From Comamonas flocculans (GTDB lineage Bacteria > Pseudomonadota > Gammaproteobacteria > Burkholderiales > Burkholderiaceae_C), in contig NZ_CP042344.1 of the NCBI RefSeq assembly GCF_007954405.1, positions 248,001 through 312,000 on the forward strand: a stretch of DNA of 64,000 nt. Direction: 5' to 3'. This document shows positions 1-64,000 of this stretch, piece after piece. Within the stretch, counting starts at the first letter, position 1. The number at the start of each line of letters is the position of its first letter. Under the pieces are notes generated by a model. The model was given only the letters and a program-made list of their open reading frames with translations. It was not told where the DNA came from and did not search any database. Made by a program: the position numbers and the translations under genes.

Positions 1-45
1 GCTGGAACGCATCGTCGGCATTGCGGGCGCGGGCACAATCACGCC

Positions 46-699
46 ATGAACCACCCATCGTCCGCCGCCTCCATCGCCGACCTGCACCAGAGCTACGAGC
101 GCTCGGCCCTCGACGAGGACGCCTGCGACCGCGACCCGCTGCGCCAGTTCGGCCTCTGGCTCACGCAGGCGCTGGACGCCGGCGTGGCCGACGCCAACGC
201 CATGACCCTGGCCACCGTGGGCAGCGACCTGCGCCCGAGCACGCGCGTGGTGCTGATCAAGGGCTACGACGAGCACGGCATCGTGTTCTTCACCAACTAC
301 GACAGCCGCAAAGGGCAGGAGCTGGCCGGCAACCCGTATGCGGCGCTGCAATTTCACTGGGTACCGCTGGAGCGCGTGGTGCGCATCGAGGGGCGGGTAG
401 AGCAGGTCAGCGGCGCGCAGAGCGACGAATACTTTCACAGCCGCCCGCTGGATTCGCGCATCGGCGCCTGGGCCAGCCCGCAAAGCCAGGTGATCGCAGA
501 CCGCGCGCTGCTGGAGCAGCGCGTGGCGCACTACGGCGCGCAGTTCGGCAGCGCGCCGCCGCGCCCGCCGCACTGGGGCGGCTACCGCCTGCAGCCCGAC
601 CGCTGGGAGTTCTGGCAGGGGCGCAGGAGCCGGCTGCACGACCGCCTGCGCTATCTGCCGGGCGCCCAGGGCTGGACGCTGCAGCGCCTGGCGCCCTGA
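46..699 (+). CDS. pdxH: Pyridoxamine/pyridoxine 5'-phosphate oxidase
   Basis: Makes pyridoxal 5'-phosphate from pyridoxamine or pyridoxine phosphate in the cytoplasm, using FMN and oxygen; last step of vitamin B6 synthesis and salvage. The 217-residue product has the usual family length. The N-terminal half carries the flavin-binding split-barrel ([20 protein letters not shown], about residues 66-85, then DSRKGQEL). The C-terminal dimerisation domain contains [16 protein letters not shown] and RLHDRLRY, which include the conserved substrate-binding Arg and Trp positions. The ATG at 46 matches the family N-terminus. It appears to be a single-gene unit; a tiny ORF follows 109 bases downstream. 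Confidence 0.95.
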
Positions 700-808
700 G
701 CACGGCCCGATCGCGCGAACAGCCGCGGCCCGGGCAGCTTCATCGCCCCTTTGCCCACCACGCGCGGGCGTATGTTGTGGCGCAAACCACGCCAAGGGGG
801 AGACCGCC

Positions 809-925
809 ATGCGATTCAGCGACCTGGAGATCAACCGCGCCATGCGCCACCTGCGCGCCGTCGGCTACCGGCTGCTGGGCCGTCGCGAGCGGCGCATCGT
901 CGACGCCCTCTGCGCCGTCTGCTGA
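809..925 (+). CDS. Small ORF, 38 residues, unknown function
   Basis: A short reading frame starting MRFSDLEINRAMRHL. It has a strong purine-rich ribosome-binding site (AAGGGGGAG) eight or so bases before the ATG, and a stable hairpin directly after the stop, so it looks like a real transcription unit. The product is basic in the middle (RLLGRRERRI) and ends with two cysteines (ALCAVC). I do not recognise the family. The alternative is chance coding between pdxH and uvrC. Confidence 0.45.
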   Translation: MRFSDLEINRAMRHLRAVGYRLLGRRERRIVDALCAVC

Positions 926-931
926 ACCCGG

Positions 932-961
932 GGCAAGGCCGCGCGCCGGCGCGGCTTTGCC
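932..961. terminator. Stem-loop between small ORF and uvrC
   Basis: A 13-bp stem (GGCAAGGCCGCGC paired with GCGCGGCTTTGCC, one G-U) closes a GCCG loop. It lies between the convergent small ORF and uvrC, ending 3 bases before the uvrC stop codon. There is no long U-tract, so it may be a weak bidirectional terminator. Confidence 0.5.
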
Positions 962-964
962 CTG

Positions 965-2926
965 TCAGCGCAGCGCACGATAGATGGTCTCGGCCAGCTG
1001 GCGCGAGATGCCGTCCACCGTCATCAAGTCCGCCACGCTCGCATCCTGCACGCCGCGCGCGCCGCCAAAGCGCTGCAGCAGGCGCGCACGCCGGCGCGGC
1101 CCTATGCCGGGAATGTCTTCAAGCCGGCTGCCGCCGGTGCGCACCTTGGCGCGCGCCGCGCGCATGCCGGTGATGGCAAAACGGTGGGCCTCGTCGCGGA
1201 TCTGGGCCACCAGCATCAGCGCCGCCGAATCGTGCCCGAGGTAGACCTTCTCGCGCCCGTCGGCGAACACCAGCTCTTCCAGGCCCACCTTGCGCCCCTC
1301 GCCCTTTTCCACGCCGACGATGCGCGAGATGTCCAGGCCCAGCTGCTCGAAGACCTCGCGCGCCATCGCCACCTGGCCGCGCCCGCCGTCGATCAGCACC
1401 AGGTCGGGCAGGCGCAGCTCGCGGCGCGTCACCTCGATGCCGCCCGCCTCCTGCTGCGCCCGCGCCACCGGGGCGTAGCGGCGCTGCAGCACCTGACGCA
1501 TCGCGGCGTAGTCGTCGCCCGGCGTGATGCCCTCGATCTTGTAGCGCCGGTAGGCGCCGTGCTGCATCTTGTGGTGCTGGAACACCACGCACGAGGCCTG
1601 CGTCTGCTCGCCAGCGGTGTGCGAGATGTCAAAACACTCGGCCGTGAGCTCATCCAGGTTCTCTACGTCCAGCCCCAGCGCCTCGGCCAGCGCATGGGTG
1701 CGCGCCTGCTGCGAACCTTCCTCGGCCAGCAAGCGCGCGAGCTGGATCCTGGCATTGGCCTGCGCCATCTCCAGCCACACGCGCCGCTGCTCGCGCGGCT
1801 GGTGCACCGCCGACACGCGCACGCCGCTTTGCTCGGTGAGCGCCGCCACCAGCGCGGGAGCCACGGGCTCGCTGGTGATGAGCACCGGCGGCACGGGCAC
1901 GTCCAGGTAATGCTGTGCGATGAAGGCCTCGAGCACCTGCACCGCCACCTGCGCGCCCACGCCCTGCTCGGCACGCGCCGCGTCCTCGGCCTCTTCGGCG
2001 CTGTATACGCCCGCGGCTTCTTCCACCTGCGTGGGGAAATAGGCGCGGTCGCCCAGATGGCGCCCGCCGCGCACCATCGCCAGGTTGACGCAGGCGCGCC
2101 CGCCCTGCACGCGCACCGCCAGAATGTCCACGTCCTTGTCGCCCACGCTCTCCACCGCCTGCTGGTGCAGCACGCGCGAGAGCGCGGTGATCTGGTTGCG
2201 CACTGCGGCGGCCTGCTCGAACTCCAGCTTTTCGGCGTGCGCCAGCATGCGCGCCTCCAGCTTCTTGAGCAGCTCGTCGGTCTCGCCGCGCAAGAGCGCC
2301 TCGGCGCCGCGCACGTCCTCGGCGTAGTCCTCGGGCGAGATGTAGCCGACGCAGGGCGCGCTGCAGCGCTTGATCTGGTAGAGCAGGCAGGGGCGCGTGC
2401 GGTGCGCGAACACCGTGTCCTCGCAGGTGCGCAGGCGAAACACCTTCTGGATCAGCTCTATCGTCTGCTTGACCGCCCAGCCATTGGGGTAGGGACCGAA
2501 GTAGCGGTTCTTCTTGTCCACGCTGCCGCGGTAGTAGGAGATGCGCGGATAGCGCTGCGAGGGGTCGTCCGTCGTGCCGTCCCTGGCCGCCACGCCGCTG
2601 ATCTTCAGATAGGGATAGCTCTTGTCGTCCCGAAACAGGATGTTGTACCTGGGGCGCTGGGTCTTGATGAGGTTGTTTTCCAGCAGCAGCGCCTCGGCCT
2701 CGGAGCGCACCACCGTGGTCTGCAGCCGCGCGATCTTGCCCACCATGTGGCCGGTGCGCGTGCCGCCGTGCTGCTTGCTGAAGTAGCTGGCCACGCGGCG
2801 CTTGAGGTTGCGCGCCTTGCCCACGTAGAGCAGCACGTCCTGTGCGTCGAAATAGCGGTACACCCCCGGCAGCGGCGGCAGCGCCGCCACCTGGGCCAGC
2901 AGTTCGTCGGAATGCGCCTTGGACAT
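965..2926 (-). CDS. uvrC: Excinuclease ABC subunit C
   Basis: UvrC makes the two incisions around bulky DNA damage in nucleotide excision repair, after UvrA and UvrB have loaded. Domains in order: GIY-YIG nuclease near the N-terminus ([20 protein letters not shown]), the cysteine-containing linker ([18 protein letters not shown]), a UVR helix pair ([15 protein letters not shown]), the RNase H-like endonuclease domain ([10 protein letters not shown], then [10 protein letters not shown]), and a C-terminal helix-hairpin-helix ([19 protein letters not shown]). I chose the ATG at 2926 ([10 protein letters not shown]), giving 653 residues; an upstream in-frame extension to 3007 has no family support. 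It is divergent from the broken diguanylate cyclase gene. Confidence 0.96.
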
Positions 2927-3075
2927 GGCGCTATTGTCGCGGGCACCCGCAGGCCTGCCCCGAACCGAGGGATTACACCCGGCAAACAAGGTCCGGGCCA
3001 CGCCCATTGGCAGCTACGATGCCCCGCAAGCACCCACCAAGAGCGTGGCCGCAGCCCCCTCAACCCGAACGCACG

Positions 3076-3779
3076 ATGACAGGCCTCGACCCACGCTCGA
3101 TCATTCTCGTCGCCACCCTCATGGGGGCACTGATGGCCATCGTGCTGTGGCTCATGCGCCGGCACTATCCGGCCCATATCCACGGCATCGGGTACTGGGC
3201 GATATCGCCGGCCCTGTGGGTGATGGCGGCGCTGCTGTTCGGCAACCGCAACGCCGGCCTGTCCGCCACGCTCACCGTGGTGCTGGCCAACCTGCTGCTG
3301 ATGCTGGGCGCCATCGCCTATCTCCTCGGCTGTCAACGCTTCCTCAAGGTGCCGGGGCATGGCAAAGCATGGCTGGCGGTGGCCGGCCGCGCAACGGCCG
3401 GGGTCCGGCCCTGTTGATGCTGGATCTGGACCATTTCAAGGCGATCAACGACACCCACGGACACCAGCATGGCGACGCCGTCTTGCGCCATTTCACGGGC
3501 CGCGTGCTGGCCACGCTGCGCGGCGCCGACCGCATGGGGCGCTACGGCGGCGAGGAGTTCGTCCTGCTGCTGCCCGAAACCCGGACCGACGACGCGATGA
3601 AGGTGGCCGATCGCGTGCATGCCGCGCTGGCCACCGGGCATCCGCTCGATTGCCAGCTCAGCATCGGGCTGGCCACCTGGCAGGGCAAGGACGACACGCT
3701 CGACCACCTGCTGGCCCGCGCCGACCGCGCGCTCTACCAGGCCAAGGAACAGGGGCGCAATCGCACCTGCCGCGCCTGA
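3076..3779 (+). pseudogene. Broken membrane diguanylate cyclase (GGDEF)
   Basis: Two reading frames hold the two ends of one GGDEF protein. Frame 1 (3076-3417) encodes an N-terminal membrane part with about four hydrophobic segments (for example SIILVATLMGALMAIVLWLM). Frame 3 (about 3405-3779) encodes a GGDEF domain: LLMLDLDHFKAINDTHGH, the product-inhibition motif RGAD, five residues later GGEEF, and a normal C-terminus. The start of the GGDEF domain (DPLTGLxNRR) and the last membrane helices are missing at the junction near 3400-3420, so an internal deletion plus frame change is likely rather than a simple sequencing error. The catalytic signature survives but no intact protein can be read. 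Confidence 0.75.
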
Positions 3780-3860
3780 GGCGGCCTGCTTGCCGCGATG
3801 AAAGACTCGCCCCATTTGCCGGAAGCCGGTTCCAATTGCACTACAATCGTCCTCCTTCGT

Positions 3861-3936
<76 letters not shown>

Positions 3937-3948
3937 CCATTTGAAAAG

Positions 3949-3974
3949 CCAACCATTCACGGTTGGTTTTTTTT
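3949..3974 (+). terminator. Rho-independent terminator of tRNA-Ala(CGC)
   Basis: CCAACC-ATTCAC-GGTTGG hairpin followed by eight T residues, 13 bases after the tRNA 3' end. Confidence 0.85.
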
Positions 3975-4043
3975 CGCCTCTCACTTTTCGCACGGGGGCA
4001 ATTCAAGAGCCGGCGCGCAGTCCCGCTGCGTGCGCTGGCGCCC

Positions 4044-4107
4044 TGATTCCATGAGACTGTCCTCTCCAGGCGGGGAAAGGTGTCAACCTCTGGCAGGACG
4101 GGTCACG
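4044..4107 (-). mobile_element. Orphan end of an IS3-type element
   Basis: About 64 bases between the tRNA genes match, in reverse orientation, the left end of the IS fragment at 35005-35070. Shared pieces include TGACCCGTCCTGCCAGAGGT, TGACACCTTTCCCC and TCTCATGGAATCA. It ends at the first codons of the transposase OrfA (ATG GAA TCA). The rest of the element is gone here. tRNA loci are common insertion sites; this looks like the scar of an old insertion and deletion. Confidence 0.7.
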
Positions 4108-4112
4108 GGCAG

Positions 4113-4147
4113 AAAAAAAGGCCAACCGCGAACGGTTGGCCTTTTTT
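4113..4147 (-). terminator. Terminator of the minus-strand tRNA genes
   Basis: A 9-bp perfect stem (GGCCAACCG/CGGTTGGCC, loop CGAA) flanked by seven A on one side and six T on the other, so it works in both directions. It ends transcripts from the Glu-Asp-Ala tRNA genes on the minus strand. Confidence 0.85.
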
Positions 4148-4152
4148 CGTAT

Positions 4153-4228
<76 letters not shown>

Positions 4229-4234
4229 GAATTG

Positions 4235-4311
4235 TGGCGGAGTGGACGGGACTCGAACCCGCGACCCCCGGCGTGACAGGCCGGTATTCTAACCAACTGA
4301 ACTACCACTCC
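4235..4311 (-). tRNA. tRNA-Asp (anticodon GTC)
   Basis: 77 bases on the minus strand with encoded CCA. Acceptor GGAGTGG/CCACTCC, loop CTGTCAC gives anticodon GTC, and the T arm has GGGTTCGAGTCCC. It lies 6 bases upstream of tRNA-Ala(GGC) in the same transcript. Confidence 0.95.
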
Positions 4312-4362
4312 AGCACAGCTTTTGCCGCTCTGATAAACAGAGCAACCAAGTGCCGTACAACT

Positions 4363-4438
4363 TGGCGACCCTACGGGGATTCGAACCCCGGTACCCACCG
4401 TGAAAGGGTGGTGTCCTAGGCCTCTAGACGATAGGGTC
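4363..4438 (-). tRNA. tRNA-Glu (anticodon TTC)
   Basis: 76 bases on the minus strand with encoded CCA. Acceptor GACCCTA/TAGGGTC, loop CTTTCAC gives anticodon TTC. First gene of the Glu-Asp-Ala tRNA cluster, and placed directly downstream of gltX, the synthetase that charges it. Confidence 0.95.
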
Positions 4439-4594
4439 AAAACCTGAGACAAATCTTCTGGTGGGCGCAGGCGGCTGAAACTGCTGTCTTGCGGTACATG
4501 ACGCAAAAGCGCGCTTTCAGCCCCATTCCCGCTGGATCAGTCCTGATTTTCACCGGGCCGTCACCACCAAAGACGCGCATTGTAGCGTGGATTT

Positions 4595-6004
4595 TCAGCG
4601 GTTTTGCAGTCGTGCGAGGATTTTTTCCCGACCCAGCAGCTCCAGCACCGCGTCCACCGACGGCGTGTGCGCCACCCCCATGGTGAGCACGCGCAGCGGC
4701 ATGGCCAGCTGCGGCATCTTGATGCCCTGGGCCTTCAATACGCCCTTGATGGCGGCGTTGATGGCTTCGCGCGTCCACTGCACGGTCTGGATCGCCTCGG
4801 CAAAGGCGGCGAGCGGCGCGCGCGCGGCGTCGCTCAGGTGCTGGGCGGCATCTTCTGCATTGCGCTCGATCGCATCGAGGTAGAAGAGCCGCGCCCAGCG
4901 AGCCAGGTCCACCAGGGTGTCGCAGCGGTCCTTGAACAGCGCGCAGATGCGCGGCAGGCGATCGTCGGCATCAAGCTGCGCCTCGCTCACGCCTTCTTGC
5001 ATCACGAAGGGGCGCACGCGACGCGCCAGGTCTTCGTCGGCCAGCGCCTTCAGGTGCTGGGCGTTGACCCAGCGCAGCTTGGCCTCGTCGAACTGCCCGG
5101 CGCTCTTGCCCAGGTGGTCGAGCTTGAACCATTCGAGGAATTGCGCGCGCGAGAAGATTTCGTCGTCGCCGTGGCTCCAGCCCAGACGCGCGAGGTAGTT
5201 GACCATGGCATCGGGCAGGTAGCCTGCGTCGCGATACCAGGTGACGGGCTTGGCGCCGCGACGCTTGCTCATCTTCTCGCCGTCTTCGTTGAGCACCGTG
5301 GGCAGGTGAGCGAAGACCGGCGGCTTGACGCCCAGCGCCTCGTAGATGTGGAGCTGGCGCGGCGTGTTATTGACGTGGTCGTCGCCGCGGATCACGTGGG
5401 TGATCGCCATGTCCATGTCGTCCACGCAGACGCAGAAGTTGTAGGTGGGCGTGCCGTCGGGCCGGGCGATCACCAGGTCGTCGAGTTCGCTGTTCTGAAA
5501 CTCGATGCGGCCCTTGCACTGGTCGTCCCAGCCCACCGTGCCGGTTTGCGGGGTCTTGAAGCGCAGCACGGGCTGCACGCCTTCGGGGATGGGCGGCAGG
5601 GTCTTGCCCGGCTCGGGTCGCCAGGTGCCGTCGTAGCGCGGCTTTTCCCTGGCGGCCATCTGGCGCTCGCGCAGCGCGTCCAGCTCTTGCTGGCCCATGT
5701 AGCAGGGGTAGACGTGGCCGCTGGCCTTGAGCTGTTCCAGCACGGCCTTGTAGCGCTCCATGCGCTGCATCTGGTAATACGGGCCTTCGTCGATGTCGAG
5801 CTCAAGCCACCGCATGCCTTCGAGGATGACGTCCACGGCCTCTTGCGTGGAGCGCTCCAGGTCGGTGTCCTCGATGCGCAGGATGAATTGCCCGCCCATG
5901 GCGCGCGCATAGGCCCAGGGGTAGAGCGCCGAGCGGATGTTGCCCAGGTGGATGAAGCCCGTCGGCGACGGGGCGAAGCGGGTGCGTACTTTCTTTTCGG
6001 TCAT
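4595..6004 (-). CDS. gltX: Glutamyl-tRNA synthetase
   Basis: Charges tRNA-Glu with glutamate. At 469 residues it has the normal length of bacterial class I GluRS. The HIGH-type motif is [18 protein letters not shown] near residue 19, and the KMSKS loop is GEKMSKRRG in mid-protein. The C-terminal half is the helical anticodon-binding domain. I chose the ATG at 6004 ([16 protein letters not shown]) because it begins the catalytic fold. It overlaps the metZ stop by an ATGA, so the two are probably translationally coupled. The tRNA-Glu gene lies downstream on the same strand. Confidence 0.97.
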
Positions 6005-7221
6005 GCCAGGGTGTCCAGGCCGCGCAGCAGGTCGGCCTTGAGATCGTCCATGTGTTCCAGGCCCACCGAGATGCGGATCAGGCCCTGCTTGACGCCGGCG
6101 GCCTGGCGCTGCTCTTCGGTCAGGCGCCCGTGCGAGGTGCTGGCGGGGTGGGTGATGGTGGTCTTCACGTCGCCGAGGTTGGCGGTGACCGAGCATACGC
6201 GGGTGCGGTCGATCACGTGAAAGGCGTTGGCGCGCAGTTGCTCGGGCGTGTGGCCCGCGACGTCGAACGCCAGCACCGTGCCACCCATGCCGCTTTGCTG
6301 GCGCATGGCAAGCGCGTGCTGCGGGTGGCTCTTGAGGCCCGGGTAGTGCACGGCGGCGACCTGGGGGTGCGATTCGAGCCAGGTGGCCAGTTCCAGCGCG
6401 GCGGCGCTTTCGGCCTTGACGCGCAGCGCCAGCGTCTCCAGCCCCTTCAGGACCACCCAGGCATTGAACGGCGAGAGGTTGAGCCCGCCACTTCGCAAGA
6501 AGGTGCCCATCACGCCATCGACGAGTTTTTGCGTGCCGCAGACGGCGCCGGCCATCACCCTGCCCTGCCCGTCGATCAGCTTGGTGCCCGAATGCACGAC
6601 GAGGTCGGCGCCGAACTCCACCGGGCGCTGCAGCACGGGCGAGGCGAAGCTGTTGTCCACCGCCAGCAGCGCACCGGCGCCGTGGGCGATGTCGGCAAGC
6701 TGCGCGATGTCGCACAGGTCGGTCAGCGGATTGGTCGGGGTTTCGGCAAACAGCAATCGGGTGCTGGGCTTGACGGCAGCGCGCCAGGCGGACACGTCGG
6801 TCTGCGAGACGAAGCTGGTCTCCACGCCAAAGCGCGCCATCTCGCTGCCCAGCAGCTTCATGGTGGAGCCGAACATGGACTGCGAAGCGATCACGTGGTC
6901 GCCCGCCTTGAGCGTCGTCAGCGCCACCAGCAGGATGGCGGCCATGCCGGTGGTGGTGGCGACGGCGCATTCCGTGCCCTCCATGCGCGCCAGGCGCTGC
7001 TCGAAGCTGGCCACCGTGGGGTTGGCGGTGCGCGTGTAGGTGTAGCCGGGTTCCTGGCGGGCAAAGCGGCGCGCGGCGCTTTCGCAGTCGTGCTGCACGA
7101 AGCTGCTGGTCAGGTACAGCGCCTCGCTGTGCTCGCCAAAGCTGCTGCGCGCCACCGCGGCGCGCACGGCATAGGTTTCGGGGTGCAGACCCTCGGGCAG
7201 GTCGGACAATGGTTCAGACAT
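6001..7221 (-). CDS. metZ: O-succinylhomoserine sulfhydrylase
   Basis: PLP enzyme making homocysteine directly from O-succinylhomoserine and sulfide in methionine synthesis. The 406 residues have the Cys/Met-metabolism fold: [19 protein letters not shown] near the N-terminus, the substrate loop [11 protein letters not shown], and the PLP lysine in [17 protein letters not shown]. The region ending [20 protein letters not shown] is typical of MetZ. A cystathionine synthase/lyase assignment is less likely, because the [11 protein letters not shown] signature is that of MetZ. It overlaps gltX by 4 bases; 100 bases separate it from purF, and a dispersed repeat occupies that gap. Confidence 0.9.
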
Positions 7222-7230
7222 GGCTCTTCC

Positions 7231-7291
7231 AAAACAGGAGCTGTTAGCGCTGGCCTGACAATGGTTTCAGATAGTTTTGTATCTTAAAACC
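7231..7291. repeat. Dispersed Comamonadaceae-type repeat (variant)
   Basis: Contains GAGCTGTTAGCGCTGGCCTG followed by TTTCAGATAGTTTTGTAT and CTTAAAACC. The same two-part layout recurs at 44497-44562, and the first part resembles the GCGCTTG stem-loop copies elsewhere in the window. Confidence 0.6.
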
Positions 7292-7321
7292 AATGCCTGC
7301 GCGCGCTACCAGCTCTCTTTT

Positions 7322-8827
7322 TCAAGCAGGTTCGGCATTGGGCAGAGACAGGCGCGAGCCCGCGGCGCCCTCGTCCTCGGCCACGGGGCTGCGCTCGGCG
7401 CGCAGGGCGGCAAGCTCGTCCGCGCTCAGGCCGGTGATGTAGCGGCCGTCGAAGCAGGAGGCTTCGAAGCCCGACACCTGCGGGTTGACCGCGCTGATGG
7501 CGCGCTTCATCGCCTCCAGGTCCTGGTAGATCAGCGCGTCGCACCCTATCCAGGCGCGGATTTCATCGACCGTGCGGCCGTTGGCGATCAGCTCCTCGCT
7601 GGTCGGCATGTCGATGCCGTAGACGTTGGGGTGGCGCACCGGCGGCGCGGCCGAGGCCAGGTACACCTTGCTCGCGCCCGCGTCGCGCGCCATCTGCACG
7701 ATCTCGCGGGATGTCGTGCCGCGCACGATGGAGTCATCCACCAGCAGCACCCGCTTGCCCTTGAATTCGCTGCTGATGGCGTTGAGCTTCTGGCGCACCG
7801 ACTTCTTGCGCGTGGCCTGCCCCGGCATGATGAAGGTGCGGCCGACGTAGCGGTTCTTCACGAAGCCTTCGCGGTAGGGCAGGCCGAGCTTTTGCGCCAG
7901 CTGCATGGCGCTGGGGCGGCTCGATTCGGGCACCGGGATGACGGCGTCGATCTCGGCCGGCGGCACGGTGGAGATGACGCGCTTGGCCAGGGTCTCGCCC
8001 ATGTTCAGCCGCGCCTGGTAGACCGAGATGCCGTCCATCACCGAATCGGGCCGCGCGAGGTAGACGTATTCGAAGATGCAGGGGTGCAGCTCGGGAGCCT
8101 GGGCGCACTGCATGGTTTCGATGCGGCCGTCACCCCGCACCAGCACCGCCTCGCCCGGCGCCACGTCGCGCAGCAGGTGCAGCGCCGTGCCCTCCAGCGC
8201 CACCGATTCGCTGGCCACCATCACCGTGCCATCGTCGCCGCGGCCCAGGCACAGCGGGCGTATGCCGCAGGGATCGCGAAAGGCCAGCAGGCCAAATCCC
8301 GCGATCAGCGCCACCACCGCGTAAGAGCCGCGCAGGCGCGCATGCACCGCGCGCACCGCATCGAAGACCTGCGCATCCTGCAGCCGGTTGCCGCTGCTGG
8401 CGCGCGCCAGCTCGTGCGCCAGCACGTTCAGCAGCACCTCGGTATCGCTGCCGGTGTTGGTGTGGCGGTGGTCGTTGTCGAACAGCTCGCGGCGCAGGGC
8501 GTGGGCGTTGGTCAGGTTGCCGTTGTGCGCCAGCACGATGCCAAACGGCGCGTTGACGTAGAACGGCTGCGCTTCTTCCTCACTGGTGCTGCTGCCCGCC
8601 GTCGGATAGCGCACCTGGCCCAGGCCCGCATTGCCCGGCAGCGCGCGCATGTTGCGCGTGCGAAAGACGTCGCGCACCATGCCCCTGGCCTTGTGCATGA
8701 AGAACTTGCGGCCCTGCTCGGTGACGATGCCGCTCGCGTCCTGCCCGCGGTGCTGCAGCAGCAGCAAGGCGTCATAGATCAGTTGATTGACGGCCGACTG
8801 GCCGACCACACCCACGATTCCACACAT
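7322..8827 (-). CDS. purF: Amidophosphoribosyltransferase
   Basis: First committed step of purine synthesis: PRPP plus glutamine gives phosphoribosylamine. The N-terminus MCGIVGVVGQ carries the Ntn-hydrolase nucleophile Cys (exposed after Met removal), followed by LLLLQHRGQDASGI and AHNGNLTN of the glutaminase domain. The C-terminal phosphoribosyltransferase domain holds the PRPP loop RVLLVDDSIVRGTTSREIV. Its 501 residues match the family. It sits in the conserved folC-SPOR protein-cvpA-purF gene order, 27 bases after cvpA. Confidence 0.97.
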   Translation of the reverse strand: MCGIVGVVGQSAVNQLIYDALLLLQHRGQDASGIVTEQGRKFFMHKARGMVRDVFRTRNMRALPGNAGLGQVRYPTAGSSTSEEEAQPFYVNAPFGIVLAHNGNLTNAHALRRELFDNDHRHTNTGSDTEVLLNVLAHELARASSGNRLQDAQVFDAVRAVHARLRGSYAVVALIAGFGLLAFRDPCGIRPLCLGRGDDGTVMVASESVALEGTALHLLRDVAPGEAVLVRGDGRIETMQCAQAPELHPCIFEYVYLARPDSVMDGISVYQARLNMGETLAKRVISTVPPAEIDAVIPVPESSRPSAMQLAQKLGLPYREGFVKNRYVGRTFIMPGQATRKKSVRQKLNAISSEFKGKRVLLVDDSIVRGTTSREIVQMARDAGASKVYLASAAPPVRHPNVYGIDMPTSEELIANGRTVDEIRAWIGCDALIYQDLEAMKRAISAVNPQVSGFEASCFDGRYITGLSADELAALRAERSPVAEDEGAAGSRLSLPNAEPA

Positions 8828-8854
8828 CGCTTGATTCCTTGATCCGCTTGCGCG

Positions 8855-9352
8855 TCAGTGCTCCGGGCCGGAAAGATGCCGCAGCCAATCCTGCGCCGGC
8901 GCCACGCCGGCCTGCGCCACCGTGTCTTCCAGCAGCGCCGCCATGCGCGAAGCCTGCCACCACGGCTGCTGCGCCAGCGGCGTGTGCAACGCCAGCCAGG
9001 TGGCCAGCAGCAGCAGCGCCACGCCGCGCACCAGGCCGAACAGTGCGCCCAGCGCGCGGTCGGCCGCACGCAAGCCGGCCACCAGCATCAGCTTGCGCGC
9101 CAGCGTCGCCAGCAGGCCGCAGGCAAACACCGTGGCCACAAACAAGAGCCCGAAGCCGGCCGCGGGGCGCCAGGCGGCCTGGGCCTCGCCCAGCGGCAGG
9201 AGCTCGCCGAGCGATGCGCCCCAGGCGCGCGCGACGAAAAAGGCCACCACCCAGCCGGCCAGCGACAGCAGCTCGAAGACCAGGCCGCGCCAGGCGCCAA
9301 GCACGAAGGACACCAGAAGCGCCGCGAGCAAGCCCCAATCGAGTGCGGCCAT
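8855..9352 (-). CDS. cvpA: CvpA family membrane protein
   Basis: A 165-residue inner-membrane protein with four hydrophobic segments (for example WGLLAALLVSFVLGAWRGLV and VALLLLATWLALHT). CvpA was named for colicin V production; it is linked genetically to purF across proteobacteria, with roles in envelope homeostasis. The assignment rests on the membrane topology, the conserved N-terminal start DWGLLAALLVSFVLGAWRG, and its location just upstream of purF. Confidence 0.88.
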   Translation of the reverse strand: MAALDWGLLAALLVSFVLGAWRGLVFELLSLAGWVVAFFVARAWGASLGELLPLGEAQAAWRPAAGFGLLFVATVFACGLLATLARKLMLVAGLRAADRALGALFGLVRGVALLLLATWLALHTPLAQQPWWQASRMAALLEDTVAQAGVAPAQDWLRHLSGPEH

Positions 9353-9528
9353 GGCAATGCGTGCGTGCGCGGGCGCCCGCCGTCAGCGTCCCGAGCCCAG
9401 GCGGCCGCCGTGCATCGGCAGGCGCGCGCTCCCCGTGCGCCGCATGGCACGGGCCGCCGCGCCGACCCTGGCGAGGAGGTGCAAGCCTGCATGGCGCTCG
9501 GGCGACAGGTTCATCGAAATTCCGTTGC

Positions 9529-10413
9529 CTAGAGCGTGAGCACCACGCCGTCGAGCCCCAGGCCCTTGACGCGCTCGAGCACCTTGCCCGCTTCGGCGCG
9601 GCTGCCAAAGGGCCCGACGCGCACCCGCGTCGTGCGCACCCCGCCCTTGCCCTGGATGTCCTGCGCATAGGTCTTGATGCCGGCGCGCTCGAGCTGGGCG
9701 CGCACCTCGCGCACCTTGCCCTGGTCGGCATAGGCACCGACCTGGACGATGTAGCGCTCGCCCTGGCCAGCGGTCGCGGCGGCTGGCGCCGCGGCACTGG
9801 CGACGGTGGCCGGCGCGTGCCCTTCGAGCAAGGCGCGCGCACGCTGCGCCTCGCTGCTGGCGGCTGGCGTCGGCGCGGGGGCGGACTTGGCCGGCTCCGG
9901 CTTGGGTTCGGGCTTGGGCTCTGCCTTGGGCTCGGGTTTGGGCTCGGGTTTGGGCTCCGCCCTGGCTTGGGCGGGGGCCGCGGGCGCCGCTTCAGGCGCT
10001 GCCTTGTGCGCCGCGCCGGCGTCCACCTCGGGCTGCGCGGCAGCGCTGGCGGCCCTGGGCGCGCTGGCCTGCAGCTGTTCTTCGCCCGGCGTCAGTCCGG
10101 CGTTGGCCAGGGGCGGCTCGCCCTCGGCAGGCGGATGCGCCGCGCCGACCACCAGGGGAGCGACCGTGTTGCGGTCGGGGATGTCCATGGCCACATCCAC
10201 CGCCATGGTGCGCGGCTCGGTATCGAAGACCAGCGGGAAGACGATGACCCCCACCAGCACCAGCAGCGCCGCCCCCATCAGGCGATGGCGGGCGTTGCGA
10301 CGCAGCTCTTCCATGCTCTGGGCCTGCGCCTGCGCGGCGCGACCCCGCTTTGGCGGCGCGGCCCTGGCCGGCTCTTGCGCTCGGGGGGTCCAGGGAAACT
10401 TGAAAAATGCCAT
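9529..10413 (-). CDS. SPOR-domain cell division protein (DedD-like)
   Basis: Bitopic membrane protein expected at the division septum. The first 40 residues are cytoplasmic and basic, followed by one helix (RLMGAALLVLVGVIVFPLVF). A long Pro/Lys/Glu linker follows, with tandem KPEP repeats encoded at about 9890-9960. The C-terminal SPOR domain (YIVQVGAYADQGKVREVRAQ to the end) would bind denuded peptidoglycan. The start at 10413 (MAFFKFPWTP) matches the usual N-terminus of this group; an upstream GTG/ATG at 10437 is less likely. It lies between folC and cvpA, the position of dedD in E. coli. 294 residues. Confidence 0.85.
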   Translation of the reverse strand: MAFFKFPWTPRAQEPARAAPPKRGRAAQAQAQSMEELRRNARHRLMGAALLVLVGVIVFPLVFDTEPRTMAVDVAMDIPDRNTVAPLVVGAAHPPAEGEPPLANAGLTPGEEQLQASAPRAASAAAQPEVDAGAAHKAAPEAAPAAPAQARAEPKPEPKPEPKAEPKPEPKPEPAKSAPAPTPAASSEAQRARALLEGHAPATVASAAAPAAATAGQGERYIVQVGAYADQGKVREVRAQLERAGIKTYAQDIQGKGGVRTTRVRVGPFGSRAEAGKVLERVKGLGLDGVVLTL

Positions 10414-10433
10414 GAAAACCGGCGCCTGCCAGG

Positions 10434-11891
10434 TCAAAGGTCGAAGTGCTTGCCGTGCATCTGCGGCACGCCGTTCTTGAGGATGCCGCCGACCGTGTAG
10501 AACGATCCGAAGACGACGATTCTATCAGTGAGCCTGGAAGCGGCGAGGGCCGCATCCAGCGCCGCCTGCGGGTCGGCGAACACCTCGCTCTTGACGATGC
10601 GTCGCCCGCCCCCGCCCTCGCCGCTGCTGCCCCGGCGCGAGCGCGTGACCGACAGATGGGGCTTGTCGTCCTGCTGCTTCAGCGCCTCGGCCAGATCCAT
10701 GCGCGGCGCGTCGTCCTGCACCACCTGCGCGGGGGCATTCAAGGCCTCCTGCCGGGCGTGGTAGCGCTCCCAGCGCTCCTGCAGGTGCGCGGCGGTTTCG
10801 GCGCGCGGCGTGGGCAGGTCGGTGAAGTACCAGCGGTCGACCAGCGGCCCCATCTTCTCGAAGATGCCGGTGATGTCCTTGTCCTGCATCGCGCCGAACA
10901 CCGCGTGCGTCAGCCGGAAATGCCCCATGGTGCTCATGCTCGCGGCCAGGGTGGCCACCGCGTGCGGGTTGTGCGCCACGTCCAGCACCACCACCGGCTG
11001 GCCCGGCGCGACCTCGAAACGCCCCGGCAGCTCCACCAGCGCCAAACCTGCGCGCACCGCCTGGGCGGAGATCGGCAGCTTGTCGCGGATCGCCTCCAGC
11101 GCCGCCAGCGCCCCGGAGGCATTGAACAGCTGGTTGGCGCCGCGCAGCGCCGGGTAGGCCATGCCCGCGTAGCGGCGCCCGCGCCCGGCCCAGGACCACT
11201 GCAGCTTGTCGCCCGAGTAGTTGAAGTCGCTGCCAAAGCGCCACAAGTCCGCGCCGATGGCCGCGGCGTGCTCGACCACGCTCTCGGGCGGGAGCGGGTC
11301 GCAGACCACCACCGGGCGGCCCGCGCGCATGATGCCGGCCTTCTCGCGGCCGATGCTCTCGCGGTCCGGCCCCAGGTACTCGGCGTGGTCCACGTCGATC
11401 ATGGTGATGACCGCGCAGTCGGCGTCGATCACGTTCACCGCGTCCAGGCGCCCGCCCATGCCCACTTCCAGCACCGCCACGTCCACCCTCGCCTGGCTGA
11501 TCAGGCGCAGGATGGCAAGCGTGGTGAACTCGAAATAGGTGAGCTGCACCTCCTCGCCCTCGGTGCGCGCGCGCTCCACCGCCGCGAAGTGGGGCAGCAA
11601 GTCCTCGGCCTTCACGGTTTCGCCGTGGATGCGGCAGCGCTCCTCGAAGTGCACCAGGTGCGGCGAGGTATAGACCCCGGGGCGATAGCCCGCCTGCAGC
11701 GCCACCGCCTCGATCATCGCGCAGGTGGAGCCCTTGCCGTTGGTGCCGGCGACGGTGATCACCGGGCAGTCCAGGCGCAGGTTCAAACGCTGCTTGACCC
11801 GCGCCACGCGGTCCAGGCCCATCTCTATGGTGTGCGGATGCAGGCGCTCGCAGTAGGCAAGCCACTCTTGCAGGGTGTTTGGTGTTTGCAT
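10434..11891 (-). CDS. folC: Bifunctional folylpolyglutamate/dihydrofolate synthase
   Basis: Adds glutamates to folates, and makes dihydrofolate from dihydropteroate. The ATP loop is VITVAGTNGKGSTCAMIEA near residue 50; MGGRLDAVNVIDAD and TMIDVDHAEYLG are typical Mur-ligase-fold motifs. At 485 residues it is about 50 longer than E. coli FolC. The extra length is a low-complexity stretch around residues 360-415 containing SRRGSSGEGGGGRR, before the C-terminal domain. The start at 11891 (MQTPNTLQEW) fits the family; the open frame continues upstream to 11960 without support. Confidence 0.94.
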   Translation of the reverse strand: MQTPNTLQEWLAYCERLHPHTIEMGLDRVARVKQRLNLRLDCPVITVAGTNGKGSTCAMIEAVALQAGYRPGVYTSPHLVHFEERCRIHGETVKAEDLLPHFAAVERARTEGEEVQLTYFEFTTLAILRLISQARVDVAVLEVGMGGRLDAVNVIDADCAVITMIDVDHAEYLGPDRESIGREKAGIMRAGRPVVVCDPLPPESVVEHAAAIGADLWRFGSDFNYSGDKLQWSWAGRGRRYAGMAYPALRGANQLFNASGALAALEAIRDKLPISAQAVRAGLALVELPGRFEVAPGQPVVVLDVAHNPHAVATLAASMSTMGHFRLTHAVFGAMQDKDITGIFEKMGPLVDRWYFTDLPTPRAETAAHLQERWERYHARQEALNAPAQVVQDDAPRMDLAEALKQQDDKPHLSVTRSRRGSSGEGGGGRRIVKSEVFADPQAALDAALAASRLTDRIVVFGSFYTVGGILKNGVPQMHGKHFDL

Positions 11892-11937
11892 AGGCGAGCG
11901 ATTGTCATGCAGCGCCCGCCGGGCGATCATTGCGCCC

Positions 11938-12300
11938 ATGAGTAACCCTGCATCCATCACCCTCTACGGCATCCCCGGCTGCGACACCGTGAAAAAGGCC
12001 AGGGCCTGGCTCACTGCCCGGGGCGTGGCTCACGACTTCCACGACTTCAAGAAGCAGGGCGTGCCCGCCGGCGCACTGGCGCGCTGGACGCAGGCCCTGG
12101 GCTGGGAGGCGCTGCTCAACCGGCGTGGCACCACCTGGCGCGGGCTGGACGCCGCCACCCGGGAGGGCGTGCACGACGCGGCCAGCGCCTGCGCGCTGAT
12201 GCAGGCGCTGCCCTCGCTGATCCGCCGTCCCGTGGTCGAATGGAGCGACGCCGCCACCGCGGGCTTCGACGCCGGCGACTGGGCGCGGCGCCTGGGCTGA
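11938..12300 (+). CDS. ArsC/Spx/YffB-like thioredoxin-fold protein
   Basis: A 120-residue thioredoxin-fold protein. The N-terminus ITLYGIPGCDTVKKARAWL has the single-Cys ArsC-like motif followed by Lys-Lys, and LIRRPVVEW is the conserved RP motif of the family. It matches the YffB branch of ArsC-related reductases more than true arsenate reductases, and no arsenic genes are near. Function in the cell is not known. It is divergent from folC with 46 bases between. Confidence 0.85.
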   Translation: MSNPASITLYGIPGCDTVKKARAWLTARGVAHDFHDFKKQGVPAGALARWTQALGWEALLNRRGTTWRGLDAATREGVHDAASACALMQALPSLIRRPVVEWSDAATAGFDAGDWARRLG

Positions 12301-12426
12301 CACGCCCGGCCAACCCGTTTACGCAGCTTTACGGTGCCCATGGTGCAATTTCACAAGCCCCGCCTACACTTGTCGCTCATGACACCGGCCCCGGTGGGCC
12401 GGCATCCGCCGAAAGGAAGTCGCACC

Positions 12427-13107
12427 ATGAAAAAAACCCTTGCACTTACCCTCGTCGCCAGCGCCGCGTTCATGGCGCTGCCCACGCAGGCCCAGCCCCA
12501 GGGGCGCGAGATGGGGCGCGTGCTCTCGGTCACGCCGGTCACCCAACAGGTGGCCGTGCCCCAGCAGCTGTGCCGTGACGAGACCATCTACAGCGGTGCG
12601 CGCCAGCCTTCGGGCGCGGGCGCGGTGCTGGGCGCGGTCGCGGGCGGCCTGGTGGGCAATGCCATCGGCGGCGGCTCGGGCCGCGCGGCGGCCACCGCCG
12701 CCGGCGTGATCGGCGGCGCCATGCTGGGCAACAGCGTGGAAAGCGGCGGGCCGGGCTACCGCACGGTGCAGCGCTGCAGCACGCAGACGCGCTACGACAG
12801 CCAGTTCCTGGGCTACGACGTGGTCTATGAATACGGCGGGCGCCAGTACACCACGCGCACCCAGGCCGACCCCGGCCAATGGATCCCGGTGACGGTGCAG
12901 CCCGCGGTGGCGCCCGCCTCCGGCTATCCGCAGGACTACGGCTATTACGACGACGCGCCCCAGCCCGCGGTGGTGGTGCGCGAGTCGCCCGCCTACACCA
13001 CGCCGGTGTACACCAGCCCCGTCTACGTCGCCCCGCCCGTGACCGCAACCATCGAATACCGCAGCGGCGGCGGCTGGGACCACGGCTGGCGCCACCACCG
13101 GCGCTGA
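12427..13107 (+). CDS. Periplasmic glycine-zipper protein
   Basis: 226 residues. A clear Sec signal peptide (MKKTLALTLVASAAFMALP, cleavage after TQAQA-type site near residue 23) is followed by a conserved-looking domain with a glycine zipper (GAVAGGLVGNAIGGGSGR and GVIGGAMLGN). A Tyr/Pro-rich tail ends GWDHGWRHHRR. Such 2TM-type glycine zippers insert in or associate with the outer membrane. The start follows a good Shine-Dalgarno (GAAAGGAAG); upstream in-frame ATGs at 12334 and 12379 lack one. A GGGGCC/GGCCCC hairpin follows at 13113-13129. Substrate unknown. Confidence 0.8.
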   Translation: MKKTLALTLVASAAFMALPTQAQPQGREMGRVLSVTPVTQQVAVPQQLCRDETIYSGARQPSGAGAVLGAVAGGLVGNAIGGGSGRAAATAAGVIGGAMLGNSVESGGPGYRTVQRCSTQTRYDSQFLGYDVVYEYGGRQYTTRTQADPGQWIPVTVQPAVAPASGYPQDYGYYDDAPQPAVVVRESPAYTTPVYTSPVYVAPPVTATIEYRSGGGWDHGWRHHRR

Positions 13108-13133
13108 ACCCCGGGGCCGGCGCGGCCCCCTAG

Positions 13134-14537
<1,404 letters not shown>

Positions 14538-14539
14538 GT

Positions 14540-14590
14540 ACAGAAAACGGCTGTAGCGCTTGACCATCAAGCGCGAGCAGCTATCGGAAA
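14540..14590 (+). repeat. Dispersed stem-loop repeat, copy b
   Basis: The element contains AGCGCTTGACCATCAAGCGC (stem GCGCTTG/CAAGCGC) and GAGCAGCTATCGGAAA. It lies immediately after the argG stop. Near-identical copies are at 17281-17340, 24891-24950 (reverse) and 56148-56200. Confidence 0.8.
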
Positions 14591-14596
14591 AGGAAC

Positions 14597-14627
14597 AACC
14601 GCCCGTCTTCGCGAACGAGCGGTTTTT
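14597..14627 (+). terminator. Probable argG terminator
   Basis: AACCGC pairs with GCGGTT, with an inner CGT/ACG extension around a loop containing TTCGC, followed by TTTT. It lies 60 bases after argG. Confidence 0.55.
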
Positions 14628-14628
14628 C

Positions 14629-15042
14629 ATGTACGTCGATAATCTCTGCATGCTCCAGCGCCTGCGCCAACGCCGAAGCCTGCACGCCGTGGTTTTCACG
14701 GTGCTTGCGCTGGCGTGGCTGGTGGCGCTGGTCGCAGGCGCGCAGACCCGCGCGGCACTGGCGCAGCTCCAAGCTGCCGATGTCTGCTCCACGCAGGGTG
14801 CGCATGCGCTGCACGGCCAGAACGGCGATGCGGACACACCCGCCGGGTACACGCACCACCATGCGCCGGACTGCCTGCTGTGCATCGGTCTGGCCACGCC
14901 GCCGACACCCGCGCTGGTAGCCGGGCGCGCACCGATGCCGGCGGCCCGCCAGGACCGCCGCAGCCCCACCCAGGTCACGCCGGCCTGGAGCGCGCAGGCG
15001 CCGCTGCCCGCGCGCGGACCGCCCGCCTTCTTCCACGCCTGA
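14629..15042 (+). CDS. DUF2946-like small secreted protein, copper-associated
   Basis: 137 residues from the ATG at 14629. A hydrophobic N-terminal segment (HAVVFTVLALAWLVALVAGA) acts as signal or anchor. The exported part has a His/Cys cluster, THHHAPDCLLCIGLATPP, which is the hallmark of DUF2946 proteins often found in copper-responsive loci. The next gene is an OprC/NosA-type copper receptor, which supports a role in periplasmic copper handling. The open frame extends upstream to 14560 but that part overlaps a dispersed repeat and a hairpin, so I do not use it. MLQRLRQ at 14650 is an alternative start. Confidence 0.65.
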   Translation: MYVDNLCMLQRLRQRRSLHAVVFTVLALAWLVALVAGAQTRAALAQLQAADVCSTQGAHALHGQNGDADTPAGYTHHHAPDCLLCIGLATPPTPALVAGRAPMPAARQDRRSPTQVTPAWSAQAPLPARGPPAFFHA

Positions 15043-15142
15043 CATTTCGCCTCGCGCCAGACCCTCGCGGCCCGGCGCGGTTCTCTTTTTGTTTGTCCGA
15101 ACGCGGCCCGCGCCTGCGCGCGTGGCTGGCGTTCGGGCGTGG

Positions 15143-17263
15143 ATGCTTTTCATGACCTCGACCTTTTTTTTCGCGGGCGCGCGCACCTGTTCCGCTTCGC
15201 CCCCCGCCCTCACCCCGTGCGCGCTGGCCTGCGCGCTGCTGCTGACCGGCCCTGCCATGGCGGCCGAAGATCCTCCATCGACCGCACACACGCTGCCCGA
15301 GGTGGTCGTCACCGCCGTGCACGACGATTCCCCGGCCCACGTCGTGGCCGACCCCAAGCAGCCGCGCCAGCCGGTGCCAGCCAGCGACGCGGCCGACTAC
15401 CTCAAGACCATCCCGGGCTTCTCGGCGATCCGCAGCGGCGGCTCCAACGGCGACCCGGTGTTTCGCGGCCAGTTCGGCTCGCGCCTGCCGCTGCTGACCA
15501 ACGGCACGCTGATGCTGGGCGCCTGCCCTGGGCGCATGGACGCGCCCAGCTCCTACATTTCGCCCGAGACCTTCGACACCCTCACCCTGGTCAAGGGGCC
15601 GCAGACCGTCACCTGGGGGCCGGGGAATTCGGCCGGCCTGGTGCGCTTCGACCGCGAGCGGCCCGATTTCAGCGAGGGCGGCGTGCACTTCAGCGCCAGC
15701 CTGCTGGGCGCCAGCGCGGGGCGCAACGACCAGACGGCTGATCTGGCAGCGGGCAGCGAACGCATGTACCTGCGCGCCACGGCCAACCACTCGCACAGCC
15801 AGGACTACGAGGACGGCCAGGGCCGGCGCGTGCCTTCGGCCTGGGACAAATGGAACACCGACGTGGCCGTGGGCCTGACGCCCGATGCCCACGCGCTGAT
15901 GGAGCTGAGCGCGGGCACGGGCGACGGCCAGGCGCGCTACGGCGGCCGCGGCATGGACGGCACCCAGTTCCGCCGCGACAGCCTGGGCCTGCGCCTCAAA
16001 AAAGAGCACCTCACGCCCTGGCTCACCAGGCTGGAGGCGCAGCTCTACCGCAACCGGGCCGACCACGTGATGGACAACTTCACGCTGCGCACGCCGCCCA
16101 CCACCGGCATGATGGCCGGCGGCATGGCCAGCAACGTCAGGCGCACCACCACCGGGGGGCGCCTGGCGGCCACCCTGCAGCCGGCCGATGCCCTGTCGCT
16201 GGTCACGGGGCTGGATTTTTCGCGCAGCCCGCACGACGCACGCAGCGGCACGCCCACGATGCCCTACGCCGATCAGCCCTGGAAGGGCGACGCAAAATTC
16301 GACAACCTGGGCGTGTTCGCCGAAGCCACCTGGCAGGCCCGGCCCGACACACGCTGGGTGAGCGGCCTGCGCCTGGACCATTCCCAGGCCTGGCGCTATC
16401 CCGCCGGCAATGCGGGCATGGGTGGCATGGGCGGTTCAGGCATGGGCGGCATGGGCATGCCCGCCTCGGCGGACGGCAACCACCGCGAGCGCCAGGCCCT
16501 GCCCAGCGGCTTCGTGCGCTGGGAGCGCACCCTGCAGCCGGGCACCACGGCCTACGTGGGCCTGGGCCACGTGCAGCGCTTTCCTGATTATTGGGAACTG
16601 ATCTCCCCCGGCAACAGCGCCGCGGCCAGCGGCAACGCCTTCGCCACGCTCCAGCCTGAGAAGACCACGCAGGTCGACGCGGGGGTGAACTGGAAGGGCC
16701 AGGACTGGCAACTCTGGAGCTCGGCCTACGTCGGGCGGGTGCAGGACTACATCCTGTTCGACTACCCCGGCATGGGTTCGAGCGTGCGCAACGTGAACGC
16801 GCAAACCGCCGGTTTCGAGCTTGGCGGCAGCCGGCGCCTGAGCGCCGCCTGGACGCTGCAGGGCACGCTGGCCTACAGCTGGGGCCGCAACACCACCGAC
16901 CAGCGCCCGCTGCCGCAGATGCCGCCGCTCGAAGCCCGGCTGGGCCTGGACTACGCGCAAGGCCCCTGGAGCGCCGGCGTGCTGTGGCGCCTGGTGGCCG
17001 CGCAGCGCCGCTACGCGCTGGGCCAGGGCAACGTCGTGGGGCGCGACCTGGGGCCCAGCGCCGGCTTCGGCGTGTTCTCGCTGCACGCGGACTACCGCGT
17101 GAACCAGCGCCTGAAGCTGTCCTTCGGCATCGACAACGTCTTCGACAAGACCTATGCCGAGCACCTGAACCTGGCGGGCAACGCGGGCTTCGGCTACCCC
17201 GGCGGCGTGCGCATCAACGAGCCGGGGCGCACGTTCTGGCTGCGGGCGGACGTGAAGTTCTGA
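15143..17263 (+). CDS. TonB-dependent copper receptor (OprC/NosA type)
   Basis: Outer-membrane 22-strand beta-barrel receptor for copper. Evidence: the TonB-box region TLPEVVVTAVHDDSP after a secretion signal, and the plug domain with FSAIRSGGSNGDPVFRGQFG. The motif LMLGACPGRMDAPSSYISPE is characteristic of the OprC/NosA copper receptors, and the C-terminus ends FWLRADVKF. An extracellular Met-rich stretch (GMGGMGGSGMGGMGMP, about residues 423-438) and MMAGGMASN could bind Cu(I). The start is uncertain: ATG 15143 or 15152 both precede FFFAGARTCSASPPALTPCA; no good Shine-Dalgarno is visible. 706 residues. Likely co-expressed with the DUF2946-like gene and induced by copper limitation or stress (inference). 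Confidence 0.85.
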   Translation: MLFMTSTFFFAGARTCSASPPALTPCALACALLLTGPAMAAEDPPSTAHTLPEVVVTAVHDDSPAHVVADPKQPRQPVPASDAADYLKTIPGFSAIRSGGSNGDPVFRGQFGSRLPLLTNGTLMLGACPGRMDAPSSYISPETFDTLTLVKGPQTVTWGPGNSAGLVRFDRERPDFSEGGVHFSASLLGASAGRNDQTADLAAGSERMYLRATANHSHSQDYEDGQGRRVPSAWDKWNTDVAVGLTPDAHALMELSAGTGDGQARYGGRGMDGTQFRRDSLGLRLKKEHLTPWLTRLEAQLYRNRADHVMDNFTLRTPPTTGMMAGGMASNVRRTTTGGRLAATLQPADALSLVTGLDFSRSPHDARSGTPTMPYADQPWKGDAKFDNLGVFAEATWQARPDTRWVSGLRLDHSQAWRYPAGNAGMGGMGGSGMGGMGMPASADGNHRERQALPSGFVRWERTLQPGTTAYVGLGHVQRFPDYWELISPGNSAAASGNAFATLQPEKTTQVDAGVNWKGQDWQLWSSAYVGRVQDYILFDYPGMGSSVRNVNAQTAGFELGGSRRLSAAWTLQGTLAYSWGRNTTDQRPLPQMPPLEARLGLDYAQGPWSAGVLWRLVAAQRRYALGQGNVVGRDLGPSAGFGVFSLHADYRVNQRLKLSFGIDNVFDKTYAEHLNLAGNAGFGYPGGVRINEPGRTFWLRADVKF

Positions 17264-17280
17264 CCGCGCGACACGGCACA

Positions 17281-17340
17281 AAAGTAAGCATAAAAAGTGG
17301 CTCCAGCGCTTGCCAGTCAAGCGCGAGCAGCTATCAAAAA
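17281..17340 (+). repeat. Dispersed stem-loop repeat, copy c
   Basis: AGTAAGCATAAAAAGTGGCT precedes CAGCGCTTGCCAGTCAAGCG, then GAGCAGCTATCAAAAA. This is the best-preserved copy in the window. It fills the gap between the convergent copper receptor and queC. Confidence 0.85.
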
Positions 17341-17364
17341 CGCCATCTCACACGCTGGCGTTTT
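17337..17364. terminator. Bidirectional terminator, copper receptor / queC
   Basis: AAAACGCCA pairs with TGGCGTTTT around a 10-base loop; T-runs exist on both strands. It overlaps the last codons of queC. Confidence 0.65.
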
Positions 17365-18058
17365 CTTGTGCCCAGGCGCGCCATCCGCGCGCCCGCAGCT
17401 CGCACGCCGGGCACTGGCCGCAGCCATGGCCCCAGTCGTGCGGCACGCCGCGCTCGCCCAGGTAGCAGGTGTGCGATTCGCGCCGGATCAGCTCCACCAG
17501 CGCGCCGCCGCCCAGCGCGTGCGCCAGCGCCCAGGTGGCGGCCTTGTCGCGCCACATCAGCGGGGTTTCGATCACCAGCGGGCGCTCCACGCCCAGGGAG
17601 AGCGCCACCTGCAGCGCCTTGAGCGTGTTGTCGCGGCAATCGGGGTAGCCCGAGTAATCGGTCTCGCTCATGCCGCCCACCAGGACGGTGAGGCCACGCC
17701 GGTACGCCAGCGCCGCCGCGAGCGTGAAGAACAGCAGGTTGCGCCCCGGCACGAAGGTGTTGGGCAAACCATCCTGCTGCAGCGCGATCGCCACGTCATC
17801 GGTCATGGCACTGGCGCCCAGTTCCTTGAGCACGCCCACGTGCAGCACATGGTCCTCACCCAGCACGCCGCCCCAGCGCATGGTGCGCAGGCCCTTGCGC
17901 AGGCGCTCGCGGCACGCCAGCTCCACCTGGTGGCGCTGGCCGTAGTCAAAGCCGATGGTCTGAACCTCGGCATACCGCGACAGCGCCCACGCCAGGCACG
18001 TGGCCGAATCCTGCCCGCCCGAAAACAGCACCAGCGCGCGGCGCGGGTCGGGCGTCAT
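17348..18058 (-). CDS. queC: 7-cyano-7-deazaguanine synthase
   Basis: Converts 7-carboxy-7-deazaguanine to preQ0 with ATP and ammonia, in queuosine biosynthesis. 236 residues. The PP-loop is [19 protein letters not shown] at the N-terminus, and the C-terminal zinc site is [10 protein letters not shown]...[13 protein letters not shown]. The start at 18058 ([10 protein letters not shown]) overlaps the stop of the upstream transporter by an ATGA, so the two genes are coupled. Confidence 0.95.
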
Positions 18059-18732
18059 GGCGCCACGGCCATGGGCGGCTCGGGCCGCAGCCAGCGCATG
18101 ATGGCTGCCAGCGCGACGCCATAGGCCGGCACGAAGACCGCCAGGCTCACGCTGAGCTTGATGGCGTAGTCCACCCAGGCGATTTCCACCCAGTTGGCCG
18201 CCATGAAGGCGTCGCTGCTGTGCCAGAAGGCGAGGGAAAAGAAGGCCGCGGTGTCGAACCACTGCCCGACCACCGCCGACGCGGCCGGGGCCAGCCACCA
18301 GACGGCGCTCTTCTGGCGGATGCGGTCGAACACCTGGATGTCCAGCAACTGCCCGAGCACGTAGGCGGCAAAGCTGGCGAAGGCGATGCGGAAGACGAAG
18401 GTGTTGAACTCCGCGAGCGCCGCCCAGCCGTTGAAGCCGCCGTCATGAAACAGCACGCCGACGATGTAGGACGCCACCAGCGCCGGCAGCATGGCGCGCC
18501 CGATCACGCGCCGCGCGCTGGCCTTGCCGATCAGGCGCACCGTCAGGTCGGTCGCCAGGAAGATGAAGGGGAAGCTGAAGGCCCCCCAGGTGCTGTGAAA
18601 GCCCAGCAGATCGACGGGCAGCTGCACCAGGTAGTTGCTGGCGATGACGATCGCGATGTGCAGCGCGACGAGGATGGGAAGGTACAGCGGCGCGCGCGCC
18701 GACAGCGGCGCGGCGGCCTGGCGGGAAGTCAT
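18055..18732 (-). CDS. Queuosine precursor transporter (DUF165/YhhQ)
   Basis: A 225-residue inner-membrane protein with about six helices. The motifs [19 protein letters not shown] and [19 protein letters not shown], with conserved Asp and Gln in helices, are typical of the YhhQ/QueT-like vitamin family that imports preQ0 or preQ1. It is translationally coupled to queC, which makes preQ0, so the cell appears able both to make and to import the precursor. The start is [11 protein letters not shown] at 18732. Confidence 0.88.
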
Positions 18733-18866
18733 GGTGGTCCTTTTTGGATGGGGGCGAGGGAACCCGGGAGCGTGCGATTGTAGCCGCCGCCGCAAGGCAG
18801 GAATTCAAGGTGTTTCCAGGCCACAGCCCAATGCCGGCGGGCGCGGGCAGCTATCAAAGCAGGAAT

Positions 18867-19949
18867 TCACACCACCACGGGCTCGGGCTGCAGGCGGATG
18901 CCGAAGCGCTCGTACACGCTGGTCTGTATCGCGCGCGCCAGCGTCATCACCTCGCCGCCGGTGACGCTGGCCTCGGGGTCGGCCCGGTTGCCGCGGTTGA
19001 CCAGCACCAGCGCCTGCTTCTCGTACACGCCCGCGCGCCCGACGCTCTTGCCGCGCCAGCCGCAGGCGTCGATCAGCCAGCCCGCGGCCAGCTTGATGCT
19101 GCCGTCGGGCATGGGGTAGTGCACGATGCGCGGCTCGCGCGCGATGATGTCGCGGCACTGCTCGGGCGTGACGGTGGGGTTCTTGAAGAAGCTGCCCGCG
19201 TTGCCCAGCACCGCCGGGTCGGGCAGCTTGGCGCCGCGGATCGCGCAGACCCAGTCAAAAATCTGCTGCGCATCGGGCTGGGGCACACCCGTTTCCTCGC
19301 ACTTCTTTTGCAGGTCCAGATAGTCGATCACGGGCCGCCAGGCCTTGGGCAGCGCCAGGCGCACGCGCGTGATGATGGCGCGCCCGGCCAGACCCATGCC
19401 GCGCCGCCAGGCGGCGCCCTCGGGGGCCACCGGCGCGGCGTGCTTGAAGACCGAGTCGCGGTAGCCGAAGGCGCACTGCGCGGCGTCGAGCTCGAAGCCC
19501 TCGCCCGTGAGGCCATCGATGGCGGTGAGCGAATGAAAGCGGTCCTGCAGCTCCACCCCGTAGGCGCCGATGTTCTGCACCGGCGCCGCGCCCACGGTGC
19601 CGGGAATCAGCGCCAGGTTTTCCAGCCCAGGCCAGCCCTGGGCCAGGCTCCAGGCGACGAGCCGGTGCCAGACCTCGCCCGCGCCGGCCTCGATGATCCA
19701 GGCGCGCGGCGTTTCATCGACCAGGCGCAGCCCGGCGATCTCCATCTTCAGCACCAGCGGCTTGACGTCGCCGGTGAGCACGATGTTGCTGCCCCCGCCG
19801 AGCACGAAAAACGGCGCCCGGGCCAGATCGAAGCGCGCGATGGCCGCGCGCACGTCGTCCTCGCTCGCGACGCGCACCAGCGTCAGGGCGCGTGCGGCGA
19901 TGCCGAAGCTGTTGGCCTGCTGCAGCGGGGCATTCTTCTGGACTAACAT
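18867..19949 (-). CDS. murB: UDP-N-acetylenolpyruvoylglucosamine reductase
   Basis: FAD/NADPH enzyme that reduces UDP-GlcNAc-enolpyruvate to UDP-MurNAc in peptidoglycan synthesis. 360 residues, type I (E. coli-like). FAD-binding motifs are [15 protein letters not shown] and [24 protein letters not shown]; the active-site serine lies in [10 protein letters not shown], and [20 protein letters not shown] is near the C-terminus. The start at 19949 ([16 protein letters not shown]) is supported by the family; an upstream frame to 20021 overlaps the yajQ leader. It is divergent from yajQ. Confidence 0.95.
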
Positions 19950-20014
19950 CCCGGAGATTGTCGCACCCGCGCATCCGCCGCCGGGGCGCCACGCAGCCGC
20001 AGGAGGGCAAGCCG

Positions 20015-20500
20015 ATGCCATCGTTCGATACCGTTTGTGAAGCCGATTTCGTCGAGGTGCGAAACGCCGTGGACAACGCCGTCAAGGAGGTGGGCACGCG
20101 CTTCGACTTCAAGGGCACGGCGGCCGCGATCGAGCTCAAGGACAAGCAGATCACGCTCACCGGCGACGCCGAATTCCAGCTGCAGCAGCTGCAGGACATC
20201 CTGCGCGCCAAGCTCGCCAAGCGCGGCGTGGACGTGCGCTTTCTGGACGTGCAAAAGCCCCAGAAGGCCGGCGGCGACACGCTGCGCCAGGCCATCGACG
20301 TGAAGAACGGCATCAACGCCGAGCAGGGCAAGAAGATCCAGAAGCTCATCAAGGACAGCAAGCTCAAGCTGCAGGCCGCCATCCAGGACGGCAAGGTGCG
20401 CATCACCGGCGCCAAGCGCGACGACCTGCAGGCCGCGATGGCGCTGCTGCGCAAGGAAATGGCCGAGCTGCCGCTGTCGTTTGACAACCTGCGCGACTGA
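20015..20500 (+). CDS. yajQ: YajQ family nucleotide-binding protein
   Basis: 161 residues, full length. The N-terminus [20 protein letters not shown] and the later [15 protein letters not shown] and [13 protein letters not shown] are diagnostic of YajQ. Family members bind nucleotides, and a Xanthomonas homologue binds cyclic di-GMP and acts with a LysR-type regulator. A strong AGGAGGG precedes the ATG. Eight bases separate it from the aspartyl protease gene, and a degenerate HD-GYP gene follows, so the three may form an operon. Confidence 0.93.
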
Positions 20501-20508
20501 AGCACCGC

Positions 20509-21138
20509 ATGAAACCCGCCCTGGCGCTGATGGCCGCGCTGCTGTGCGCCCCGCTGTGCGCGCAGGAGCTGCAGCTGGCCGGCATCCTGGGGGCCAAGGC
20601 GCTGCTGGTGGCCGGCAGCGGCGCGCCGCGCGCGGTCGCCGCGGGCGAGAGCTTTGCCGGCGCGCGCGTGCTCTCGGTGGGGCGCGACGAGGTGCTGATC
20701 GAAGCCGGCGGCCAGCGCCGGCAGCTGCGCCTGGGCCAGGCGCCCGTCAGCATAGGCGAGCGCAGCGCCCCGGGCCGGCGCCTGGTGCTGCAGGCCGACG
20801 CGGGCGGGCACTTCACCGACGAGGGCAGCATCAACGGCCGCCCGGTGCGCTTCATGGTGGACACCGGTGCCACCACGGTGGCCCTGGGCCGCGCCGAGGC
20901 CGAGCGCCTGGGCATCCGGGTGCAGGCCGGCGAGCCGGTGCGCATGCACACCGCCAACGGCACCGCCACGGGCTGGCGCGTGCGGCTCGACTCGGTGCGC
21001 ATCGGGCCGCTGCAGCAAAGCGGCGTGGTGGCCATCGTGGTGCAGCAGCCCATGCCCTACGTGCTGCTGGGCAACAGCTTCCTCAAGCCCTACGAGATGG
21101 CGCGCAAGGGCAGCGAACTGACGCTGCTGCAGCGCTGA
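20509..21138 (+). CDS. Retropepsin-like periplasmic aspartyl protease
   Basis: 209 residues with a signal peptide (MKPALALMAALLCAPLCAQE). A clan AA aspartic protease domain occupies the C-terminal half. The active site is FMVDTGATTVALGRAEAERL, and MPYVLLGNSFLKPYEM is the second conserved stretch of the TIGR02281-type family. One domain per chain, so it must act as a dimer like retroviral proteases (family knowledge). Substrate unknown. Confidence 0.85.
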   Translation: MKPALALMAALLCAPLCAQELQLAGILGAKALLVAGSGAPRAVAAGESFAGARVLSVGRDEVLIEAGGQRRQLRLGQAPVSIGERSAPGRRLVLQADAGGHFTDEGSINGRPVRFMVDTGATTVALGRAEAERLGIRVQAGEPVRMHTANGTATGWRVRLDSVRIGPLQQSGVVAIVVQQPMPYVLLGNSFLKPYEMARKGSELTLLQR

Positions 21139-21151
21139 GAGCCAAGCCGCC

Positions 21152-22156
21152 ATGTCCGTGCAAGCCGCCGACGACGACTACGAGGACCTGCTGGCACAGT
21201 GGCAGGACCTGGAGGCCGCGCTCTCCGCCCTGCTGCTGCACCCGCGCCTGGTGCTGGACTTCACTGGCAAGGTGCGCCTGTGCGACCAGTGGCTGCAGGA
21301 CATCACCGGCCACGACATCGACGCCGCGCTGTACCTGATGTTCCAGCTCGCCAGCACCTCCACCGTGGGCTACAGCGCGGCACACGCGCTGGTCTGCGCC
21401 ACGCTGTGCCAGATCCTGGCGCAGGAGCTGCAGCTGCCCCGCCCCGAGCGCGACAGCCTGGTGCGCGCGGCCATCACCATGAACCTGAGCATGACGGCGC
21501 TGCAAAACGAGCTGGCGCTGCAGGGCACACCCCTGAGCGCGCCGCAGAAGCTGGCCATCGCCGAGCACCCCGGGCAGAGCGTGGCGCTGCTCGAAGAGCT
21601 CGACATCCGCGACGACCTGTGGCTGGACGTGGTGGCCGCGCACCACAGCCCCATGCAGCCCTACGACACGCTGGCCGACCTGCCGGCGGAAACGCGCCTG
21701 GCCTGCATCCTCTCGACGATAGACCGCTACGCGGCCATGATCTCGCCGCGCAAGTCACGCACCGAACGCACCGCCAGCGACTCGGTGCGCGAGATCGTCG
21801 CCCAGGGCACGCAGCACAACGACGAAGTGATTGCCGCGCTGATGCGCACCGTCGGCCTGTGCCCGCCCGGCACCTTCGTGCGCCTGGACAACGGCGACAC
21901 CGCGGTGGTGCTGCGCCGCAGCGAGCAGGCCAGCCAGCCGCTGGTGGCCAGCGTCGCCAGCGCCGACGGCGAGGCGCTGGACGCCCCGGTGCTCTACCAC
22001 ACCGCGCGCGGCCAGCCCCAGGTGGCGGCGGCGCTGGCGCGCTCGGCCGTCACTACCGACATCAACCACCACATGATGGTGCGCCTGGGCCTGTACGCCG
22101 CGCGCATGACCAACGAGCTGCCGGTGCGCGAGTCGGGCATGCCGCCGCTGGTTTGA
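21152..22156 (+). CDS. Degenerate HD-GYP domain protein
   Basis: 334 residues with an all-helical HD-GYP-like core but poor catalytic motifs. The HD dyad that should coordinate metal is replaced (AAITMNLSMTALQ), and the GYP loop is absent after VVAAHHSPMQPY. The flanking HPGQSVALLEELD and LSTIDRYAAMISPRKSRTER still follow the family pattern. It probably cannot hydrolyse cyclic di-GMP and may be a binding or scaffold protein (inference). It starts 13 bases after the aspartyl protease gene. Confidence 0.65.
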   Translation: MSVQAADDDYEDLLAQWQDLEAALSALLLHPRLVLDFTGKVRLCDQWLQDITGHDIDAALYLMFQLASTSTVGYSAAHALVCATLCQILAQELQLPRPERDSLVRAAITMNLSMTALQNELALQGTPLSAPQKLAIAEHPGQSVALLEELDIRDDLWLDVVAAHHSPMQPYDTLADLPAETRLACILSTIDRYAAMISPRKSRTERTASDSVREIVAQGTQHNDEVIAALMRTVGLCPPGTFVRLDNGDTAVVLRRSEQASQPLVASVASADGEALDAPVLYHTARGQPQVAAALARSAVTTDINHHMMVRLGLYAARMTNELPVRESGMPPLV

Positions 22157-22166
22157 ACCCGCGCCT

Positions 22167-22799
22167 TCAGGCCTTCTTCTTCTCGCCCAGCCGCGGCTCC
22201 TTGCCCTGGATCAGGCGCCGGATGTTGGGCGCATGGCGCCAGGCCAGCAGCGCCGCCATCAGCGCAATCGCCAGGCCGACGCCGGGGTGTACCTCCCAGG
22301 CCACACCGCCCACCAGCAGGTAGAAAAACGGCGCGAACGCCGCCGCCACCAGCGAAGCCAGCGACACCCAGCGAAAGAAGGCCACGATGATGAGCCAGGT
22401 GGCCAGCGTGGCCAGGGCCAGCCAGCCGCTCACGCCCAGCAGCACGCCCAGCGCCGTGGCCACGCCCTTGCCGCCCTTGAAGCCGAAGAACACCGGCCAC
22501 AGGTGCCCGGCAAACGCCGCCAGCGCCACCAGCGCCAGCGTGCCCTCACCCAGGCCCCAGGCCGGCCCGTACAGGCGCACCAGCGCCACGGGCAGCCAGC
22601 CCTTCGCGGCGTCGAGCACCAGCGTGACGACGGCCGCCGCGCGCGAGCCCGAGCGCAGCACGTTGGTCGCCCCCGGGTTCTTGCTGCCGTAGCTGCGCGG
22701 GTCGGCCAGGCCCATCAGGCGGCTGACGATGACGGCGAACGACAGGGAACCGAGCAGGTAGGCGGCGACGACCGCCAGGGCGCTGTAGAGGGTGGGCAC
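22167..22799 (-). CDS. plsY: Acyl-phosphate glycerol-3-phosphate acyltransferase
   Basis: Integral membrane enzyme that transfers the acyl chain from acyl phosphate to glycerol-3-phosphate, starting phospholipid synthesis with PlsX. 210 residues with about five helices. Conserved loops are [35 protein letters not shown] and [18 protein letters not shown]. It uses a GTG start at 22799. It is convergent with the HD-GYP-like gene, with only 10 bases between. Confidence 0.95.
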
Positions 22800-22898
22800 G
22801 AAAGCTCTCTCGACGAAAGGGGTGCAGGGCTGCGGCGCGGCCTGGCGCGCCGCCCGAACGAACGCCGCATTCTGCCACCGGCACCGGCCGGCGCGGCC

Positions 22899-24104
22899 TC
22901 AGCCCGCCGCCGCCAGCTCCGGCGCCGGCACGCGCACGCCGGGCGCGGCGTCGCCCCACTCCACGCGGTTGCGCCCGCCCGCCTTGCCGCGGTACAGCGC
23001 CGCGTCGGCCTGCTGCAGCGCGGCGTCGAAGGCCTGCGGGCCGTGCAGCAGCGGCGAGATGCCGATGGTCACGGTGCAGCCCAGCGGCCCGTGCCCGTGC
23101 TCCAGCGCGATCTGCACCCGCTCGATGGCGCTGCGCAGGCGCTCGGCCGCAGCCCGCACGCCCGCTCTATCGCCGCCCGGGCAGACGACGACGAATTCCT
23201 CCCCGCCGATGCGGCTGGCCAGGTCGCCGGTGCGCAGCGAGCGCGCGAGCACCTCGGCCACCCGGCACAGCACGGTGTCGCCCACCTTGTGGCCGTGGCT
23301 GTCGTTGATGTGCTTGAAGTGGTCGATGTCCAGCAGCAACAGGCGCAGCGGGGCCGCGTCGCGCGCCTTCCAGTGCCCGTGCAGCGCGGCGAGCAGACCG
23401 CGGCGGTTGAGCAGCCCGGTCAGCGGGTCGCGCTCGGCGCTGGCGCGCAGCGCATCGGTCAGGCGGCGCAGCACCAGCCAGATCATCAAGGGCGCCAGCA
23501 CCGTGGCCAGGAAGGACATGTAGATGTAGAAGGCCACCTGAAAGCGCTGCCCCATGTCCAGCGCCGCCAGCCCGCCGTCCAGCACCCGCACGCCCTTGAC
23601 GACATTGAGCACACCCAGCATACCCGCCAGCAGCGCCACCAGCGCCATCTCCACGCGCAAGTCCCTGGCCGGGCCGCCAAGCAGCCGCACCGCCGCCACG
23701 GCCATGGCCAGGAAGATCAGCGCCATGGTGAAGGACAGCATCGCGTAGCGCGCCACCGAACCCAGCCCCCACTGCACCAGCACCTGCGCCGCGGTGGCCA
23801 CCAGCGCCCAGGCCAGCAGCGGCCGCAGCAGCGGCCCGGGGTGGCCGAAGAAGCGCATGCCGCCCACCCAGTAGACCAGCGGCACGCACAGCGTCAGCGT
23901 GTGGCTGGCCACGCTGGCCGCGCTCCAGCCCGCCGGGCCGGCCGCCAGTTGCAGCACGTAGGCCAGGCCCAGCAGCGCATTGCCCAGGGCCAGCGCGTCC
24001 ACGCCCATCCTGCCGCCCTGCAGGCGCCGGCTGATCAGCCAGAACATCAGCGCGAAGCACAGCAAATGCACGCACAGCATCGCGACGATGAGGGTTGCAA
24101 CCAT
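22899..24104 (-). CDS. Membrane-bound diguanylate cyclase
   Basis: 401 residues. About seven hydrophobic helices (residues 1-220) form a membrane sensor module, followed by a complete GGDEF domain: DPLTGLLNRRGLLAAL, LLLDIDHFKHINDSHGH, the inhibitory I-site RTGD, and five residues later GGEEF. It should make cyclic di-GMP from two GTP. The signal it senses is unknown. The same architecture is seen broken at 3076-3779. Confidence 0.92.
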   Translation of the reverse strand: MVATLIVAMLCVHLLCFALMFWLISRRLQGGRMGVDALALGNALLGLAYVLQLAAGPAGWSAASVASHTLTLCVPLVYWVGGMRFFGHPGPLLRPLLAWALVATAAQVLVQWGLGSVARYAMLSFTMALIFLAMAVAAVRLLGGPARDLRVEMALVALLAGMLGVLNVVKGVRVLDGGLAALDMGQRFQVAFYIYMSFLATVLAPLMIWLVLRRLTDALRASAERDPLTGLLNRRGLLAALHGHWKARDAAPLRLLLLDIDHFKHINDSHGHKVGDTVLCRVAEVLARSLRTGDLASRIGGEEFVVVCPGGDRAGVRAAAERLRSAIERVQIALEHGHGPLGCTVTIGISPLLHGPQAFDAALQQADAALYRGKAGGRNRVEWGDAAPGVRVPAPELAAAG

Positions 24105-24366
24105 GGGTGAATCCAGAAACGGGGCGACCGGCGCGCCGGCAGGCTGCCGATCCTAAGGCAGCCCGGGCGAAGGCGCGCGCCCCGGACCAGGATGGCGGGA
24201 TGCCAGGGGCCTGGCGGACTTGGAGCGTCGAAAGCGAAACTTGGCACCGGCCAGACCCGTTTTTGCCGAATGTGCAGCCCAACAGCTGAGTGATTGGGCA
24301 AGAAGACGGCAACAATGGGCCGCTGCGGCCGATTTGCAGCCAACGATTTCCAGGAGCGGCAGGCTC
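24105..24366. other. Intergenic region, nothing recognised
   Basis: 262 bases upstream of the diguanylate cyclase and downstream of ybaK. I see no tRNA, repeat or clear promoter. A GGAGCGGCAGGCTCCTAGG hairpin near 24353-24371 may end the ybaK transcript. Confidence 0.4.
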
Positions 24367-24873
24367 CTAGGCCTCTTCGGCCAGCGCGCAGTGCACCGGC
24401 TGCGCGCCCAGCAGCTGCACGCACACCTGCGGCGCGATCTGCACCAGGTAGCCGCGCCGCCCGCCGTTGATGGCGATGCGCGCCAGCTCCAGGATGCTCT
24501 GCTCGATATAGACCGGCATGGCCTTGCGCGTGCCAAAGGGCGAGGTGCCGCCCACCAGGTAGCCGCTGTGGCGCTGCGCCACCTCGGGCTTGCAGGGCTG
24601 CACGCTCTTGGCGCCGATCTGGCGTGCCAGGTTCTTGGTGGAGACCTTGCAGTCGCCGTGCATCAGCACGATGAGCGGGCGCGCGTCCTGGTCCTGCATC
24701 ACCAGGGTCTTGACCACCGCATGCTCATCGAGCCCGAGCTGGCGCGCCGATTCGTGCGTGCCGCCGTGCTCCACGTACTCGTAGCTGAACTCCTCGAAGG
24801 CCACGCCATGGGCGCGCAGCCACTGGGTGGCCGGGGTTTCGCTGACGTGGCTGGCTTTGTCCTTCCTGGCCAT
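24367..24873 (-). CDS. ybaK: Cys-tRNA(Pro) deacylase YbaK/EbsC
   Basis: Hydrolyses mischarged Cys-tRNA(Pro). 168 residues with the YbaK fold. VVKTLVMQDQDARPLIVLMHGDCKVSTKNLARQ contains the conserved Lys of the active site; GYLVGGTSPFGTRKAMPVYIE is the family GxxPFG loop. It stands alone and a dispersed repeat lies just upstream. Confidence 0.92.
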   Translation of the reverse strand: MARKDKASHVSETPATQWLRAHGVAFEEFSYEYVEHGGTHESARQLGLDEHAVVKTLVMQDQDARPLIVLMHGDCKVSTKNLARQIGAKSVQPCKPEVAQRHSGYLVGGTSPFGTRKAMPVYIEQSILELARIAINGGRRGYLVQIAPQVCVQLLGAQPVHCALAEEA

Positions 24874-24890
24874 GGCGGGTGGTTTCTCTG

Positions 24891-24950
24891 GTTTGATAGC
24901 TGTCAGCGCTTGCCCAGCAAGCGTTTGAGCCGCTTTTTACTTGAATTTTT
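24891..24950 (-). repeat. Dispersed stem-loop repeat, copy e (reverse)
   Basis: Read on the minus strand: AAGTAAAAAGCGGCTCAAAC, GCTTGCTGGGCAAGCGC, then TGACAGCTATCAAACC. Same layout as copies b, c and i. It lies in the gap between ybaK and the small membrane protein gene. Confidence 0.8.
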
Positions 24951-24958
24951 GCAGGCCG

Positions 24959-25143
24959 TCAGTCGCGTTCACGCCGCTCGCGCGCACGGCGCACCTGGCG
25001 GCTTTCCCGGGCGCGCGCGGCCGCCTGCGCCCGTTCGTGGCGACGCGCACGCCAGCGCGCGCCGGCCCAGCGCCCCAGCACCGCGCTGATCAGGCCCAGC
25101 AGGACCAGCAGCAGAAGTTCCGGCACGGACAGATTCCCCGGCA

Positions 25144-25144
<1 letters not shown>
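24959..25144 (-). CDS. Small membrane protein coupled to parC
   Basis: 61 residues: one transmembrane helix (PELLLLVLLGLISAVLGRWA) and then a strongly basic tail (RWRARRHERAQAAARARESR...). Its ATG overlaps the parC stop as TGATG, so it should be translated by re-initiation after parC. No family recognised. A GTG one codon upstream is an alternative start. Confidence 0.6.
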
Positions 25145-27528
<2,384 letters not shown>

Positions 27529-27535
27529 GATTCAA

Positions 27536-27595
27536 AAACAATAGCTGTTTGCGCTTTATGACTGGGCGCAAAAGGCCAATTCATCTTGATTTTCA
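27536..27595 (-). repeat. Dispersed repeat upstream of parC
   Basis: CAATAGCTGTTTGCGCTTTA followed by ACTGGGCGCAAA is a diverged reverse copy of the AGCTATC/GCGCTTG element. It begins 8 bases before the parC start codon (in parC orientation, just upstream). Confidence 0.5.
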
Positions 27596-27609
27596 ATGGG
27601 TTTCGCACC

Positions 27610-27630
27610 CCTTCCCCCGTCTGGGGAAGG
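27610..27630. repeat. GC-rich palindrome (CCTTCCCC type)
   Basis: CCTTCCCC-CGTCT-GGGGAAGG, followed by GTCGGGATGGGGGGG. This belongs to the same loose family of C-rich/G-rich palindromes seen at 46379, 49641, 50342 and 56208. It lies at the border between parC and the TA island. Confidence 0.55.
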
Positions 27631-27644
27631 TCGGGATGGGGGGG

Positions 27645-27728
27645 CTAACCCAGGTCGCTTTGCAGCGCGCGCAGGTAAAGCTGGCGTACGGCCTCCTCGG
27701 GCGTTAGCTTGATGGTCTTGCTGCGCAC
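27645..27728 (-). pseudogene. Short gene remnant, possibly type I restriction-like
   Basis: A 27-residue open stretch ending at TAG: VRSKTIKLTPEEAVRQLYLR, then ALQSDLG. The pattern LTPEEAVRQLYL resembles the N-terminal segment of restriction-type HsdR_N/methyltransferase proteins. A stop follows immediately, so at most a remnant exists. The assignment is from memory of the motif only. Confidence 0.3.
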
Positions 27729-27741
27729 GAGGCAATTTTGC

Positions 27742-28044
27742 TCAAGCGGGCTGGTGCTCAAACCGCCTGATCTGCCCCAGTACATCGGCCATTTTTTCCT
27801 TGGCTACCGCCGCGTCGTAATCAAGCTGCAGCCCGGCCCAGAACTCGTCGGACGTGCCAAAGAAGCGGGACAGGCGCAAGCCCGTATCGACAGTGACGGA
27901 GCGCGTGCCCGCGACGATTTCGCCGATGCGCCGCTGCGGCACGCCAATTTCCTTGGCCAGCCGGTACTGGGTCAGACCCATGGGCTCCAGGAATTCATGC
28001 AGCAGGATTTCGCCAGGGTGCGGCCATGGGACTTTTGCGGTCAT
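27742..28044 (-). CDS. higA: HigA-type antitoxin (XRE HTH)
   Basis: 100 residues: PHPGEILLHEFLEPMGLTQY begins the VapI/HigA-type HTH, followed by RLAKEIGVPQRRIGEIVAGT and FWAGLQLDYD. It should neutralise HigB and repress the operon. Its toxin partner lies directly upstream (12 bases) but is shortened at the N-terminus. It is intact from start to stop. Confidence 0.88.
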   Translation of the reverse strand: MTAKVPWPHPGEILLHEFLEPMGLTQYRLAKEIGVPQRRIGEIVAGTRSVTVDTGLRLSRFFGTSDEFWAGLQLDYDAAVAKEKMADVLGQIRRFEHQPA

Positions 28045-28056
28045 GGCGTATTCCTT

Positions 28057-28266
28057 TCAGTGGTAGTCAACGATTTGCACTTGCGTGGCGTGCCCGCCCT
28101 GCCAGACAAAGCACACGCGCCATTGATCGTTGATGCGGATGCTGTGCTGGCCTTTGCGGTCGCCTTGCAATACCTCCAGGCGGTTGCCGGGCGGGATGCG
28201 CAAGTCGTCCAGCACGGTTGCCTGGGTTGAACGTGGAGTCCCACGCCAGAGTCCAAAAACATTCAA
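28057..28266 (-). pseudogene. higB: N-terminally truncated HigB toxin
   Basis: The C-terminal two thirds of a HigB/GraT mRNA interferase are clear: LDDLRIPPGNRLEVLQGDRK, GQHSIRINDQWRVCFVW, and the end VQIVDYH. The intact homologue at 47000-47281 has about 36 more residues before this, including the conserved region ending RKLAQLDAAV. Here only MNVFGLWRGTPRSTQATV, unrelated to the family, precedes it. An ATG at 28266 could still produce 69 residues, but it is probably not functional. Confidence 0.75.
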
Positions 28267-28292
28267 ATTTCACCCATCCGCATAGCGAATCA

Positions 28293-28622
28293 CTAACCCC
28301 AGCTGCGCGTCAACAGCTCATCCAGCGCGTCGCTGATCACCTGCCCCTGCTCTGCCAGGTTTCCCACCACCGGCCCGAGCTGATCCATGGCGACAGACAC
28401 CATGTCCAGCGGGTGCAGCACCACGGTCTGCCCACCGATTTCAAAGACGGGGTTCATGCGCGTTCCGACCACGCGGCCGCCAGCCGGTAGGGCCGAGCGG
28501 CGCACCAGCGGCACGACGACGCGGCGGCGGTAGCCGTCGAACAGCGCCGACTGCACCAGCACCACCATGGGTACGGTATCGCGCTGTGGGCCGGGGTTGA
28601 GGTGAACGTCAAACTGCGGCAT
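28293..28622 (-). CDS. ccdB: CcdB-type toxin (gyrase poison)
   Basis: 109 residues. MPQFDVHLNPGPQRDTVPMV, then LVQSALFDGYRRRVVVPLVR and MNPVFEIGGQTVVLHPLDM match CcdB throughout. CcdB traps DNA gyrase on DNA by binding GyrA. The C-terminus ends LLTRSWG. F-plasmid CcdB ends WGI, and the last three residues are needed for poisoning, so loss of the terminal Ile may weaken it. It is paired with ccdA 19 bases upstream. Notably, it sits between parC and parE. Confidence 0.88.
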   Translation of the reverse strand: MPQFDVHLNPGPQRDTVPMVVLVQSALFDGYRRRVVVPLVRRSALPAGGRVVGTRMNPVFEIGGQTVVLHPLDMVSVAMDQLGPVVGNLAEQGQVISDALDELLTRSWG

Positions 28623-28641
28623 GACAGAGTGTGCAAAGGAC

Positions 28642-28887
28642 TTACAAGATGGAATGCGCATCCGCAAACGAGCCGGCTGCATCATGCAGCGCATTCCAGT
28701 CGACCACTGCCGCTTGCGCCTGCTGCCGATGCTGGCTGCGCACCTGTCGCTGCGCGTCCACATAAGCTTGCAGCATTTCCTCAACCTTGGCGGACAGGTT
28801 GCCGCAATAGGCGCGTGACTCGCGCACCAGCGCCTCATTGAGGGACAGATTGACGGGTTTTTTGGCGGCAGATTCCAGGGCGGTCAT
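28642..28887 (-). CDS. ccdA: CcdA-type antitoxin
   Basis: 81 residues. The N-terminal ribbon-helix-helix (KKPVNLSLNEALVRESRAYC) and the C-terminal toxin-binding tail (VVDWNALHDAAGSFADAHS) match CcdA. It binds and strips CcdB, and represses the operon. A good AAGGAG ribosome-binding site precedes the ATG, and a double palindrome lies just upstream. Confidence 0.88.
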   Translation of the reverse strand: MTALESAAKKPVNLSLNEALVRESRAYCGNLSAKVEEMLQAYVDAQRQVRSQHRQQAQAAVVDWNALHDAAGSFADAHSIL

Positions 28888-28901
28888 GGTTTGGCTCCTT
28901 T

Positions 28902-28920
28902 ATGCGCATTCTATGCGCAT
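28902..28920 (-). promoter_or_regulatory. Probable CcdA operator
   Basis: Two copies of the 8-bp palindrome ATGCGCAT separated by 3 bases, 15 bases upstream of the ccdA start. This is the kind of tandem site used by ribbon-helix-helix repressors. Confidence 0.55.
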
Positions 28921-28936
28921 GATGACAAGCAAGGTG

Positions 28937-30907
<1,971 letters not shown>

Positions 30908-30995
30908 GGCGGCGGATTGTATGACTGGATATAAAACCAGTTTTCATGCGCCCTGCTGCCCACGGGCCCAGCGCAATTTCGCTACATTTGCCGTG

Positions 30996-32213
30996 ATGCA
31001 AAAAACGCCGCGCACCCTTCCCGCCACGCAGGTGCTGCTGTGCGGCGGCATCATCGTCACCCTCTCGCTGGGCATACGCCACGGCTTCGGCCTGTGGATG
31101 CTGCCGATCACGCAGCAGATGGGCTGGACGCGCGAGACTTTCGCGCTGGCGATCGCCATCCAGAATCTTTCATGGGGCGTGCTCGGCATCTTCGGCGGCA
31201 TGCTGGCCGATCGCTACGGCGCGTTTCGCGTGCTGCTGGGCGGCACACTCTTGTACGCGGCGGGCCTGCTGGGCATGGCGCTCTCGCCCACGCCCTTCTT
31301 GTTCGCGCTCACCACCGGCGTGCTGATCGGCGCGGCGCAGGCGGGCACCACCTACTCCATCATCTACGGCGTGATCGGGCGGCAGATCGCGCCCGAGCGC
31401 CGCTCCTGGGCCATGGGCGTGGCGGCGGCGGCGGGCTCCTTCGGCCAGTTCCTGTTGATGCCCGTCGAAGGGCAGATGATCCTGCGCATGGGCTGGCAGC
31501 CGGCGCTGCTTGCCATCGTGGCGCTGGCGCTGCTGATGGCGCCGCTGGCCTTCGGCCTGCGCGAGCCGGACTTTCACGCACGCCACGCCACCTTGCGCAC
31601 CCAGACGGTGCGCCACGCGCTGGCCGAGGCGCTGCGCCACCCGCCCTATCTGCTGCTGACCGCGGGCTACTTCGTCTGCGGCTTCCAGGTCACCTTCATC
31701 GCGGTGCACCTGCCCGGCTACCTGTCGGACAAGGGATTGAGCCCGCAGGTCAGCGCGTTCGCGCTGGCCATCGTCGGGCTGCTCAACATCGTCGGCTCCT
31801 ACAGCGCCGGCCTGCTCGGGCAGCGCTTTCAAAAACGCTGGATCCTGGCCTTCATCTACGCCACGCGCGCGCTGGTCATCGCGCTCTTTCTGCTGGCGCC
31901 GGTCTCGCCCCTGTCGGTCTACGTCTTTGCGGCGGCGATGGGCCTGCTGTGGCTGTCCACCGTGCCGCCGACCAATGCGGCGGTGGCGCAGATCTTCGGC
32001 CTGCAGCACTTTTCCATGCTCAGCGGCTTTTCCTTCTTCAGCCACCAGCTGGGCAGCTTCATGGGCGTGTGGCTGGGCGGCTATCTGTACGACCGCAGCG
32101 GCAACTACGACATGGTGTGGATGATCGCGATCGCCCTGAGCGTGATGGCCACGCTGCTGAACCTGCCGGTGAAGGAAACCCCGATGCACCGCCCCCTGAC
32201 GCAGTCCGCATGA
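30996..32213 (+). CDS. MFS transporter
   Basis: 405 residues and twelve predicted helices. The MFS motif A is present between helices 2 and 3 (GGMLADRYGAFRVLLGG), and ARAL/LADRY-type residues recur in the second half. Resembles the OFA/oxalate-formate-like or NarK-like subgroups found in Burkholderiales; the substrate cannot be told. The start is the ATG at 30996 (MQKTPRTLPATQVLLCGG). A 40-residue gene overlaps its stop, and a methyltransferase gene follows. Confidence 0.85.
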   Translation: MQKTPRTLPATQVLLCGGIIVTLSLGIRHGFGLWMLPITQQMGWTRETFALAIAIQNLSWGVLGIFGGMLADRYGAFRVLLGGTLLYAAGLLGMALSPTPFLFALTTGVLIGAAQAGTTYSIIYGVIGRQIAPERRSWAMGVAAAAGSFGQFLLMPVEGQMILRMGWQPALLAIVALALLMAPLAFGLREPDFHARHATLRTQTVRHALAEALRHPPYLLLTAGYFVCGFQVTFIAVHLPGYLSDKGLSPQVSAFALAIVGLLNIVGSYSAGLLGQRFQKRWILAFIYATRALVIALFLLAPVSPLSVYVFAAAMGLLWLSTVPPTNAAVAQIFGLQHFSMLSGFSFFSHQLGSFMGVWLGGYLYDRSGNYDMVWMIAIALSVMATLLNLPVKETPMHRPLTQSA

Positions 32214-32332
32214 GCACCGCCCGCGTTTTGCTCTGGCTCGCGCTGGTACTGGCGCTGCTGGCCGGGGCGCTGCTGTATCTGCAGCCCGAATTCATGGTGC
32301 TGCTCGCCGAGCAGGTCTGGGCCTGCTTCTGA
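32210..32332 (+). CDS. 40-residue single-pass membrane protein
   Basis: MSTARVLLWLALVLALLAGALLYLQ... is one hydrophobic helix followed by a short tail ending EQVWACF. The ATG overlaps the MFS transporter stop (ATGA), so translation is coupled. It may be a transporter accessory peptide (inference); no family recognised. Confidence 0.55.
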   Translation: MSTARVLLWLALVLALLAGALLYLQPEFMVLLAEQVWACF

Positions 32333-32333
32333 G

Positions 32334-32876
32334 ATGCATGCACCTCTGCCACCGTCGGACTGGATACGGCGCTGGTCGCACCTCGTGCGCCCCGGCGGCA
32401 CGGTGCTGGACGTGGCCTGCGGCACGGGCCGGCATCTGCGCTGGTTTCATGAAAGAAATCACTTCGTCACCGGCGTGGATATTGCGCAAGCAGCTATTGA
32501 TTCCATATCCGAGCTGGGTGAGGCAATCTGCGCCGACATCGAAAACGGCCCCTGGCCGCTGACGGGGCGCACCTTCGACGCGGTCGTCGTCACCAACTAC
32601 CTGTGGCGTGCGCTGTTGCCGAAGATCGTCGCCAGCGTCGCACCCGGCGGCGTGTTGCTGTACGAAACCTTCGCCGCGGGCAACGAAACCGTGGGCAAGC
32701 CCGGGCGGGCGGACTTTCTGCTGCAGCCCGGCGAGCTGCTCGGCGCCTGCGCCGGGCTGCGCGTGGTGGCCTATGAGGACGGCTTTCTGACCGAGCCCGA
32801 GCGCTTCGTGCAGCGCATCGCGGCGGTACGCGCGCCGCTTGAGGCGCCCCGCGCGCCACGGCGCCTGCCACTCTGA
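32334..32876 (+). CDS. Class I SAM-dependent methyltransferase
   Basis: 180 residues. The SAM-binding motif I is GGTVLDVACGTGRHLRWF, followed by VTGVDIAQAAI (acidic loop Asp), ICADIENGPWP, FDAVVVTNYLWRAL (motif IV) and VAPGGVLLYETFA. Related to TehB/UbiE-like small methyltransferases; substrate unknown. It is one base after the small membrane gene, so probably the same operon as the MFS transporter. Confidence 0.85.
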   Translation: MHAPLPPSDWIRRWSHLVRPGGTVLDVACGTGRHLRWFHERNHFVTGVDIAQAAIDSISELGEAICADIENGPWPLTGRTFDAVVVTNYLWRALLPKIVASVAPGGVLLYETFAAGNETVGKPGRADFLLQPGELLGACAGLRVVAYEDGFLTEPERFVQRIAAVRAPLEAPRAPRRLPL

Positions 32877-32915
32877 CTGCCATAGAATGCCCTTTTGCGG
32901 TTTTCACGCACGGAT

Positions 32916-33815
32916 ATGACCTCCCGCAGTTACCTCTTCACCGGCAGCACGGTCGCCCTCGTCACCCCCATGCACGAGGACGGCAGCGTCGACTACCCCA
33001 CCCTGCGCAAGCTGATCGACTGGCACATCCAGGAAGGCAGCGACTGCCTGAGCGTGGTCGGCACCACCGGGGAATCGCCCACCGTCAACGTCGAGGAGCA
33101 CTGCGAGATCATCCGCGTGACGGTGCAGCAGTCCGCCGGGCGCGTGCCGGTGCTGGCCGGCTGCGGCGCCAATTCCACGCGGGAGGCGATCGAGCTGGCG
33201 CGCTTTGCCAAGAAGGTCGGCGCGCACAGCCAGCTGCAGGTGGTGCCCTACTACAACAAGCCCACGCAAGAGGGCCAGTACCAGCACTTCAAGGCCATCG
33301 CCGAAGCCACGGGCGACCTGCCCATGGTGCTGTACAACGTGCCCGGCCGCTCGATGGCGGACCTGCAGCACGACACCGTGCTGCGCCTGGCGCAGATCCC
33401 CGGCATCGTCGGCATCAAGGAAGCCACCGGCGACATCGCGCGCGCGCAGTGGCTGATCCGCGACGTGCCCGAGGGCTTTGCCGTGTACTCGGGCGACGAC
33501 CCCACCGCCGTGGCGCTGATGCTCTGCGGCGGCCAGGGCAACATCAGCGTCACCGCCAACGTCGCGCCGCGCCTGATGCACGAGCTGTGCGTGGCCGCCA
33601 TCGCCGGCGATGCGCGCAGCGCCATGCAGATCCAGCGCCAGCTCATGCCGCTGCACAAGCAGCTGTTCATCGAGGCCAACCCCATTCCCGTCAAGTGGGC
33701 GATGGCGCGCATGGGCCTGTGCGCCAGCGCCATGCGCCTGCCGATGACGCCGCTGGCCAGCCAGAACGAAGCCGCCGTGCTGGGCGCCCTGCGCGCCAGC
33801 GGGCTGCTCAAGTAA
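32916..33815 (+). CDS. dapA: 4-hydroxy-tetrahydrodipicolinate synthase
   Basis: Condenses aspartate semialdehyde and pyruvate in lysine and diaminopimelate synthesis. 299 residues, TIM barrel. [43 protein letters not shown] (active-site Tyr) and the Schiff-base Lys in [11 protein letters not shown] are all present. The start at 32916 ([10 protein letters not shown]) fits the family; the frame extends upstream to 32895. A TAGAAT box at 32883 could be the -10. bamC follows 30 bases later, a widely conserved pairing. Confidence 0.96.
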
Positions 33816-33845
33816 CCCACCCACCGCAACACGAAAGACCTCCGC

Positions 33846-34940
33846 GTGAACACGACCCTACGCCTGAGCCTGCTGGGCCTCGCCGTCGCGCTCTCGGCCT
33901 GCTCCGTCCTCGAGAGCGACAAGATCGACTACAAGAGCGCCACCACCGGTTCCACCCTGGAGGTGCCGCCCGACCTCACGCAACTGTCCACCGACACCCG
34001 CTACGTCGTGCCGGGCAAGGCCGCCTCCGCCGCCGCCTACGAGGCCGGGCGCGCGCAGCAGGCGCAGGCCGGCGTCAACGCCGCGCCCAAGGACATAGGC
34101 GACGTGCGCATCGAGCGCGACGGCAACGAACGCTGGCTGGTGGTGGCGCGCTCGCCCAACCAGCTCTGGGATCCGGTGCGCGACTTCTGGCTGGAGCACG
34201 GCTTCGTGCTCTCGATCGACCAGCCGCAACTGGGCATCATGGAAACCGACTGGGCGGAAAACCGCGCCAAGATCCCGCAGGACGTGATCCGCCGCACCAT
34301 AGGCAAGCTGTTCGATTCGCTCTACTCCACCGGCGAGCGCGACAAGTTCCGCACCCGGCTGGAGCGCCGCGCCGACGGCGGCACCGACATCTACATCACC
34401 CACAAGGGCATGGCCGAGGTCTACACCAATACCCAGAAGGACAACACCATCTGGCAGCCGCGCCCGGCCGACCCCGAGCTGGAGACCGAATTCCTGCGCC
34501 GCCTGATGGTCAAGCTCGGCGTCTCCGAAGAGCAGGCCAGGGCCGAGGCCGCCGCCGCGCCCGCCGTGGCCGCACCCGCCGCCGCGCGCCTGGCGCAGGC
34601 CAACGGCACGCAGGTGATCGAGCTCGATGAAGACTTCGACCGCGCCTGGCGCCACGTCGGCCTGTCGCTGGACCGCACCGGCTTCACCGTGGAAGACCGC
34701 GACCGCAGCCAGGGCACCTACTTCGTGCGCTACGTGCCGCCGACCGAAAAGAAGGAGCCGGGCTTCTTCAGCCGGCTGTTCGGCGCGTCGGCCAGCGCCG
34801 CGGCGCCGGAAAAATACCGCATCGTGGTGCGCAGCAACGCCCGGCACAGCACGGTCTCCGTCCTCGGCGCGGACGGCAGCGCCGAAAGCCAGGCCAACGT
34901 CGAGCGCATGCTGCGCATCCTGGTCGAAGACATGAAGTAG
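33846..34940 (+). CDS. bamC: Outer membrane assembly lipoprotein BamC
   Basis: Lipoprotein of the BAM complex that inserts beta-barrel proteins. 364 residues from a GTG start. The signal peptide ends at lipobox LSAC (Cys near residue 19), then the conserved unstructured N-terminus DYKSATTGSTLEVPPDLTQL that wraps BamD. Two helix-grip domains follow, NERWLVVARSPNQLWDPVRD and VIELDEDFDRAWRHVGLSL. It sits downstream of dapA as in E. coli (dapA-nlpB). Confidence 0.93.
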   Translation: MNTTLRLSLLGLAVALSACSVLESDKIDYKSATTGSTLEVPPDLTQLSTDTRYVVPGKAASAAAYEAGRAQQAQAGVNAAPKDIGDVRIERDGNERWLVVARSPNQLWDPVRDFWLEHGFVLSIDQPQLGIMETDWAENRAKIPQDVIRRTIGKLFDSLYSTGERDKFRTRLERRADGGTDIYITHKGMAEVYTNTQKDNTIWQPRPADPELETEFLRRLMVKLGVSEEQARAEAAAAPAVAAPAAARLAQANGTQVIELDEDFDRAWRHVGLSLDRTGFTVEDRDRSQGTYFVRYVPPTEKKEPGFFSRLFGASASAAAPEKYRIVVRSNARHSTVSVLGADGSAESQANVERMLRILVEDMK

Positions 34941-34964
34941 CGCGTCAGCGCCCCCAGAGACAAA

Positions 34965-34995
34965 AGCCCCGGCCTGCACAGGCCGGGGCTTTTTC
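34965..34995 (+). terminator. Rho-independent terminator of dapA-bamC
   Basis: AGCCCCGGCCTG-CA-CAGGCCGGGGCT, a 12-bp perfect stem followed by TTTT. An IS fragment begins 10 bases later. Confidence 0.92.
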
Positions 34996-35004
34996 ATTTC
35001 ACCA

Positions 35005-35220
35005 TGACCCGTCCTGCCAGAGGTTGACACCTTTCCCCACCTGGAAAGGAAAGTCTCATGGAATCAAGGCGCAAGCGCACGCAGCGGGACTACACGCTGG
35101 CTTTTAAGCTGTCAGTAGTCGAGCAGGTAGAAAAAGGCGAGCTGACATACAAGCAGGCCGCCCAGGACAAGTACGGCATCCAGGGTCGCTCCACGGTCCT
35201 GGCGTGGCTGCGCAAGCATG
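35005..35220 (+). mobile_element. IS3-family left-end fragment with OrfA stub
   Basis: Begins TGACCCGTCCTGCCAGAGGT and carries the first 55 codons of an IS3-type OrfA from the ATG at 35058 (MESRRKRTQRDYTLAFKLSV, GIQGRSTVLAWLRKH). Homology stops at about 35217, where a toxin gene fragment starts, so the element is cut. The same end is found at 4044-4107. The HTH part of OrfA remains; OrfB and the right end are absent here. The frame stays open to 35690, through the downstream antitoxin (see findings). Confidence 0.78.
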
Positions 35221-35361
35221 ATGTACGTCGCCAAGTTCGAGGAAGCTGTCTACGTCCTGCACTGCTTCCAGAAGAAGACCCGGGCGACCAGCCAACGGGA
35301 CAAGGACATTGCCACGGCGCGCTACCGCGCCGTGGTCAACGCGAGAAAGGCCAAGCCATGA
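35221..35361 (+). pseudogene. C-terminal remnant of a Gp49/HigB-like toxin
   Basis: 46 residues: MYVAKFEEAVYVLHCFQKKT, then RATSQRDKDIATARYRAVVN. This is the C-terminal part of the phage-derived Gp49-like (HigB2) RelE-fold toxins, whose full length is around 110 residues. The N-terminal half has been replaced by the IS3 fragment. The stop overlaps the antitoxin ATG (ATGA), the normal arrangement. Confidence 0.7.
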
Positions 35362-35690
35362 AGATCGACACCGAAATCCGCCATGTCACGAAGCCGGGCG
35401 CGAACCTGTTCCTGGAGTTGGGTTTCCCGGCTGACGAAGCCAGACGGCTACAGGAGGCGTCGCGCCAGCAGATCAACGACACGCGGTTGCTCAAGGAACA
35501 ACTGATGTCGGAGCTGGCCGAGTGGATCGCGCAGCATCACCTGAAGCAGGCCGAGGCTGCGGAAATCCTGATGGTTTCGCGTCCACGCGTGTCCGATGTG
35601 GTGAACAAGAAGACGGCGAAGTTCACCATCGACACGCTGGTGGAAATGCTCAGTCGGGTCGGCAAGACGGTTCGACTGGCGGTTGGCTGA
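35358..35690 (+). CDS. XRE-family antitoxin (HigA2-like)
   Basis: 110 residues. LKEQLMSELAEWIAQHHLKQ leads into an HTH: AEAAEILMVSRPRVSDVVNKKTAKFTIDTL. It is typical of the HTH_37-type antitoxins paired with Gp49-like toxins. It is intact, though its toxin is cut. It may persist as a free regulator or as an anti-addiction factor (inference). Confidence 0.82.
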   Translation: MKIDTEIRHVTKPGANLFLELGFPADEARRLQEASRQQINDTRLLKEQLMSELAEWIAQHHLKQAEAAEILMVSRPRVSDVVNKKTAKFTIDTLVEMLSRVGKTVRLAVG

Positions 35691-35853
35691 CACAAGTGGG
35701 CAATGCGCTGGAAGCAGGCATCGGTAGCCTCCCGCACATGCTGGAGGCGTTCATCGCCGGCGACCGAGGATTCAGGAAAGGAGCGGCACCCAGGGCCGCG
35801 CCACCGAAACAGCCCTGACGATGGGGACGCATCCGCTGTCACCCACGACGAAA
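35691..35853. other. Intergenic, no gene recognised
   Basis: An open stretch in frame 2 reads QVGNALEAGIGSLPHMLEAF and further, and could be a gene tail, but no start or family is visible. Otherwise featureless up to the hairpin at 35854. Confidence 0.3.
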
Positions 35854-35873
35854 GCGCAGCCCACGGGCTGCGC
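35854..35873. terminator. Strong hairpin between convergent genes
   Basis: GCGCAGCCC-AC-GGGCTGCGC, a 9-bp perfect stem flanked by AAA and TTCGCTTTG. It lies between the antitoxin (plus) and the lipoprotein (minus), so it is a likely bidirectional terminator. Confidence 0.6.
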
Positions 35874-35949
35874 CTTCGCTTTGAGAGGTGGATTGCGACA
35901 AGTCGGGGGCCATGACGACCATGCGATCTTGCCCGCCGTGAAGGCCGGC

Positions 35950-36336
35950 TCAGTTGCCGTTGCCGGTCGCCGAGGTCGCGGCCTTGTCGGCCGCTTCCTT
36001 GGCCGCCCGGGCAGCATCGCTCGCCGCTTCCCTGGTGGCGTCGGCGGCGTCGCGTGCCGCGTCGGCGGTGGCGTGCGCGGCAACCTTGCTCTTCTCTACC
36101 GCCGCATGGCCGGCAGCCTTGGCCGCGTCACCGGCCGCCGAAGCGGCCTGGGCAGCCGCATCCGCCGCGTCCCTGGCCGCGTCCTTGGCCGCATCCACCG
36201 CGGCGTCGGAGCTGGACGGGGCCGGTGCCACGGCGGGCGCAGCCGGAGCCGGTGCGGGGGCGGGTTCCTGTTTGTCCCCACAGGCGACCAGCGCGCCAGC
36301 AGCCACGAGCGAAGCCAATACGACGGAATATTTCAT
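35950..36336 (-). CDS. Ala-rich amphipathic lipoprotein
   Basis: 128 residues. Signal peptide with lipobox (MKYSVVLASLVAAGALVACG, Cys 19), a Pro/Ala linker, then about 85 residues of Ala/Asp/Lys-rich helix. The helix has an 11-residue-like pattern (DAAKDAARDAADAAAQAASA), reminiscent of apolipoprotein or LEA-type repeats. It should be an elongated surface helix anchored to a membrane. A GGGAGA ribosome-binding site precedes the ATG. Function unknown. Confidence 0.75.
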   Translation of the reverse strand: MKYSVVLASLVAAGALVACGDKQEPAPAPAPAAPAVAPAPSSSDAAVDAAKDAARDAADAAAQAASAAGDAAKAAGHAAVEKSKVAAHATADAARDAADATREAASDAARAAKEAADKAATSATGNGN

Positions 36337-36495
36337 GATCGATCTCCCAAAAGAGGCAGGTAATTGCTTGCCCCGCCCGCGGCATTTCCTGCTGCCGCGG
36401 GGCGGGTTTCATGCGCTGCCAAAACGGCCATAGCACAAGACGAACCCATTGTAGTGAGCCACGTCAATCCATATTTACCCGAATGCAAATCAAAG

Positions 36496-36999
36496 TTACA
36501 AACCCAGGACCGAGGACGCAAAGCCCGGCGTGGAGCGATTGAGCAGCCATTCATCGAGCTGCTCGCGCAGCAGGACGAGGCGCTCGGGCTCACGCGTGGC
36601 CACACCCTGGCTGCGCACCGGGTCGATGCGGTGCATGGCCCAGGCCCTGGTCCAGCACAAACTGGGCAAATCCTGTGCCTGCGCCGCCCTGGCCTTGCGC
36701 GCCGTGACCAGGTGCTCCCAGCGCACGCGCCACTGCACGAAGCGCGGGTGCAGCCGCAGCACCGCGTCGTAGTGGCCCGCCAGCAGCACCAGGCGCCGCC
36801 GGCCGCCGGCCCAGGCCTGCAGGCTCTCCACCACGGCGCGCTCGCCCAGAGGCCAGTCGGCAAAGTCGGCATCGCACAGCAGCAGCTCGGGCCAGCCTTC
36901 GGCAGCGGCCTGATGCAGGGCGTCGCGCACCAACTGGCGGAAAGCCTCGCGCCCATCAAAGCGGCCGGTGGCCAGGCTGTCGGCGGGAATCTGCTCCAT
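36496..36999 (-). CDS. Conserved protein of unknown function
   Basis: 167 residues from MEQIPADSLATGRFDGREAF. It has an alpha/beta look (ELLLCDADFADWPLGERAVV and RRLVLLAGHYDAVLRLHPRF) and a basic centre, with no signal or membrane segment. I recall similar proteins divergent from FKBP-type genes in Comamonadaceae but no function. The start is supported by the divergent gene 52 bases away; the frame is open further upstream. Confidence 0.6.
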   Translation of the reverse strand: MEQIPADSLATGRFDGREAFRQLVRDALHQAAAEGWPELLLCDADFADWPLGERAVVESLQAWAGGRRRLVLLAGHYDAVLRLHPRFVQWRVRWEHLVTARKARAAQAQDLPSLCWTRAWAMHRIDPVRSQGVATREPERLVLLREQLDEWLLNRSTPGFASSVLGL

Positions 37000-37051
37000 G
37001 TTCGGCCTCCTCGGGTGCGCGGCGCCCTCGCTGCTGCGACAATTCTGCGCC

Positions 37052-37549
37052 ATGGACATCAATGAACACTGCGTGGTCGCCCTCACCTGGGTCTTGCAGG
37101 ACACGCTGGGCGAAGAGCTGGACGTGCTGCACGAGCCTGCCGAATTCCTCGTCGGCGGCGACGACCTGCTCGCACGCATCGAGCAGGCCCTGCAGGGCCA
37201 CGGACCCGGCGCAGAACTGGCGCTGCACCTGGAGCCCGAGGAAGCCTTCGGCGACTACGACGAGAAGCTGCTCTTTCTGGAGCCGCGCGCAGCCTTCGCG
37301 CCCGGGATCGAAGAAGGCATGCTGATCGAGGCGGCCAGCCTGCCCGCCGACCTCGCCACGCGGCTGCCTGCAGAGCACCTGTACACCGTCGCCCAGATCT
37401 ACCCCGAGCACGTGGTGCTCGACGGCAACCATCCGCTGGCCGGCATGGCGCTGCGCATCCGGCTCAAGGTGCACGCGGTGCGCGCAGCCAGCGCCGAAGA
37501 AACCGAGCGGCGCAGTGCCGGCACCGGCTTCTTCAAGCTGCAAGACTGA
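37052..37549 (+). CDS. FKBP-type peptidyl-prolyl isomerase (SlyD-like)
   Basis: 165 residues. The FKBP half-barrel is split by an insert-in-flap domain, as in SlyD. MDINEHCVVALTWVLQDTLG, then the PEFLVGGDDLLARIEQAL core; the flap LEPEEAFGDYDEKLLFLE; and DGNHPLAGMALRIRLKVHAV at the end. It lacks the metal-binding His-rich tail of E. coli SlyD. Catalyses proline isomerisation and acts as a chaperone in the cytoplasm (family). Confidence 0.88.
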   Translation: MDINEHCVVALTWVLQDTLGEELDVLHEPAEFLVGGDDLLARIEQALQGHGPGAELALHLEPEEAFGDYDEKLLFLEPRAAFAPGIEEGMLIEAASLPADLATRLPAEHLYTVAQIYPEHVVLDGNHPLAGMALRIRLKVHAVRAASAEETERRSAGTGFFKLQD

Positions 37550-37561
37550 GCACCGGCGCGC

Positions 37562-38056
37562 TCACAGGCGCGAGATCTGCCCCTGGTAGTAGCGCACGCG
37601 GTCGCCGCGGCGCAGGTCACCCACGCCGGGCACCTCGAACACCTGCTGGCTGCCGTCGTCAAAGCGCACCGTCACGTAGTAGCGCCCGCTGCTGCCGCGG
37701 TTGGCCTGCCCCTCGATCGCGTTGCCGGCCACCGCGCCGCCGATCACGCCGGCTATCGTCGCCAACGCGCGGCCCGAGCCGCCACCGACTTGGTTGCCAA
37801 GCACCCCGCCCACCACACCGCCGGCCACGGCGCCCGCGCCGCTGGTGCCGCGGTCGACACGCTCGGACTCGATGCCGAGCACCGTGCCATAGCGCGTGCC
37901 ACGGGGGTCGGACTGGTAGTGCTGCACCTGGGCGGCCTGGCCGCGATAGTGCGGCGCATTGCCGTATTCCCTGGGCTGGTTGCCGGCGCAGCCGGCCAGC
38001 ACACCCGCCGCCAGCACAGCCAGCACCGTCGCGCCGTGTCGAAAAACCTGTTTCAT
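37562..38056 (-). CDS. Glycine-zipper outer-membrane lipoprotein (SlyB-like)
   Basis: 164 residues. Signal peptide with lipobox LAGC (VLAVLAAGVLAGCAGNQPRE), then VLGIESERVDRG and a long glycine zipper (GAGAVAGGVVGGVLGNQVGG, TIAGVIGGAVAGNAIEG). The C-terminal domain VTVRFDDGSQQVFEV is typical of SlyB/PcP. SlyB-type proteins stabilise outer-membrane complexes under stress. It is convergent with the FKBP gene. Confidence 0.85.
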   Translation of the reverse strand: MKQVFRHGATVLAVLAAGVLAGCAGNQPREYGNAPHYRGQAAQVQHYQSDPRGTRYGTVLGIESERVDRGTSGAGAVAGGVVGGVLGNQVGGGSGRALATIAGVIGGAVAGNAIEGQANRGSSGRYYVTVRFDDGSQQVFEVPGVGDLRRGDRVRYYQGQISRL

Positions 38057-38100
38057 CTTTGAATCCTTTCTTGCAAATTGGCACCCTGGGCGGGGCCGAC

Positions 38101-38547
38101 CTATTGCCGACCGGTGGAGCCGTAACCACTGCGACCCCGGTCGGAGGCCACAAATTCCTCAACCTCGCGAAACTGCGCCTGCACCACCGGCACGATCACC
38201 AGTTGCGCAAGCCGCTCCATGGGCTGCATGGTGAAGGCCGTCGCCGAGCGGTTCCAGCAGCTGACCATCAGCTCGCCCTGGTAATCGCTGTCGATCAGGC
38301 CCACCAGATTGCCCAGCACGATGCCGTGCTTGTGGCCCAGTCCGGAGCGGGGCAAGATCAGTGCCGCAAAGCCCGGGTCCTTCAAATGGATGGCCATGCC
38401 CGTGGGCACCAGCTCCCACTGTCCGGGCACCAGCTCCAGCGGCTGCTCCAGGCAGGCGCGCAAGTCCAGCCCCGCGCTGCCCGCCGTGGCGTAGCCCGGC
38501 ATCTGGCTGCGCAGGCGCTCATCGAGAATCTTCAGATCGACCAGCAT
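38101..38547 (-). CDS. dut: dUTP diphosphatase
   Basis: Hydrolyses dUTP to dUMP, keeping uracil out of DNA. 148 residues, homotrimeric type. All five motifs are present: [10 protein letters not shown] (1), [13 protein letters not shown] (2), [17 protein letters not shown] (3), [13 protein letters not shown] (4) and [11 protein letters not shown] (5, P-loop-like tail). It lies near coaBC, a common bacterial pairing. Confidence 0.96.
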
Positions 38548-38580
38548 CGGCCCCTCTTCACCTTCCTGCGCCGCGGCGCC

Positions 38581-38961
38581 TCAACGCCCACGCCCCTTGG
38601 CGCGGATGGCCGCCGACACCAGCCAGGCCAGTGCGAACACCACCGCCGCCGGCAGCGCCACGGGTGCGAACGTCGTCACCAGCGCCACCACCACGCCGAT
38701 CAGCACCACCCTGAAAACCAGCGCCGGCCAAACCGGCGGGACTGCCAGCGGGCGCGCCGCCTTGCCGCGCGGCGCCGCGCCCGCATCCCTGCCCTGCGCC
38801 CGCCGCGGCGCATCGGTGCGCGCCGCACGCCGGCCAGCCGACGCAGGAGCGGCCGTGGCGCCGGGCGCGGCTACCGACGCCCCCGGCACGCTCGCGCTCA
38901 GCCGCTCCACGTAGCGGGCGAAATCGCCGTCGGGCGGCCCTTCGGCACCTGGCAGGCTCAT
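38581..38961 (-). CDS. Membrane protein of unknown function between coaBC and dut
   Basis: 126 residues. A disordered, basic Ala/Pro/Arg-rich N-terminal half is followed by two adjacent hydrophobic helices (VWPALVFRVVLIGVVVALVT and ALPAAVVFALAWLVSAAI). Its ATG overlaps the coaBC stop (ATGA). No family recognised. Confidence 0.65.
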   Translation of the reverse strand: MSLPGAEGPPDGDFARYVERLSASVPGASVAAPGATAAPASAGRRAARTDAPRRAQGRDAGAAPRGKAARPLAVPPVWPALVFRVVLIGVVVALVTTFAPVALPAAVVFALAWLVSAAIRAKGRGR

Positions 38962-40205
38962 GGCATGTCCTCTCGCGGCAAGCCCGCGCGTGCTGCGCCC
39001 AGGCGGCGCGCCAGCTCGGCCACCAGTTGGCGCGCCAGAGCGTGCTTGCTGGCCCGCGGCAGCTCCTGCACACCGGCCTCATCGACCAGCAGCAGGGCGT
39101 TGTCGTCCTGCCCGAAGGTGGCCGGGCCGATATTGCCCACCAGCAGCGGCACGCCCTTGCGCTGGCGCTTGGCACGCGCATGTTCCAGCAGGTTCTCGCT
39201 CTCGGCGGCAAAGCCCACGCAGTAGAGCGCTCCCTCCTGCGCGCGGCGGCTGGCCGCCACCGTCGCGAGGATGTCCGGGTTCTCGATGAAGCCCAGCTGG
39301 GGCAGCTGCCCCGTGCCGTCCTTCTTGATCTTGTGCGCGGCGACGGCCGCCGGACGCCAGTCCGCCACCGCCGCCGTGGCGATGAAGACGCTGGCGTGGG
39401 GCACGCACTGCTCCACTGCGCCCAGCATGTCCTGCGCCGACTCCACGTCCAGGCGCTGCACGCCGCGCGGCGTCGCCAGCGCCACCGGCCCGGCCACCAG
39501 CGTCACCTGCGCGCCGGCTTCGCGCGCCGCCCGGGCCAGCGCAAAACCCATCTTGCCGCTGGAGCGGTTGGTGATGCCGCGCACCGGGTCGATCGCCTCG
39601 AAGGTCGGGCCGGCGGTGATCAAGACCTGTTCGCCCGCCAGCAGCCTGGGGCTGAAGAAGGCCTGCAGCTCTTCCACGATTTCAGCCGGCTCCAGCATGC
39701 GCCCGTCGCCGGTCTCGCCGCAGGCCTGCGAGCCGCAGCCCACGCCCAGCGACACCGCGCCGTCCGCCACCACCTGCGCCAGGTTGCGCTGCGTGGCCGG
39801 GTGCAGCCACATCTCGCGGTTCATCGCCGGGGCCAGCAGCAGCGGCACGCGCTGCAGCGGCCGCGCCACGCACAGCAGGCTCAGCAGCTCGTCGCAGCGC
39901 CCCTGCGCCAGCCGCGCGATGAAGTCCGCGCTGCAAGGGGCAATCACGATGGCGTGCGCGTCGCGGCTCAGGTTGATGTGCGCCATCGCATTGGGCTCGC
40001 GCGCATCCCACTGGGAGGTGTACACCGCCCGCCCGCTGAGCGCCTGCAGCGTGGTCGCGGTGATGAAGTGCTCGGCCGCCTCCGTCATCACCACCTGCAC
40101 CGTGCAGCCCGCCTTGCCCAGCAGGCGCACCAGCTCCGCCGCCTTGTAGCAGGCCACGCCGCCCGACAGGCCCAGCACGATGTGTTTTCCGGATAAAGGG
40201 GTCAT
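38958..40205 (-). CDS. coaBC: Phosphopantothenoylcysteine decarboxylase/synthetase
   Basis: Bifunctional coenzyme A enzyme. 415 residues. The N-terminal flavin decarboxylase (CoaC) has GLSGGVACYKAAELVRLL, the catalytic region DAHAIVIAPCSADFIARLAQ, and PAMNREMWLHPATQRNL. The C-terminal synthetase (CoaB) has ITAGPTFEAIDPVRGITNRS, GKMGFALARAAREAGA and KIKKDG (catalytic Lys). The start at 40205 fits. It is first gene of a coaBC - membrane protein - dut cluster. Confidence 0.96.
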   Translation of the reverse strand: MTPLSGKHIVLGLSGGVACYKAAELVRLLGKAGCTVQVVMTEAAEHFITATTLQALSGRAVYTSQWDAREPNAMAHINLSRDAHAIVIAPCSADFIARLAQGRCDELLSLLCVARPLQRVPLLLAPAMNREMWLHPATQRNLAQVVADGAVSLGVGCGSQACGETGDGRMLEPAEIVEELQAFFSPRLLAGEQVLITAGPTFEAIDPVRGITNRSSGKMGFALARAAREAGAQVTLVAGPVALATPRGVQRLDVESAQDMLGAVEQCVPHASVFIATAAVADWRPAAVAAHKIKKDGTGQLPQLGFIENPDILATVAASRRAQEGALYCVGFAAESENLLEHARAKRQRKGVPLLVGNIGPATFGQDDNALLLVDEAGVQELPRASKHALARQLVAELARRLGAARAGLPREDMP

Positions 40206-40352
40206 GCGGGCAATTTAGCAGAATGCGCCGGCGCGGCGCTGGTCTGCGAGGTGTCGTGTCCAGGCTATGCAGGCGCTGGCTGCGCAAAGAGCCGGTTGAC
40301 GATCCTCACGACCCCGCCGCGCACCTTCCGCCCCCATTCAGGCAAGGTAGTC

Positions 40353-40370
40353 GTTTATACTTGTATAAAC
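40353..40370 (+). promoter_or_regulatory. Probable MazE operator
   Basis: Perfect inverted repeat GTTTATAC-TT-GTATAAAC, ending 35 bases before the antitoxin start. It is AT-rich and covers a likely -10 region, as expected for autorepression by the antitoxin. Confidence 0.6.
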
Positions 40371-40405
40371 ACCGTTCCCTTGTTGATCCCGCGTTGGAGG
40401 CCCAC

Positions 40406-40660
40406 ATGACCGAAGTCCTGCTCGATATCAAATACTGGGGCAACAGCCTGGGCGTGCGCCTTCCCGCCAAGGTGGCCCGTGCAGCCCGCCTGAATGCCGA
40501 GCAGCGCGTGCGCATGCTGGTGGAGAACGGGCGCGTGGTCATCGAGCCGGTGCGGGATGCGCAACCTACCCTGGGTGAACGCCTGGCCCGCTTTGATGCC
40601 CAACGCCACGGTGGCGAAGCCATGCCTGACGCCGGTCGGCTGGGCGCCGAGCAGTGGTAA
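40406..40660 (+). CDS. mazE: MazE-type antitoxin (AbrB fold)
   Basis: 84 residues. The N-terminal swapped-hairpin domain reads LLDIKYWGNSLGVRLPAKVA, with RVRMLVENGRVVIEPV, typical of MazE/SpoVT-AbrB. The acidic/charged tail (LGERLARFDAQRHGGEAMPD) would wrap MazF. The ATG at 40406 follows the operator; upstream in-frame sequence has no family match. Confidence 0.88.
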   Translation: MTEVLLDIKYWGNSLGVRLPAKVARAARLNAEQRVRMLVENGRVVIEPVRDAQPTLGERLARFDAQRHGGEAMPDAGRLGAEQW

Positions 40661-41034
40661 GCCGCACCCAGAAAACCTGGGTGCCAGACCGGCAGGACAT
40701 CATTTGGATCGACTGCAACCCCCAGGCCGGTCACGAAATGCGCGACATCCACCCCTTTGTCGTGCTTTCTCCCCGCGCCTTCAATGACCGCACCTCGCTG
40801 GTGCTGGGCCTGCCCATGACCACCGCCGCCTACAACGCGGACAACCCCTTTGCCGTGGCCGCAGGCACAGCCAGTGGGCGCAAGGCCGGTGCTACCAGCT
40901 ACGTGTTGTGCCACCAACCCAAATCGTTCGACTGGCGGGCGCGCGGCGCCACGCCCCATCCCATGCGCCGGGCCACTCCAGAAGTCTTTTCGCAGGTGTG
41001 CCTGATACTGAACCAGATCGTGCAGCTGGCCTGA
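40654..41034 (+). CDS. mazF: MazF-type endoribonuclease toxin
   Basis: 126 residues from a GTG overlapping the mazE stop by 7 bases. VPDRQDIIWIDCNPQAGHEM and HPFVVLSPRAFNDRTSLVLG match the MazF/PemK SH3-like barrel; the conserved GHE-R region and VLCHQPKSFDWRARGA are in place. It looks complete and should cleave mRNA at short specific sites. One of few unbroken toxins in the island. Confidence 0.88.
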   Translation: MVSRTQKTWVPDRQDIIWIDCNPQAGHEMRDIHPFVVLSPRAFNDRTSLVLGLPMTTAAYNADNPFAVAAGTASGRKAGATSYVLCHQPKSFDWRARGATPHPMRRATPEVFSQVCLILNQIVQLA

Positions 41035-41098
41035 TTCGAATCCCCCCGCCAACACCGATCTGCCTTTTTGGCCAAGGCGCCTGAGCGCGCAACGGCCG

Positions 41099-41227
41099 TT
41101 ACCTGATGGCGATTCGCAATTCTGGCTGTTCACCCTGTACGACAAGGACGAAATGGCTGACCTGAGCCCCGACGAGAAAAAGGTGCTCAAGAACATGCTG
41201 AAAACCGAACTGGAGGCACGTCGATGA
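41099..41227 (+). pseudogene. C-terminal remnant of a RelE-type toxin
   Basis: The last 42 or so residues are recognisable: DSQFWLFTLYDKDEMADLSP, then DEKKVLKNMLKTELEARR. This is the tail of the RelE/HigB-like toxins that precede MKKRNLF-type antitoxins. No upstream catalytic part exists; the frame is open back to 41033 but unrelated. The stop overlaps the antitoxin ATG (ATGA). Confidence 0.7.
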
Positions 41228-41398
41228 AAAAACGGAACCTGTTTGCAGAGCTGACCGAAGGCTTCGAGGCCCTTTCGGGCGAGCGCCAAGGCAAGCAAAC
41301 GCTACGCACGCACGAGGTCCAGGTGAAGGCCGCGCCCGATGTCACAGCTGAATCGCCCCGGTTTCCGAGGAGGCTCAAATCTTTGAGAGGATTGAGCC

Positions 41399-41719
41399 AT
41401 GAACAATGCAACGAAGTTTTCCGCAGAGGTGCGCGAACGCGCAGTGCGGATGGTGCAGGAGGGACGGGGCGAGTATCCCTCCCTGTGGAAGGCCGTGGCG
41501 GCGATTGCCCCCAAGATCGGCTGCACGCCCACAACCTTGCTGAGCTGGGTCAAGCGCGCCCAGGTTGATGGCGGGCAGCGGCCCGGCGTCACCACGCACG
41601 AGCGCGATGAGATCAAGGCGCTGCAGCGTGAGGTCAAGGAGTTGCGGCGCGCCAACGAAATACTGCGCCTTGCCAGTGCTTTTTTCGCCCAGGCGGAGCT
41701 CGACCGCAAATTCAAGTGA
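41399..41719 (+). CDS. IS3-family transposase OrfA
   Basis: 106 residues: an HTH ([34 protein letters not shown]) followed by a leucine-zipper helix ([20 protein letters not shown]) used for multimerisation with OrfB. It ends at TGA overlapping the orfB GTG. Confidence 0.93.
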
Positions 41720-42639
41720 ACGCGTTCATCGACAGGCACCGCGAAGTGCATGGGGTCGAGCCGATCTGCAGGACGTTGCAGGTCGCCCCGTCGGCGTACT
41801 GGCGTCACGCTGCTTGTCAGCGCGATCCTGAACTGCGTAGCGAGCGAGCCAAACGCGATGAGGTGCTGGCCGTAGAGATTGAGCGTGTGTACAACGCCAA
41901 CTGGCAGGTCTATGGCGTGCGCAAGCTCTGGCACCAGTTGCAGCGTGAGGGTATTGCCGTGGCTCGCTGTACCGTGGCTCGGCTGATGAAGCACCTGGGC
42001 ATCGAAGGCGCACGCCGTGGCAGGCGCGTGCGCACCACTATGGCCGATGCCGCCCAGCCGTGCCCGCTCGATCGGGTCAATCGCAACTTCACCGCCGAGC
42101 GACCCAACCAGCTATGGGTGGTCGACTTCACGTACGTGTCCACCTGGCAGGGATGGCTGTACGTGGCCTTCGTCACCGACGTCTTTGCCCGCCGTATCGT
42201 GGGCTGGCAGACAAGCACGTGCATGAACACCGATTTCGTGCTGGACGCCCTGGAGCAGGCATTGCACGCGCGTCAGCCGGACAAGGGCGCGCTCACGCAT
42301 CACGGGGACAGAGGCTCACAGTATCTGTCCTGGCGCTACAGCGAGCGCCTGGTCGACGCTGGCGTTGCCGCCTCGGTGGGCTCCGTGGGTGACGCCTACG
42401 ACAACGCCTTGGCCGAGACGATCAATGGCCTGTACAAGACCGAGGTGATCAAGCGACTGGGGCCGTGGAGATCTCGTGAGCAACTGGAGCTGGCCACACT
42501 GCGCTGGGTCCACTGGTTCAACACCGAACGACTGCTTGAACCCATCGGTAACATTCCACCAGTAGAAGCTGAAGCAAAATACTTCAGTAACTTGGCAATC
42601 AAACACGCTTCGGAAGAGGCGGCCACTTTAACCACGTAG
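41716..42639 (+). CDS. IS3-family transposase OrfB (DDE integrase core)
   Basis: 307 residues. The catalytic triad is visible: Asp in [16 protein letters not shown], Asp in [15 protein letters not shown], and Glu in [18 protein letters not shown]. An HTH_21 segment ([20 protein letters not shown]) precedes it. The GTG start at 41716 overlaps orfA by 4 bases; in IS3 elements the active OrfAB is usually made by -1 frameshifting in this overlap. Confidence 0.94.
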
Positions 42640-42858
42640 CCTCCTCGAAACCTGGGGCGATTCACAGCCGCCGAGTTGCTTGCGCTGCGTGAGCGCCTGC
42701 ACTTGTCGCGCCCCGTATTCGCAAGCTACCTGCGCACCAATCCCCGCACCCTGGAGAACTGGGAGCAAGGCCGGGCCAAACCCAACGCTCAGGCAGCGCT
42801 GCTGATCCGGTTGGTCGAGAAGTTTCCCGATACCGTGCAGCGGCTGGCGCTTGTCTGA

Positions 42859-43150
42859 ACGACACCACGGCCCAAAGTGCCAGCGCATCGTCCGGTAAAA
42901 CCGATCCAAGCGAAAGAGTTCGCAGCCTTGATCGGCGTCCGCCGCGCCGTTACCCCGTGGGGCAGGAAATCCGACAAACGAGCAAGGCTGGTGCGGGCAT
43001 AAGCCGCCGTCGTGGTCGCAACCTTCGCCCCCATCTTCGACCTGCTCTGAGTTTCCGAATTCAAAGGGCACTCAAGCCAAGCACCCTGCACTGTCCGTAG
43101 CTTGTCTGCAGATCACTCACGGTGGCTGGTCGAATTAGCGTTCAAGCATT
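42859..43150. other. Intergenic stretch between split antitoxin and XRE module
   Basis: About 290 bases downstream of the split antitoxin. The minus strand has a long open frame (42628-43071) with no recognisable motif. I see no RNA gene or IS end. It may be decayed accessory DNA. Confidence 0.4.
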
Positions 43151-43176
43151 AATATGTCAAATATTTTTGACATATT
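43151..43176 (+). promoter_or_regulatory. Operator palindrome of the XRE antitoxin
   Basis: AATATGTCAAA-TATT-TTTGACATATT, an 11-bp perfect inverted repeat ending 14 bases before the start codon at 43191. Likely self-repression site; the embedded TTGACA and TATT boxes suggest it overlaps the promoter. Confidence 0.7.
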
Positions 43177-43190
43177 CCCATTGCCTGACC

Positions 43191-43682
43191 ATGAACCTGA
43201 CTGAGATTGGACGTGCCGTGAGCGCCCGACGCGCCAAGCTGGGCCTGACCCAAGCGCAACTGGCACACCTGAGCGGCCTGTCGCGCCAGACCGTGGTGGG
43301 GCTTGAAAACGGCACCTTGAGCGATCTAGGCATCAACCGCGTGGGACAGATCATGGCAGTGCTGGGGCTCGATAGCTCCAAACCGGACACGCAGGCACGA
43401 CGCAAAAAACGCGGCTTGTGGATGGCGGCCAAGACGGCGAGCGTCAGCTATGCACATGAGCTTGCCCCCGAGGTACTGGAGCAGGCGCTGGCCAGTGGCG
43501 ATGTGCCGCCTTCGTTCGCCCCACACCTGACCCATCTGCTGGATGAGGCCCCCGTGCCCACCGTCGTGATGGCGGTAGAGGAGGCAGCTGCGCATGCGCA
43601 TCTGCCGCCTCGGCAGGTCTGGCGCAACGTCGCAAAACTCGCGCGGTCGCTGTCCGTTCACCGTCGGGCGCTGTGGGCATGA
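43191..43682 (+). CDS. XRE-type antitoxin/regulator of an AbiEii-like module
   Basis: 163 residues. The N-terminal HTH reads LTEIGRAVSARRAKLGLTQA, LAHLSGLSRQTVVGLENGT. The C-terminal region is helical and possibly toxin-binding (APEVLEQALASGDVPPSFAP). It is intact. The ATGA overlap with the following nucleotidyltransferase-type toxin gene marks it as the antitoxin of that pair. Confidence 0.8.
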   Translation: MNLTEIGRAVSARRAKLGLTQAQLAHLSGLSRQTVVGLENGTLSDLGINRVGQIMAVLGLDSSKPDTQARRKKRGLWMAAKTASVSYAHELAPEVLEQALASGDVPPSFAPHLTHLLDEAPVPTVVMAVEEAAAHAHLPPRQVWRNVAKLARSLSVHRRALWA

Positions 43683-43990
43683 ACGCCAATGTGCTGCCCA
43701 GCGGCGCTTGGGAAAGCCTGTTCCCACGTGCCTTGGCCTTGATCGACGAGATCAGCAAGTACGGCGGCATGGCAGACCCGTTCTGGACCTTGGGCGGTGG
43801 AACCGTGTTGATGTTCCGCTACCGCCACCGGATGAGCAAGGACATCGACATCTTCGTGCCCGATCCGCAATACTTGGGTTTTGTCACCCCACGGCTGAGC
43901 GATACGGCGGCGGATATGACCGAGGACTACACCGAACAGCCAGGCATGTTCGTCAAGCTCCTGTTCGAAGAGGGCGAGGTGACAGTTTGT
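43679..43990 (+). pseudogene. C-terminally truncated AbiEii/AbiGii-type toxin
   Basis: About 100 residues of a nucleotidyltransferase-like toxin: FWTLGGGTVLMFRYRHRMSK is followed by DIDIFV, that is the GG-T and DxD motifs of the fold. Homology stops near LFEEGEVTV; from about 43990 the sequence belongs to a different gene fragment. The core catalytic motifs survive but the helical C-terminal domain is lost. Confidence 0.72.
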
Positions 43991-44028
43991 GGCAACGTAA
44001 GCAAGCCCCGCCCGGCATCGAGGCCTCG

Positions 44029-44301
44029 ATGGCAACCGCCCCTCACCGCATCCTGCACATCACCCGCAAGCTGCCCCCCTTGGTTGGCGGCATGGAGCGC
44101 CTGAACTGGCATATTGCCGACGAACTCTCGCGTTCCGCGCAAGTGCACCTGATCGGCCCGCAAGGCAGCGCCGCCTTGCGCCCCGCCGCCGTGCCGGTGA
44201 CGGAGGTGCCGCTGCGGCCCCTGCCCCGCTTTCTGCCGCGCGGGCTGGACCTGCGAGGCCATCGCGGCCGACCAGGGCCTGTAGCGCACCGGCGTGTTTG
44301 A
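44029..44301 (+). pseudogene. N-terminal fragment of a family 4 glycosyltransferase
   Basis: MATAPHRILHITRKLPPLVG, GMERLNWHIADELSRSAQVH and LIGPQGSAALRPA are the N-terminal Rossmann part of GT4 glycosyltransferases, including the GG loop that follows the first strand. After about 75 residues the homology ends at 44255 and IS630-like sequence follows. The catalytic C-terminal domain is missing. Confidence 0.65.
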
Positions 44302-44470
44302 CATCTGGAGGCGCCATGACGAGGGCGGCGCCAAGACCCTGGCCGACAAGCCCTGCGGACGGCCCGTGGGCGTGCTGCGCGCCCTGAGCGAAGAGCAGGA
44401 GCGCGACATCCGCCGAGTGCTCAGCCTCCGCAAACCGAGGCAGGCCACCAAGCCATCCCACAGACTGAAG
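44288..44470 (+). mobile_element. IS630-type transposase N-terminal fragment
   Basis: Reads TGVFDIWRRHDEGGAKTLAD, KPCGRPVGVLRALSEEQERD, IRRVL. This matches the winged-helix N-terminal region of IS630/Tc1 transposases (W-RR-EGG---L---RGRP-G---L---Q---I). No catalytic domain remains and no ends are visible. Confidence 0.55.
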
Positions 44471-44496
44471 ATGTGCCACGGAATCGTCAAATTGCA

Positions 44497-44562
44497 TAGC
44501 TGTCTGCGCTCACCAGCAAACGATTTCAGATAGGTTTATATTTTAAATCCTTACCAGACAAC
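44497..44562. repeat. Dispersed repeat, long variant
   Basis: CATAGCTGTCTGCGCTCACC, then CAAACGATTTCAGATAGGTT and TATATTTTAAATCC. The second half matches 7255-7291 (TTTCAGATAG-TTT-TAT-TTAAAA-CC), so the two are the same element. Confidence 0.55.
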
Positions 44563-44634
44563 CGCTAACAGCTCACTTTTTTGATTTACGACTTGGGCTG
44601 CAACTCGAACACGCCATCAGCGACCAAGTCGCTC

Positions 44635-44932
44635 TCAGAACGCATCCACCGGCGCATATCCGACCAGCTTGAGGTCTGCATCCAGCAACGCGACCCACTC
44701 TTTCACCTTGCTGCTGGTCAGCGGAGGTAGAGCAGATTTGCCGGCTCGGCGCCCGCGGATTGGGCGGCATCATGCAGGGTCTGTGCGTCTTGCAGGCGGC
44801 GGGCGATCAGCTCCGGCAAGGGCTTGGCGCGTGCCTTGATCGCCGCGCTCTGTGCTTCCCACGGCGTCCACCAGCTGGCGCGCATGGCCGCGGAAATGCC
44901 TGGAAGCCCTGGTTCATGCCTTTTGGCAGCTC
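44635..44932 (-). pseudogene. Remnant of a gene downstream of pilA (pilin accessory-like)
   Basis: Two overlapping minus-strand frames make one plausible C-terminus: WTPWEAQSAAIKARAKPLPE...AGAEPANLLYLR in one frame, and SKVKEWVALLDADLKLVGYA then PVDAF in the other, ending at 44635. One frameshift near 44725 would join them. The shape (basic segment, LLYL..., VALLDxxxxxxVGYxPxD) resembles the ends of type IV pilin accessory proteins (TfpX/TfpZ-like), and the place right after pilA agrees. The N-terminus is absent. Confidence 0.4.
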
Positions 44933-44963
44933 CAAAAAAAAGAGCGCCATTCGGCGCTCTCTT
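44933..44963 (-). terminator. Rho-independent terminator of pilA
   Basis: On the minus strand AGAGCGCC-GAAT-GGCGCTCT followed by eight T residues, 16 bases after the pilA stop. Confidence 0.92.
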
Positions 44964-44978
44964 TAAAATTTAATTTAA

Positions 44979-45488
44979 TTAAATTTTGCAACTCGTAGGA
45001 AGATAACGCGCATCGACCGTAGTAGCATCAGCACCAGCAGCCGTGACGCCGCCAGGAGCCGCAGCCGTCCCACAAATCCAAGAAATATTTCCGGCCGCAT
45101 CAACACCTGGACGAATTGTCAAGACCTTGGTCGCTATTTTTGCGTTAGCCTTGTTCCCATACGTAACGTTCATCGCCCCATTCAGGACAGCAATTTGGCT
45201 AATGTAGTTTCCTTTGTTATCCGTAGCAGCAGAGCCGGCACAAGTAGCACCAGTTGCTCCGCAAAGAGCTTCGGCGTTATCCGCAGGCCAAGTGCCTTTT
45301 GCTGCATAAAAATCAGCAATAGCCGCTTTCATCCCACCGGTCAATGAAGGACCTTCTGCCACTTGGGCACGAATCGTGTAATCCTGATACGCCGGCAACG
45401 CCACCGCAGCCAAGATACCAATGATCGCCACAACGATCATCAATTCGATCAAGGTAAAACCTTGCTGGACTTTCTTCATGGTCTTCAT
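44979..45488 (-). CDS. pilA: Type IV pilin, major subunit
   Basis: 169-residue prepilin. The leader [10 protein letters not shown] is cleaved before [20 protein letters not shown] (Glu5 conserved). The mature protein has two C-terminal cysteines (ISWIC...YLPTSC) forming the disulfide loop. The gene is clearly AT-richer than its neighbours and has a strong terminator, typical of a highly expressed, variable surface gene. The start at 45488 is preceded by GAGGGA; MKKVQQ at 45479 is an alternative. A sigma-54-type promoter lies 71 bases upstream. Confidence 0.93.
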
Positions 45489-45558
45489 AAGACTATCCCT
45501 CACAAAAGTTGAAACAGGAGACACTCCGCTGGGTGCGTCGCCGCACGCCCTGTTGGCA

Positions 45559-45574
45559 AGCACTTACCGTGCCA
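45559..45574 (-). promoter_or_regulatory. Sigma-54 promoter of pilA
   Basis: Minus strand TGGCACGGTAAGTGCT fits TGGCACG-N4-TTGCW with one mismatch, with the GG and GC dinucleotides 12 bases apart. RpoN with PilR drives pilA in related bacteria (established for Pseudomonas). Confidence 0.7.
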
Positions 45575-45757
45575 GGCCAAACCAGCCGGCATGCGCATCA
45601 TAGGGCAGGCGCGGGCGGCGGCGATTGGTACAAACGTCAAGTTTTGTACGCCGCGCCGCCGCTTTGTCGCAACAAGGGGGTGTCGCGCCCTCGCGTGTCG
45701 CGAAATTTTGGCGACAATGGGTCTTCCGCCCCGCCTTGGGCTGCCCTGGTCTTGTGC

Positions 45758-46315
45758 ATGCACCCTTCCCTTACCTTCCCCTGCGCGGTCAGCCAGAACA
45801 CGGCCGCGGCGCTGACCGGGCGCAGCGTGCGCACCTGGCAGCGCCGCGTGGAGCAGGGGCTGGTGGAGCGCCTGGGCGAAGGCCGCACGCTGGTGCCCTT
45901 CGATGCGCTGGTGCCAGAGCTGGCGGTGGCCATTGCCCCGGCCGACCTGCCGCTGCTGGCGCGTGCCGACGGGGGCGACGCCACCGCCCAGGCGGAGCTG
46001 GGCGCGCTGCTGGCGCTGGAGGCGCTGGCGGGCGCGGCCGGCACGCACGCGCAGGCAGACAGGGGCCGCAGCGCCGGCGCGGCGGCGGCGCTGTACTTTC
46101 TGCAGGCCGGCGCCGACCAAGGCAGCGCGGACGCGATGCATTGGCTGGCGCTGCTGCATGCGGCGGGGCTGGCTGGCGGGGGCAACGGTCACGAGGGCGA
46201 CGGCGGCAAGGCGCTGGCGCTGATGTGGCTGGCGCGCGCGGCGGCACATGGGCACGTGATTGCGCGGGCGCAGTTGGCGGGCTTGGTGCCGGGAGACGGG
46301 GTGTTGAAGGCGTGA
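45758..46315 (+). CDS. Sel1-repeat-like protein
   Basis: 185 residues. The N-terminus has an HTH-like segment (AVSQNTAAALTGRSVRTWQR, RVEQGLVERLGEGRTLVPFD). Two or three Sel1/TPR-like helical repeats follow (AAAALYFLQAGADQGSADAM, HWLALLHAAG, ALMWLARAAAHGHVIARAQL). A protein-binding or regulatory role is likely; it is divergent from pilA, with which it shares the upstream region. No signal peptide seen. Confidence 0.65.
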   Translation: MHPSLTFPCAVSQNTAAALTGRSVRTWQRRVEQGLVERLGEGRTLVPFDALVPELAVAIAPADLPLLARADGGDATAQAELGALLALEALAGAAGTHAQADRGRSAGAAAALYFLQAGADQGSADAMHWLALLHAAGLAGGGNGHEGDGGKALALMWLARAAAHGHVIARAQLAGLVPGDGVLKA

Positions 46316-46378
46316 TCAGCCCGGCCCGGTGAAATTGAAATGGGCGGTGGCGGGTGGTGGCGCTTGCCCCCACCCCTG

Positions 46379-46399
46379 CCCTCCCCCAAAGGGGGAGGG
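46379..46399. repeat. GC-rich palindrome (CCCTCCCCC type)
   Basis: CCCTCCCCC-AAA-GGGGGAGGG, 9-bp perfect arms. It lies 45 bases before the breakpoint of the truncated higB at 46445. Same type as 56208-56228. Confidence 0.7.
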
Positions 46400-46444
46400 A
46401 GAAGGCCCGGCGGAATTTCGCGGCGGGGGCCTCTTTGCAAGGCG

Positions 46445-46519
46445 GCGCACATCAAATTCGCAGGCACTCATGCCGAGTACGACCGAATTGACGCCCATAC
46501 CGTGGAGATCAAACCATGA
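46445..46519 (+). pseudogene. C-terminal remnant of a HigB-type toxin
   Basis: Only the last 24 residues remain: AHIKFAGTHAEYDRIDAHTV, EIKP. This is the invariant tail of the HigB mRNA interferases that pair with the longer HigA antitoxins. The stop overlaps the antitoxin ATG (ATGA). Confidence 0.72.
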
Positions 46520-46905
46520 GCCAGCACACCTTGCATCCCATTCGCACCGAGGACGATTACCGGGCAGCGTTGAAAACGGCGGAAAGTTTCTTCGATGCCC
46601 CTGATGAATGTGATCCCGCCAGTGAAGAAGGTGCCTGGTTCGAGGCGCTCCTCACCCTCATTGAAGCTTGGGAACGCAAGCACTACCCGCTGAAGCCGCT
46701 GGACCCCGTTGATGCGATCAAATTCCACATGGACCAGGCAGGCCTGACGGTGGCCGACATGGCACCCTGGATCGGCCCGCGCCACCGGGTCTATGAGATT
46801 TTGGGGGGCAAGCGCCCGCTCACGCTGCACATGATTCGCAGGCTTTTGGCGCTGGGCATTCCCGCCCAGACACTGGTGGGCAAGCCGGAGCCTGCGATGG
46901 GTTGA
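46516..46905 (+). CDS. higA: HigA-type antitoxin (long form)
   Basis: 129 residues. A helical N-terminal domain (MSQHTLHPIRTEDDYRAALK, AESFFDAPDECDPASEEGAW) neutralises the toxin. The C-terminal HTH reads AIKFHMDQAGLTVADMAPWI, HRVYEILGGKRPLTLHMIRR. Complete, ending GKPEPAMG; its toxin is reduced to a tail. The last 50 bases recur as fragments at 47641-47690 and 48387-48413. Confidence 0.88.
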   Translation: MSQHTLHPIRTEDDYRAALKTAESFFDAPDECDPASEEGAWFEALLTLIEAWERKHYPLKPLDPVDAIKFHMDQAGLTVADMAPWIGPRHRVYEILGGKRPLTLHMIRRLLALGIPAQTLVGKPEPAMG

Positions 46906-46958
46906 ATGGGCAAGGGCATGCCGACTGCTGCAAGAGCAAACTGCGTGCACCGGATTGT

Positions 46959-46977
46959 TTTACCGAATACCGGTAAA
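46959..46977 (+). promoter_or_regulatory. Probable HigA operator
   Basis: TTTACCG-AATAC-CGGTAAA, a perfect 7-bp inverted repeat ending 22 bases before the higB start. Likely autorepression site of the complete higBA module. Confidence 0.6.
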
Positions 46978-46999
46978 CGTGATAGAGTACTCTCCATTC

Positions 47000-47281
47000 A
47001 TGCCCATTGTTTCCTTCAGGTGCCCAGACACTCAGCGCTTGTTCACCAGCGGCAAGACACGGCGTTTTTCCAGCTTCCAGTCTGTGGCAGAGCGCAAGCT
47101 GGCACAACTGGATGCCGCCGTGACACTGGATTTTTTGCGCAGTCCGCCAGGCAATCGCCTTGAGCTGCTGACGGGCGACCGCCAAGGGCAGCACAGCATC
47201 CGCATCAACGGCCAGTGGCGCGTGTGCTTTGTCTGGACGGACAAAGGGCCCATGAATGTGGAAATCGTCGACTATCACTGA
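47000..47281 (+). CDS. higB: HigB-type mRNA interferase toxin
   Basis: 93 residues, full length. MPIVSFRCPDTQRLFTSGKT, RRFSSFQSVAERKLAQLDAA, SPPGNRLELLTGDRQGQHSI, RINGQWRVCFVW and the end VEIVDYH match the short HigB/GraT family. The reverse-fold RelE catalytic residues (Arg, His of GQHSIRIN) are present. This intact copy is the yardstick for the truncated ones at 28057 and 52400. The start ATG 47000 fits the family; the frame is open upstream. Confidence 0.92.
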   Translation: MPIVSFRCPDTQRLFTSGKTRRFSSFQSVAERKLAQLDAAVTLDFLRSPPGNRLELLTGDRQGQHSIRINGQWRVCFVWTDKGPMNVEIVDYH

Positions 47282-47306
47282 CGACAACGCCAGCCAGGAG
47301 AAAGAC

Positions 47307-47615
47307 ATGGTCAAAAACGGCATGCGCCCCATCCACCCGGGCGAAATATTGCGTGAGGACTACCTCAAACCTCTGCAGCTCAGCGCCAATGCGCTGGCCG
47401 GGCAACTGCACGTACCTGCATCGCGCATCAACGACATCGTGCTGGGGCGCCGGGGCATTACCGCCGATACGGCCTTGCGCCTGTGCCGCTTTTTTGGGGG
47501 TGACGCACGGTCATGGCTCAATCTGCAAACGGCTTACGATTTGCGCGTGGCCGAGCTTGACGGGGCAGTGCAACAGGCCGTGCAGACGGTGCACCCCATG
47601 CTGCATCCGACCTGA
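47307..47615 (+). CDS. higA: HigA-type antitoxin
   Basis: 102 residues: RPIHPGEILREDYLKPLQLS, the HTH ANALAGQLHVPASRINDIVL, GRRGITADTALRLCRFFGGD, and SWLNLQTAYDL. The AGGAG and ATG at 47307 follow the toxin stop by 25 bases. With higB it forms an apparently functional HigBA module. Confidence 0.92.
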   Translation: MVKNGMRPIHPGEILREDYLKPLQLSANALAGQLHVPASRINDIVLGRRGITADTALRLCRFFGGDARSWLNLQTAYDLRVAELDGAVQQAVQTVHPMLHPT

Positions 47616-47621
47616 ATATCG

Positions 47622-47681
47622 TTGATGCCAGGCATTCGCCCGCAGGCACTGGCAGGCAAGCCGAAGCCTGCGATGGGTTGA
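47622..47681 (+). pseudogene. Tail fragment of a HigA antitoxin
   Basis: The 19 codons LMPGIRPQALAGKPKPAMG plus stop match the C-terminus of the long HigA at 46516-46905 (GIPAQTLVGKPEPAMG), including the non-coding bases that follow (GAATGGGCAAG). It is a duplicated gene end with nothing before it. Confidence 0.65.
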
Positions 47682-47782
47682 ATGGGCAAGAAAGGGTGCG
47701 TGAGCAGTTGGCGGGGTTGATGCCGAGGGGGAACGCCAGACAACACGGCCGACAGGCAGCAGCAGGCCAACGCGAACTTCGG

Positions 47783-48202
47783 CTATCGCACCTCGGCCAG
47801 CAGGTTGGGGTGCTTGTCCAGCAAGCGCATCAGCAGCACGGTGGACTTGTGTGGCTGGGTCTTGCCGCGTTCATATTCGCTGAAAGCCGATACACCGCCG
47901 CCAAACAGACGTCCCGCCTCGGCTTGCGACAAGCCCAGTTTTTTGCGCGCGGCGCGCAGCGCCAGGGCTTGCCGTTGCCTGGCCTCCTGGCCAGCGGCCT
48001 CCACGGCCGCGCTCATGCGGGCGGCGCTGTCGCCCTGCAAGTCGTATTCGATTTCGCCGCAGGCCGGGCAATGCCAGCCAGTGACGCCCTTCACGGAATA
48101 GGGCACGCCCATGATCTCGCCATGCACGTCCTTGGTGGTGTGCACCAGGGCCGTGCCGTCGTCGCATTGCAGGCAGTACCGGTTCTTTGCGTCGGGGGTC
48201 AT
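47783..48202 (-). CDS. mqsA: MqsA-type antitoxin
   Basis: 139 residues. A zinc-finger N-terminal domain (YCLQCDDG and WHCPACGEIEYD, four Cys) and a C-terminal HTH (ARKKLGLSQAEAGRLFGGGV, SAFSEYERGKTQPHKSTVLL, LMRLLDKHPNLL). Matches MqsA, which binds MqsR and represses stress genes. Intact; its toxin just upstream is shortened. The start follows the mqsR stop by one base. Confidence 0.88.
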   Translation of the reverse strand: MTPDAKNRYCLQCDDGTALVHTTKDVHGEIMGVPYSVKGVTGWHCPACGEIEYDLQGDSAARMSAAVEAAGQEARQRQALALRAARKKLGLSQAEAGRLFGGGVSAFSEYERGKTQPHKSTVLLMRLLDKHPNLLAEVR

Positions 48203-48203
48203 G

Positions 48204-48350
48204 TCAAAGCTCCTTGAACTGGAGCACCACCGCGCCATCCGCGCGAAAGGTGACTTTGATGTAGGCCATGCAGCCATTGGGACAAGGTGCGTGGTACACG
48301 TCTTGCCACAGGGTATGGTCGGCATGGGTCGTCATGCTTTTGTAGAACAT
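48204..48350 (-). pseudogene. mqsR: N-terminally truncated MqsR toxin
   Basis: MFYKSMTTHADHTLWQDVYH, then AYIKVTFRADGAVVLQFKEL aligns with the second half of E. coli MqsR (DFYKSMTTYSDHTIWQDVY...FKEK). About 50 N-terminal residues are gone; a few more matching codons (QTLAVVLGLERR) extend to about 48386, where the sequence switches to the HigA-tail motif. The catalytic Tyr/Lys region is largely kept but the fold cannot be complete. Confidence 0.75.
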
Positions 48351-48429
48351 GCGCCGCTCCAAACCAAGCACTACGGCCAATGTCTGCGCCTGCAATGGGC
48401 TGAATGGGCAAGAGAAGGTGCAATTTCCT

Positions 48430-48750
48430 TCAAAGCACCGCTTCCAGCCCCTTGCGCTCGATGATGTCCAGCAATTTTTGCGACGGTCCGCTGGGGCGCT
48501 TGTCGCCCACTTCCCATTTGCGGACGGTGGACGTGCTGGTGTTCAATACGCTGGCCAGCACGGCCTGGCTCAGGCGCAGCCGTTCACGCAGCGCCTTGAC
48601 CTTGGCGGCATCGTAGTCTTGCACCGGCTTCAGACACAGCACGTCGTACTTCTGCATCTTGCGCTTGTCGATGAAGCCCAGACGGTACAGATCGTGTGCG
48701 CCTTCATGCACGGCTTCCATGATGCGGCTCTTGGCCTTGGGTGTGGTCAT
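48430..48750 (-). CDS. HTH antitoxin (NadS/HigA2-like)
   Basis: 106 residues. The C-terminal XRE helix-turn-helix reads AKVKALRERLRLSQAVLASV, LNTSTSTVRKWEVGDKRPSG, PSQKLLDIIERKGLEAVL. The N-terminal helices (HEGAHDLYRLGFIDKRKMQK) contact the toxin. It follows its toxin on the minus strand with 65 bases between, the common toxin-first order. Confidence 0.85.
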   Translation of the reverse strand: MTTPKAKSRIMEAVHEGAHDLYRLGFIDKRKMQKYDVLCLKPVQDYDAAKVKALRERLRLSQAVLASVLNTSTSTVRKWEVGDKRPSGPSQKLLDIIERKGLEAVL

Positions 48751-48815
48751 TGGCAGATCTCCTGCAAAGTGCCGCCAGCAGCGGCGTCATCCAATTGCGC
48801 GTCCATGCGCTCCAA

Positions 48816-49118
48816 TCAGTCTGCAGCGTAGTCCTTCAATGCTTGCAGTTCATCATCGCTGATGTTGTCGCGCTCGTTCTTCTCGAAGCCGAATACGAAA
48901 AACCAGCGACTGCCCTTGTTGGTGGCAAGCAGCGTGCGCACACCGCCGCGCTTGCCGCGCCCAGCCAGTCCGACGCGCTTCTTCACCACGCCGCCGCCAA
49001 GGTCGGCATCGATCAGGCCAGCAGCCATCTCCTGAACGGCCTTGCACAAGGCGGCATCGGCAAGCTCCGTCTTGCGCATCCATCGCTGGAAATAACGGGT
49101 CTTGAATACGCGCTCCAT
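48816..49118 (-). CDS. RelE/ParE-fold toxin (HigB2/RelE-like)
   Basis: 100 residues. MERVFKTRYFQRWMRKTELA, KKRVGLAGRGKRGGVRTLLA and KGSRWFFVFGFEKNERDNIS match the COG4737 RelE-like toxins, with the Arg/Lys-rich active face. It is complete. A palindrome lies just upstream of its start, so it should be autoregulated. Confidence 0.86.
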   Translation of the reverse strand: MERVFKTRYFQRWMRKTELADAALCKAVQEMAAGLIDADLGGGVVKKRVGLAGRGKRGGVRTLLATNKGSRWFFVFGFEKNERDNISDDELQALKDYAAD

Positions 49119-49128
49119 GGGTTGAGAT

Positions 49129-49147
49129 TATGCCACCAAGTGGCATA
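49129..49147 (-). promoter_or_regulatory. Operator palindrome of the relE/HTH pair
   Basis: TATGCCAC-CAA-GTGGCATA, a perfect 8-bp inverted repeat, 11 bases upstream of the toxin start. Confidence 0.65.
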
Positions 49148-49287
49148 GATTACTTCCCGCCATTCCCCCGATGACTGGCCCGATCACTCGCGCCGGGCAA
49201 AGGGGCGTGCTGACGATGTACCGAGGCCAGCTCGATACCCCATCCATCTGAATGGCTCCAGCATCTGACGCAGGGCACCCATTCGTC

Positions 49288-49611
49288 ATCACGCCCCTTT
49301 GCCCGACGAAGTGCATCACGCTTGCGCAGCTGCTGTTCGGCATCCAGGCGCTCACGGCCAGCCGACGCAAGGACATGCTGGACCGCGCCCTGAACGAATT
49401 GCTGGAACTCTTCAAGGAGCGGGTGCTGCCCTTTGATGCAGATGCCGCGCGCCACTACGCCGACCTGGCCGTGACGGCCGGAAATGGCGGGCGCGGCTTT
49501 CCGACGCCAGACGGCTACGTCGCGGCCATTGCGGCGTCGCGGGGTTTCATCGTGGCTTCACGCGACGCTGCGCCCTACGACGCGGCTGGTGTCACTGTCA
49601 TCAACCCCTGG
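49288..49611 (+). pseudogene. N-terminally truncated VapC/FitB-type PIN toxin
   Basis: CITLAQLLFGIQALTASRRK, DMLDRALNELLELF, LPFDADAARHYADLAVTAGN, then FPTPDGYVAAIAASRGFIVA, SRDAAPY and INPW are the last two thirds of a PIN-domain RNase. The N-terminal strand with the first catalytic Asp (LDTNVIS-type) is missing, and no vapB precedes it. The frame runs on into the 65-bp repeat, adding a junk tail to 49914. Confidence 0.72.
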
Positions 49612-49640
49612 ACAGGCGCATGGAGCCAGGGTGATTGCCG

Positions 49641-49705
49641 GCCCCTCACCCAGCCTCTCCCCACAGGGGAGAGGAGCCGACAGAGCGACCGCTGGCAAGC
49701 TTCAG
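49641..49705. repeat. 65-bp direct repeat, left copy
   Basis: Contains GCCCCTCACCCAGCCTCTCC, the palindrome CCTCTCCCC-ACA-GGGGAGAGG and GACCGCTGGCAAGCTTCAG. It matches 50342-50406 at 60 of 65 positions, same orientation. The pair brackets the phd-relE module. Confidence 0.88.
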
Positions 49706-49808
49706 TCCGAGGTGTGGGGGCGAAAGATGAAAAGTGCTTTCAAAGGCACCCTGAAAAGATCATTCAAACGCACAATCAAGATTTGGACTTACACCAGCAA
49801 GGCAATTC

Positions 49809-50057
49809 ATGGCACACAAGATACTCGCACCGATGGCCGCCAGCGTCACCGAGCTCAAGCGCGACCCCATGGGTACGGTGCTTGCCGCCGAGGGGAGTGC
49901 CGTGGCTATTCTGAATCGCAATGAACCGGCGTTCTATTGCGTGCCTGCCAAGGCATTTGAGGCCTTGATGGAGAAGCTGGAAGATCTGGAGCTCAACGCC
50001 ATTGCCAACGCACGCGCTGACGACAAGGAAGTGGCGGTGACTCTGGATGCCCTTTGA
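49809..50057 (+). CDS. Phd/YefM-type antitoxin
   Basis: 82 residues. AHKILAPMAASVTELKRDPM, GTVLAAEGSAVAILNRNEPA, FYCVPAKAFEALMEKLEDLE match the Phd/YefM fold; the C-terminal tail (NAIANARADDKEVAVTLDAL) would bind the RelE toxin. It overlaps the toxin gene by 11 bases. Confidence 0.9.
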   Translation: MAHKILAPMAASVTELKRDPMGTVLAAEGSAVAILNRNEPAFYCVPAKAFEALMEKLEDLELNAIANARADDKEVAVTLDAL

Positions 50058-50328
50058 ACTGCGCTTCAAGCGGCTTGCGCTGGACGAATGGCAGCGGCTG
50101 GATGGGTCGGTTCGCGCCCAATTCAAGAAAGAGCTTGCAGAGCGCCTGCAACATCCGCGAATGCCGTCGGCCAAATTGTCAGGGCATGCCGACCGCTACA
50201 AGATCAAGCTGCGTGCGCTGGGCTACCGCTTGGTTTATGAGGTGCGGGATACGGAGCTGGTAGTGGTAGTCATCGCAGTGGGCAAGCGTGACGGCAATGC
50301 GGTTTATGCCGTGGCGGCGGGGCGTTAG
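50047..50328 (+). CDS. relE: RelE-type mRNA interferase toxin
   Basis: 93 residues. MPFELRFKRLALDEWQRLDG, RAQFKKELAERLQHPRMPSA, RYKIKLRALGYRLVYEVRDT, and VVVVIAVGKRDGNAVY match RelE throughout, with the conserved Lys/Arg catalytic residues. Complete. Confidence 0.9.
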   Translation: MPFELRFKRLALDEWQRLDGSVRAQFKKELAERLQHPRMPSAKLSGHADRYKIKLRALGYRLVYEVRDTELVVVVIAVGKRDGNAVYAVAAGR

Positions 50329-50341
50329 AGCAAGGCTGCAA

Positions 50342-50406
50342 GCCCCTCACCCAGCCTCTCCCCAAAGGGGAGAGGAGCCGGCAGGGCGGCCGCTGGCAGG
50401 CTTCAG
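50342..50406. repeat. 65-bp direct repeat, right copy
   Basis: Near-identical to 49641-49705 (five differences, four of them A to G). It contains the palindrome CCTCTCCCC-AAA-GGGGAGAGG. It begins 13 bases after the relE stop. Confidence 0.88.
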
Positions 50407-50545
50407 GCTGACCGAAGGTGAGATAAATGGATGGCGGGCGGTGCGATAAATCCGGGATTTGATGGCAGGTCGTGGCACATGGTGGGCGGGATCGTGCAAC
50501 GCTCTTGCAGCTACGGTAAATGCAGAATGTGGCGGGATTGTGCCT

Positions 50546-51022
50546 TCAGTCGGGCAGCAACCAGTCCTGCAAGATGTCGATGACGGCCTGTTCGTCGGCG
50601 GGGGCGAGGTGGCCGGATTCGGGGTCTTGGAAGATCAGGCCGCGGCGGGGCATCTTCCAGGTGCCGAATTCGTGGAAGGTGGCGTAGTGCTGGGCGAAGC
50701 CGACCCGCACGCTGGTGGCGTCGGCGTCCCAGTTGAGGTGGCCGAGCATGTCGCCATACCGGTCGAGGATGCGGCCGGTGCCGGGCTTGCCCATCGCCTC
50801 GGCGGCCGGGGTGCCCGGGTAGGGGTAGCTCTCACGCGTGGATTCGGCCCACTGTGCCCATTTGCGGCCGTCGGGGTCAGTCTCGGTCTTGAAGCGGGCG
50901 CGGATGCGGTTCTCCATTTCCTGGCCGATGGCCTGCATGGCTTCGGTGAGGTCGCCCAAGCGGGCCTGCAGGTCGGCCAGGTACTGGCGAAAGCCGCTGT
51001 CTTCTACGTCGATGGTCAGCAT
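50546..51022 (-). CDS. Mu-like phage virion morphogenesis protein
   Basis: 158 residues. IGQEMENRIRARFKTETDPD, GRKWAQWAESTRESY and ATFHEFGTWKMPRRGLIFQD match the phage virion morphogenesis family (Mu gpG-like tail/head completion). It is probably whole. With the head protein upstream it represents a stranded piece of a Mu-like prophage; no other phage genes are seen. Confidence 0.8.
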   Translation of the reverse strand: MLTIDVEDSGFRQYLADLQARLGDLTEAMQAIGQEMENRIRARFKTETDPDGRKWAQWAESTRESYPYPGTPAAEAMGKPGTGRILDRYGDMLGHLNWDADATSVRVGFAQHYATFHEFGTWKMPRRGLIFQDPESGHLAPADEQAVIDILQDWLLPD

Positions 51023-51155
51023 GGGCGCTCTTCCCTACAATGGGAACCGCACACAGGGAGCGAAAGCGGCTGGCGCCTGGGCCGATAGCCGCCTGAAAAC
51101 TGACCCCGATGTCCAGTCAGTCGCGGGAGCTTGATCCCCTGTGTGCACTCCAACA

Positions 51156-52082
51156 TCACTCCGCCTGGTAGATCAAATCACCGATCCGTAGGGCGTTCAT
51201 CTTGCCCCTTTCGCGGTTGATGATGTTCCACACTACATCACCGTTCGGCAGCTCTCGGACGATCACCAAGATGTCGTATTTTGCCCCCTTGAACAGCTTG
51301 ATGTAACGCTTGCGCAGCGTGCCATCGTCGTAGGCGGTGCGCCAGATTTCATCGGGGCGCATCAGCGTGGGCAGCACGAAGTCAGCGTAGCGCTCGCGTG
51401 CGTCCAGGCGCTTTTCAACAACGTGGCGCAGCAGCTCGTCCATCAGGATCACGTCGCCCGCCGGGGTGCGCACGCTGCGGGCGGCGCCCACCGGCACGCC
51501 CAGCGTGGCGCGCAGTTGCGACACGGCTTCGTCGATCGATTCGGCACGTGCCAGCAGCTCGGGCGCCTGCATGCGCGGCTGCAGCTCGCGCAGGTCGGGC
51601 AGCTCCAGCGTCTTCCAGGTCGGCTGGTCGGGCTTCTCGCGTGCGACCTGGGGCGGCTGCAGCCCCTCTTTGAGCGCAGCGGCGGCCAGATTGGCCGCGG
51701 CGGCCTTGAGCTTGGCCTGCTCGACGGCCGCCAGCGCCTGCTGGCGCGCTATGCCTGCGTTGTAGCCAAAGCCCGGGTCCACACCGGCGGGCGTCTGCGT
51801 GATCTCGCCGGTGCGCCGGTTGATGTGGGCGATGGTCTCGAACGGGGGCGCGGTGGTGTTCAGCGGCGAACCATCGGGCGCGCGGCCCGCGGCGTATTCG
51901 CGCCGGTTCATGGACACCACCCGGCAGCGGCAGCGCCAGCCGTTGGGCGGCCAGTGCATTAGCCAGAACGCATCATCGACGGGCAGCGTCAGGTTGTGCC
52001 AGGCGCGGTGCGCGGGGCGCACGCGATCATCGTCCTTGGTGATGTAGCGCAGGAACGGGTGGGTTTTCCGGGTGGCCTGCAT
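51156..52082 (-). pseudogene. N-truncated Mu-like minor head protein with C-terminal nuclease-like domain
   Basis: 308 residues from an internal ATG. The first part, YITKDDDRVRPAHRAWHNLT...PPNGWRCRCRV, is the end of the Mu gp30/SPP1 gp7 minor head family, whose first half is missing. After a linker, the C-terminal domain (MDELLRHVVEKRLDARERYA, IWRTAYDDGTLRKRYIKLFK, VVWNIINRERGKMNALRIGD) resembles the PBECR (barnase/EndoU/colicin/RelE-like) domains seen fused to phage head proteins. The gene is cut by the higA module at about 52085. Confidence 0.68.
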
Positions 52083-52396
52083 CAGGCGGTGGTGCGCGGG
52101 CAGAAAACGCGGATTCTGGGTGCGATTTTTTCCTGCATGGTGCGCGCCGTCACACGCATGTCGTACTCTGTCTGCAGGTTCATCCAGAAGCACGGCTCCA
52201 TGTCAAAGAACAAGCCCAGTCGCAAGGCGGTATCGGCAGTGATCGGGCGACGGCCGTGCACCAGTTCGCTGATCCTGCTGGGTGAGACGTCAATATCCGC
52301 CGCAAGCTGGCGGGCGGTGATGCCCATGGGCAGCATGTATTCCTCCAGCAGGATTTCGCCAGGGTGGATTTCATCGAGCAGTTCGGTCATTTTCAT
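52082..52396 (-). CDS. higA: HigA-type antitoxin
   Basis: 104 residues. DEIHPGEILLEEYMLPMGIT, ARQLAADIDVSPSRISELVH, GRRPITADTALRLGLFFDME, FWMNLQTEYDMRV. Complete, but its toxin partner upstream is only a tail. Its stop lies at the junction with the phage fragment. Confidence 0.88.
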   Translation of the reverse strand: MKMTELLDEIHPGEILLEEYMLPMGITARQLAADIDVSPSRISELVHGRRPITADTALRLGLFFDMEPCFWMNLQTEYDMRVTARTMQEKIAPRIRVFCPRTTA

Positions 52397-52399
52397 CTC

Positions 52400-52520
52400 C
52401 TAGTGGTAGTCCACGATTTCGACCCGATGCACACCGTCGTCGTGCCACGCAAAGCAGACTCGCCACTGGCCGTTGATGCGGATGCTGTGCTGCCCCTGAC
52501 GATCACCTTTCAAGGCTTCA
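52400..52520 (-). pseudogene. higB: C-terminal remnant of HigB
   Basis: [40 protein letters not shown] then stop. This matches the last 40 residues of the intact HigB at 47000. Upstream of VEALKGD the sequence is the 3' end of hisD in a different frame, so the toxin's first half is absent and the break lies inside the hisD end. Confidence 0.75.
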
Positions 52521-53829
52521 ACCGCAGCTCCGCCGCCCTGGCATGCGCCTGCAAGCCTTCGCCGCGCGCCAGCACGCTGGCGGTGCGGCCCAGGGTTTGG
52601 GCGCCCTGCTCGCTCACTTCGATGAGGCTGGTGCGTTTCTGAAAGTCGTACACGCCCAGCGGGCTGGAGAAGCGCGCGGTGCCGCTGGTGGGCAGCACGT
52701 GGTTGGGGCCGGCGCAGTAGTCGCCCAGCGATTCGGTGGTGAAGGCGCCCAGGAAGATGGCGCCGGCGTGGCGCAGCAGCGGCTCCCAGCGGTGGGGTTC
52801 GCTGCTGGAGATTTCCAGGTGCTCGGGGGCGATGCGGTTGCTGATTTCGCAGGCTTCTTCCATGCTGCGCGTGTGGATGAGCGCGCCGCGGCCCGACAGG
52901 CTTTTGGCGATGATCTCGGCACGCGGCAATTCAGGCAGCAGGCGGTTCATGGCCTGGGCCACCTGGTCGATGTAGGCGGCGTCGGGGCACAGCAGGATGG
53001 CCTGGGCCAGTTCGTCGTGCTCGGCCTGGCTGAAGAGGTCCATGGCCACCCAGTCGGGCGGGGTGCTGCCGTCGGCCAGCACCAGGATTTCGCTGGGGCC
53101 GGCGATCATGTCGATGCCGACCTGGCCAAACACGCGCTTCTTGGCGCTGGCGACGTAGGCGTTGCCGGGGCCGGTGATCTTGTCCACCTTGGGGACGGTG
53201 GCGGTGCCGTGGGCCAGTGCGGCCACGGCCTGGGCGCCGCCTATGGTGAAGCCGCGCGTGACGCCCGCAAGGTATGCGGCGGCCAGCACCAGCGGGTTCT
53301 TGTCGCCGCCGGGGGTGGGCACCATCATGATGATTTCGGGCACGCCCGCGACCTGCGCGGGGATGGCGTTCATCAGGACGCTGCTGGGGTAGGCGGCCTT
53401 GCCGCCGGGCACGTAGATGCCCACGCGGTCCAGCGGCGTGACTTTCTGGCCCAGCAGGGTGCCGTCTTCGTCGCGGTAGCTCCAGCTTTGGCCGCAGGCT
53501 TTTTTCTGCGCCTCGTGGTAGCTGCGCACGCGCCGGGCGGCGGCGGTGAGGGCTTCACGCTGGGCGGCGCTCAATCCGTCGTGCGCGGCTTGCAGTTCTG
53601 CTTGAGTCAGCTCCAGTTCGGCGACGCTGGCAGCCTGCAGCCGGTCAAAGCGCGCGGTGTATTCCAGCACGGCCGCATCGCCGCGCTCGGCCACCTGGGC
53701 CAGGATGTCGGCCACGCGCTGCTCGATGGCGGCGTCCTGCTCGGCAGACCAGTGCAGGCGGGCGGCAAAATCTTGCTCGAATGTGGCTGAAACCGTTGAC
53801 AGGCGGGCGGGAGCAGCTAGCAATTTCAT
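52510..53829 (-). CDS. hisD: Histidinol dehydrogenase
   Basis: Catalyses the last two steps of histidine synthesis (histidinol to histidine) with zinc and NAD. 439 residues. [67 protein letters not shown] (zinc ligands) and [20 protein letters not shown] are all present. The start at 53829 ([14 protein letters not shown]) overlaps the stop of an upstream antitoxin gene. Normally hisC follows in Burkholderiales; here TA and phage DNA begins at the hisD stop. Confidence 0.96.
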
Positions 53830-54110
53830 GGTTTTTCGATAGATTCCATTGTGGAATGTGGCCACCCATCCCAGCCGTCGTCTTGCTCCGCTGGAGGGAT
53901 GGCGGTCAACACCTCGGCCAGTGAACGGCGGTGCGGTGCACCGGCCACTTGCGATGTCTGATCACCCAACGCAGCCGACCGCTTGCCAGACTGCACACGG
54001 ATAAAGGTCTGCATGGCTTCGCGCAGCAATGTCACCCTATCCGTGCCCGGACCGGCCAGTTTCAGTGCCTGCTGGTACAACCCGTCGTCGATCGTGACCG
54101 TGATACGCAT
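53826..54110 (-). CDS. Orphan VapB-type (ribbon-helix-helix) antitoxin
   Basis: 94 residues. [20 protein letters not shown] is the RHH DNA-binding N-terminus of VapB-like proteins; the rest is a flexible tail ([20 protein letters not shown]). No toxin is next to it: the following gene is hisD, whose ATG overlaps its stop (ATGA). It lies inside the hisG-hisD gap. Confidence 0.75.
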
Positions 54111-54153
54111 GGCGGGCTCCAAGACTGTTCAAATAGAAAGCAAGGCCATTTTC

Positions 54154-54183
54154 GCAGGAGCGGATTCAGCCGCGAACCGCTCT
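54154..54183. repeat. REP-like palindrome in the hisG-antitoxin gap
   Basis: GCAGGAGCGGATTCAGCCGC followed by GAACCGCTCTCG, with GCGG/CCGC complementary arms. It resembles the GGAGCGG-TTCAGCCGC extragenic palindromes known from gammaproteobacteria. Single copy in the window. Confidence 0.5.
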
Positions 54184-54216
54184 CGTGCCGTCTTGTTTTG
54201 CATCCACGGCCGTATC

Positions 54217-54863
54217 TCAGTCCGCTCCCACCGCCCCTGCAAACGCCTCGATGATGCGCTTGATGCGCGCCTGCTTGAGCTTGAACGCGGCCTGGTTGAC
54301 CACGAGGTGGCTGCTGATGTCCATGATGCGCTCGACCTCGACGAGCTGGTTGGCCTTGAGCGTGTTGCCGGTGGAGACGAGGTCGACGATGGCGTCGGCC
54401 AGGCCGGTGAGCGGGGCCAGTTCCATGCTGCCGTAGAGCTTGATGAGGTCGGCATGCATGCCCTTGCCGGCAAAGAAGTTGCGCGCGATGGTGGGGTATT
54501 TGGTGGCCACGCGCAGGCGTGCGCCCTGGTGCACGGCCTGCTGGTAATCAAAGTCGGTGCGCACGGCCACGCCGACGTGGCATTGGGCGATGCGCAGGTC
54601 CAGCGGGCGAAACAGGCCTTGGCCGCCATGCTCGATCAGGTTGTCCTTGCCGGCCACGCCCAGGTCGGCGCCGCCGTATTCCACGTAGGTGGGCACGTCG
54701 GTGGCGCGCACCAGCACCACGCGCACGTCGGCCTGGTTGGTGGGCAGGATGAGCTTGCGGGTTTTTTCCGGGTCTTCCAGCACCTCGATGCCGGCGGTGG
54801 CCAGCAGCGGCAGGGTTTCGTCGAAGATGCGGCCCTTGGACAGCGCCAGCGTGATCTGCTGCG

Positions 54864-54867
<4 letters not shown>
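54217..54867 (-). CDS. hisG: ATP phosphoribosyltransferase, short form
   Basis: First step of histidine synthesis (ATP + PRPP). 216 residues: the short HisG lacking the regulatory ACT-like domain, so it needs HisZ as partner (family knowledge). [54 protein letters not shown] and the PRPP loop [19 protein letters not shown] are present. It overlaps murA by 4 bases. Confidence 0.95.
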
Positions 54868-56138
<1,271 letters not shown>

Positions 56139-56147
56139 CGAATAAGA

Positions 56148-56200
56148 GTCAAATCGGGCTCTAACGCTTGCCCATCAAGCGCCAATAGCTATCAAAAGGT
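56148..56200 (+). repeat. Dispersed stem-loop repeat, copy i
   Basis: CAAATCGGGCTCTAACGCTT, GCCCATCAAGCGCCAATAGC and TATCAAAAGG. Same layout as copies b, c and e. It lies just upstream of murA. Confidence 0.8.
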
Positions 56201-56207
56201 GAATTTC

Positions 56208-56228
56208 CCCTCCCCCTTTGGGGGAGGG
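56208..56228. repeat. GC-rich palindrome (CCCTCCCCC type)
   Basis: CCCTCCCCC-TTT-GGGGGAGGG, 9-bp perfect arms, followed by TTGGGGTGGGGGCC. A second, weaker one (CCTTCCCCC-GGC-GGGGCAAGG) is at about 56298-56318. Both are between bolA-like and murA genes. Confidence 0.7.
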
Positions 56229-56349
56229 TTGGGGTGGGGGCCGCCCGGACCGCAATCAGCGCACTGCGTGGGACAAGCCCCAAGCCCCCATCCCGGCCTT
56301 CCCCCGGCGGGGCAAGGAGCAAGAGAGCGGCGCCGGGCGGCAGCATGGC

Positions 56350-56601
56350 TCACACCGCCTGCTGCTGCGCCTGCTCCCACTCGGCCGGCGTGAAGGTCTT
56401 CATGGACAAGGCATGCAGCGCCTCGCTGTCCATGTGCGCGCGCACCGCGCCATAGACCAGCTGGTGGCGCTGGATGGGGCGCTTGCCCTCGAACGCGGGG
56501 GAGACCACCAGCGCAAACCAGTGGTGTCCGTCGCCGTCCACCTGCAGGTGCTCGCAGGCCAGGTGCTCGGCGATGAGTTGCCGGATGTCGTCAGCGGTCA
56601 T
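56350..56601 (-). CDS. BolA/IbaG family protein
   Basis: 83 residues. MTADDIRQLIAEHLACEHLQ, VDGDGHHWFALVVSPAFEGK and RPIQRHQLVYGAVRAHMDSE, ALHALSMKTFTPAEW match the IbaG (YrbA) branch, including the conserved His ligand used with monothiol glutaredoxin Fe-S clusters. IbaG is typically encoded next to mla and murA, as here. An alternative GTG start adds two residues. Confidence 0.92.
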   Translation of the reverse strand: MTADDIRQLIAEHLACEHLQVDGDGHHWFALVVSPAFEGKRPIQRHQLVYGAVRAHMDSEALHALSMKTFTPAEWEQAQQQAV

Positions 56602-56629
56602 GGGCACACCTTTGCGGAAAACAGAAAAA

Positions 56630-57381
56630 TCAGTTGCGGATCTTGTAGCCGACGGCCAGCAGGCGCAGCGTCAGCGCGCTCACCAGCACCCAGGCCAGGC
56701 CCACCACGGCCAGGCTCACCCAGGGGGAGATGTCGCTCATGCCGAAGAAGCCGTAGCGAAAGCCGTCGACCATGTAGAAGAAGGGGTTGAGCTGGCTCAC
56801 GCCCTGCCAGAAGGGCGGCAGGGTGTCTATCGAATAGAACACGCCCGAAAGAAAGGTCATGGGCACGATGACGAAGTTCTGGAAGGTGGCCATGTGGTCG
56901 AACTTGTCGGCCCACAGGCCCGCGATGACCCCCAGCGCGCCCAGCAGGCCCGCGCCCAGCACGGCAAACGCCAGGCTCCACAGCGGCTGGACGAAGCCCG
57001 GCTGGGCATAGAACAGCGTGACGACGAACACGCCCAGCCCCACCACCAGCCCGCGCACCACGGACGAGCCCACGTAGGCGGTGAACCACGCCCAGTGCGA
57101 CAGCGGCGTGAGCTGGATGAACACCAGGTTGCCCATGATCTTGCTCTGCACCAGGCTGGAGGCGCTGTTGGCGAACGAGTTCTGCAGGATGCTCATCATC
57201 ACCAGCCCCGGCACGAGGAAGGCGGTGTAGCTGAGCTGTCCGTACACCTGCAGCCGGTCTTCCAGCACGTGGCCGAAGATCAGCAGGTAGAGCATGGAGG
57301 TGACCACCGGCGCCACCACGGTCTGGAAGGCCACCTTCCAAAAGCGCAGCAGCTCCTTCCTGAACAGCGTGGGCCAGCCGC

Positions 57382-57385
<4 letters not shown>
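56630..57385 (-). CDS. ABC-2 type transporter permease (YadH-like)
   Basis: 251 residues, six helices. ELLRFWKVAFQTVVAPVVTS, LLYLLIFGHVL-like segment, IMGNLVFIQLTPLSH and VPMTFLSGVFYSIDTLPPFW, QGVSQLNPFFYMVDGFRYGF are typical of ABC-2 exporters such as YadH. The substrate is unknown. The ATG at 57385 overlaps the ATPase gene stop. Confidence 0.9.
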
Positions 57386-58311
<926 letters not shown>

Positions 58312-58387
58312 AGGGAACCGGGCATTCTAGTCGGCGCCGTCTTCCCTGTCCTGCCCCTGACTTTCGGCGGTGCCCGGGGAGCGCGCC

Positions 58388-58663
58388 TCAGGCGGCGGCT
58401 GGCGCCAGCAGTTCCTGCACGCCGTACAGGCCCGCCAGATCGAGCAGGGGCTGGGGCATCGCCCGGGTGGCCAGCTGCTTGCCGTCGTACAGCGCGGCGC
58501 GCCGGCATTCGAGCAGCACGGCAAGGGCGGAGCTGTCAAAGACCGACAGCGCCGCGCAATCGACCAGCACCTGGCTGCCCTGTTCGGCCTTGAGGCCCTG
58601 CAGCAGCAGCTGTAGACAGGCGCCCGCCTTGGCGTGGGTGAGCGTGGAAGGCAGCACCAGCAT
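58388..58663 (-). CDS. mlaB: MlaB STAS-domain protein
   Basis: 91 residues. STAS fold: VLVDCAALSVFDSSALAVLL, ECRRAALYDGKQLATRAMPQ, LLDLAGLYGVQELL. MlaB binds MlaF in the inner-membrane MlaFEDB complex and stabilises it. It is placed last in the mlaFEDACB order. Confidence 0.85.
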   Translation of the reverse strand: MLVLPSTLTHAKAGACLQLLLQGLKAEQGSQVLVDCAALSVFDSSALAVLLECRRAALYDGKQLATRAMPQPLLDLAGLYGVQELLAPAAA

Positions 58664-58675
58664 GGCGCAGCACCG

Positions 58676-59326
58676 CTAGCGCGCGGGCGCGTTGGCCTGG
58701 TTGCGCGCCACCAGCGCCTCGATCAGGCCGTCCACGCCGCGGGCGTTGATCTCGGCGGCGAACTGGCTGCGGTAGGTTTCCACCAGCCATACGCCCATGA
58801 TGTTGATGTTGTAGATCTTCCAGTCCTCGCCCGCCTTCTGCGCCAGGCGGTAGTCCAGCTCGATGGGGTCGCCCCGGCCGCGCACCTCGGTGCGTACCAG
58901 CACGTCCTTGTCGCCCTCGGCGGCGCGAAACGGCTTGACGGCGATGCGCAGGTTGGACACCTCAGAGAGCGCGCCCGCGTAGGTGCGCACCAGCAGCTGC
59001 TTGAACTCGTCCTGCAGGCGCTGCTGCTGCTCGGGCGTGGCGCGGCGCCAACCCGGGCCGACGGCGGCGGCCGTCATGCGCTTGAAGTCCAGGTGCGGCA
59101 GGATGATCCTGTCCACCAGCGCAACGATCTTGTGCACGTCGCCGGCCTTGATGGCCGCGTCCTTGCCGACGGCATCGAGCACCTCGTTGGACAGGCGCTC
59201 GATCATGGCATTCGGCGCCTCGGTCGCGGCCAGCGCCCAGGGCAGATGCCCGGCCAGCACGGCGGCGGCGCCGGCGGCGCGCAGACAGCCGCGCCGGTTC
59301 AAGGAGTCAAAGCAAAAAACCGTCAT
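58676..59326 (-). CDS. mlaC: MlaC periplasmic phospholipid shuttle
   Basis: 216 residues. Signal peptide (CLRAAGAAAVLAGHLPWALA); then IERLSNEVLDAVGKDAAIKA, LPHLDFKRMTAAAVGPGWRR, EFKQLLVRTYAGALSEVSN, and WKIYNINIMGVWLVETYRSQ, the conserved MlaC motifs. Carries phospholipid between MlaA and MlaFEDB to keep outer-leaflet asymmetry. Overlaps mlaA by 4 bases. Confidence 0.94.
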   Translation of the reverse strand: MTVFCFDSLNRRGCLRAAGAAAVLAGHLPWALAATEAPNAMIERLSNEVLDAVGKDAAIKAGDVHKIVALVDRIILPHLDFKRMTAAAVGPGWRRATPEQQQRLQDEFKQLLVRTYAGALSEVSNLRIAVKPFRAAEGDKDVLVRTEVRGRGDPIELDYRLAQKAGEDWKIYNINIMGVWLVETYRSQFAAEINARGVDGLIEALVARNQANAPAR

Positions 59327-60069
59327 TCATCTTCCTCCGGCAACCTGCCGTCGCTGTCCGCGGCGTTGCGGCCGGATTGCCGCTCGCGCGCACCGAGGTA
59401 GAGGTCGCGGGTAAAAGTGTAGGGGTCCAGCGCCGCCGCGTCCCGCACCGCCGTGGCGCCGAGAAAGGCGGCACGCCGGTCGGCGAAGCGCAGCACGTAC
59501 AGGCCGTTGCGCGTGCGCACCGGGCGCGCATGCCAGGCCAGGTCGCCCCAGGTATCGGCGGGCAGCGCGGCCGTGTCGCGCAGCGTGGACGGGCCCAGCA
59601 GCGGCAGCACCAGATAAGGGCCGCTGGGTATGCCCCAGCGCGCCAGCGTCAGGCCGAAGTCCTGCTTGTGGCGCTCTATGCCCGCCTCGCTGGCCACGTC
59701 GAACACGCCGCCGATGCCGATGAAGGAATTGATGCCGAAGCGCGCCAGGCTGTCGGCGGCCGCCCTGCCCTGGCCTTGCAGCACGTTGTTCACGAAGGAC
59801 CAGAGGTCGGCGAGGTTGGCAAAGAAGTTGCCCACGCCCGTGCGCACCGGTCGAGGCAAGGCCTCCTTGTAGAGCGTGGCAGCGGGCGTAAGCAAGATGG
59901 TGTCAACCCCGTCGTTGAACTCGCTCATCGCCCGGTTGTAGGGCTCGAGCGGATCTTGCGGATGGGCGCCCGGCCCGGTGGCGCAGCCGGCCAGGGCCAG
60001 CAGCAGCCCCGCCGTCAGCGCCAGCAGCATGGCCCGCAGGCCGGGGCTTGCATGGTGAGAGGTGGTCAT
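59323..60069 (-). CDS. mlaA: MlaA (VacJ) outer-membrane lipoprotein
   Basis: 248 residues. Lipobox LAGC (LLLALAGCATGPGAHPQDP), DPLEPYNRAMSEFNDGVDTI, the channel helices LPRPVRTGVGNFFANLADLW and FGINSFIGIGGVFDVASEAG, and GPYLVLPLLGPSTLRDTAAL. Removes mislocalised phospholipid from the outer leaflet. Its presence inside the mla operon (rather than apart, as in E. coli) is typical of Burkholderiales. Confidence 0.95.
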   Translation of the reverse strand: MTTSHHASPGLRAMLLALTAGLLLALAGCATGPGAHPQDPLEPYNRAMSEFNDGVDTILLTPAATLYKEALPRPVRTGVGNFFANLADLWSFVNNVLQGQGRAAADSLARFGINSFIGIGGVFDVASEAGIERHKQDFGLTLARWGIPSGPYLVLPLLGPSTLRDTAALPADTWGDLAWHARPVRTRNGLYVLRFADRRAAFLGATAVRDAAALDPYTFTRDLYLGARERQSGRNAADSDGRLPEEDE

Positions 60070-60557
60070 TTCTTGTTGTTGGCAGGGGCCGGCGGGGCGG
60101 CGTTGTCCTGCGCCTTGCCGTAGAGGAACTGCCCTATGAGGTTTTCAAGCACCACCGCCGACTGGGTGGCGGTGACGGTGTCGCCATCGGCCAGGTTCTG
60201 CTCGTCGGCGCCCGGCTCGATGCCGATGTACTGGTCGCCCAGCAGGCCGCTGGTGAGGATCTTGAGCGAGCTGTCCTTGGGAAACTGGAAGTGCCGGTCC
60301 ATCTCCAGCGTCACGCGCGCCTGGTAGGTGGTGTCGTCGAAGGTGATGGCGCGCACCCGCCCGACGACCACGCCCGCGCCGCGCACCGCCGCCTTGGGCT
60401 TGAGGCCGCCGATGTTGTCAAAGCGCGCGCTGATGCGATAGCCCTGCTGCCAGTTGAGGTTGAGCAGGTTGGCCGACTGCAGCGCCAGGAACACCAGCGC
60501 GGCCAGGCCCAGCATCACGAACAGGCCCACCCAGACATCGTTTTTGGATCGTTCCAT
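60066..60557 (-). CDS. mlaD: MlaD MCE-domain protein
   Basis: 163 residues: a single N-terminal helix (WVGLFVMLGLAALVFLALQS) then one MCE domain, RISARFDNIGGLKPKAAVRG, AGVVVGRVRAITFD, and ILTSGLLGDQYIGIEPGADE. Forms a hexameric ring on MlaE in the periplasm. Overlaps mlaA by 4 bases. Confidence 0.95.
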   Translation of the reverse strand: MERSKNDVWVGLFVMLGLAALVFLALQSANLLNLNWQQGYRISARFDNIGGLKPKAAVRGAGVVVGRVRAITFDDTTYQARVTLEMDRHFQFPKDSSLKILTSGLLGDQYIGIEPGADEQNLADGDTVTATQSAVVLENLIGQFLYGKAQDNAAPPAPANNKK

Positions 60558-60565
60558 TGCGCCTC

Positions 60566-61348
60566 CTACAAGCTGAACATCAAGGCGGTGAGGATGAAAT
60601 CGAGCGCCAGCACCGCCAGCGACGCGATCACCACGGTGCGCGTGGTCGCGCGCGCCACGCCTTCGGGCGTGGGCTTGGCCGCGTAGCCCTGCAGCACCGC
60701 GGTGAACGTCACCGCGACGCCGAACACCAGGCTCTTGACCACGCCGTTGCCCACGTCCTTGAACACGTCCACGCCGCCTTGCATCTGGCCCCAGAACGCG
60801 CCGCCGTCCACCCCTATCATCACCACGCCGACCAGCCAGCCGCCCAGCACCCCGACGGCGCTGAACACCGCCGCCAGCACCGGCATGGCAATCACGCCAC
60901 CCCAGAAGCGCGGCGCCAGAATGCGCTGCACCGGGTCCACCGCCATCAGTTCCATGGCCGACAGCTGCTCGCCCGCGCGCATCAGGCCGATTTCGGCCGT
61001 CAGGGAGGTGCCGGCGCGCCCGGCGAACAGCAGCGCGGTGACCACCGGGCCGAGCTCGCGCACCAGGCTGAGCGTGACCATCAGGCCGAGCGAGGTCTCC
61101 GAACCGTAGAGCTGCAGCACGTTGTAGCCCTGCAGCGCCAGCACGAAGCCGACGAACAGGCCCGACAGCGCAATGATGGCCAGCGAATGGTTGCCCAGGA
61201 AGTGCACCTGGTCGCGCAGCAGCGCCGGGCGGCGCAGCGCCGGGCCAAGCAAGGCCAGCAGCCGCACGAACAGGCGCGCGCCCAGGCCGATGTCCGCCAG
61301 GCGGCTGCGCAGCGCCAGGCCCACGTCCGCGGGGCGCCACCAGCTCAC
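60566..61348 (-). CDS. mlaE: MlaE permease
   Basis: 260 residues from a GTG start. [80 protein letters not shown] are the MlaE/Ttg2B signature. Permease of the phospholipid transporter. Overlaps mlaF by 4 bases. Confidence 0.95.
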
Positions 61349-62163
61349 CGTCGGCCTCCGGCCTCACGGGCCACGCCAAAGTCCTGCGCCATGCTGGGTC
61401 CCGGGTAGTGAAACGGTACGGGGCCCACAGGCAGGGCATGCACGAACTGGTGCACCAGCGGGTTGTCGCTGGTGCGCACCTCTCCGGGCGTGCCCTGGGC
61501 CGCGACATCGCCTTCGCCCAGGATGACGACATGGTCGGCCAGAGCGAAGGTTTCCTGCAGGTTGTGCGACACCAGCACCGTGGTCAGCCCCATGGCATCG
61601 TTGAGCCGGCGGATCAGCTGCGCCGCAATGCCCATGGAGATGGGATCGAGCCCGGCAAAGGGCTCGTCGTACATGACCAGCTCGGGGTCGAGCGCGATCG
61701 CGCGCGCCAGCGCCACGCGCCGCGCCATGCCGCCCGAGATCTGGCTGGGCATCAGGTCGCGCGCACCGCGCAGGCCCACCGCATGCAGCTTCATCAGGAC
61801 GATGTCGCGCACCAGTGCCGGGCTCAGGTCGGTGTGCTCGCGCAGCGGAAAGGCGACGTTGTCGAACACGCTCAGGTCGGTGAACAGCGCGCCGAACTGA
61901 AACAGCATGCCCATGCGCCGGCGCAAGGCATAGAGCGCCGGCAGTTCGAGCGCGCCGACGTCCTGGCCGTCGACCAGCACCTGCCCCTGCTGCGCCCGGT
62001 GCTGCCCGCCGATCAGGCGCAGCACCGTGGTCTTGCCACCGCCCGAGGCGCCCATGATGGCCGTGACCTTGCCGCGCGGCACCACCAGCGACAGGTCGCG
62101 CAGCACCGCGCGCGCGCCATACCCGAAGGTGACGTTGCGCAGCTGCACTAGGGGTTCGGACAT
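61345..62163 (-). CDS. mlaF: MlaF ATPase
   Basis: 272 residues. Walker [21 protein letters not shown], signature [20 protein letters not shown], Walker [17 protein letters not shown], His switch [17 protein letters not shown]. First gene of the mlaFEDACB operon; upstream region is shared with speD. Confidence 0.95.
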
Positions 62164-62260
62164 CGGGGCTACTCGAAGGCGCCTGCGCGGCCAGCGCGGG
62201 CAAAGGGATCAATGATAAATGCAGCGCCAAATGCCCGCCGCGCGGCCTGCGCGCCCGGGC

Positions 62261-62290
62261 TGGAATAAACATATGGCATGCAACTATAAT
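62261..62290 (+). promoter_or_regulatory. Possible sigma-70 promoter upstream of speD
   Basis: A perfect TATAAT (62285-62290) with a weak -35 (TGGAAT, 62261-62266) 18 bases before. The leader to the speD start is about 110 bases. Confidence 0.45.
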
Positions 62291-62406
62291 TGCCGGTTCC
62301 GTTTTGCACTGCAAGGCTTGGGCATCACCGCTTGCTGCCGGGTTTGGCAGACCAGGCGCGCAATGCCCGCCAGCTGTCCTTGCCACCCAGGAAAGGTCAT
62401 CCCACG

Positions 62407-62814
62407 ATGGATCAAGCTGTCGTCGCACGCCCCCCTTCACGCCCGGCCCACCGGCTGGCCACCGGTCTGCACCTGATAGGCGACCTTTATGGTTGCGAGT
62501 GTGATTCCAGGCTGATGTACGACGCGGCTTACCTGGAAGAATTCTGCAAGCAGCAGGTGGCCGATGCCGGGCTGACCTCGGTCGGCTCGCTGTTTCACGG
62601 CTTTGGCGAGGACGGCGGCGTCACCGGCGTGGTGGTGCTGGCCGAATCGCACCTGTCCATCCACACCTGGCCCGAATCGGGCTACGTGACGCTGGACGTC
62701 TACGTCTGCAACTACACCGAAAACAACCGCCCCAAGGCACAAAAGCTGTTTGACAGCCTGCAAGCCGCGTTCAACCCGAGCGAACCTCGGCTGCATCGCG
62801 TCGACCGGGCATGA
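62407..62814 (+). CDS. speD: S-adenosylmethionine decarboxylase proenzyme
   Basis: Makes decarboxylated SAM for spermidine synthesis. 135 residues, the short class 1B (SpeH-type) proenzyme. VVVLAESHLSIHTWPESGYV contains the self-cleavage Glu-Ser that generates the pyruvoyl cofactor, followed by TLDVYVCN (Cys proton donor). The N-terminus GLHLIGDLYGCE matches the family. The start ATG 62407 follows AGGAAAGG. Overlaps speE by an ATGA. Confidence 0.94.
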   Translation: MDQAVVARPPSRPAHRLATGLHLIGDLYGCECDSRLMYDAAYLEEFCKQQVADAGLTSVGSLFHGFGEDGGVTGVVVLAESHLSIHTWPESGYVTLDVYVCNYTENNRPKAQKLFDSLQAAFNPSEPRLHRVDRA

Positions 62815-63767
62815 CGGGCGCCGCGGCGGGCGCGCGCCAGGCCGTGGCGGAGCGGCTGAACGCGCACTTCGGCTTCTACCTCACCCACTGCGAGCTGCTG
62901 GCGCAAAGCCGCTCCGAATGGCAGCACATCGAGATCTTCGAACACCCGCAGTTCGGGCGGGTGATGCGCATCGACGGCTGCTTCATGACCAGCGAGCGCG
63001 ACGAATTTTTCTACCATGAGCCCATGGTGCACCTGCCGGCGATCGCGCACCCCGGCGTGCGCCATGCGCTGGTGGTCGGTGGCGGCGACGGCGGCGCGGC
63101 CGAAGAATTGCTCAAGCTCCCCGGCATCGAGCAGGTGACGCTGTGCGAGCTCGATGATGAAGTTGTGCGCATGGCGCGCGAGTGGCTGCCGTCCATCCAT
63201 CGCGGCGCGCTCGACGACCGGCGACTGCGCCTGCAGCTCGGTGACGCACGCATCTTCATGCAGGCCACCGAGGAGCGGTTCGACCAGATCGTGCTCGATC
63301 TGACCGACCCCTTCGGCCCGGCGGTGGAGCTGTACACGGTGCAGTTCTACCAGACCTGCCAGCGCATCCTGCAGCCCGGCGGCGTGATCTCGCTGCACCT
63401 GGGCTCGCCCATCCACCTGCAGGAGAGCCTGCAGCGCATCCACGCCTCGCTCAAGGCGGTGTTCCCCATCGTGCGGCCCTACCTGCAGTACGTGCCGCTG
63501 TACGGCACGCTGTGGTGCATGGCCATGGCCTCGGACACCTCCGATCCGGCCGCGCTCACGCCGGCGCAGGTGGACGCGCGCCTGCGGGTGCGCGGCATCG
63601 GCCGGCTGCAGCTGTACAACGGTCAGACCCACCAGGCGCTGCTGGCCCAGCCCAACTTCCTGGCCGAGCTGCTGCGCCAGCGCGCGGCGCCGCTGCACAG
63701 CGGCCAGCAGCTCGGCGACGTGCACGACCCGGCCGATCTGCCGCCCATCACCATCATCGAAGGCTGA
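62811..63767 (+). CDS. speE: Spermidine synthase
   Basis: Transfers aminopropyl from decarboxylated SAM to putrescine. 318 residues. SEWQHIEIFEHPQFGRVMRI, DGCFMTSERDEFFYHEPMVH, VVGGGDGGAAEELLKLPGIE, VTLCELDDEVVRMAREWLPS and VLDLTDPFGPA are the family motifs. Coupled to speD, giving the full decarboxylation-transfer pathway; putrescine must come from elsewhere. Confidence 0.94.
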   Translation: MTGAAAGARQAVAERLNAHFGFYLTHCELLAQSRSEWQHIEIFEHPQFGRVMRIDGCFMTSERDEFFYHEPMVHLPAIAHPGVRHALVVGGGDGGAAEELLKLPGIEQVTLCELDDEVVRMAREWLPSIHRGALDDRRLRLQLGDARIFMQATEERFDQIVLDLTDPFGPAVELYTVQFYQTCQRILQPGGVISLHLGSPIHLQESLQRIHASLKAVFPIVRPYLQYVPLYGTLWCMAMASDTSDPAALTPAQVDARLRVRGIGRLQLYNGQTHQALLAQPNFLAELLRQRAAPLHSGQQLGDVHDPADLPPITIIEG

Positions 63768-63850
63768 GACAGGCCGGCGCGCCCGGCGCCGCCGCGGGCG
63801 CGCAACACTGCCCGGCTGGATGGCGAAGGCCATCGGTACGGAAGCCGCGC

Positions 63851-64000
63851 ATGGCTGAGCACTTCTTCTCCCTCACCAGGAAAGATCGACGCTAAGCGCT
63901 CGAACACGGGCGCGCTGAAAGCGGCCGCCCGGTCATCTGCTCGAAAAGGACGTGTGGGTGGTGTGGACGCTGCGCGCCCTGTTCAGCCCGCCACTGTCGG
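63851..64000 (+). pseudogene. Frameshifted AbiEii-type nucleotidyltransferase (cut by window end)
   Basis: ATG 63851 reads MAEHFFSLTRKDRR then TAA; past the stop the same frame continues ALEHGRAESGRPV. From about 63940 a different frame reads HLLEKDVWVVWTLRALFSPP. Joined, these give the N-terminus of AbiEii/AbiGii-type toxins (EKD-W-V-W-L--LF is the family hallmark). One nonsense codon and one frameshift are needed. The gene runs past the window end. Confidence 0.5.

Follow-up and report, generated by a model that had tools for sequence, protein, structure and literature searches.

Anti-addiction modules were reportedly described by Saavedra De Bast in 2008. In the locus described here, the HigA antitoxin at 52082 resembles them: it is encoded on the chromosome and has a relative in a pair carried by a plasmid. 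It is unlike them in that neutralisation is only putative and the small plasmid comes from another genus. The locus also resembles the orphan (solitary) type II and IV antitoxins, antitoxin genes without a functional partner, that were surveyed in the Klebsiella pneumoniae complex (PMC7192599) and E. coli (PMC10790755). According to the Klebsiella survey, strains carry a median of nine orphan antitoxins, and degraded pairs are one source of them; anti-addiction and regulation are proposed for orphan antitoxins in both papers. Those surveys count orphans across strains, whereas here the cut toxins still adjoin their antitoxins and are clustered at one locus. A further likeness is to decaying chromosomal toxin–antitoxin (TA) systems, lost through deletion and nonsense changes (PMC7167474, citing a ccdO157 study). 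Unlike the cases there, the present one holds several unrelated families in one stretch, and the kept toxin side is recorded. A toxin-antitoxin literature search returned no paper pairing a truncated toxin with an intact antitoxin, and further searches gave general TA papers.

The window is a 64,000-nucleotide stretch of Comamonas flocculans DNA (GCF_007954405.1, contig NZ_CP042344.1, positions 248,001 to 312,000), and coordinates below are positions in it. An earlier note, made from the sequence alone, had listed at least nine cut or broken toxins in 35005-52520, 27742-28266 and 63851-64000. All nine lesions are real, each confirmed by profile, translation or homologue alignment. The further claim that six of these toxins keep a complete antitoxin also holds: a complete antitoxin adjoins the cut toxin in 6/9 cases (27742, 35358, 43191, 46516, 47783 and 52082), and the six align to homologues over nearly full length. 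These modules are composed as follows.

27742..28044, minus strand: HigA-type antitoxin, complete, 100 aa, orphan (PF01381 HTH_3, E 1.2e-10)
28057..28220, minus strand: HigB remnant without its antitoxin-distal (N-terminal) end (PF05015 40-91/91; G000:C1:276060-276218)
35058..35216, plus strand: HTH fragment, 55 aa, transposase-like by eye, at the expected start of the Gp49 toxin
35217..35361, plus strand: Gp49-like toxin remnant, final 47 residues, after the HTH fragment (translation)
35358..35690, plus strand: HTH_37 antitoxin, complete, 110 aa, orphan (PF13744, E 5.6e-16)
43191..43682, plus strand: XRE-type antitoxin of an AbiEii-type toxin, complete, 163 aa, orphan (PF01381, E 4.6e-9)
43679..43981, plus strand: AbiEii remnant, first 101 of about 218 residues (PF08843 13-69/238)
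46445..46519, plus strand: HigB (PF09907-type) remnant, about 22 aa (tblastn q76-98, E 7e-9)
46516..46905, plus strand: YgjM-type antitoxin, complete, 129 aa, orphan (homologues at up to 67% beside intact HigB_toxin)
47783..48202, minus strand: MqsA antitoxin, complete, 139 aa, orphan (PF15731, E 1.3e-30; start at 48202)
48204..48389, minus strand: MqsR remnant (PF15723 37-95/95)
52082..52396, minus strand: HigA-type antitoxin, complete, 104 aa, orphan (PF01381, E 3e-8)
52400..52520, minus strand: HigB remnant overlapping the hisD 3' end (PF05015 50-91/91; translation; hisD PF00815)

All six antitoxins are complete frames homologous to antitoxins of intact pairs, and the partner toxin is truncated or absent for each. 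The HTH fragment matches HTH_28 (E 1.5e-4) and HTH_Tnp_1 (E 0.078) below cut-off, the antitoxin at 43191 is TIGR03070-like, also below cut-off, with homologues 87-91% identical, and the YgjM-type antitoxin gave no match of its own in the Pfam profile search. Looking for intact versions in relatives, a check that the earlier note had proposed, found them for all six modules, with MqsRA relatives only 39-46% identical. For instance, a 72% homologue of HigA 27742 adjoins an intact HigB in genome G149, 83-84% homologues of HigA 52082 elsewhere also adjoin intact HigB, a full Gp49 toxin precedes an antitoxin 90% identical to 35358 in locus L138 of a relative, and locus L167 holds a full AbiEii.

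The lesions of the six are junctions to other sequence rather than single-base changes. Where the remainder of AbiEii 43679 should follow there is different sequence, which by eye resembles a glycosyltransferase gene, and a 25-bp repeat, in its third copy, carries the cut edge of MqsR 48204. In 6/6 modules the antitoxin-distal toxin end is gone. Five of them are toxin-first. For the 'N-terminus' of the earlier statement 'antitoxin-distal end' is the better wording, since the AbiE module (43191/43679) is antitoxin-first and lost the toxin C-terminus. The remaining broken toxins, with one split antitoxin, are listed here.

41094..41227, plus strand: RelE-type toxin remnant, about 43 aa (weak PF06296 match for the 44-aa piece by itself, E 0.044)
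41224..42858, plus strand: antitoxin of RelE 41099, IS-split at about 41348/42658 (IS with integrase-core transposase, PF00665)
49309..49605 (49288 in the earlier note), plus strand: VapC/PIN remnant without N-terminal part (PF01850 35-118/120)
63851..64000, plus strand: AbiEii-type toxin start, then stop and frame change (pieces read apart)

The RelE tail, whose copy in genome G005 covers positions 73-112 when aligned with intact RelE homologues, had been taken to lack an antitoxin. Its antitoxin is present, split by an IS (about 41349-42657) that has two more near-identical copies in the genome; it is uninterrupted in G005 and Comamonas badia. Some orphan antitoxins are thus themselves decaying, this IS-split RelE partner among them. 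No VapB was found before the VapC/PIN remnant. AbiEii 63851 continues briefly beyond the window edge (the piece past the edge matches PF08843, E 2.3e-11) and is then cut; it is the one toxin remnant that is not an open frame up to its junction.

Not every module in 35005-52520 is broken. A survey of that part of the window, which was picked post hoc, gave four intact TA pairs, and a pilin gene lies in the middle of it.

40406..41034, plus strand: mazE-mazF, intact (PF04014 E 1.8e-9, PF02452 E 1.6e-21)
44979..45563, minus strand: type IV pilin gene, mid-stretch (PF00114 E 1.4e-19)
46955..47615, plus strand: higB-higA, intact (PF05015 E 4.2e-16, PF01381 E 1.2e-5)
48430..49118, minus strand: RelE (48816-49118) with XRE antitoxin (48430-48750), intact (PF06296 E 1.4e-42, PF01381 E 2.1e-7)
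49809..50328, plus strand: phd-parE, intact (PF02604 E 2.9e-6, below cut-off; PF05016 E 1.1e-11)

The downstream part of the pilin gene is unlike that of G005. The 25-bp repeat lies between modules and takes in the end of the YgjM-type gene. A chromosomal integron cassette array was considered and provisionally set aside; against it, the repeat has three copies genome-wide, and the genes lie on both strands.

Comparison with G005 bears on two other explanations. It is very improbable that the toxins are in fact intact and look broken only through errors of sequencing or assembly: identical lesions recur in G005 for 4/6 modules (43191, 46516, 47783 and 52082) and are therefore not assembly errors, all six are junctions to other sequence, and the genome is one 3.33-Mb contig. 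Nothing was found in favour of error; the stop and frame change of AbiEii 63851 alone could be mimicked in this way, yet that gene is cut further on. The other two modules (27742 and 35358) have no counterpart in G005 at these places: G005 lacks 34998-35954 there, hence antitoxin 35358, and likewise has no phd-parE at the place of 49809. Comamonas badia also carries Gp49 and RelE tails, which are shorter and its own. Alternatively, the truncated modules could have been imported together by recombination, in few transfers and not by repeated local loss. Identity between this strain (G000) and G005 is 99.0-99.6% over shared pieces of 43094-55375 vs 94% over 32611-41348, as after transfer of a single tract, and the more similar tract holds 4/6 orphans. 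However, no two lesions share a junction and the toxin families differ, so import, which we regard as unlikely, would change the place of loss and not its separateness. The G000-G005 comparison was also tried as a record of change after truncation and rejected; the two genomes differ too little, and at that place G005 has nothing that corresponds to module 27742.

Relatives can be used to ask which partner is lost. Complete antitoxins without an intact toxin make up 18/87 across five families: MqsA 2/13, HigA 7/27, YgjM 2/25, Gp49-type 2/6 and AbiE-type 5/16 (one through a single stop), two of the HigA cases (L089, L090) being uncertain. One rule was used throughout, a complete antitoxin being a match over at least 72% of its length with no early stop. 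Loci with a short match or early stop were dropped (MqsA L048-L050; YgjM L098, L114, L115; HigA L085; Gp49-type L144; AbiE-type L183), as were YgjM L119 (no match) and HigA L075 and Gp49-type L142 (contig edges). Gp49-type loci taken in were L137-L144 and AbiE-type L167-L183, weaker loci being left out. Toxins without an antitoxin number 0/89 among the best-scoring loci (30 HigB, 30 HigB_toxin, 30 MqsR) that had room on the contig (MqsR L271 is at an edge), with HigB L212 and MqsR L273 and L275 counted as paired yet holding a stop. The difference (Fisher P 1e-6) is as expected if antitoxin-first loss is lethal. In a rough count that leaves out weak matches and may include divergent complete toxins, about 11 toxin matches are limited to the antitoxin-proximal end and 1 to the distal end.

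These results favour the expected decay path, one of the readings that the earlier note had offered. We consider it probable that a variable locus gathers and sheds TA modules, that distal-end toxin lesions survive and that the orphan antitoxin is left harmless. The region from coaBC to hisD would be a variable locus around pilA, where TA modules, phage and IS debris come and go. Breakage of the antitoxin first, presumably lethal in this host, would kill the cell, and because of this only toxin-destroying lesions would survive: deletions or replacements entering from the antitoxin-far side. The antitoxin would then remain as a harmless orphan, free for loss. The order of events in module decay would follow this course, and the orphan antitoxins of the window may well have no present function. 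The stretch 35005-52520 is best read as a decaying TA hotspot, and its pattern of TA decay is ordinary in kind.

The density of cases, which had been called unusual, is so only mildly. Within the post hoc choice of stretch, the toxin is broken in 5/9 modules with a complete antitoxin vs 18/87 in relatives (P 0.02), a modest enrichment that counts against the decay reading. Module 27742 lies outside and is excluded; with it the figure is 6/10 (P 0.006-0.01 against 18-20 of about 90). Set against the 40% orphan rate of RelE partners among the best 80 of 502 loci, 5/9 gives P 0.27. Counted per genome, such numbers are nothing unusual, given the Klebsiella median of nine (PMC7192599).

Orphan antitoxins could instead be kept by selection, for anti-addiction against toxin relatives on plasmids or phages or for regulation, which we think unlikely for this locus. 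HigA 52082 has an 82% match on a 20-kb Alcaligenes plasmid beside an annotated RelE/ParE-family toxin, antitoxin 43191 has an 83% match next to an annotated AbiEii on a Variovorax replicon of 2.48 Mb, and for 35358 the antitoxin gene matches at 87% on two 2-Mb Caballeronia replicons. However, plasmid homologues above 80% were found for 3/6 antitoxins, in 1, 1 and 2 records, and for the other three none was found. The toxin-first order would also suit selection, as an antitoxin promoter can sit inside the toxin gene and survive a cut of the toxin start; in E. coli, mqsA is driven by two promoters inside mqsR (PMC6918082). Against this, a promoter consensus scan of 46300-52600 gave no clear excess (2 vs 1.2 in shuffles). 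Some kept tails are 12-18 codons, short for a promoter, and on that account retention of the toxin end for its promoter was rejected as a general explanation.

Care must be taken with dN/dS, the check proposed for retained function. In the window the HigB tail has a value of 0.07 vs 0.09 for its antitoxin (same relative), and the AbiEii remnant 0.13 vs 0.12. Low antitoxin dN/dS here proves nothing because the measured dead toxin remnants are equally constrained, and the orphans' own values were rejected as proof of function. With their open frames and these two low values, the toxin remnants look recent.

In the RelE-partner family the same check leans to retained function. All figures here come from the best 80 of 502 loci, picked by antitoxin similarity. 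At 20 loci with a broken toxin, toxin remnants have N/S 1.05 vs 0.68 in controls and antitoxins 0.50 vs 0.49, giving ratios to control of 1.55 (95% 1.22-1.91) and 1.03 (0.77-1.37) and a ratio of ratios of 1.5 (1.14-2.0; bootstrap P 0.002). L365, L323 and loci with fewer than 8 aligned toxin codons were left out of this comparison, and L323 (no outgroup), eight small-lesion loci and L365 out of the outgroup step. Antitoxins unrelaxed beside relaxed toxin remnants also count against passive decay alone. The orphan share is 31/77 (30 with L365 as intact; three edge loci omitted), and divergence from the query is no greater for orphan antitoxins than for paired ones (mean identity 0.746, n=30, vs 0.756, n=46; P 0.52). 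Somewhat in favour of a kept promoter, the end of the toxin and the start of the antitoxin are less diverged at synonymous sites (0.28-0.36 vs 0.39-0.50; 20 non-independent pairs). The N/S contrast suggests that some orphan antitoxins of this family stay useful, with sampling bias possible through the choice by antitoxin similarity. Where sampling depended less on antitoxin quality, the antitoxin was lost too in 3/6 RelE-type loci with a broken or absent toxin among 190 genomes (one being this strain's) and in 4/6 partial HigB_toxin matches, the other 2/6 keeping a complete antitoxin.

The window offers a natural case of TA death, in which the antitoxin-far toxin end goes first and no lone toxin occurs in the samples examined. 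When an orphan antitoxin has a low dN/dS, this says little unless the dead toxin adjoining it serves as a clock. Only tentatively, it may be that in toxin-first RelE-type modules with a dead toxin purifying selection still acts in full on the antitoxin in many lineages, Burkholderiales and related ones; antitoxin-only loci would then be a selected end state (protection from incoming relatives, or regulator takeover) rather than just a stage before deletion, and the window a dense collection in the making. Judged by the toxin-remnant clock, selection appears to maintain one antitoxin family beyond the death of its toxin, and this would make anti-addiction testable on existing genomes.

The variable region rich in toxin–antitoxin (TA) modules, 35005-52520, lies around a pilin gene, in a window that spans 248001-312000 of a single 3.33-Mb contig, and the same locus is present in Comamonas badia DSM 17552. 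The landmarks of the region are as follows:
38958-40205, coaBC-type gene, one flank of the stretch
44979-45563, pilA (pilin gene), within the stretch
52510-53865, hisD, other flank of the stretch

All nine broken toxins listed in an earlier note were confirmed, as were the six cut toxins that retain a complete antitoxin. That most cuts remove the N terminus holds for the five toxin-first modules (two HigBA, Gp49-type, YgjNM-type and MqsRA) and fails for the sixth, an antitoxin-first AbiE-type module whose toxin has lost its C terminus. The rule shared by the six is loss of the toxin end distal to the antitoxin, and the RelE tail at 41099 obeys it as well. The antitoxin of this RelE was later split by an insertion sequence (IS) with two further near-identical copies in the genome; in C. 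badia and in G005, a second genome sharing the region, this RelE-partner antitoxin is whole and RelE is cut in each. No adjoining antitoxin was seen for VapC (49288) or AbiEii (63851), and four intact TA pairs are found in the stretch.

Several other features were noted at these sites. A MITE-like element at 49191-49308, edged by 26-bp inverted repeats (92%), sits at the cut edge of vapC. A 25-bp repeat has just three copies genome-wide (at most 3 mismatches), all here: 46890-46914, the end of the YgjM-type antitoxin gene; 47666-47690; and 48388-48412, on the cut edge of mqsR. A VapB-like antitoxin at 53826-54122, absent from the first list, overlaps the hisD start with no VapC seen and is possibly a further orphan. 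Adjoining the orphan HigA (52082) is a Mu protein F-like phage gene (51156-52193); in its C-terminal part it shows a match to the phage RelE-like nuclease domain PBECR2.

For four of the cut toxins an artefact can be rejected, as they recur in G005 with identical cuts: AbiEii, HigB (46445), MqsR and HigB (52400). G005 is without the Gp49-type module (34998-35954) and the 27742 module at those places, so both of these lesions are known from one genome only. The region is carried piecewise in G005:
35955-41348, 94% identity
42658-42864, 98.6% identity
43094-44715, 99.6% identity
45363-49725, 99.4% identity
52073-55375, 99.0% identity

Identity rises from 94% over 32611-41348 to 99.0-99.6% over 43094-55375, hisD included, and by this jump the latter looks like a recombined tract. 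The pilin gene has a start common to both genomes and a divergent downstream part. The segment 49726-52072 (phd-parE and phage genes), part of which lies between direct repeats of 75 bp (49636 and 50337), is not at the corresponding place in G005, where 50408-52081 has an 85% match elsewhere.

Base rates can be drawn from relatives, for which 150 genomes of the family were searched per antitoxin and one common rule was then applied to all strong loci. Intact versions of the modules, which the earlier note proposed to look for, do occur: most complete antitoxins are paired, and 18 of 87 in five pooled families have a broken or missing toxin (HigA 7/27, two uncertain; YgjM 2/25; AbiE-type 5/16; MqsA 2/13; Gp49-type 2/6). 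Of the best 80 of 502 RelE-partner loci, 77 could be assessed, and 31 of these are without an intact toxin. Among Gp49-type loci, one (L137) has a 94% identical antitoxin and a toxin start swapped for other sequence, recombinase-like by eye; another (L141) keeps the toxin tail alone; and that of C. badia has a shorter toxin tail and a frameshifted antitoxin. Elsewhere in G005 (L130; G005:C1:2452000-2456000), another HigB beside a HigA is matched only from part-way along the profile (39-91), at about the residue where the match to the HigB 28057 remnant begins. A toxin without its antitoxin was found at none of the 89 loci with contig room among 30 HigB, 30 HigB_toxin and 30 MqsR loci, a best-scoring sample that therefore leans to well-preserved pairs.

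The most likely mechanism is a variable locus that takes in TA modules, which are then broken by deletions, IS insertions or phage insertions. Lesions hitting the antitoxin but sparing the toxin would not be recovered, leaving the antitoxin and the antitoxin-proximal toxin end. In E. coli, two promoters within mqsR are reported to drive mqsA (PMC6918082), so a toxin cut need not silence the antitoxin, and by analogy antitoxin expression could survive the cuts here. A promoter consensus scan over 46300-52600 gave no support for internal antitoxin promoters.

Orphan antitoxins themselves decay too. A search of 190 genomes with one RelE-partner antitoxin gave ten loci at ≥59% identity. Four of these are intact pairs, at three the antitoxin is complete but the toxin is broken or missing, and at the other three, among them the source strain's own, both genes are broken. 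Partial HigB_toxin matches have a complete antitoxin in two of six cases.

Plasmid searches run with all six orphan antitoxins bear on anti-addiction, a possible role raised in the earlier note beside simple decay. Three of the six have plasmid relatives above 80% identity. That of HigA 52082 is a single record, an Alcaligenes faecalis plasmid of 20 kb on which a TA pair is annotated; that of 43191 is also a single record, a Variovorax replicon of 2.48 Mb that carries an annotated AbiEii; and 35358 has two records, both 2-Mb Caballeronia replicons. The Alcaligenes faecalis plasmid is the only small one among them.

Low dN/dS had been put forward as a sign of retained function. Values far below 1 were indeed obtained (~0.05-0.17) for the two window antitoxins that have close relatives, 52082 and 43191. 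The tails of their dead toxins are equally low, however (HigB 0.07, AbiEii 0.13), so the values date from the period when the toxins were still uncut. When changes were counted by branch, four of the six window antitoxins and three toxin remnants gave small numbers and no clear difference. A better test came from the RelE-partner family, examined at the best 80 of 502 loci by antitoxin similarity; many of these loci come from metagenome assemblies, in which an apparent frameshift can be an error. Changes were allotted locus by locus, by outgroup, to the orphan or its nearest intact relative, with a neutral N/S expectation of ~2.8 (from ~230 N and 82 S sites). The 22 definite orphans among this best 80 gave an antitoxin N/S of 0.47, compared with 0.41 for partners and 0.49 for intact controls. 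At 20 loci of the best 80 the toxin remnant could be used as well (after trimming of HSP ends; 8/20 with small lesions only), and there N/S was 1.05 for toxin remnants (partners 0.73, controls 0.68) and 0.50 for antitoxins (partners 0.48, controls 0.49), a toxin/antitoxin ratio of ratios of 1.5 (95% 1.14-2.0; bootstrap P 0.002). Orphan antitoxins among the best 80 have not diverged more from the query than their paired counterparts. Relaxed toxin remnants, unrelaxed antitoxins and the lack of extra divergence favour continued antitoxin use after toxin loss in this family, as judged from substitution patterns; the source strain's single RelE-partner antitoxin is itself broken. Synonymous divergence across codons 97-112 of the RelE toxin and 1-32 of the antitoxin is below that elsewhere (L294-L373, the same best 80 of 502; 20 non-independent pairs), as would fit a promoter or a signal for translation at the toxin end and antitoxin start.

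Decay of chromosomal TA modules has already been described (PMC7167474), and the window is a new, dense case of this known process. A Klebsiella survey reports 2253 orphan antitoxins, with a median of nine per strain (PMC7192599), and 176 of 290 antitoxin groups are given as orphan in E. coli (PMC10790755); the latter survey also reports many orphan toxins, whereas none were found in the samples here. Going by these published accounts, orphan antitoxins are abundant elsewhere, and what is new here is a dense instance in one window.
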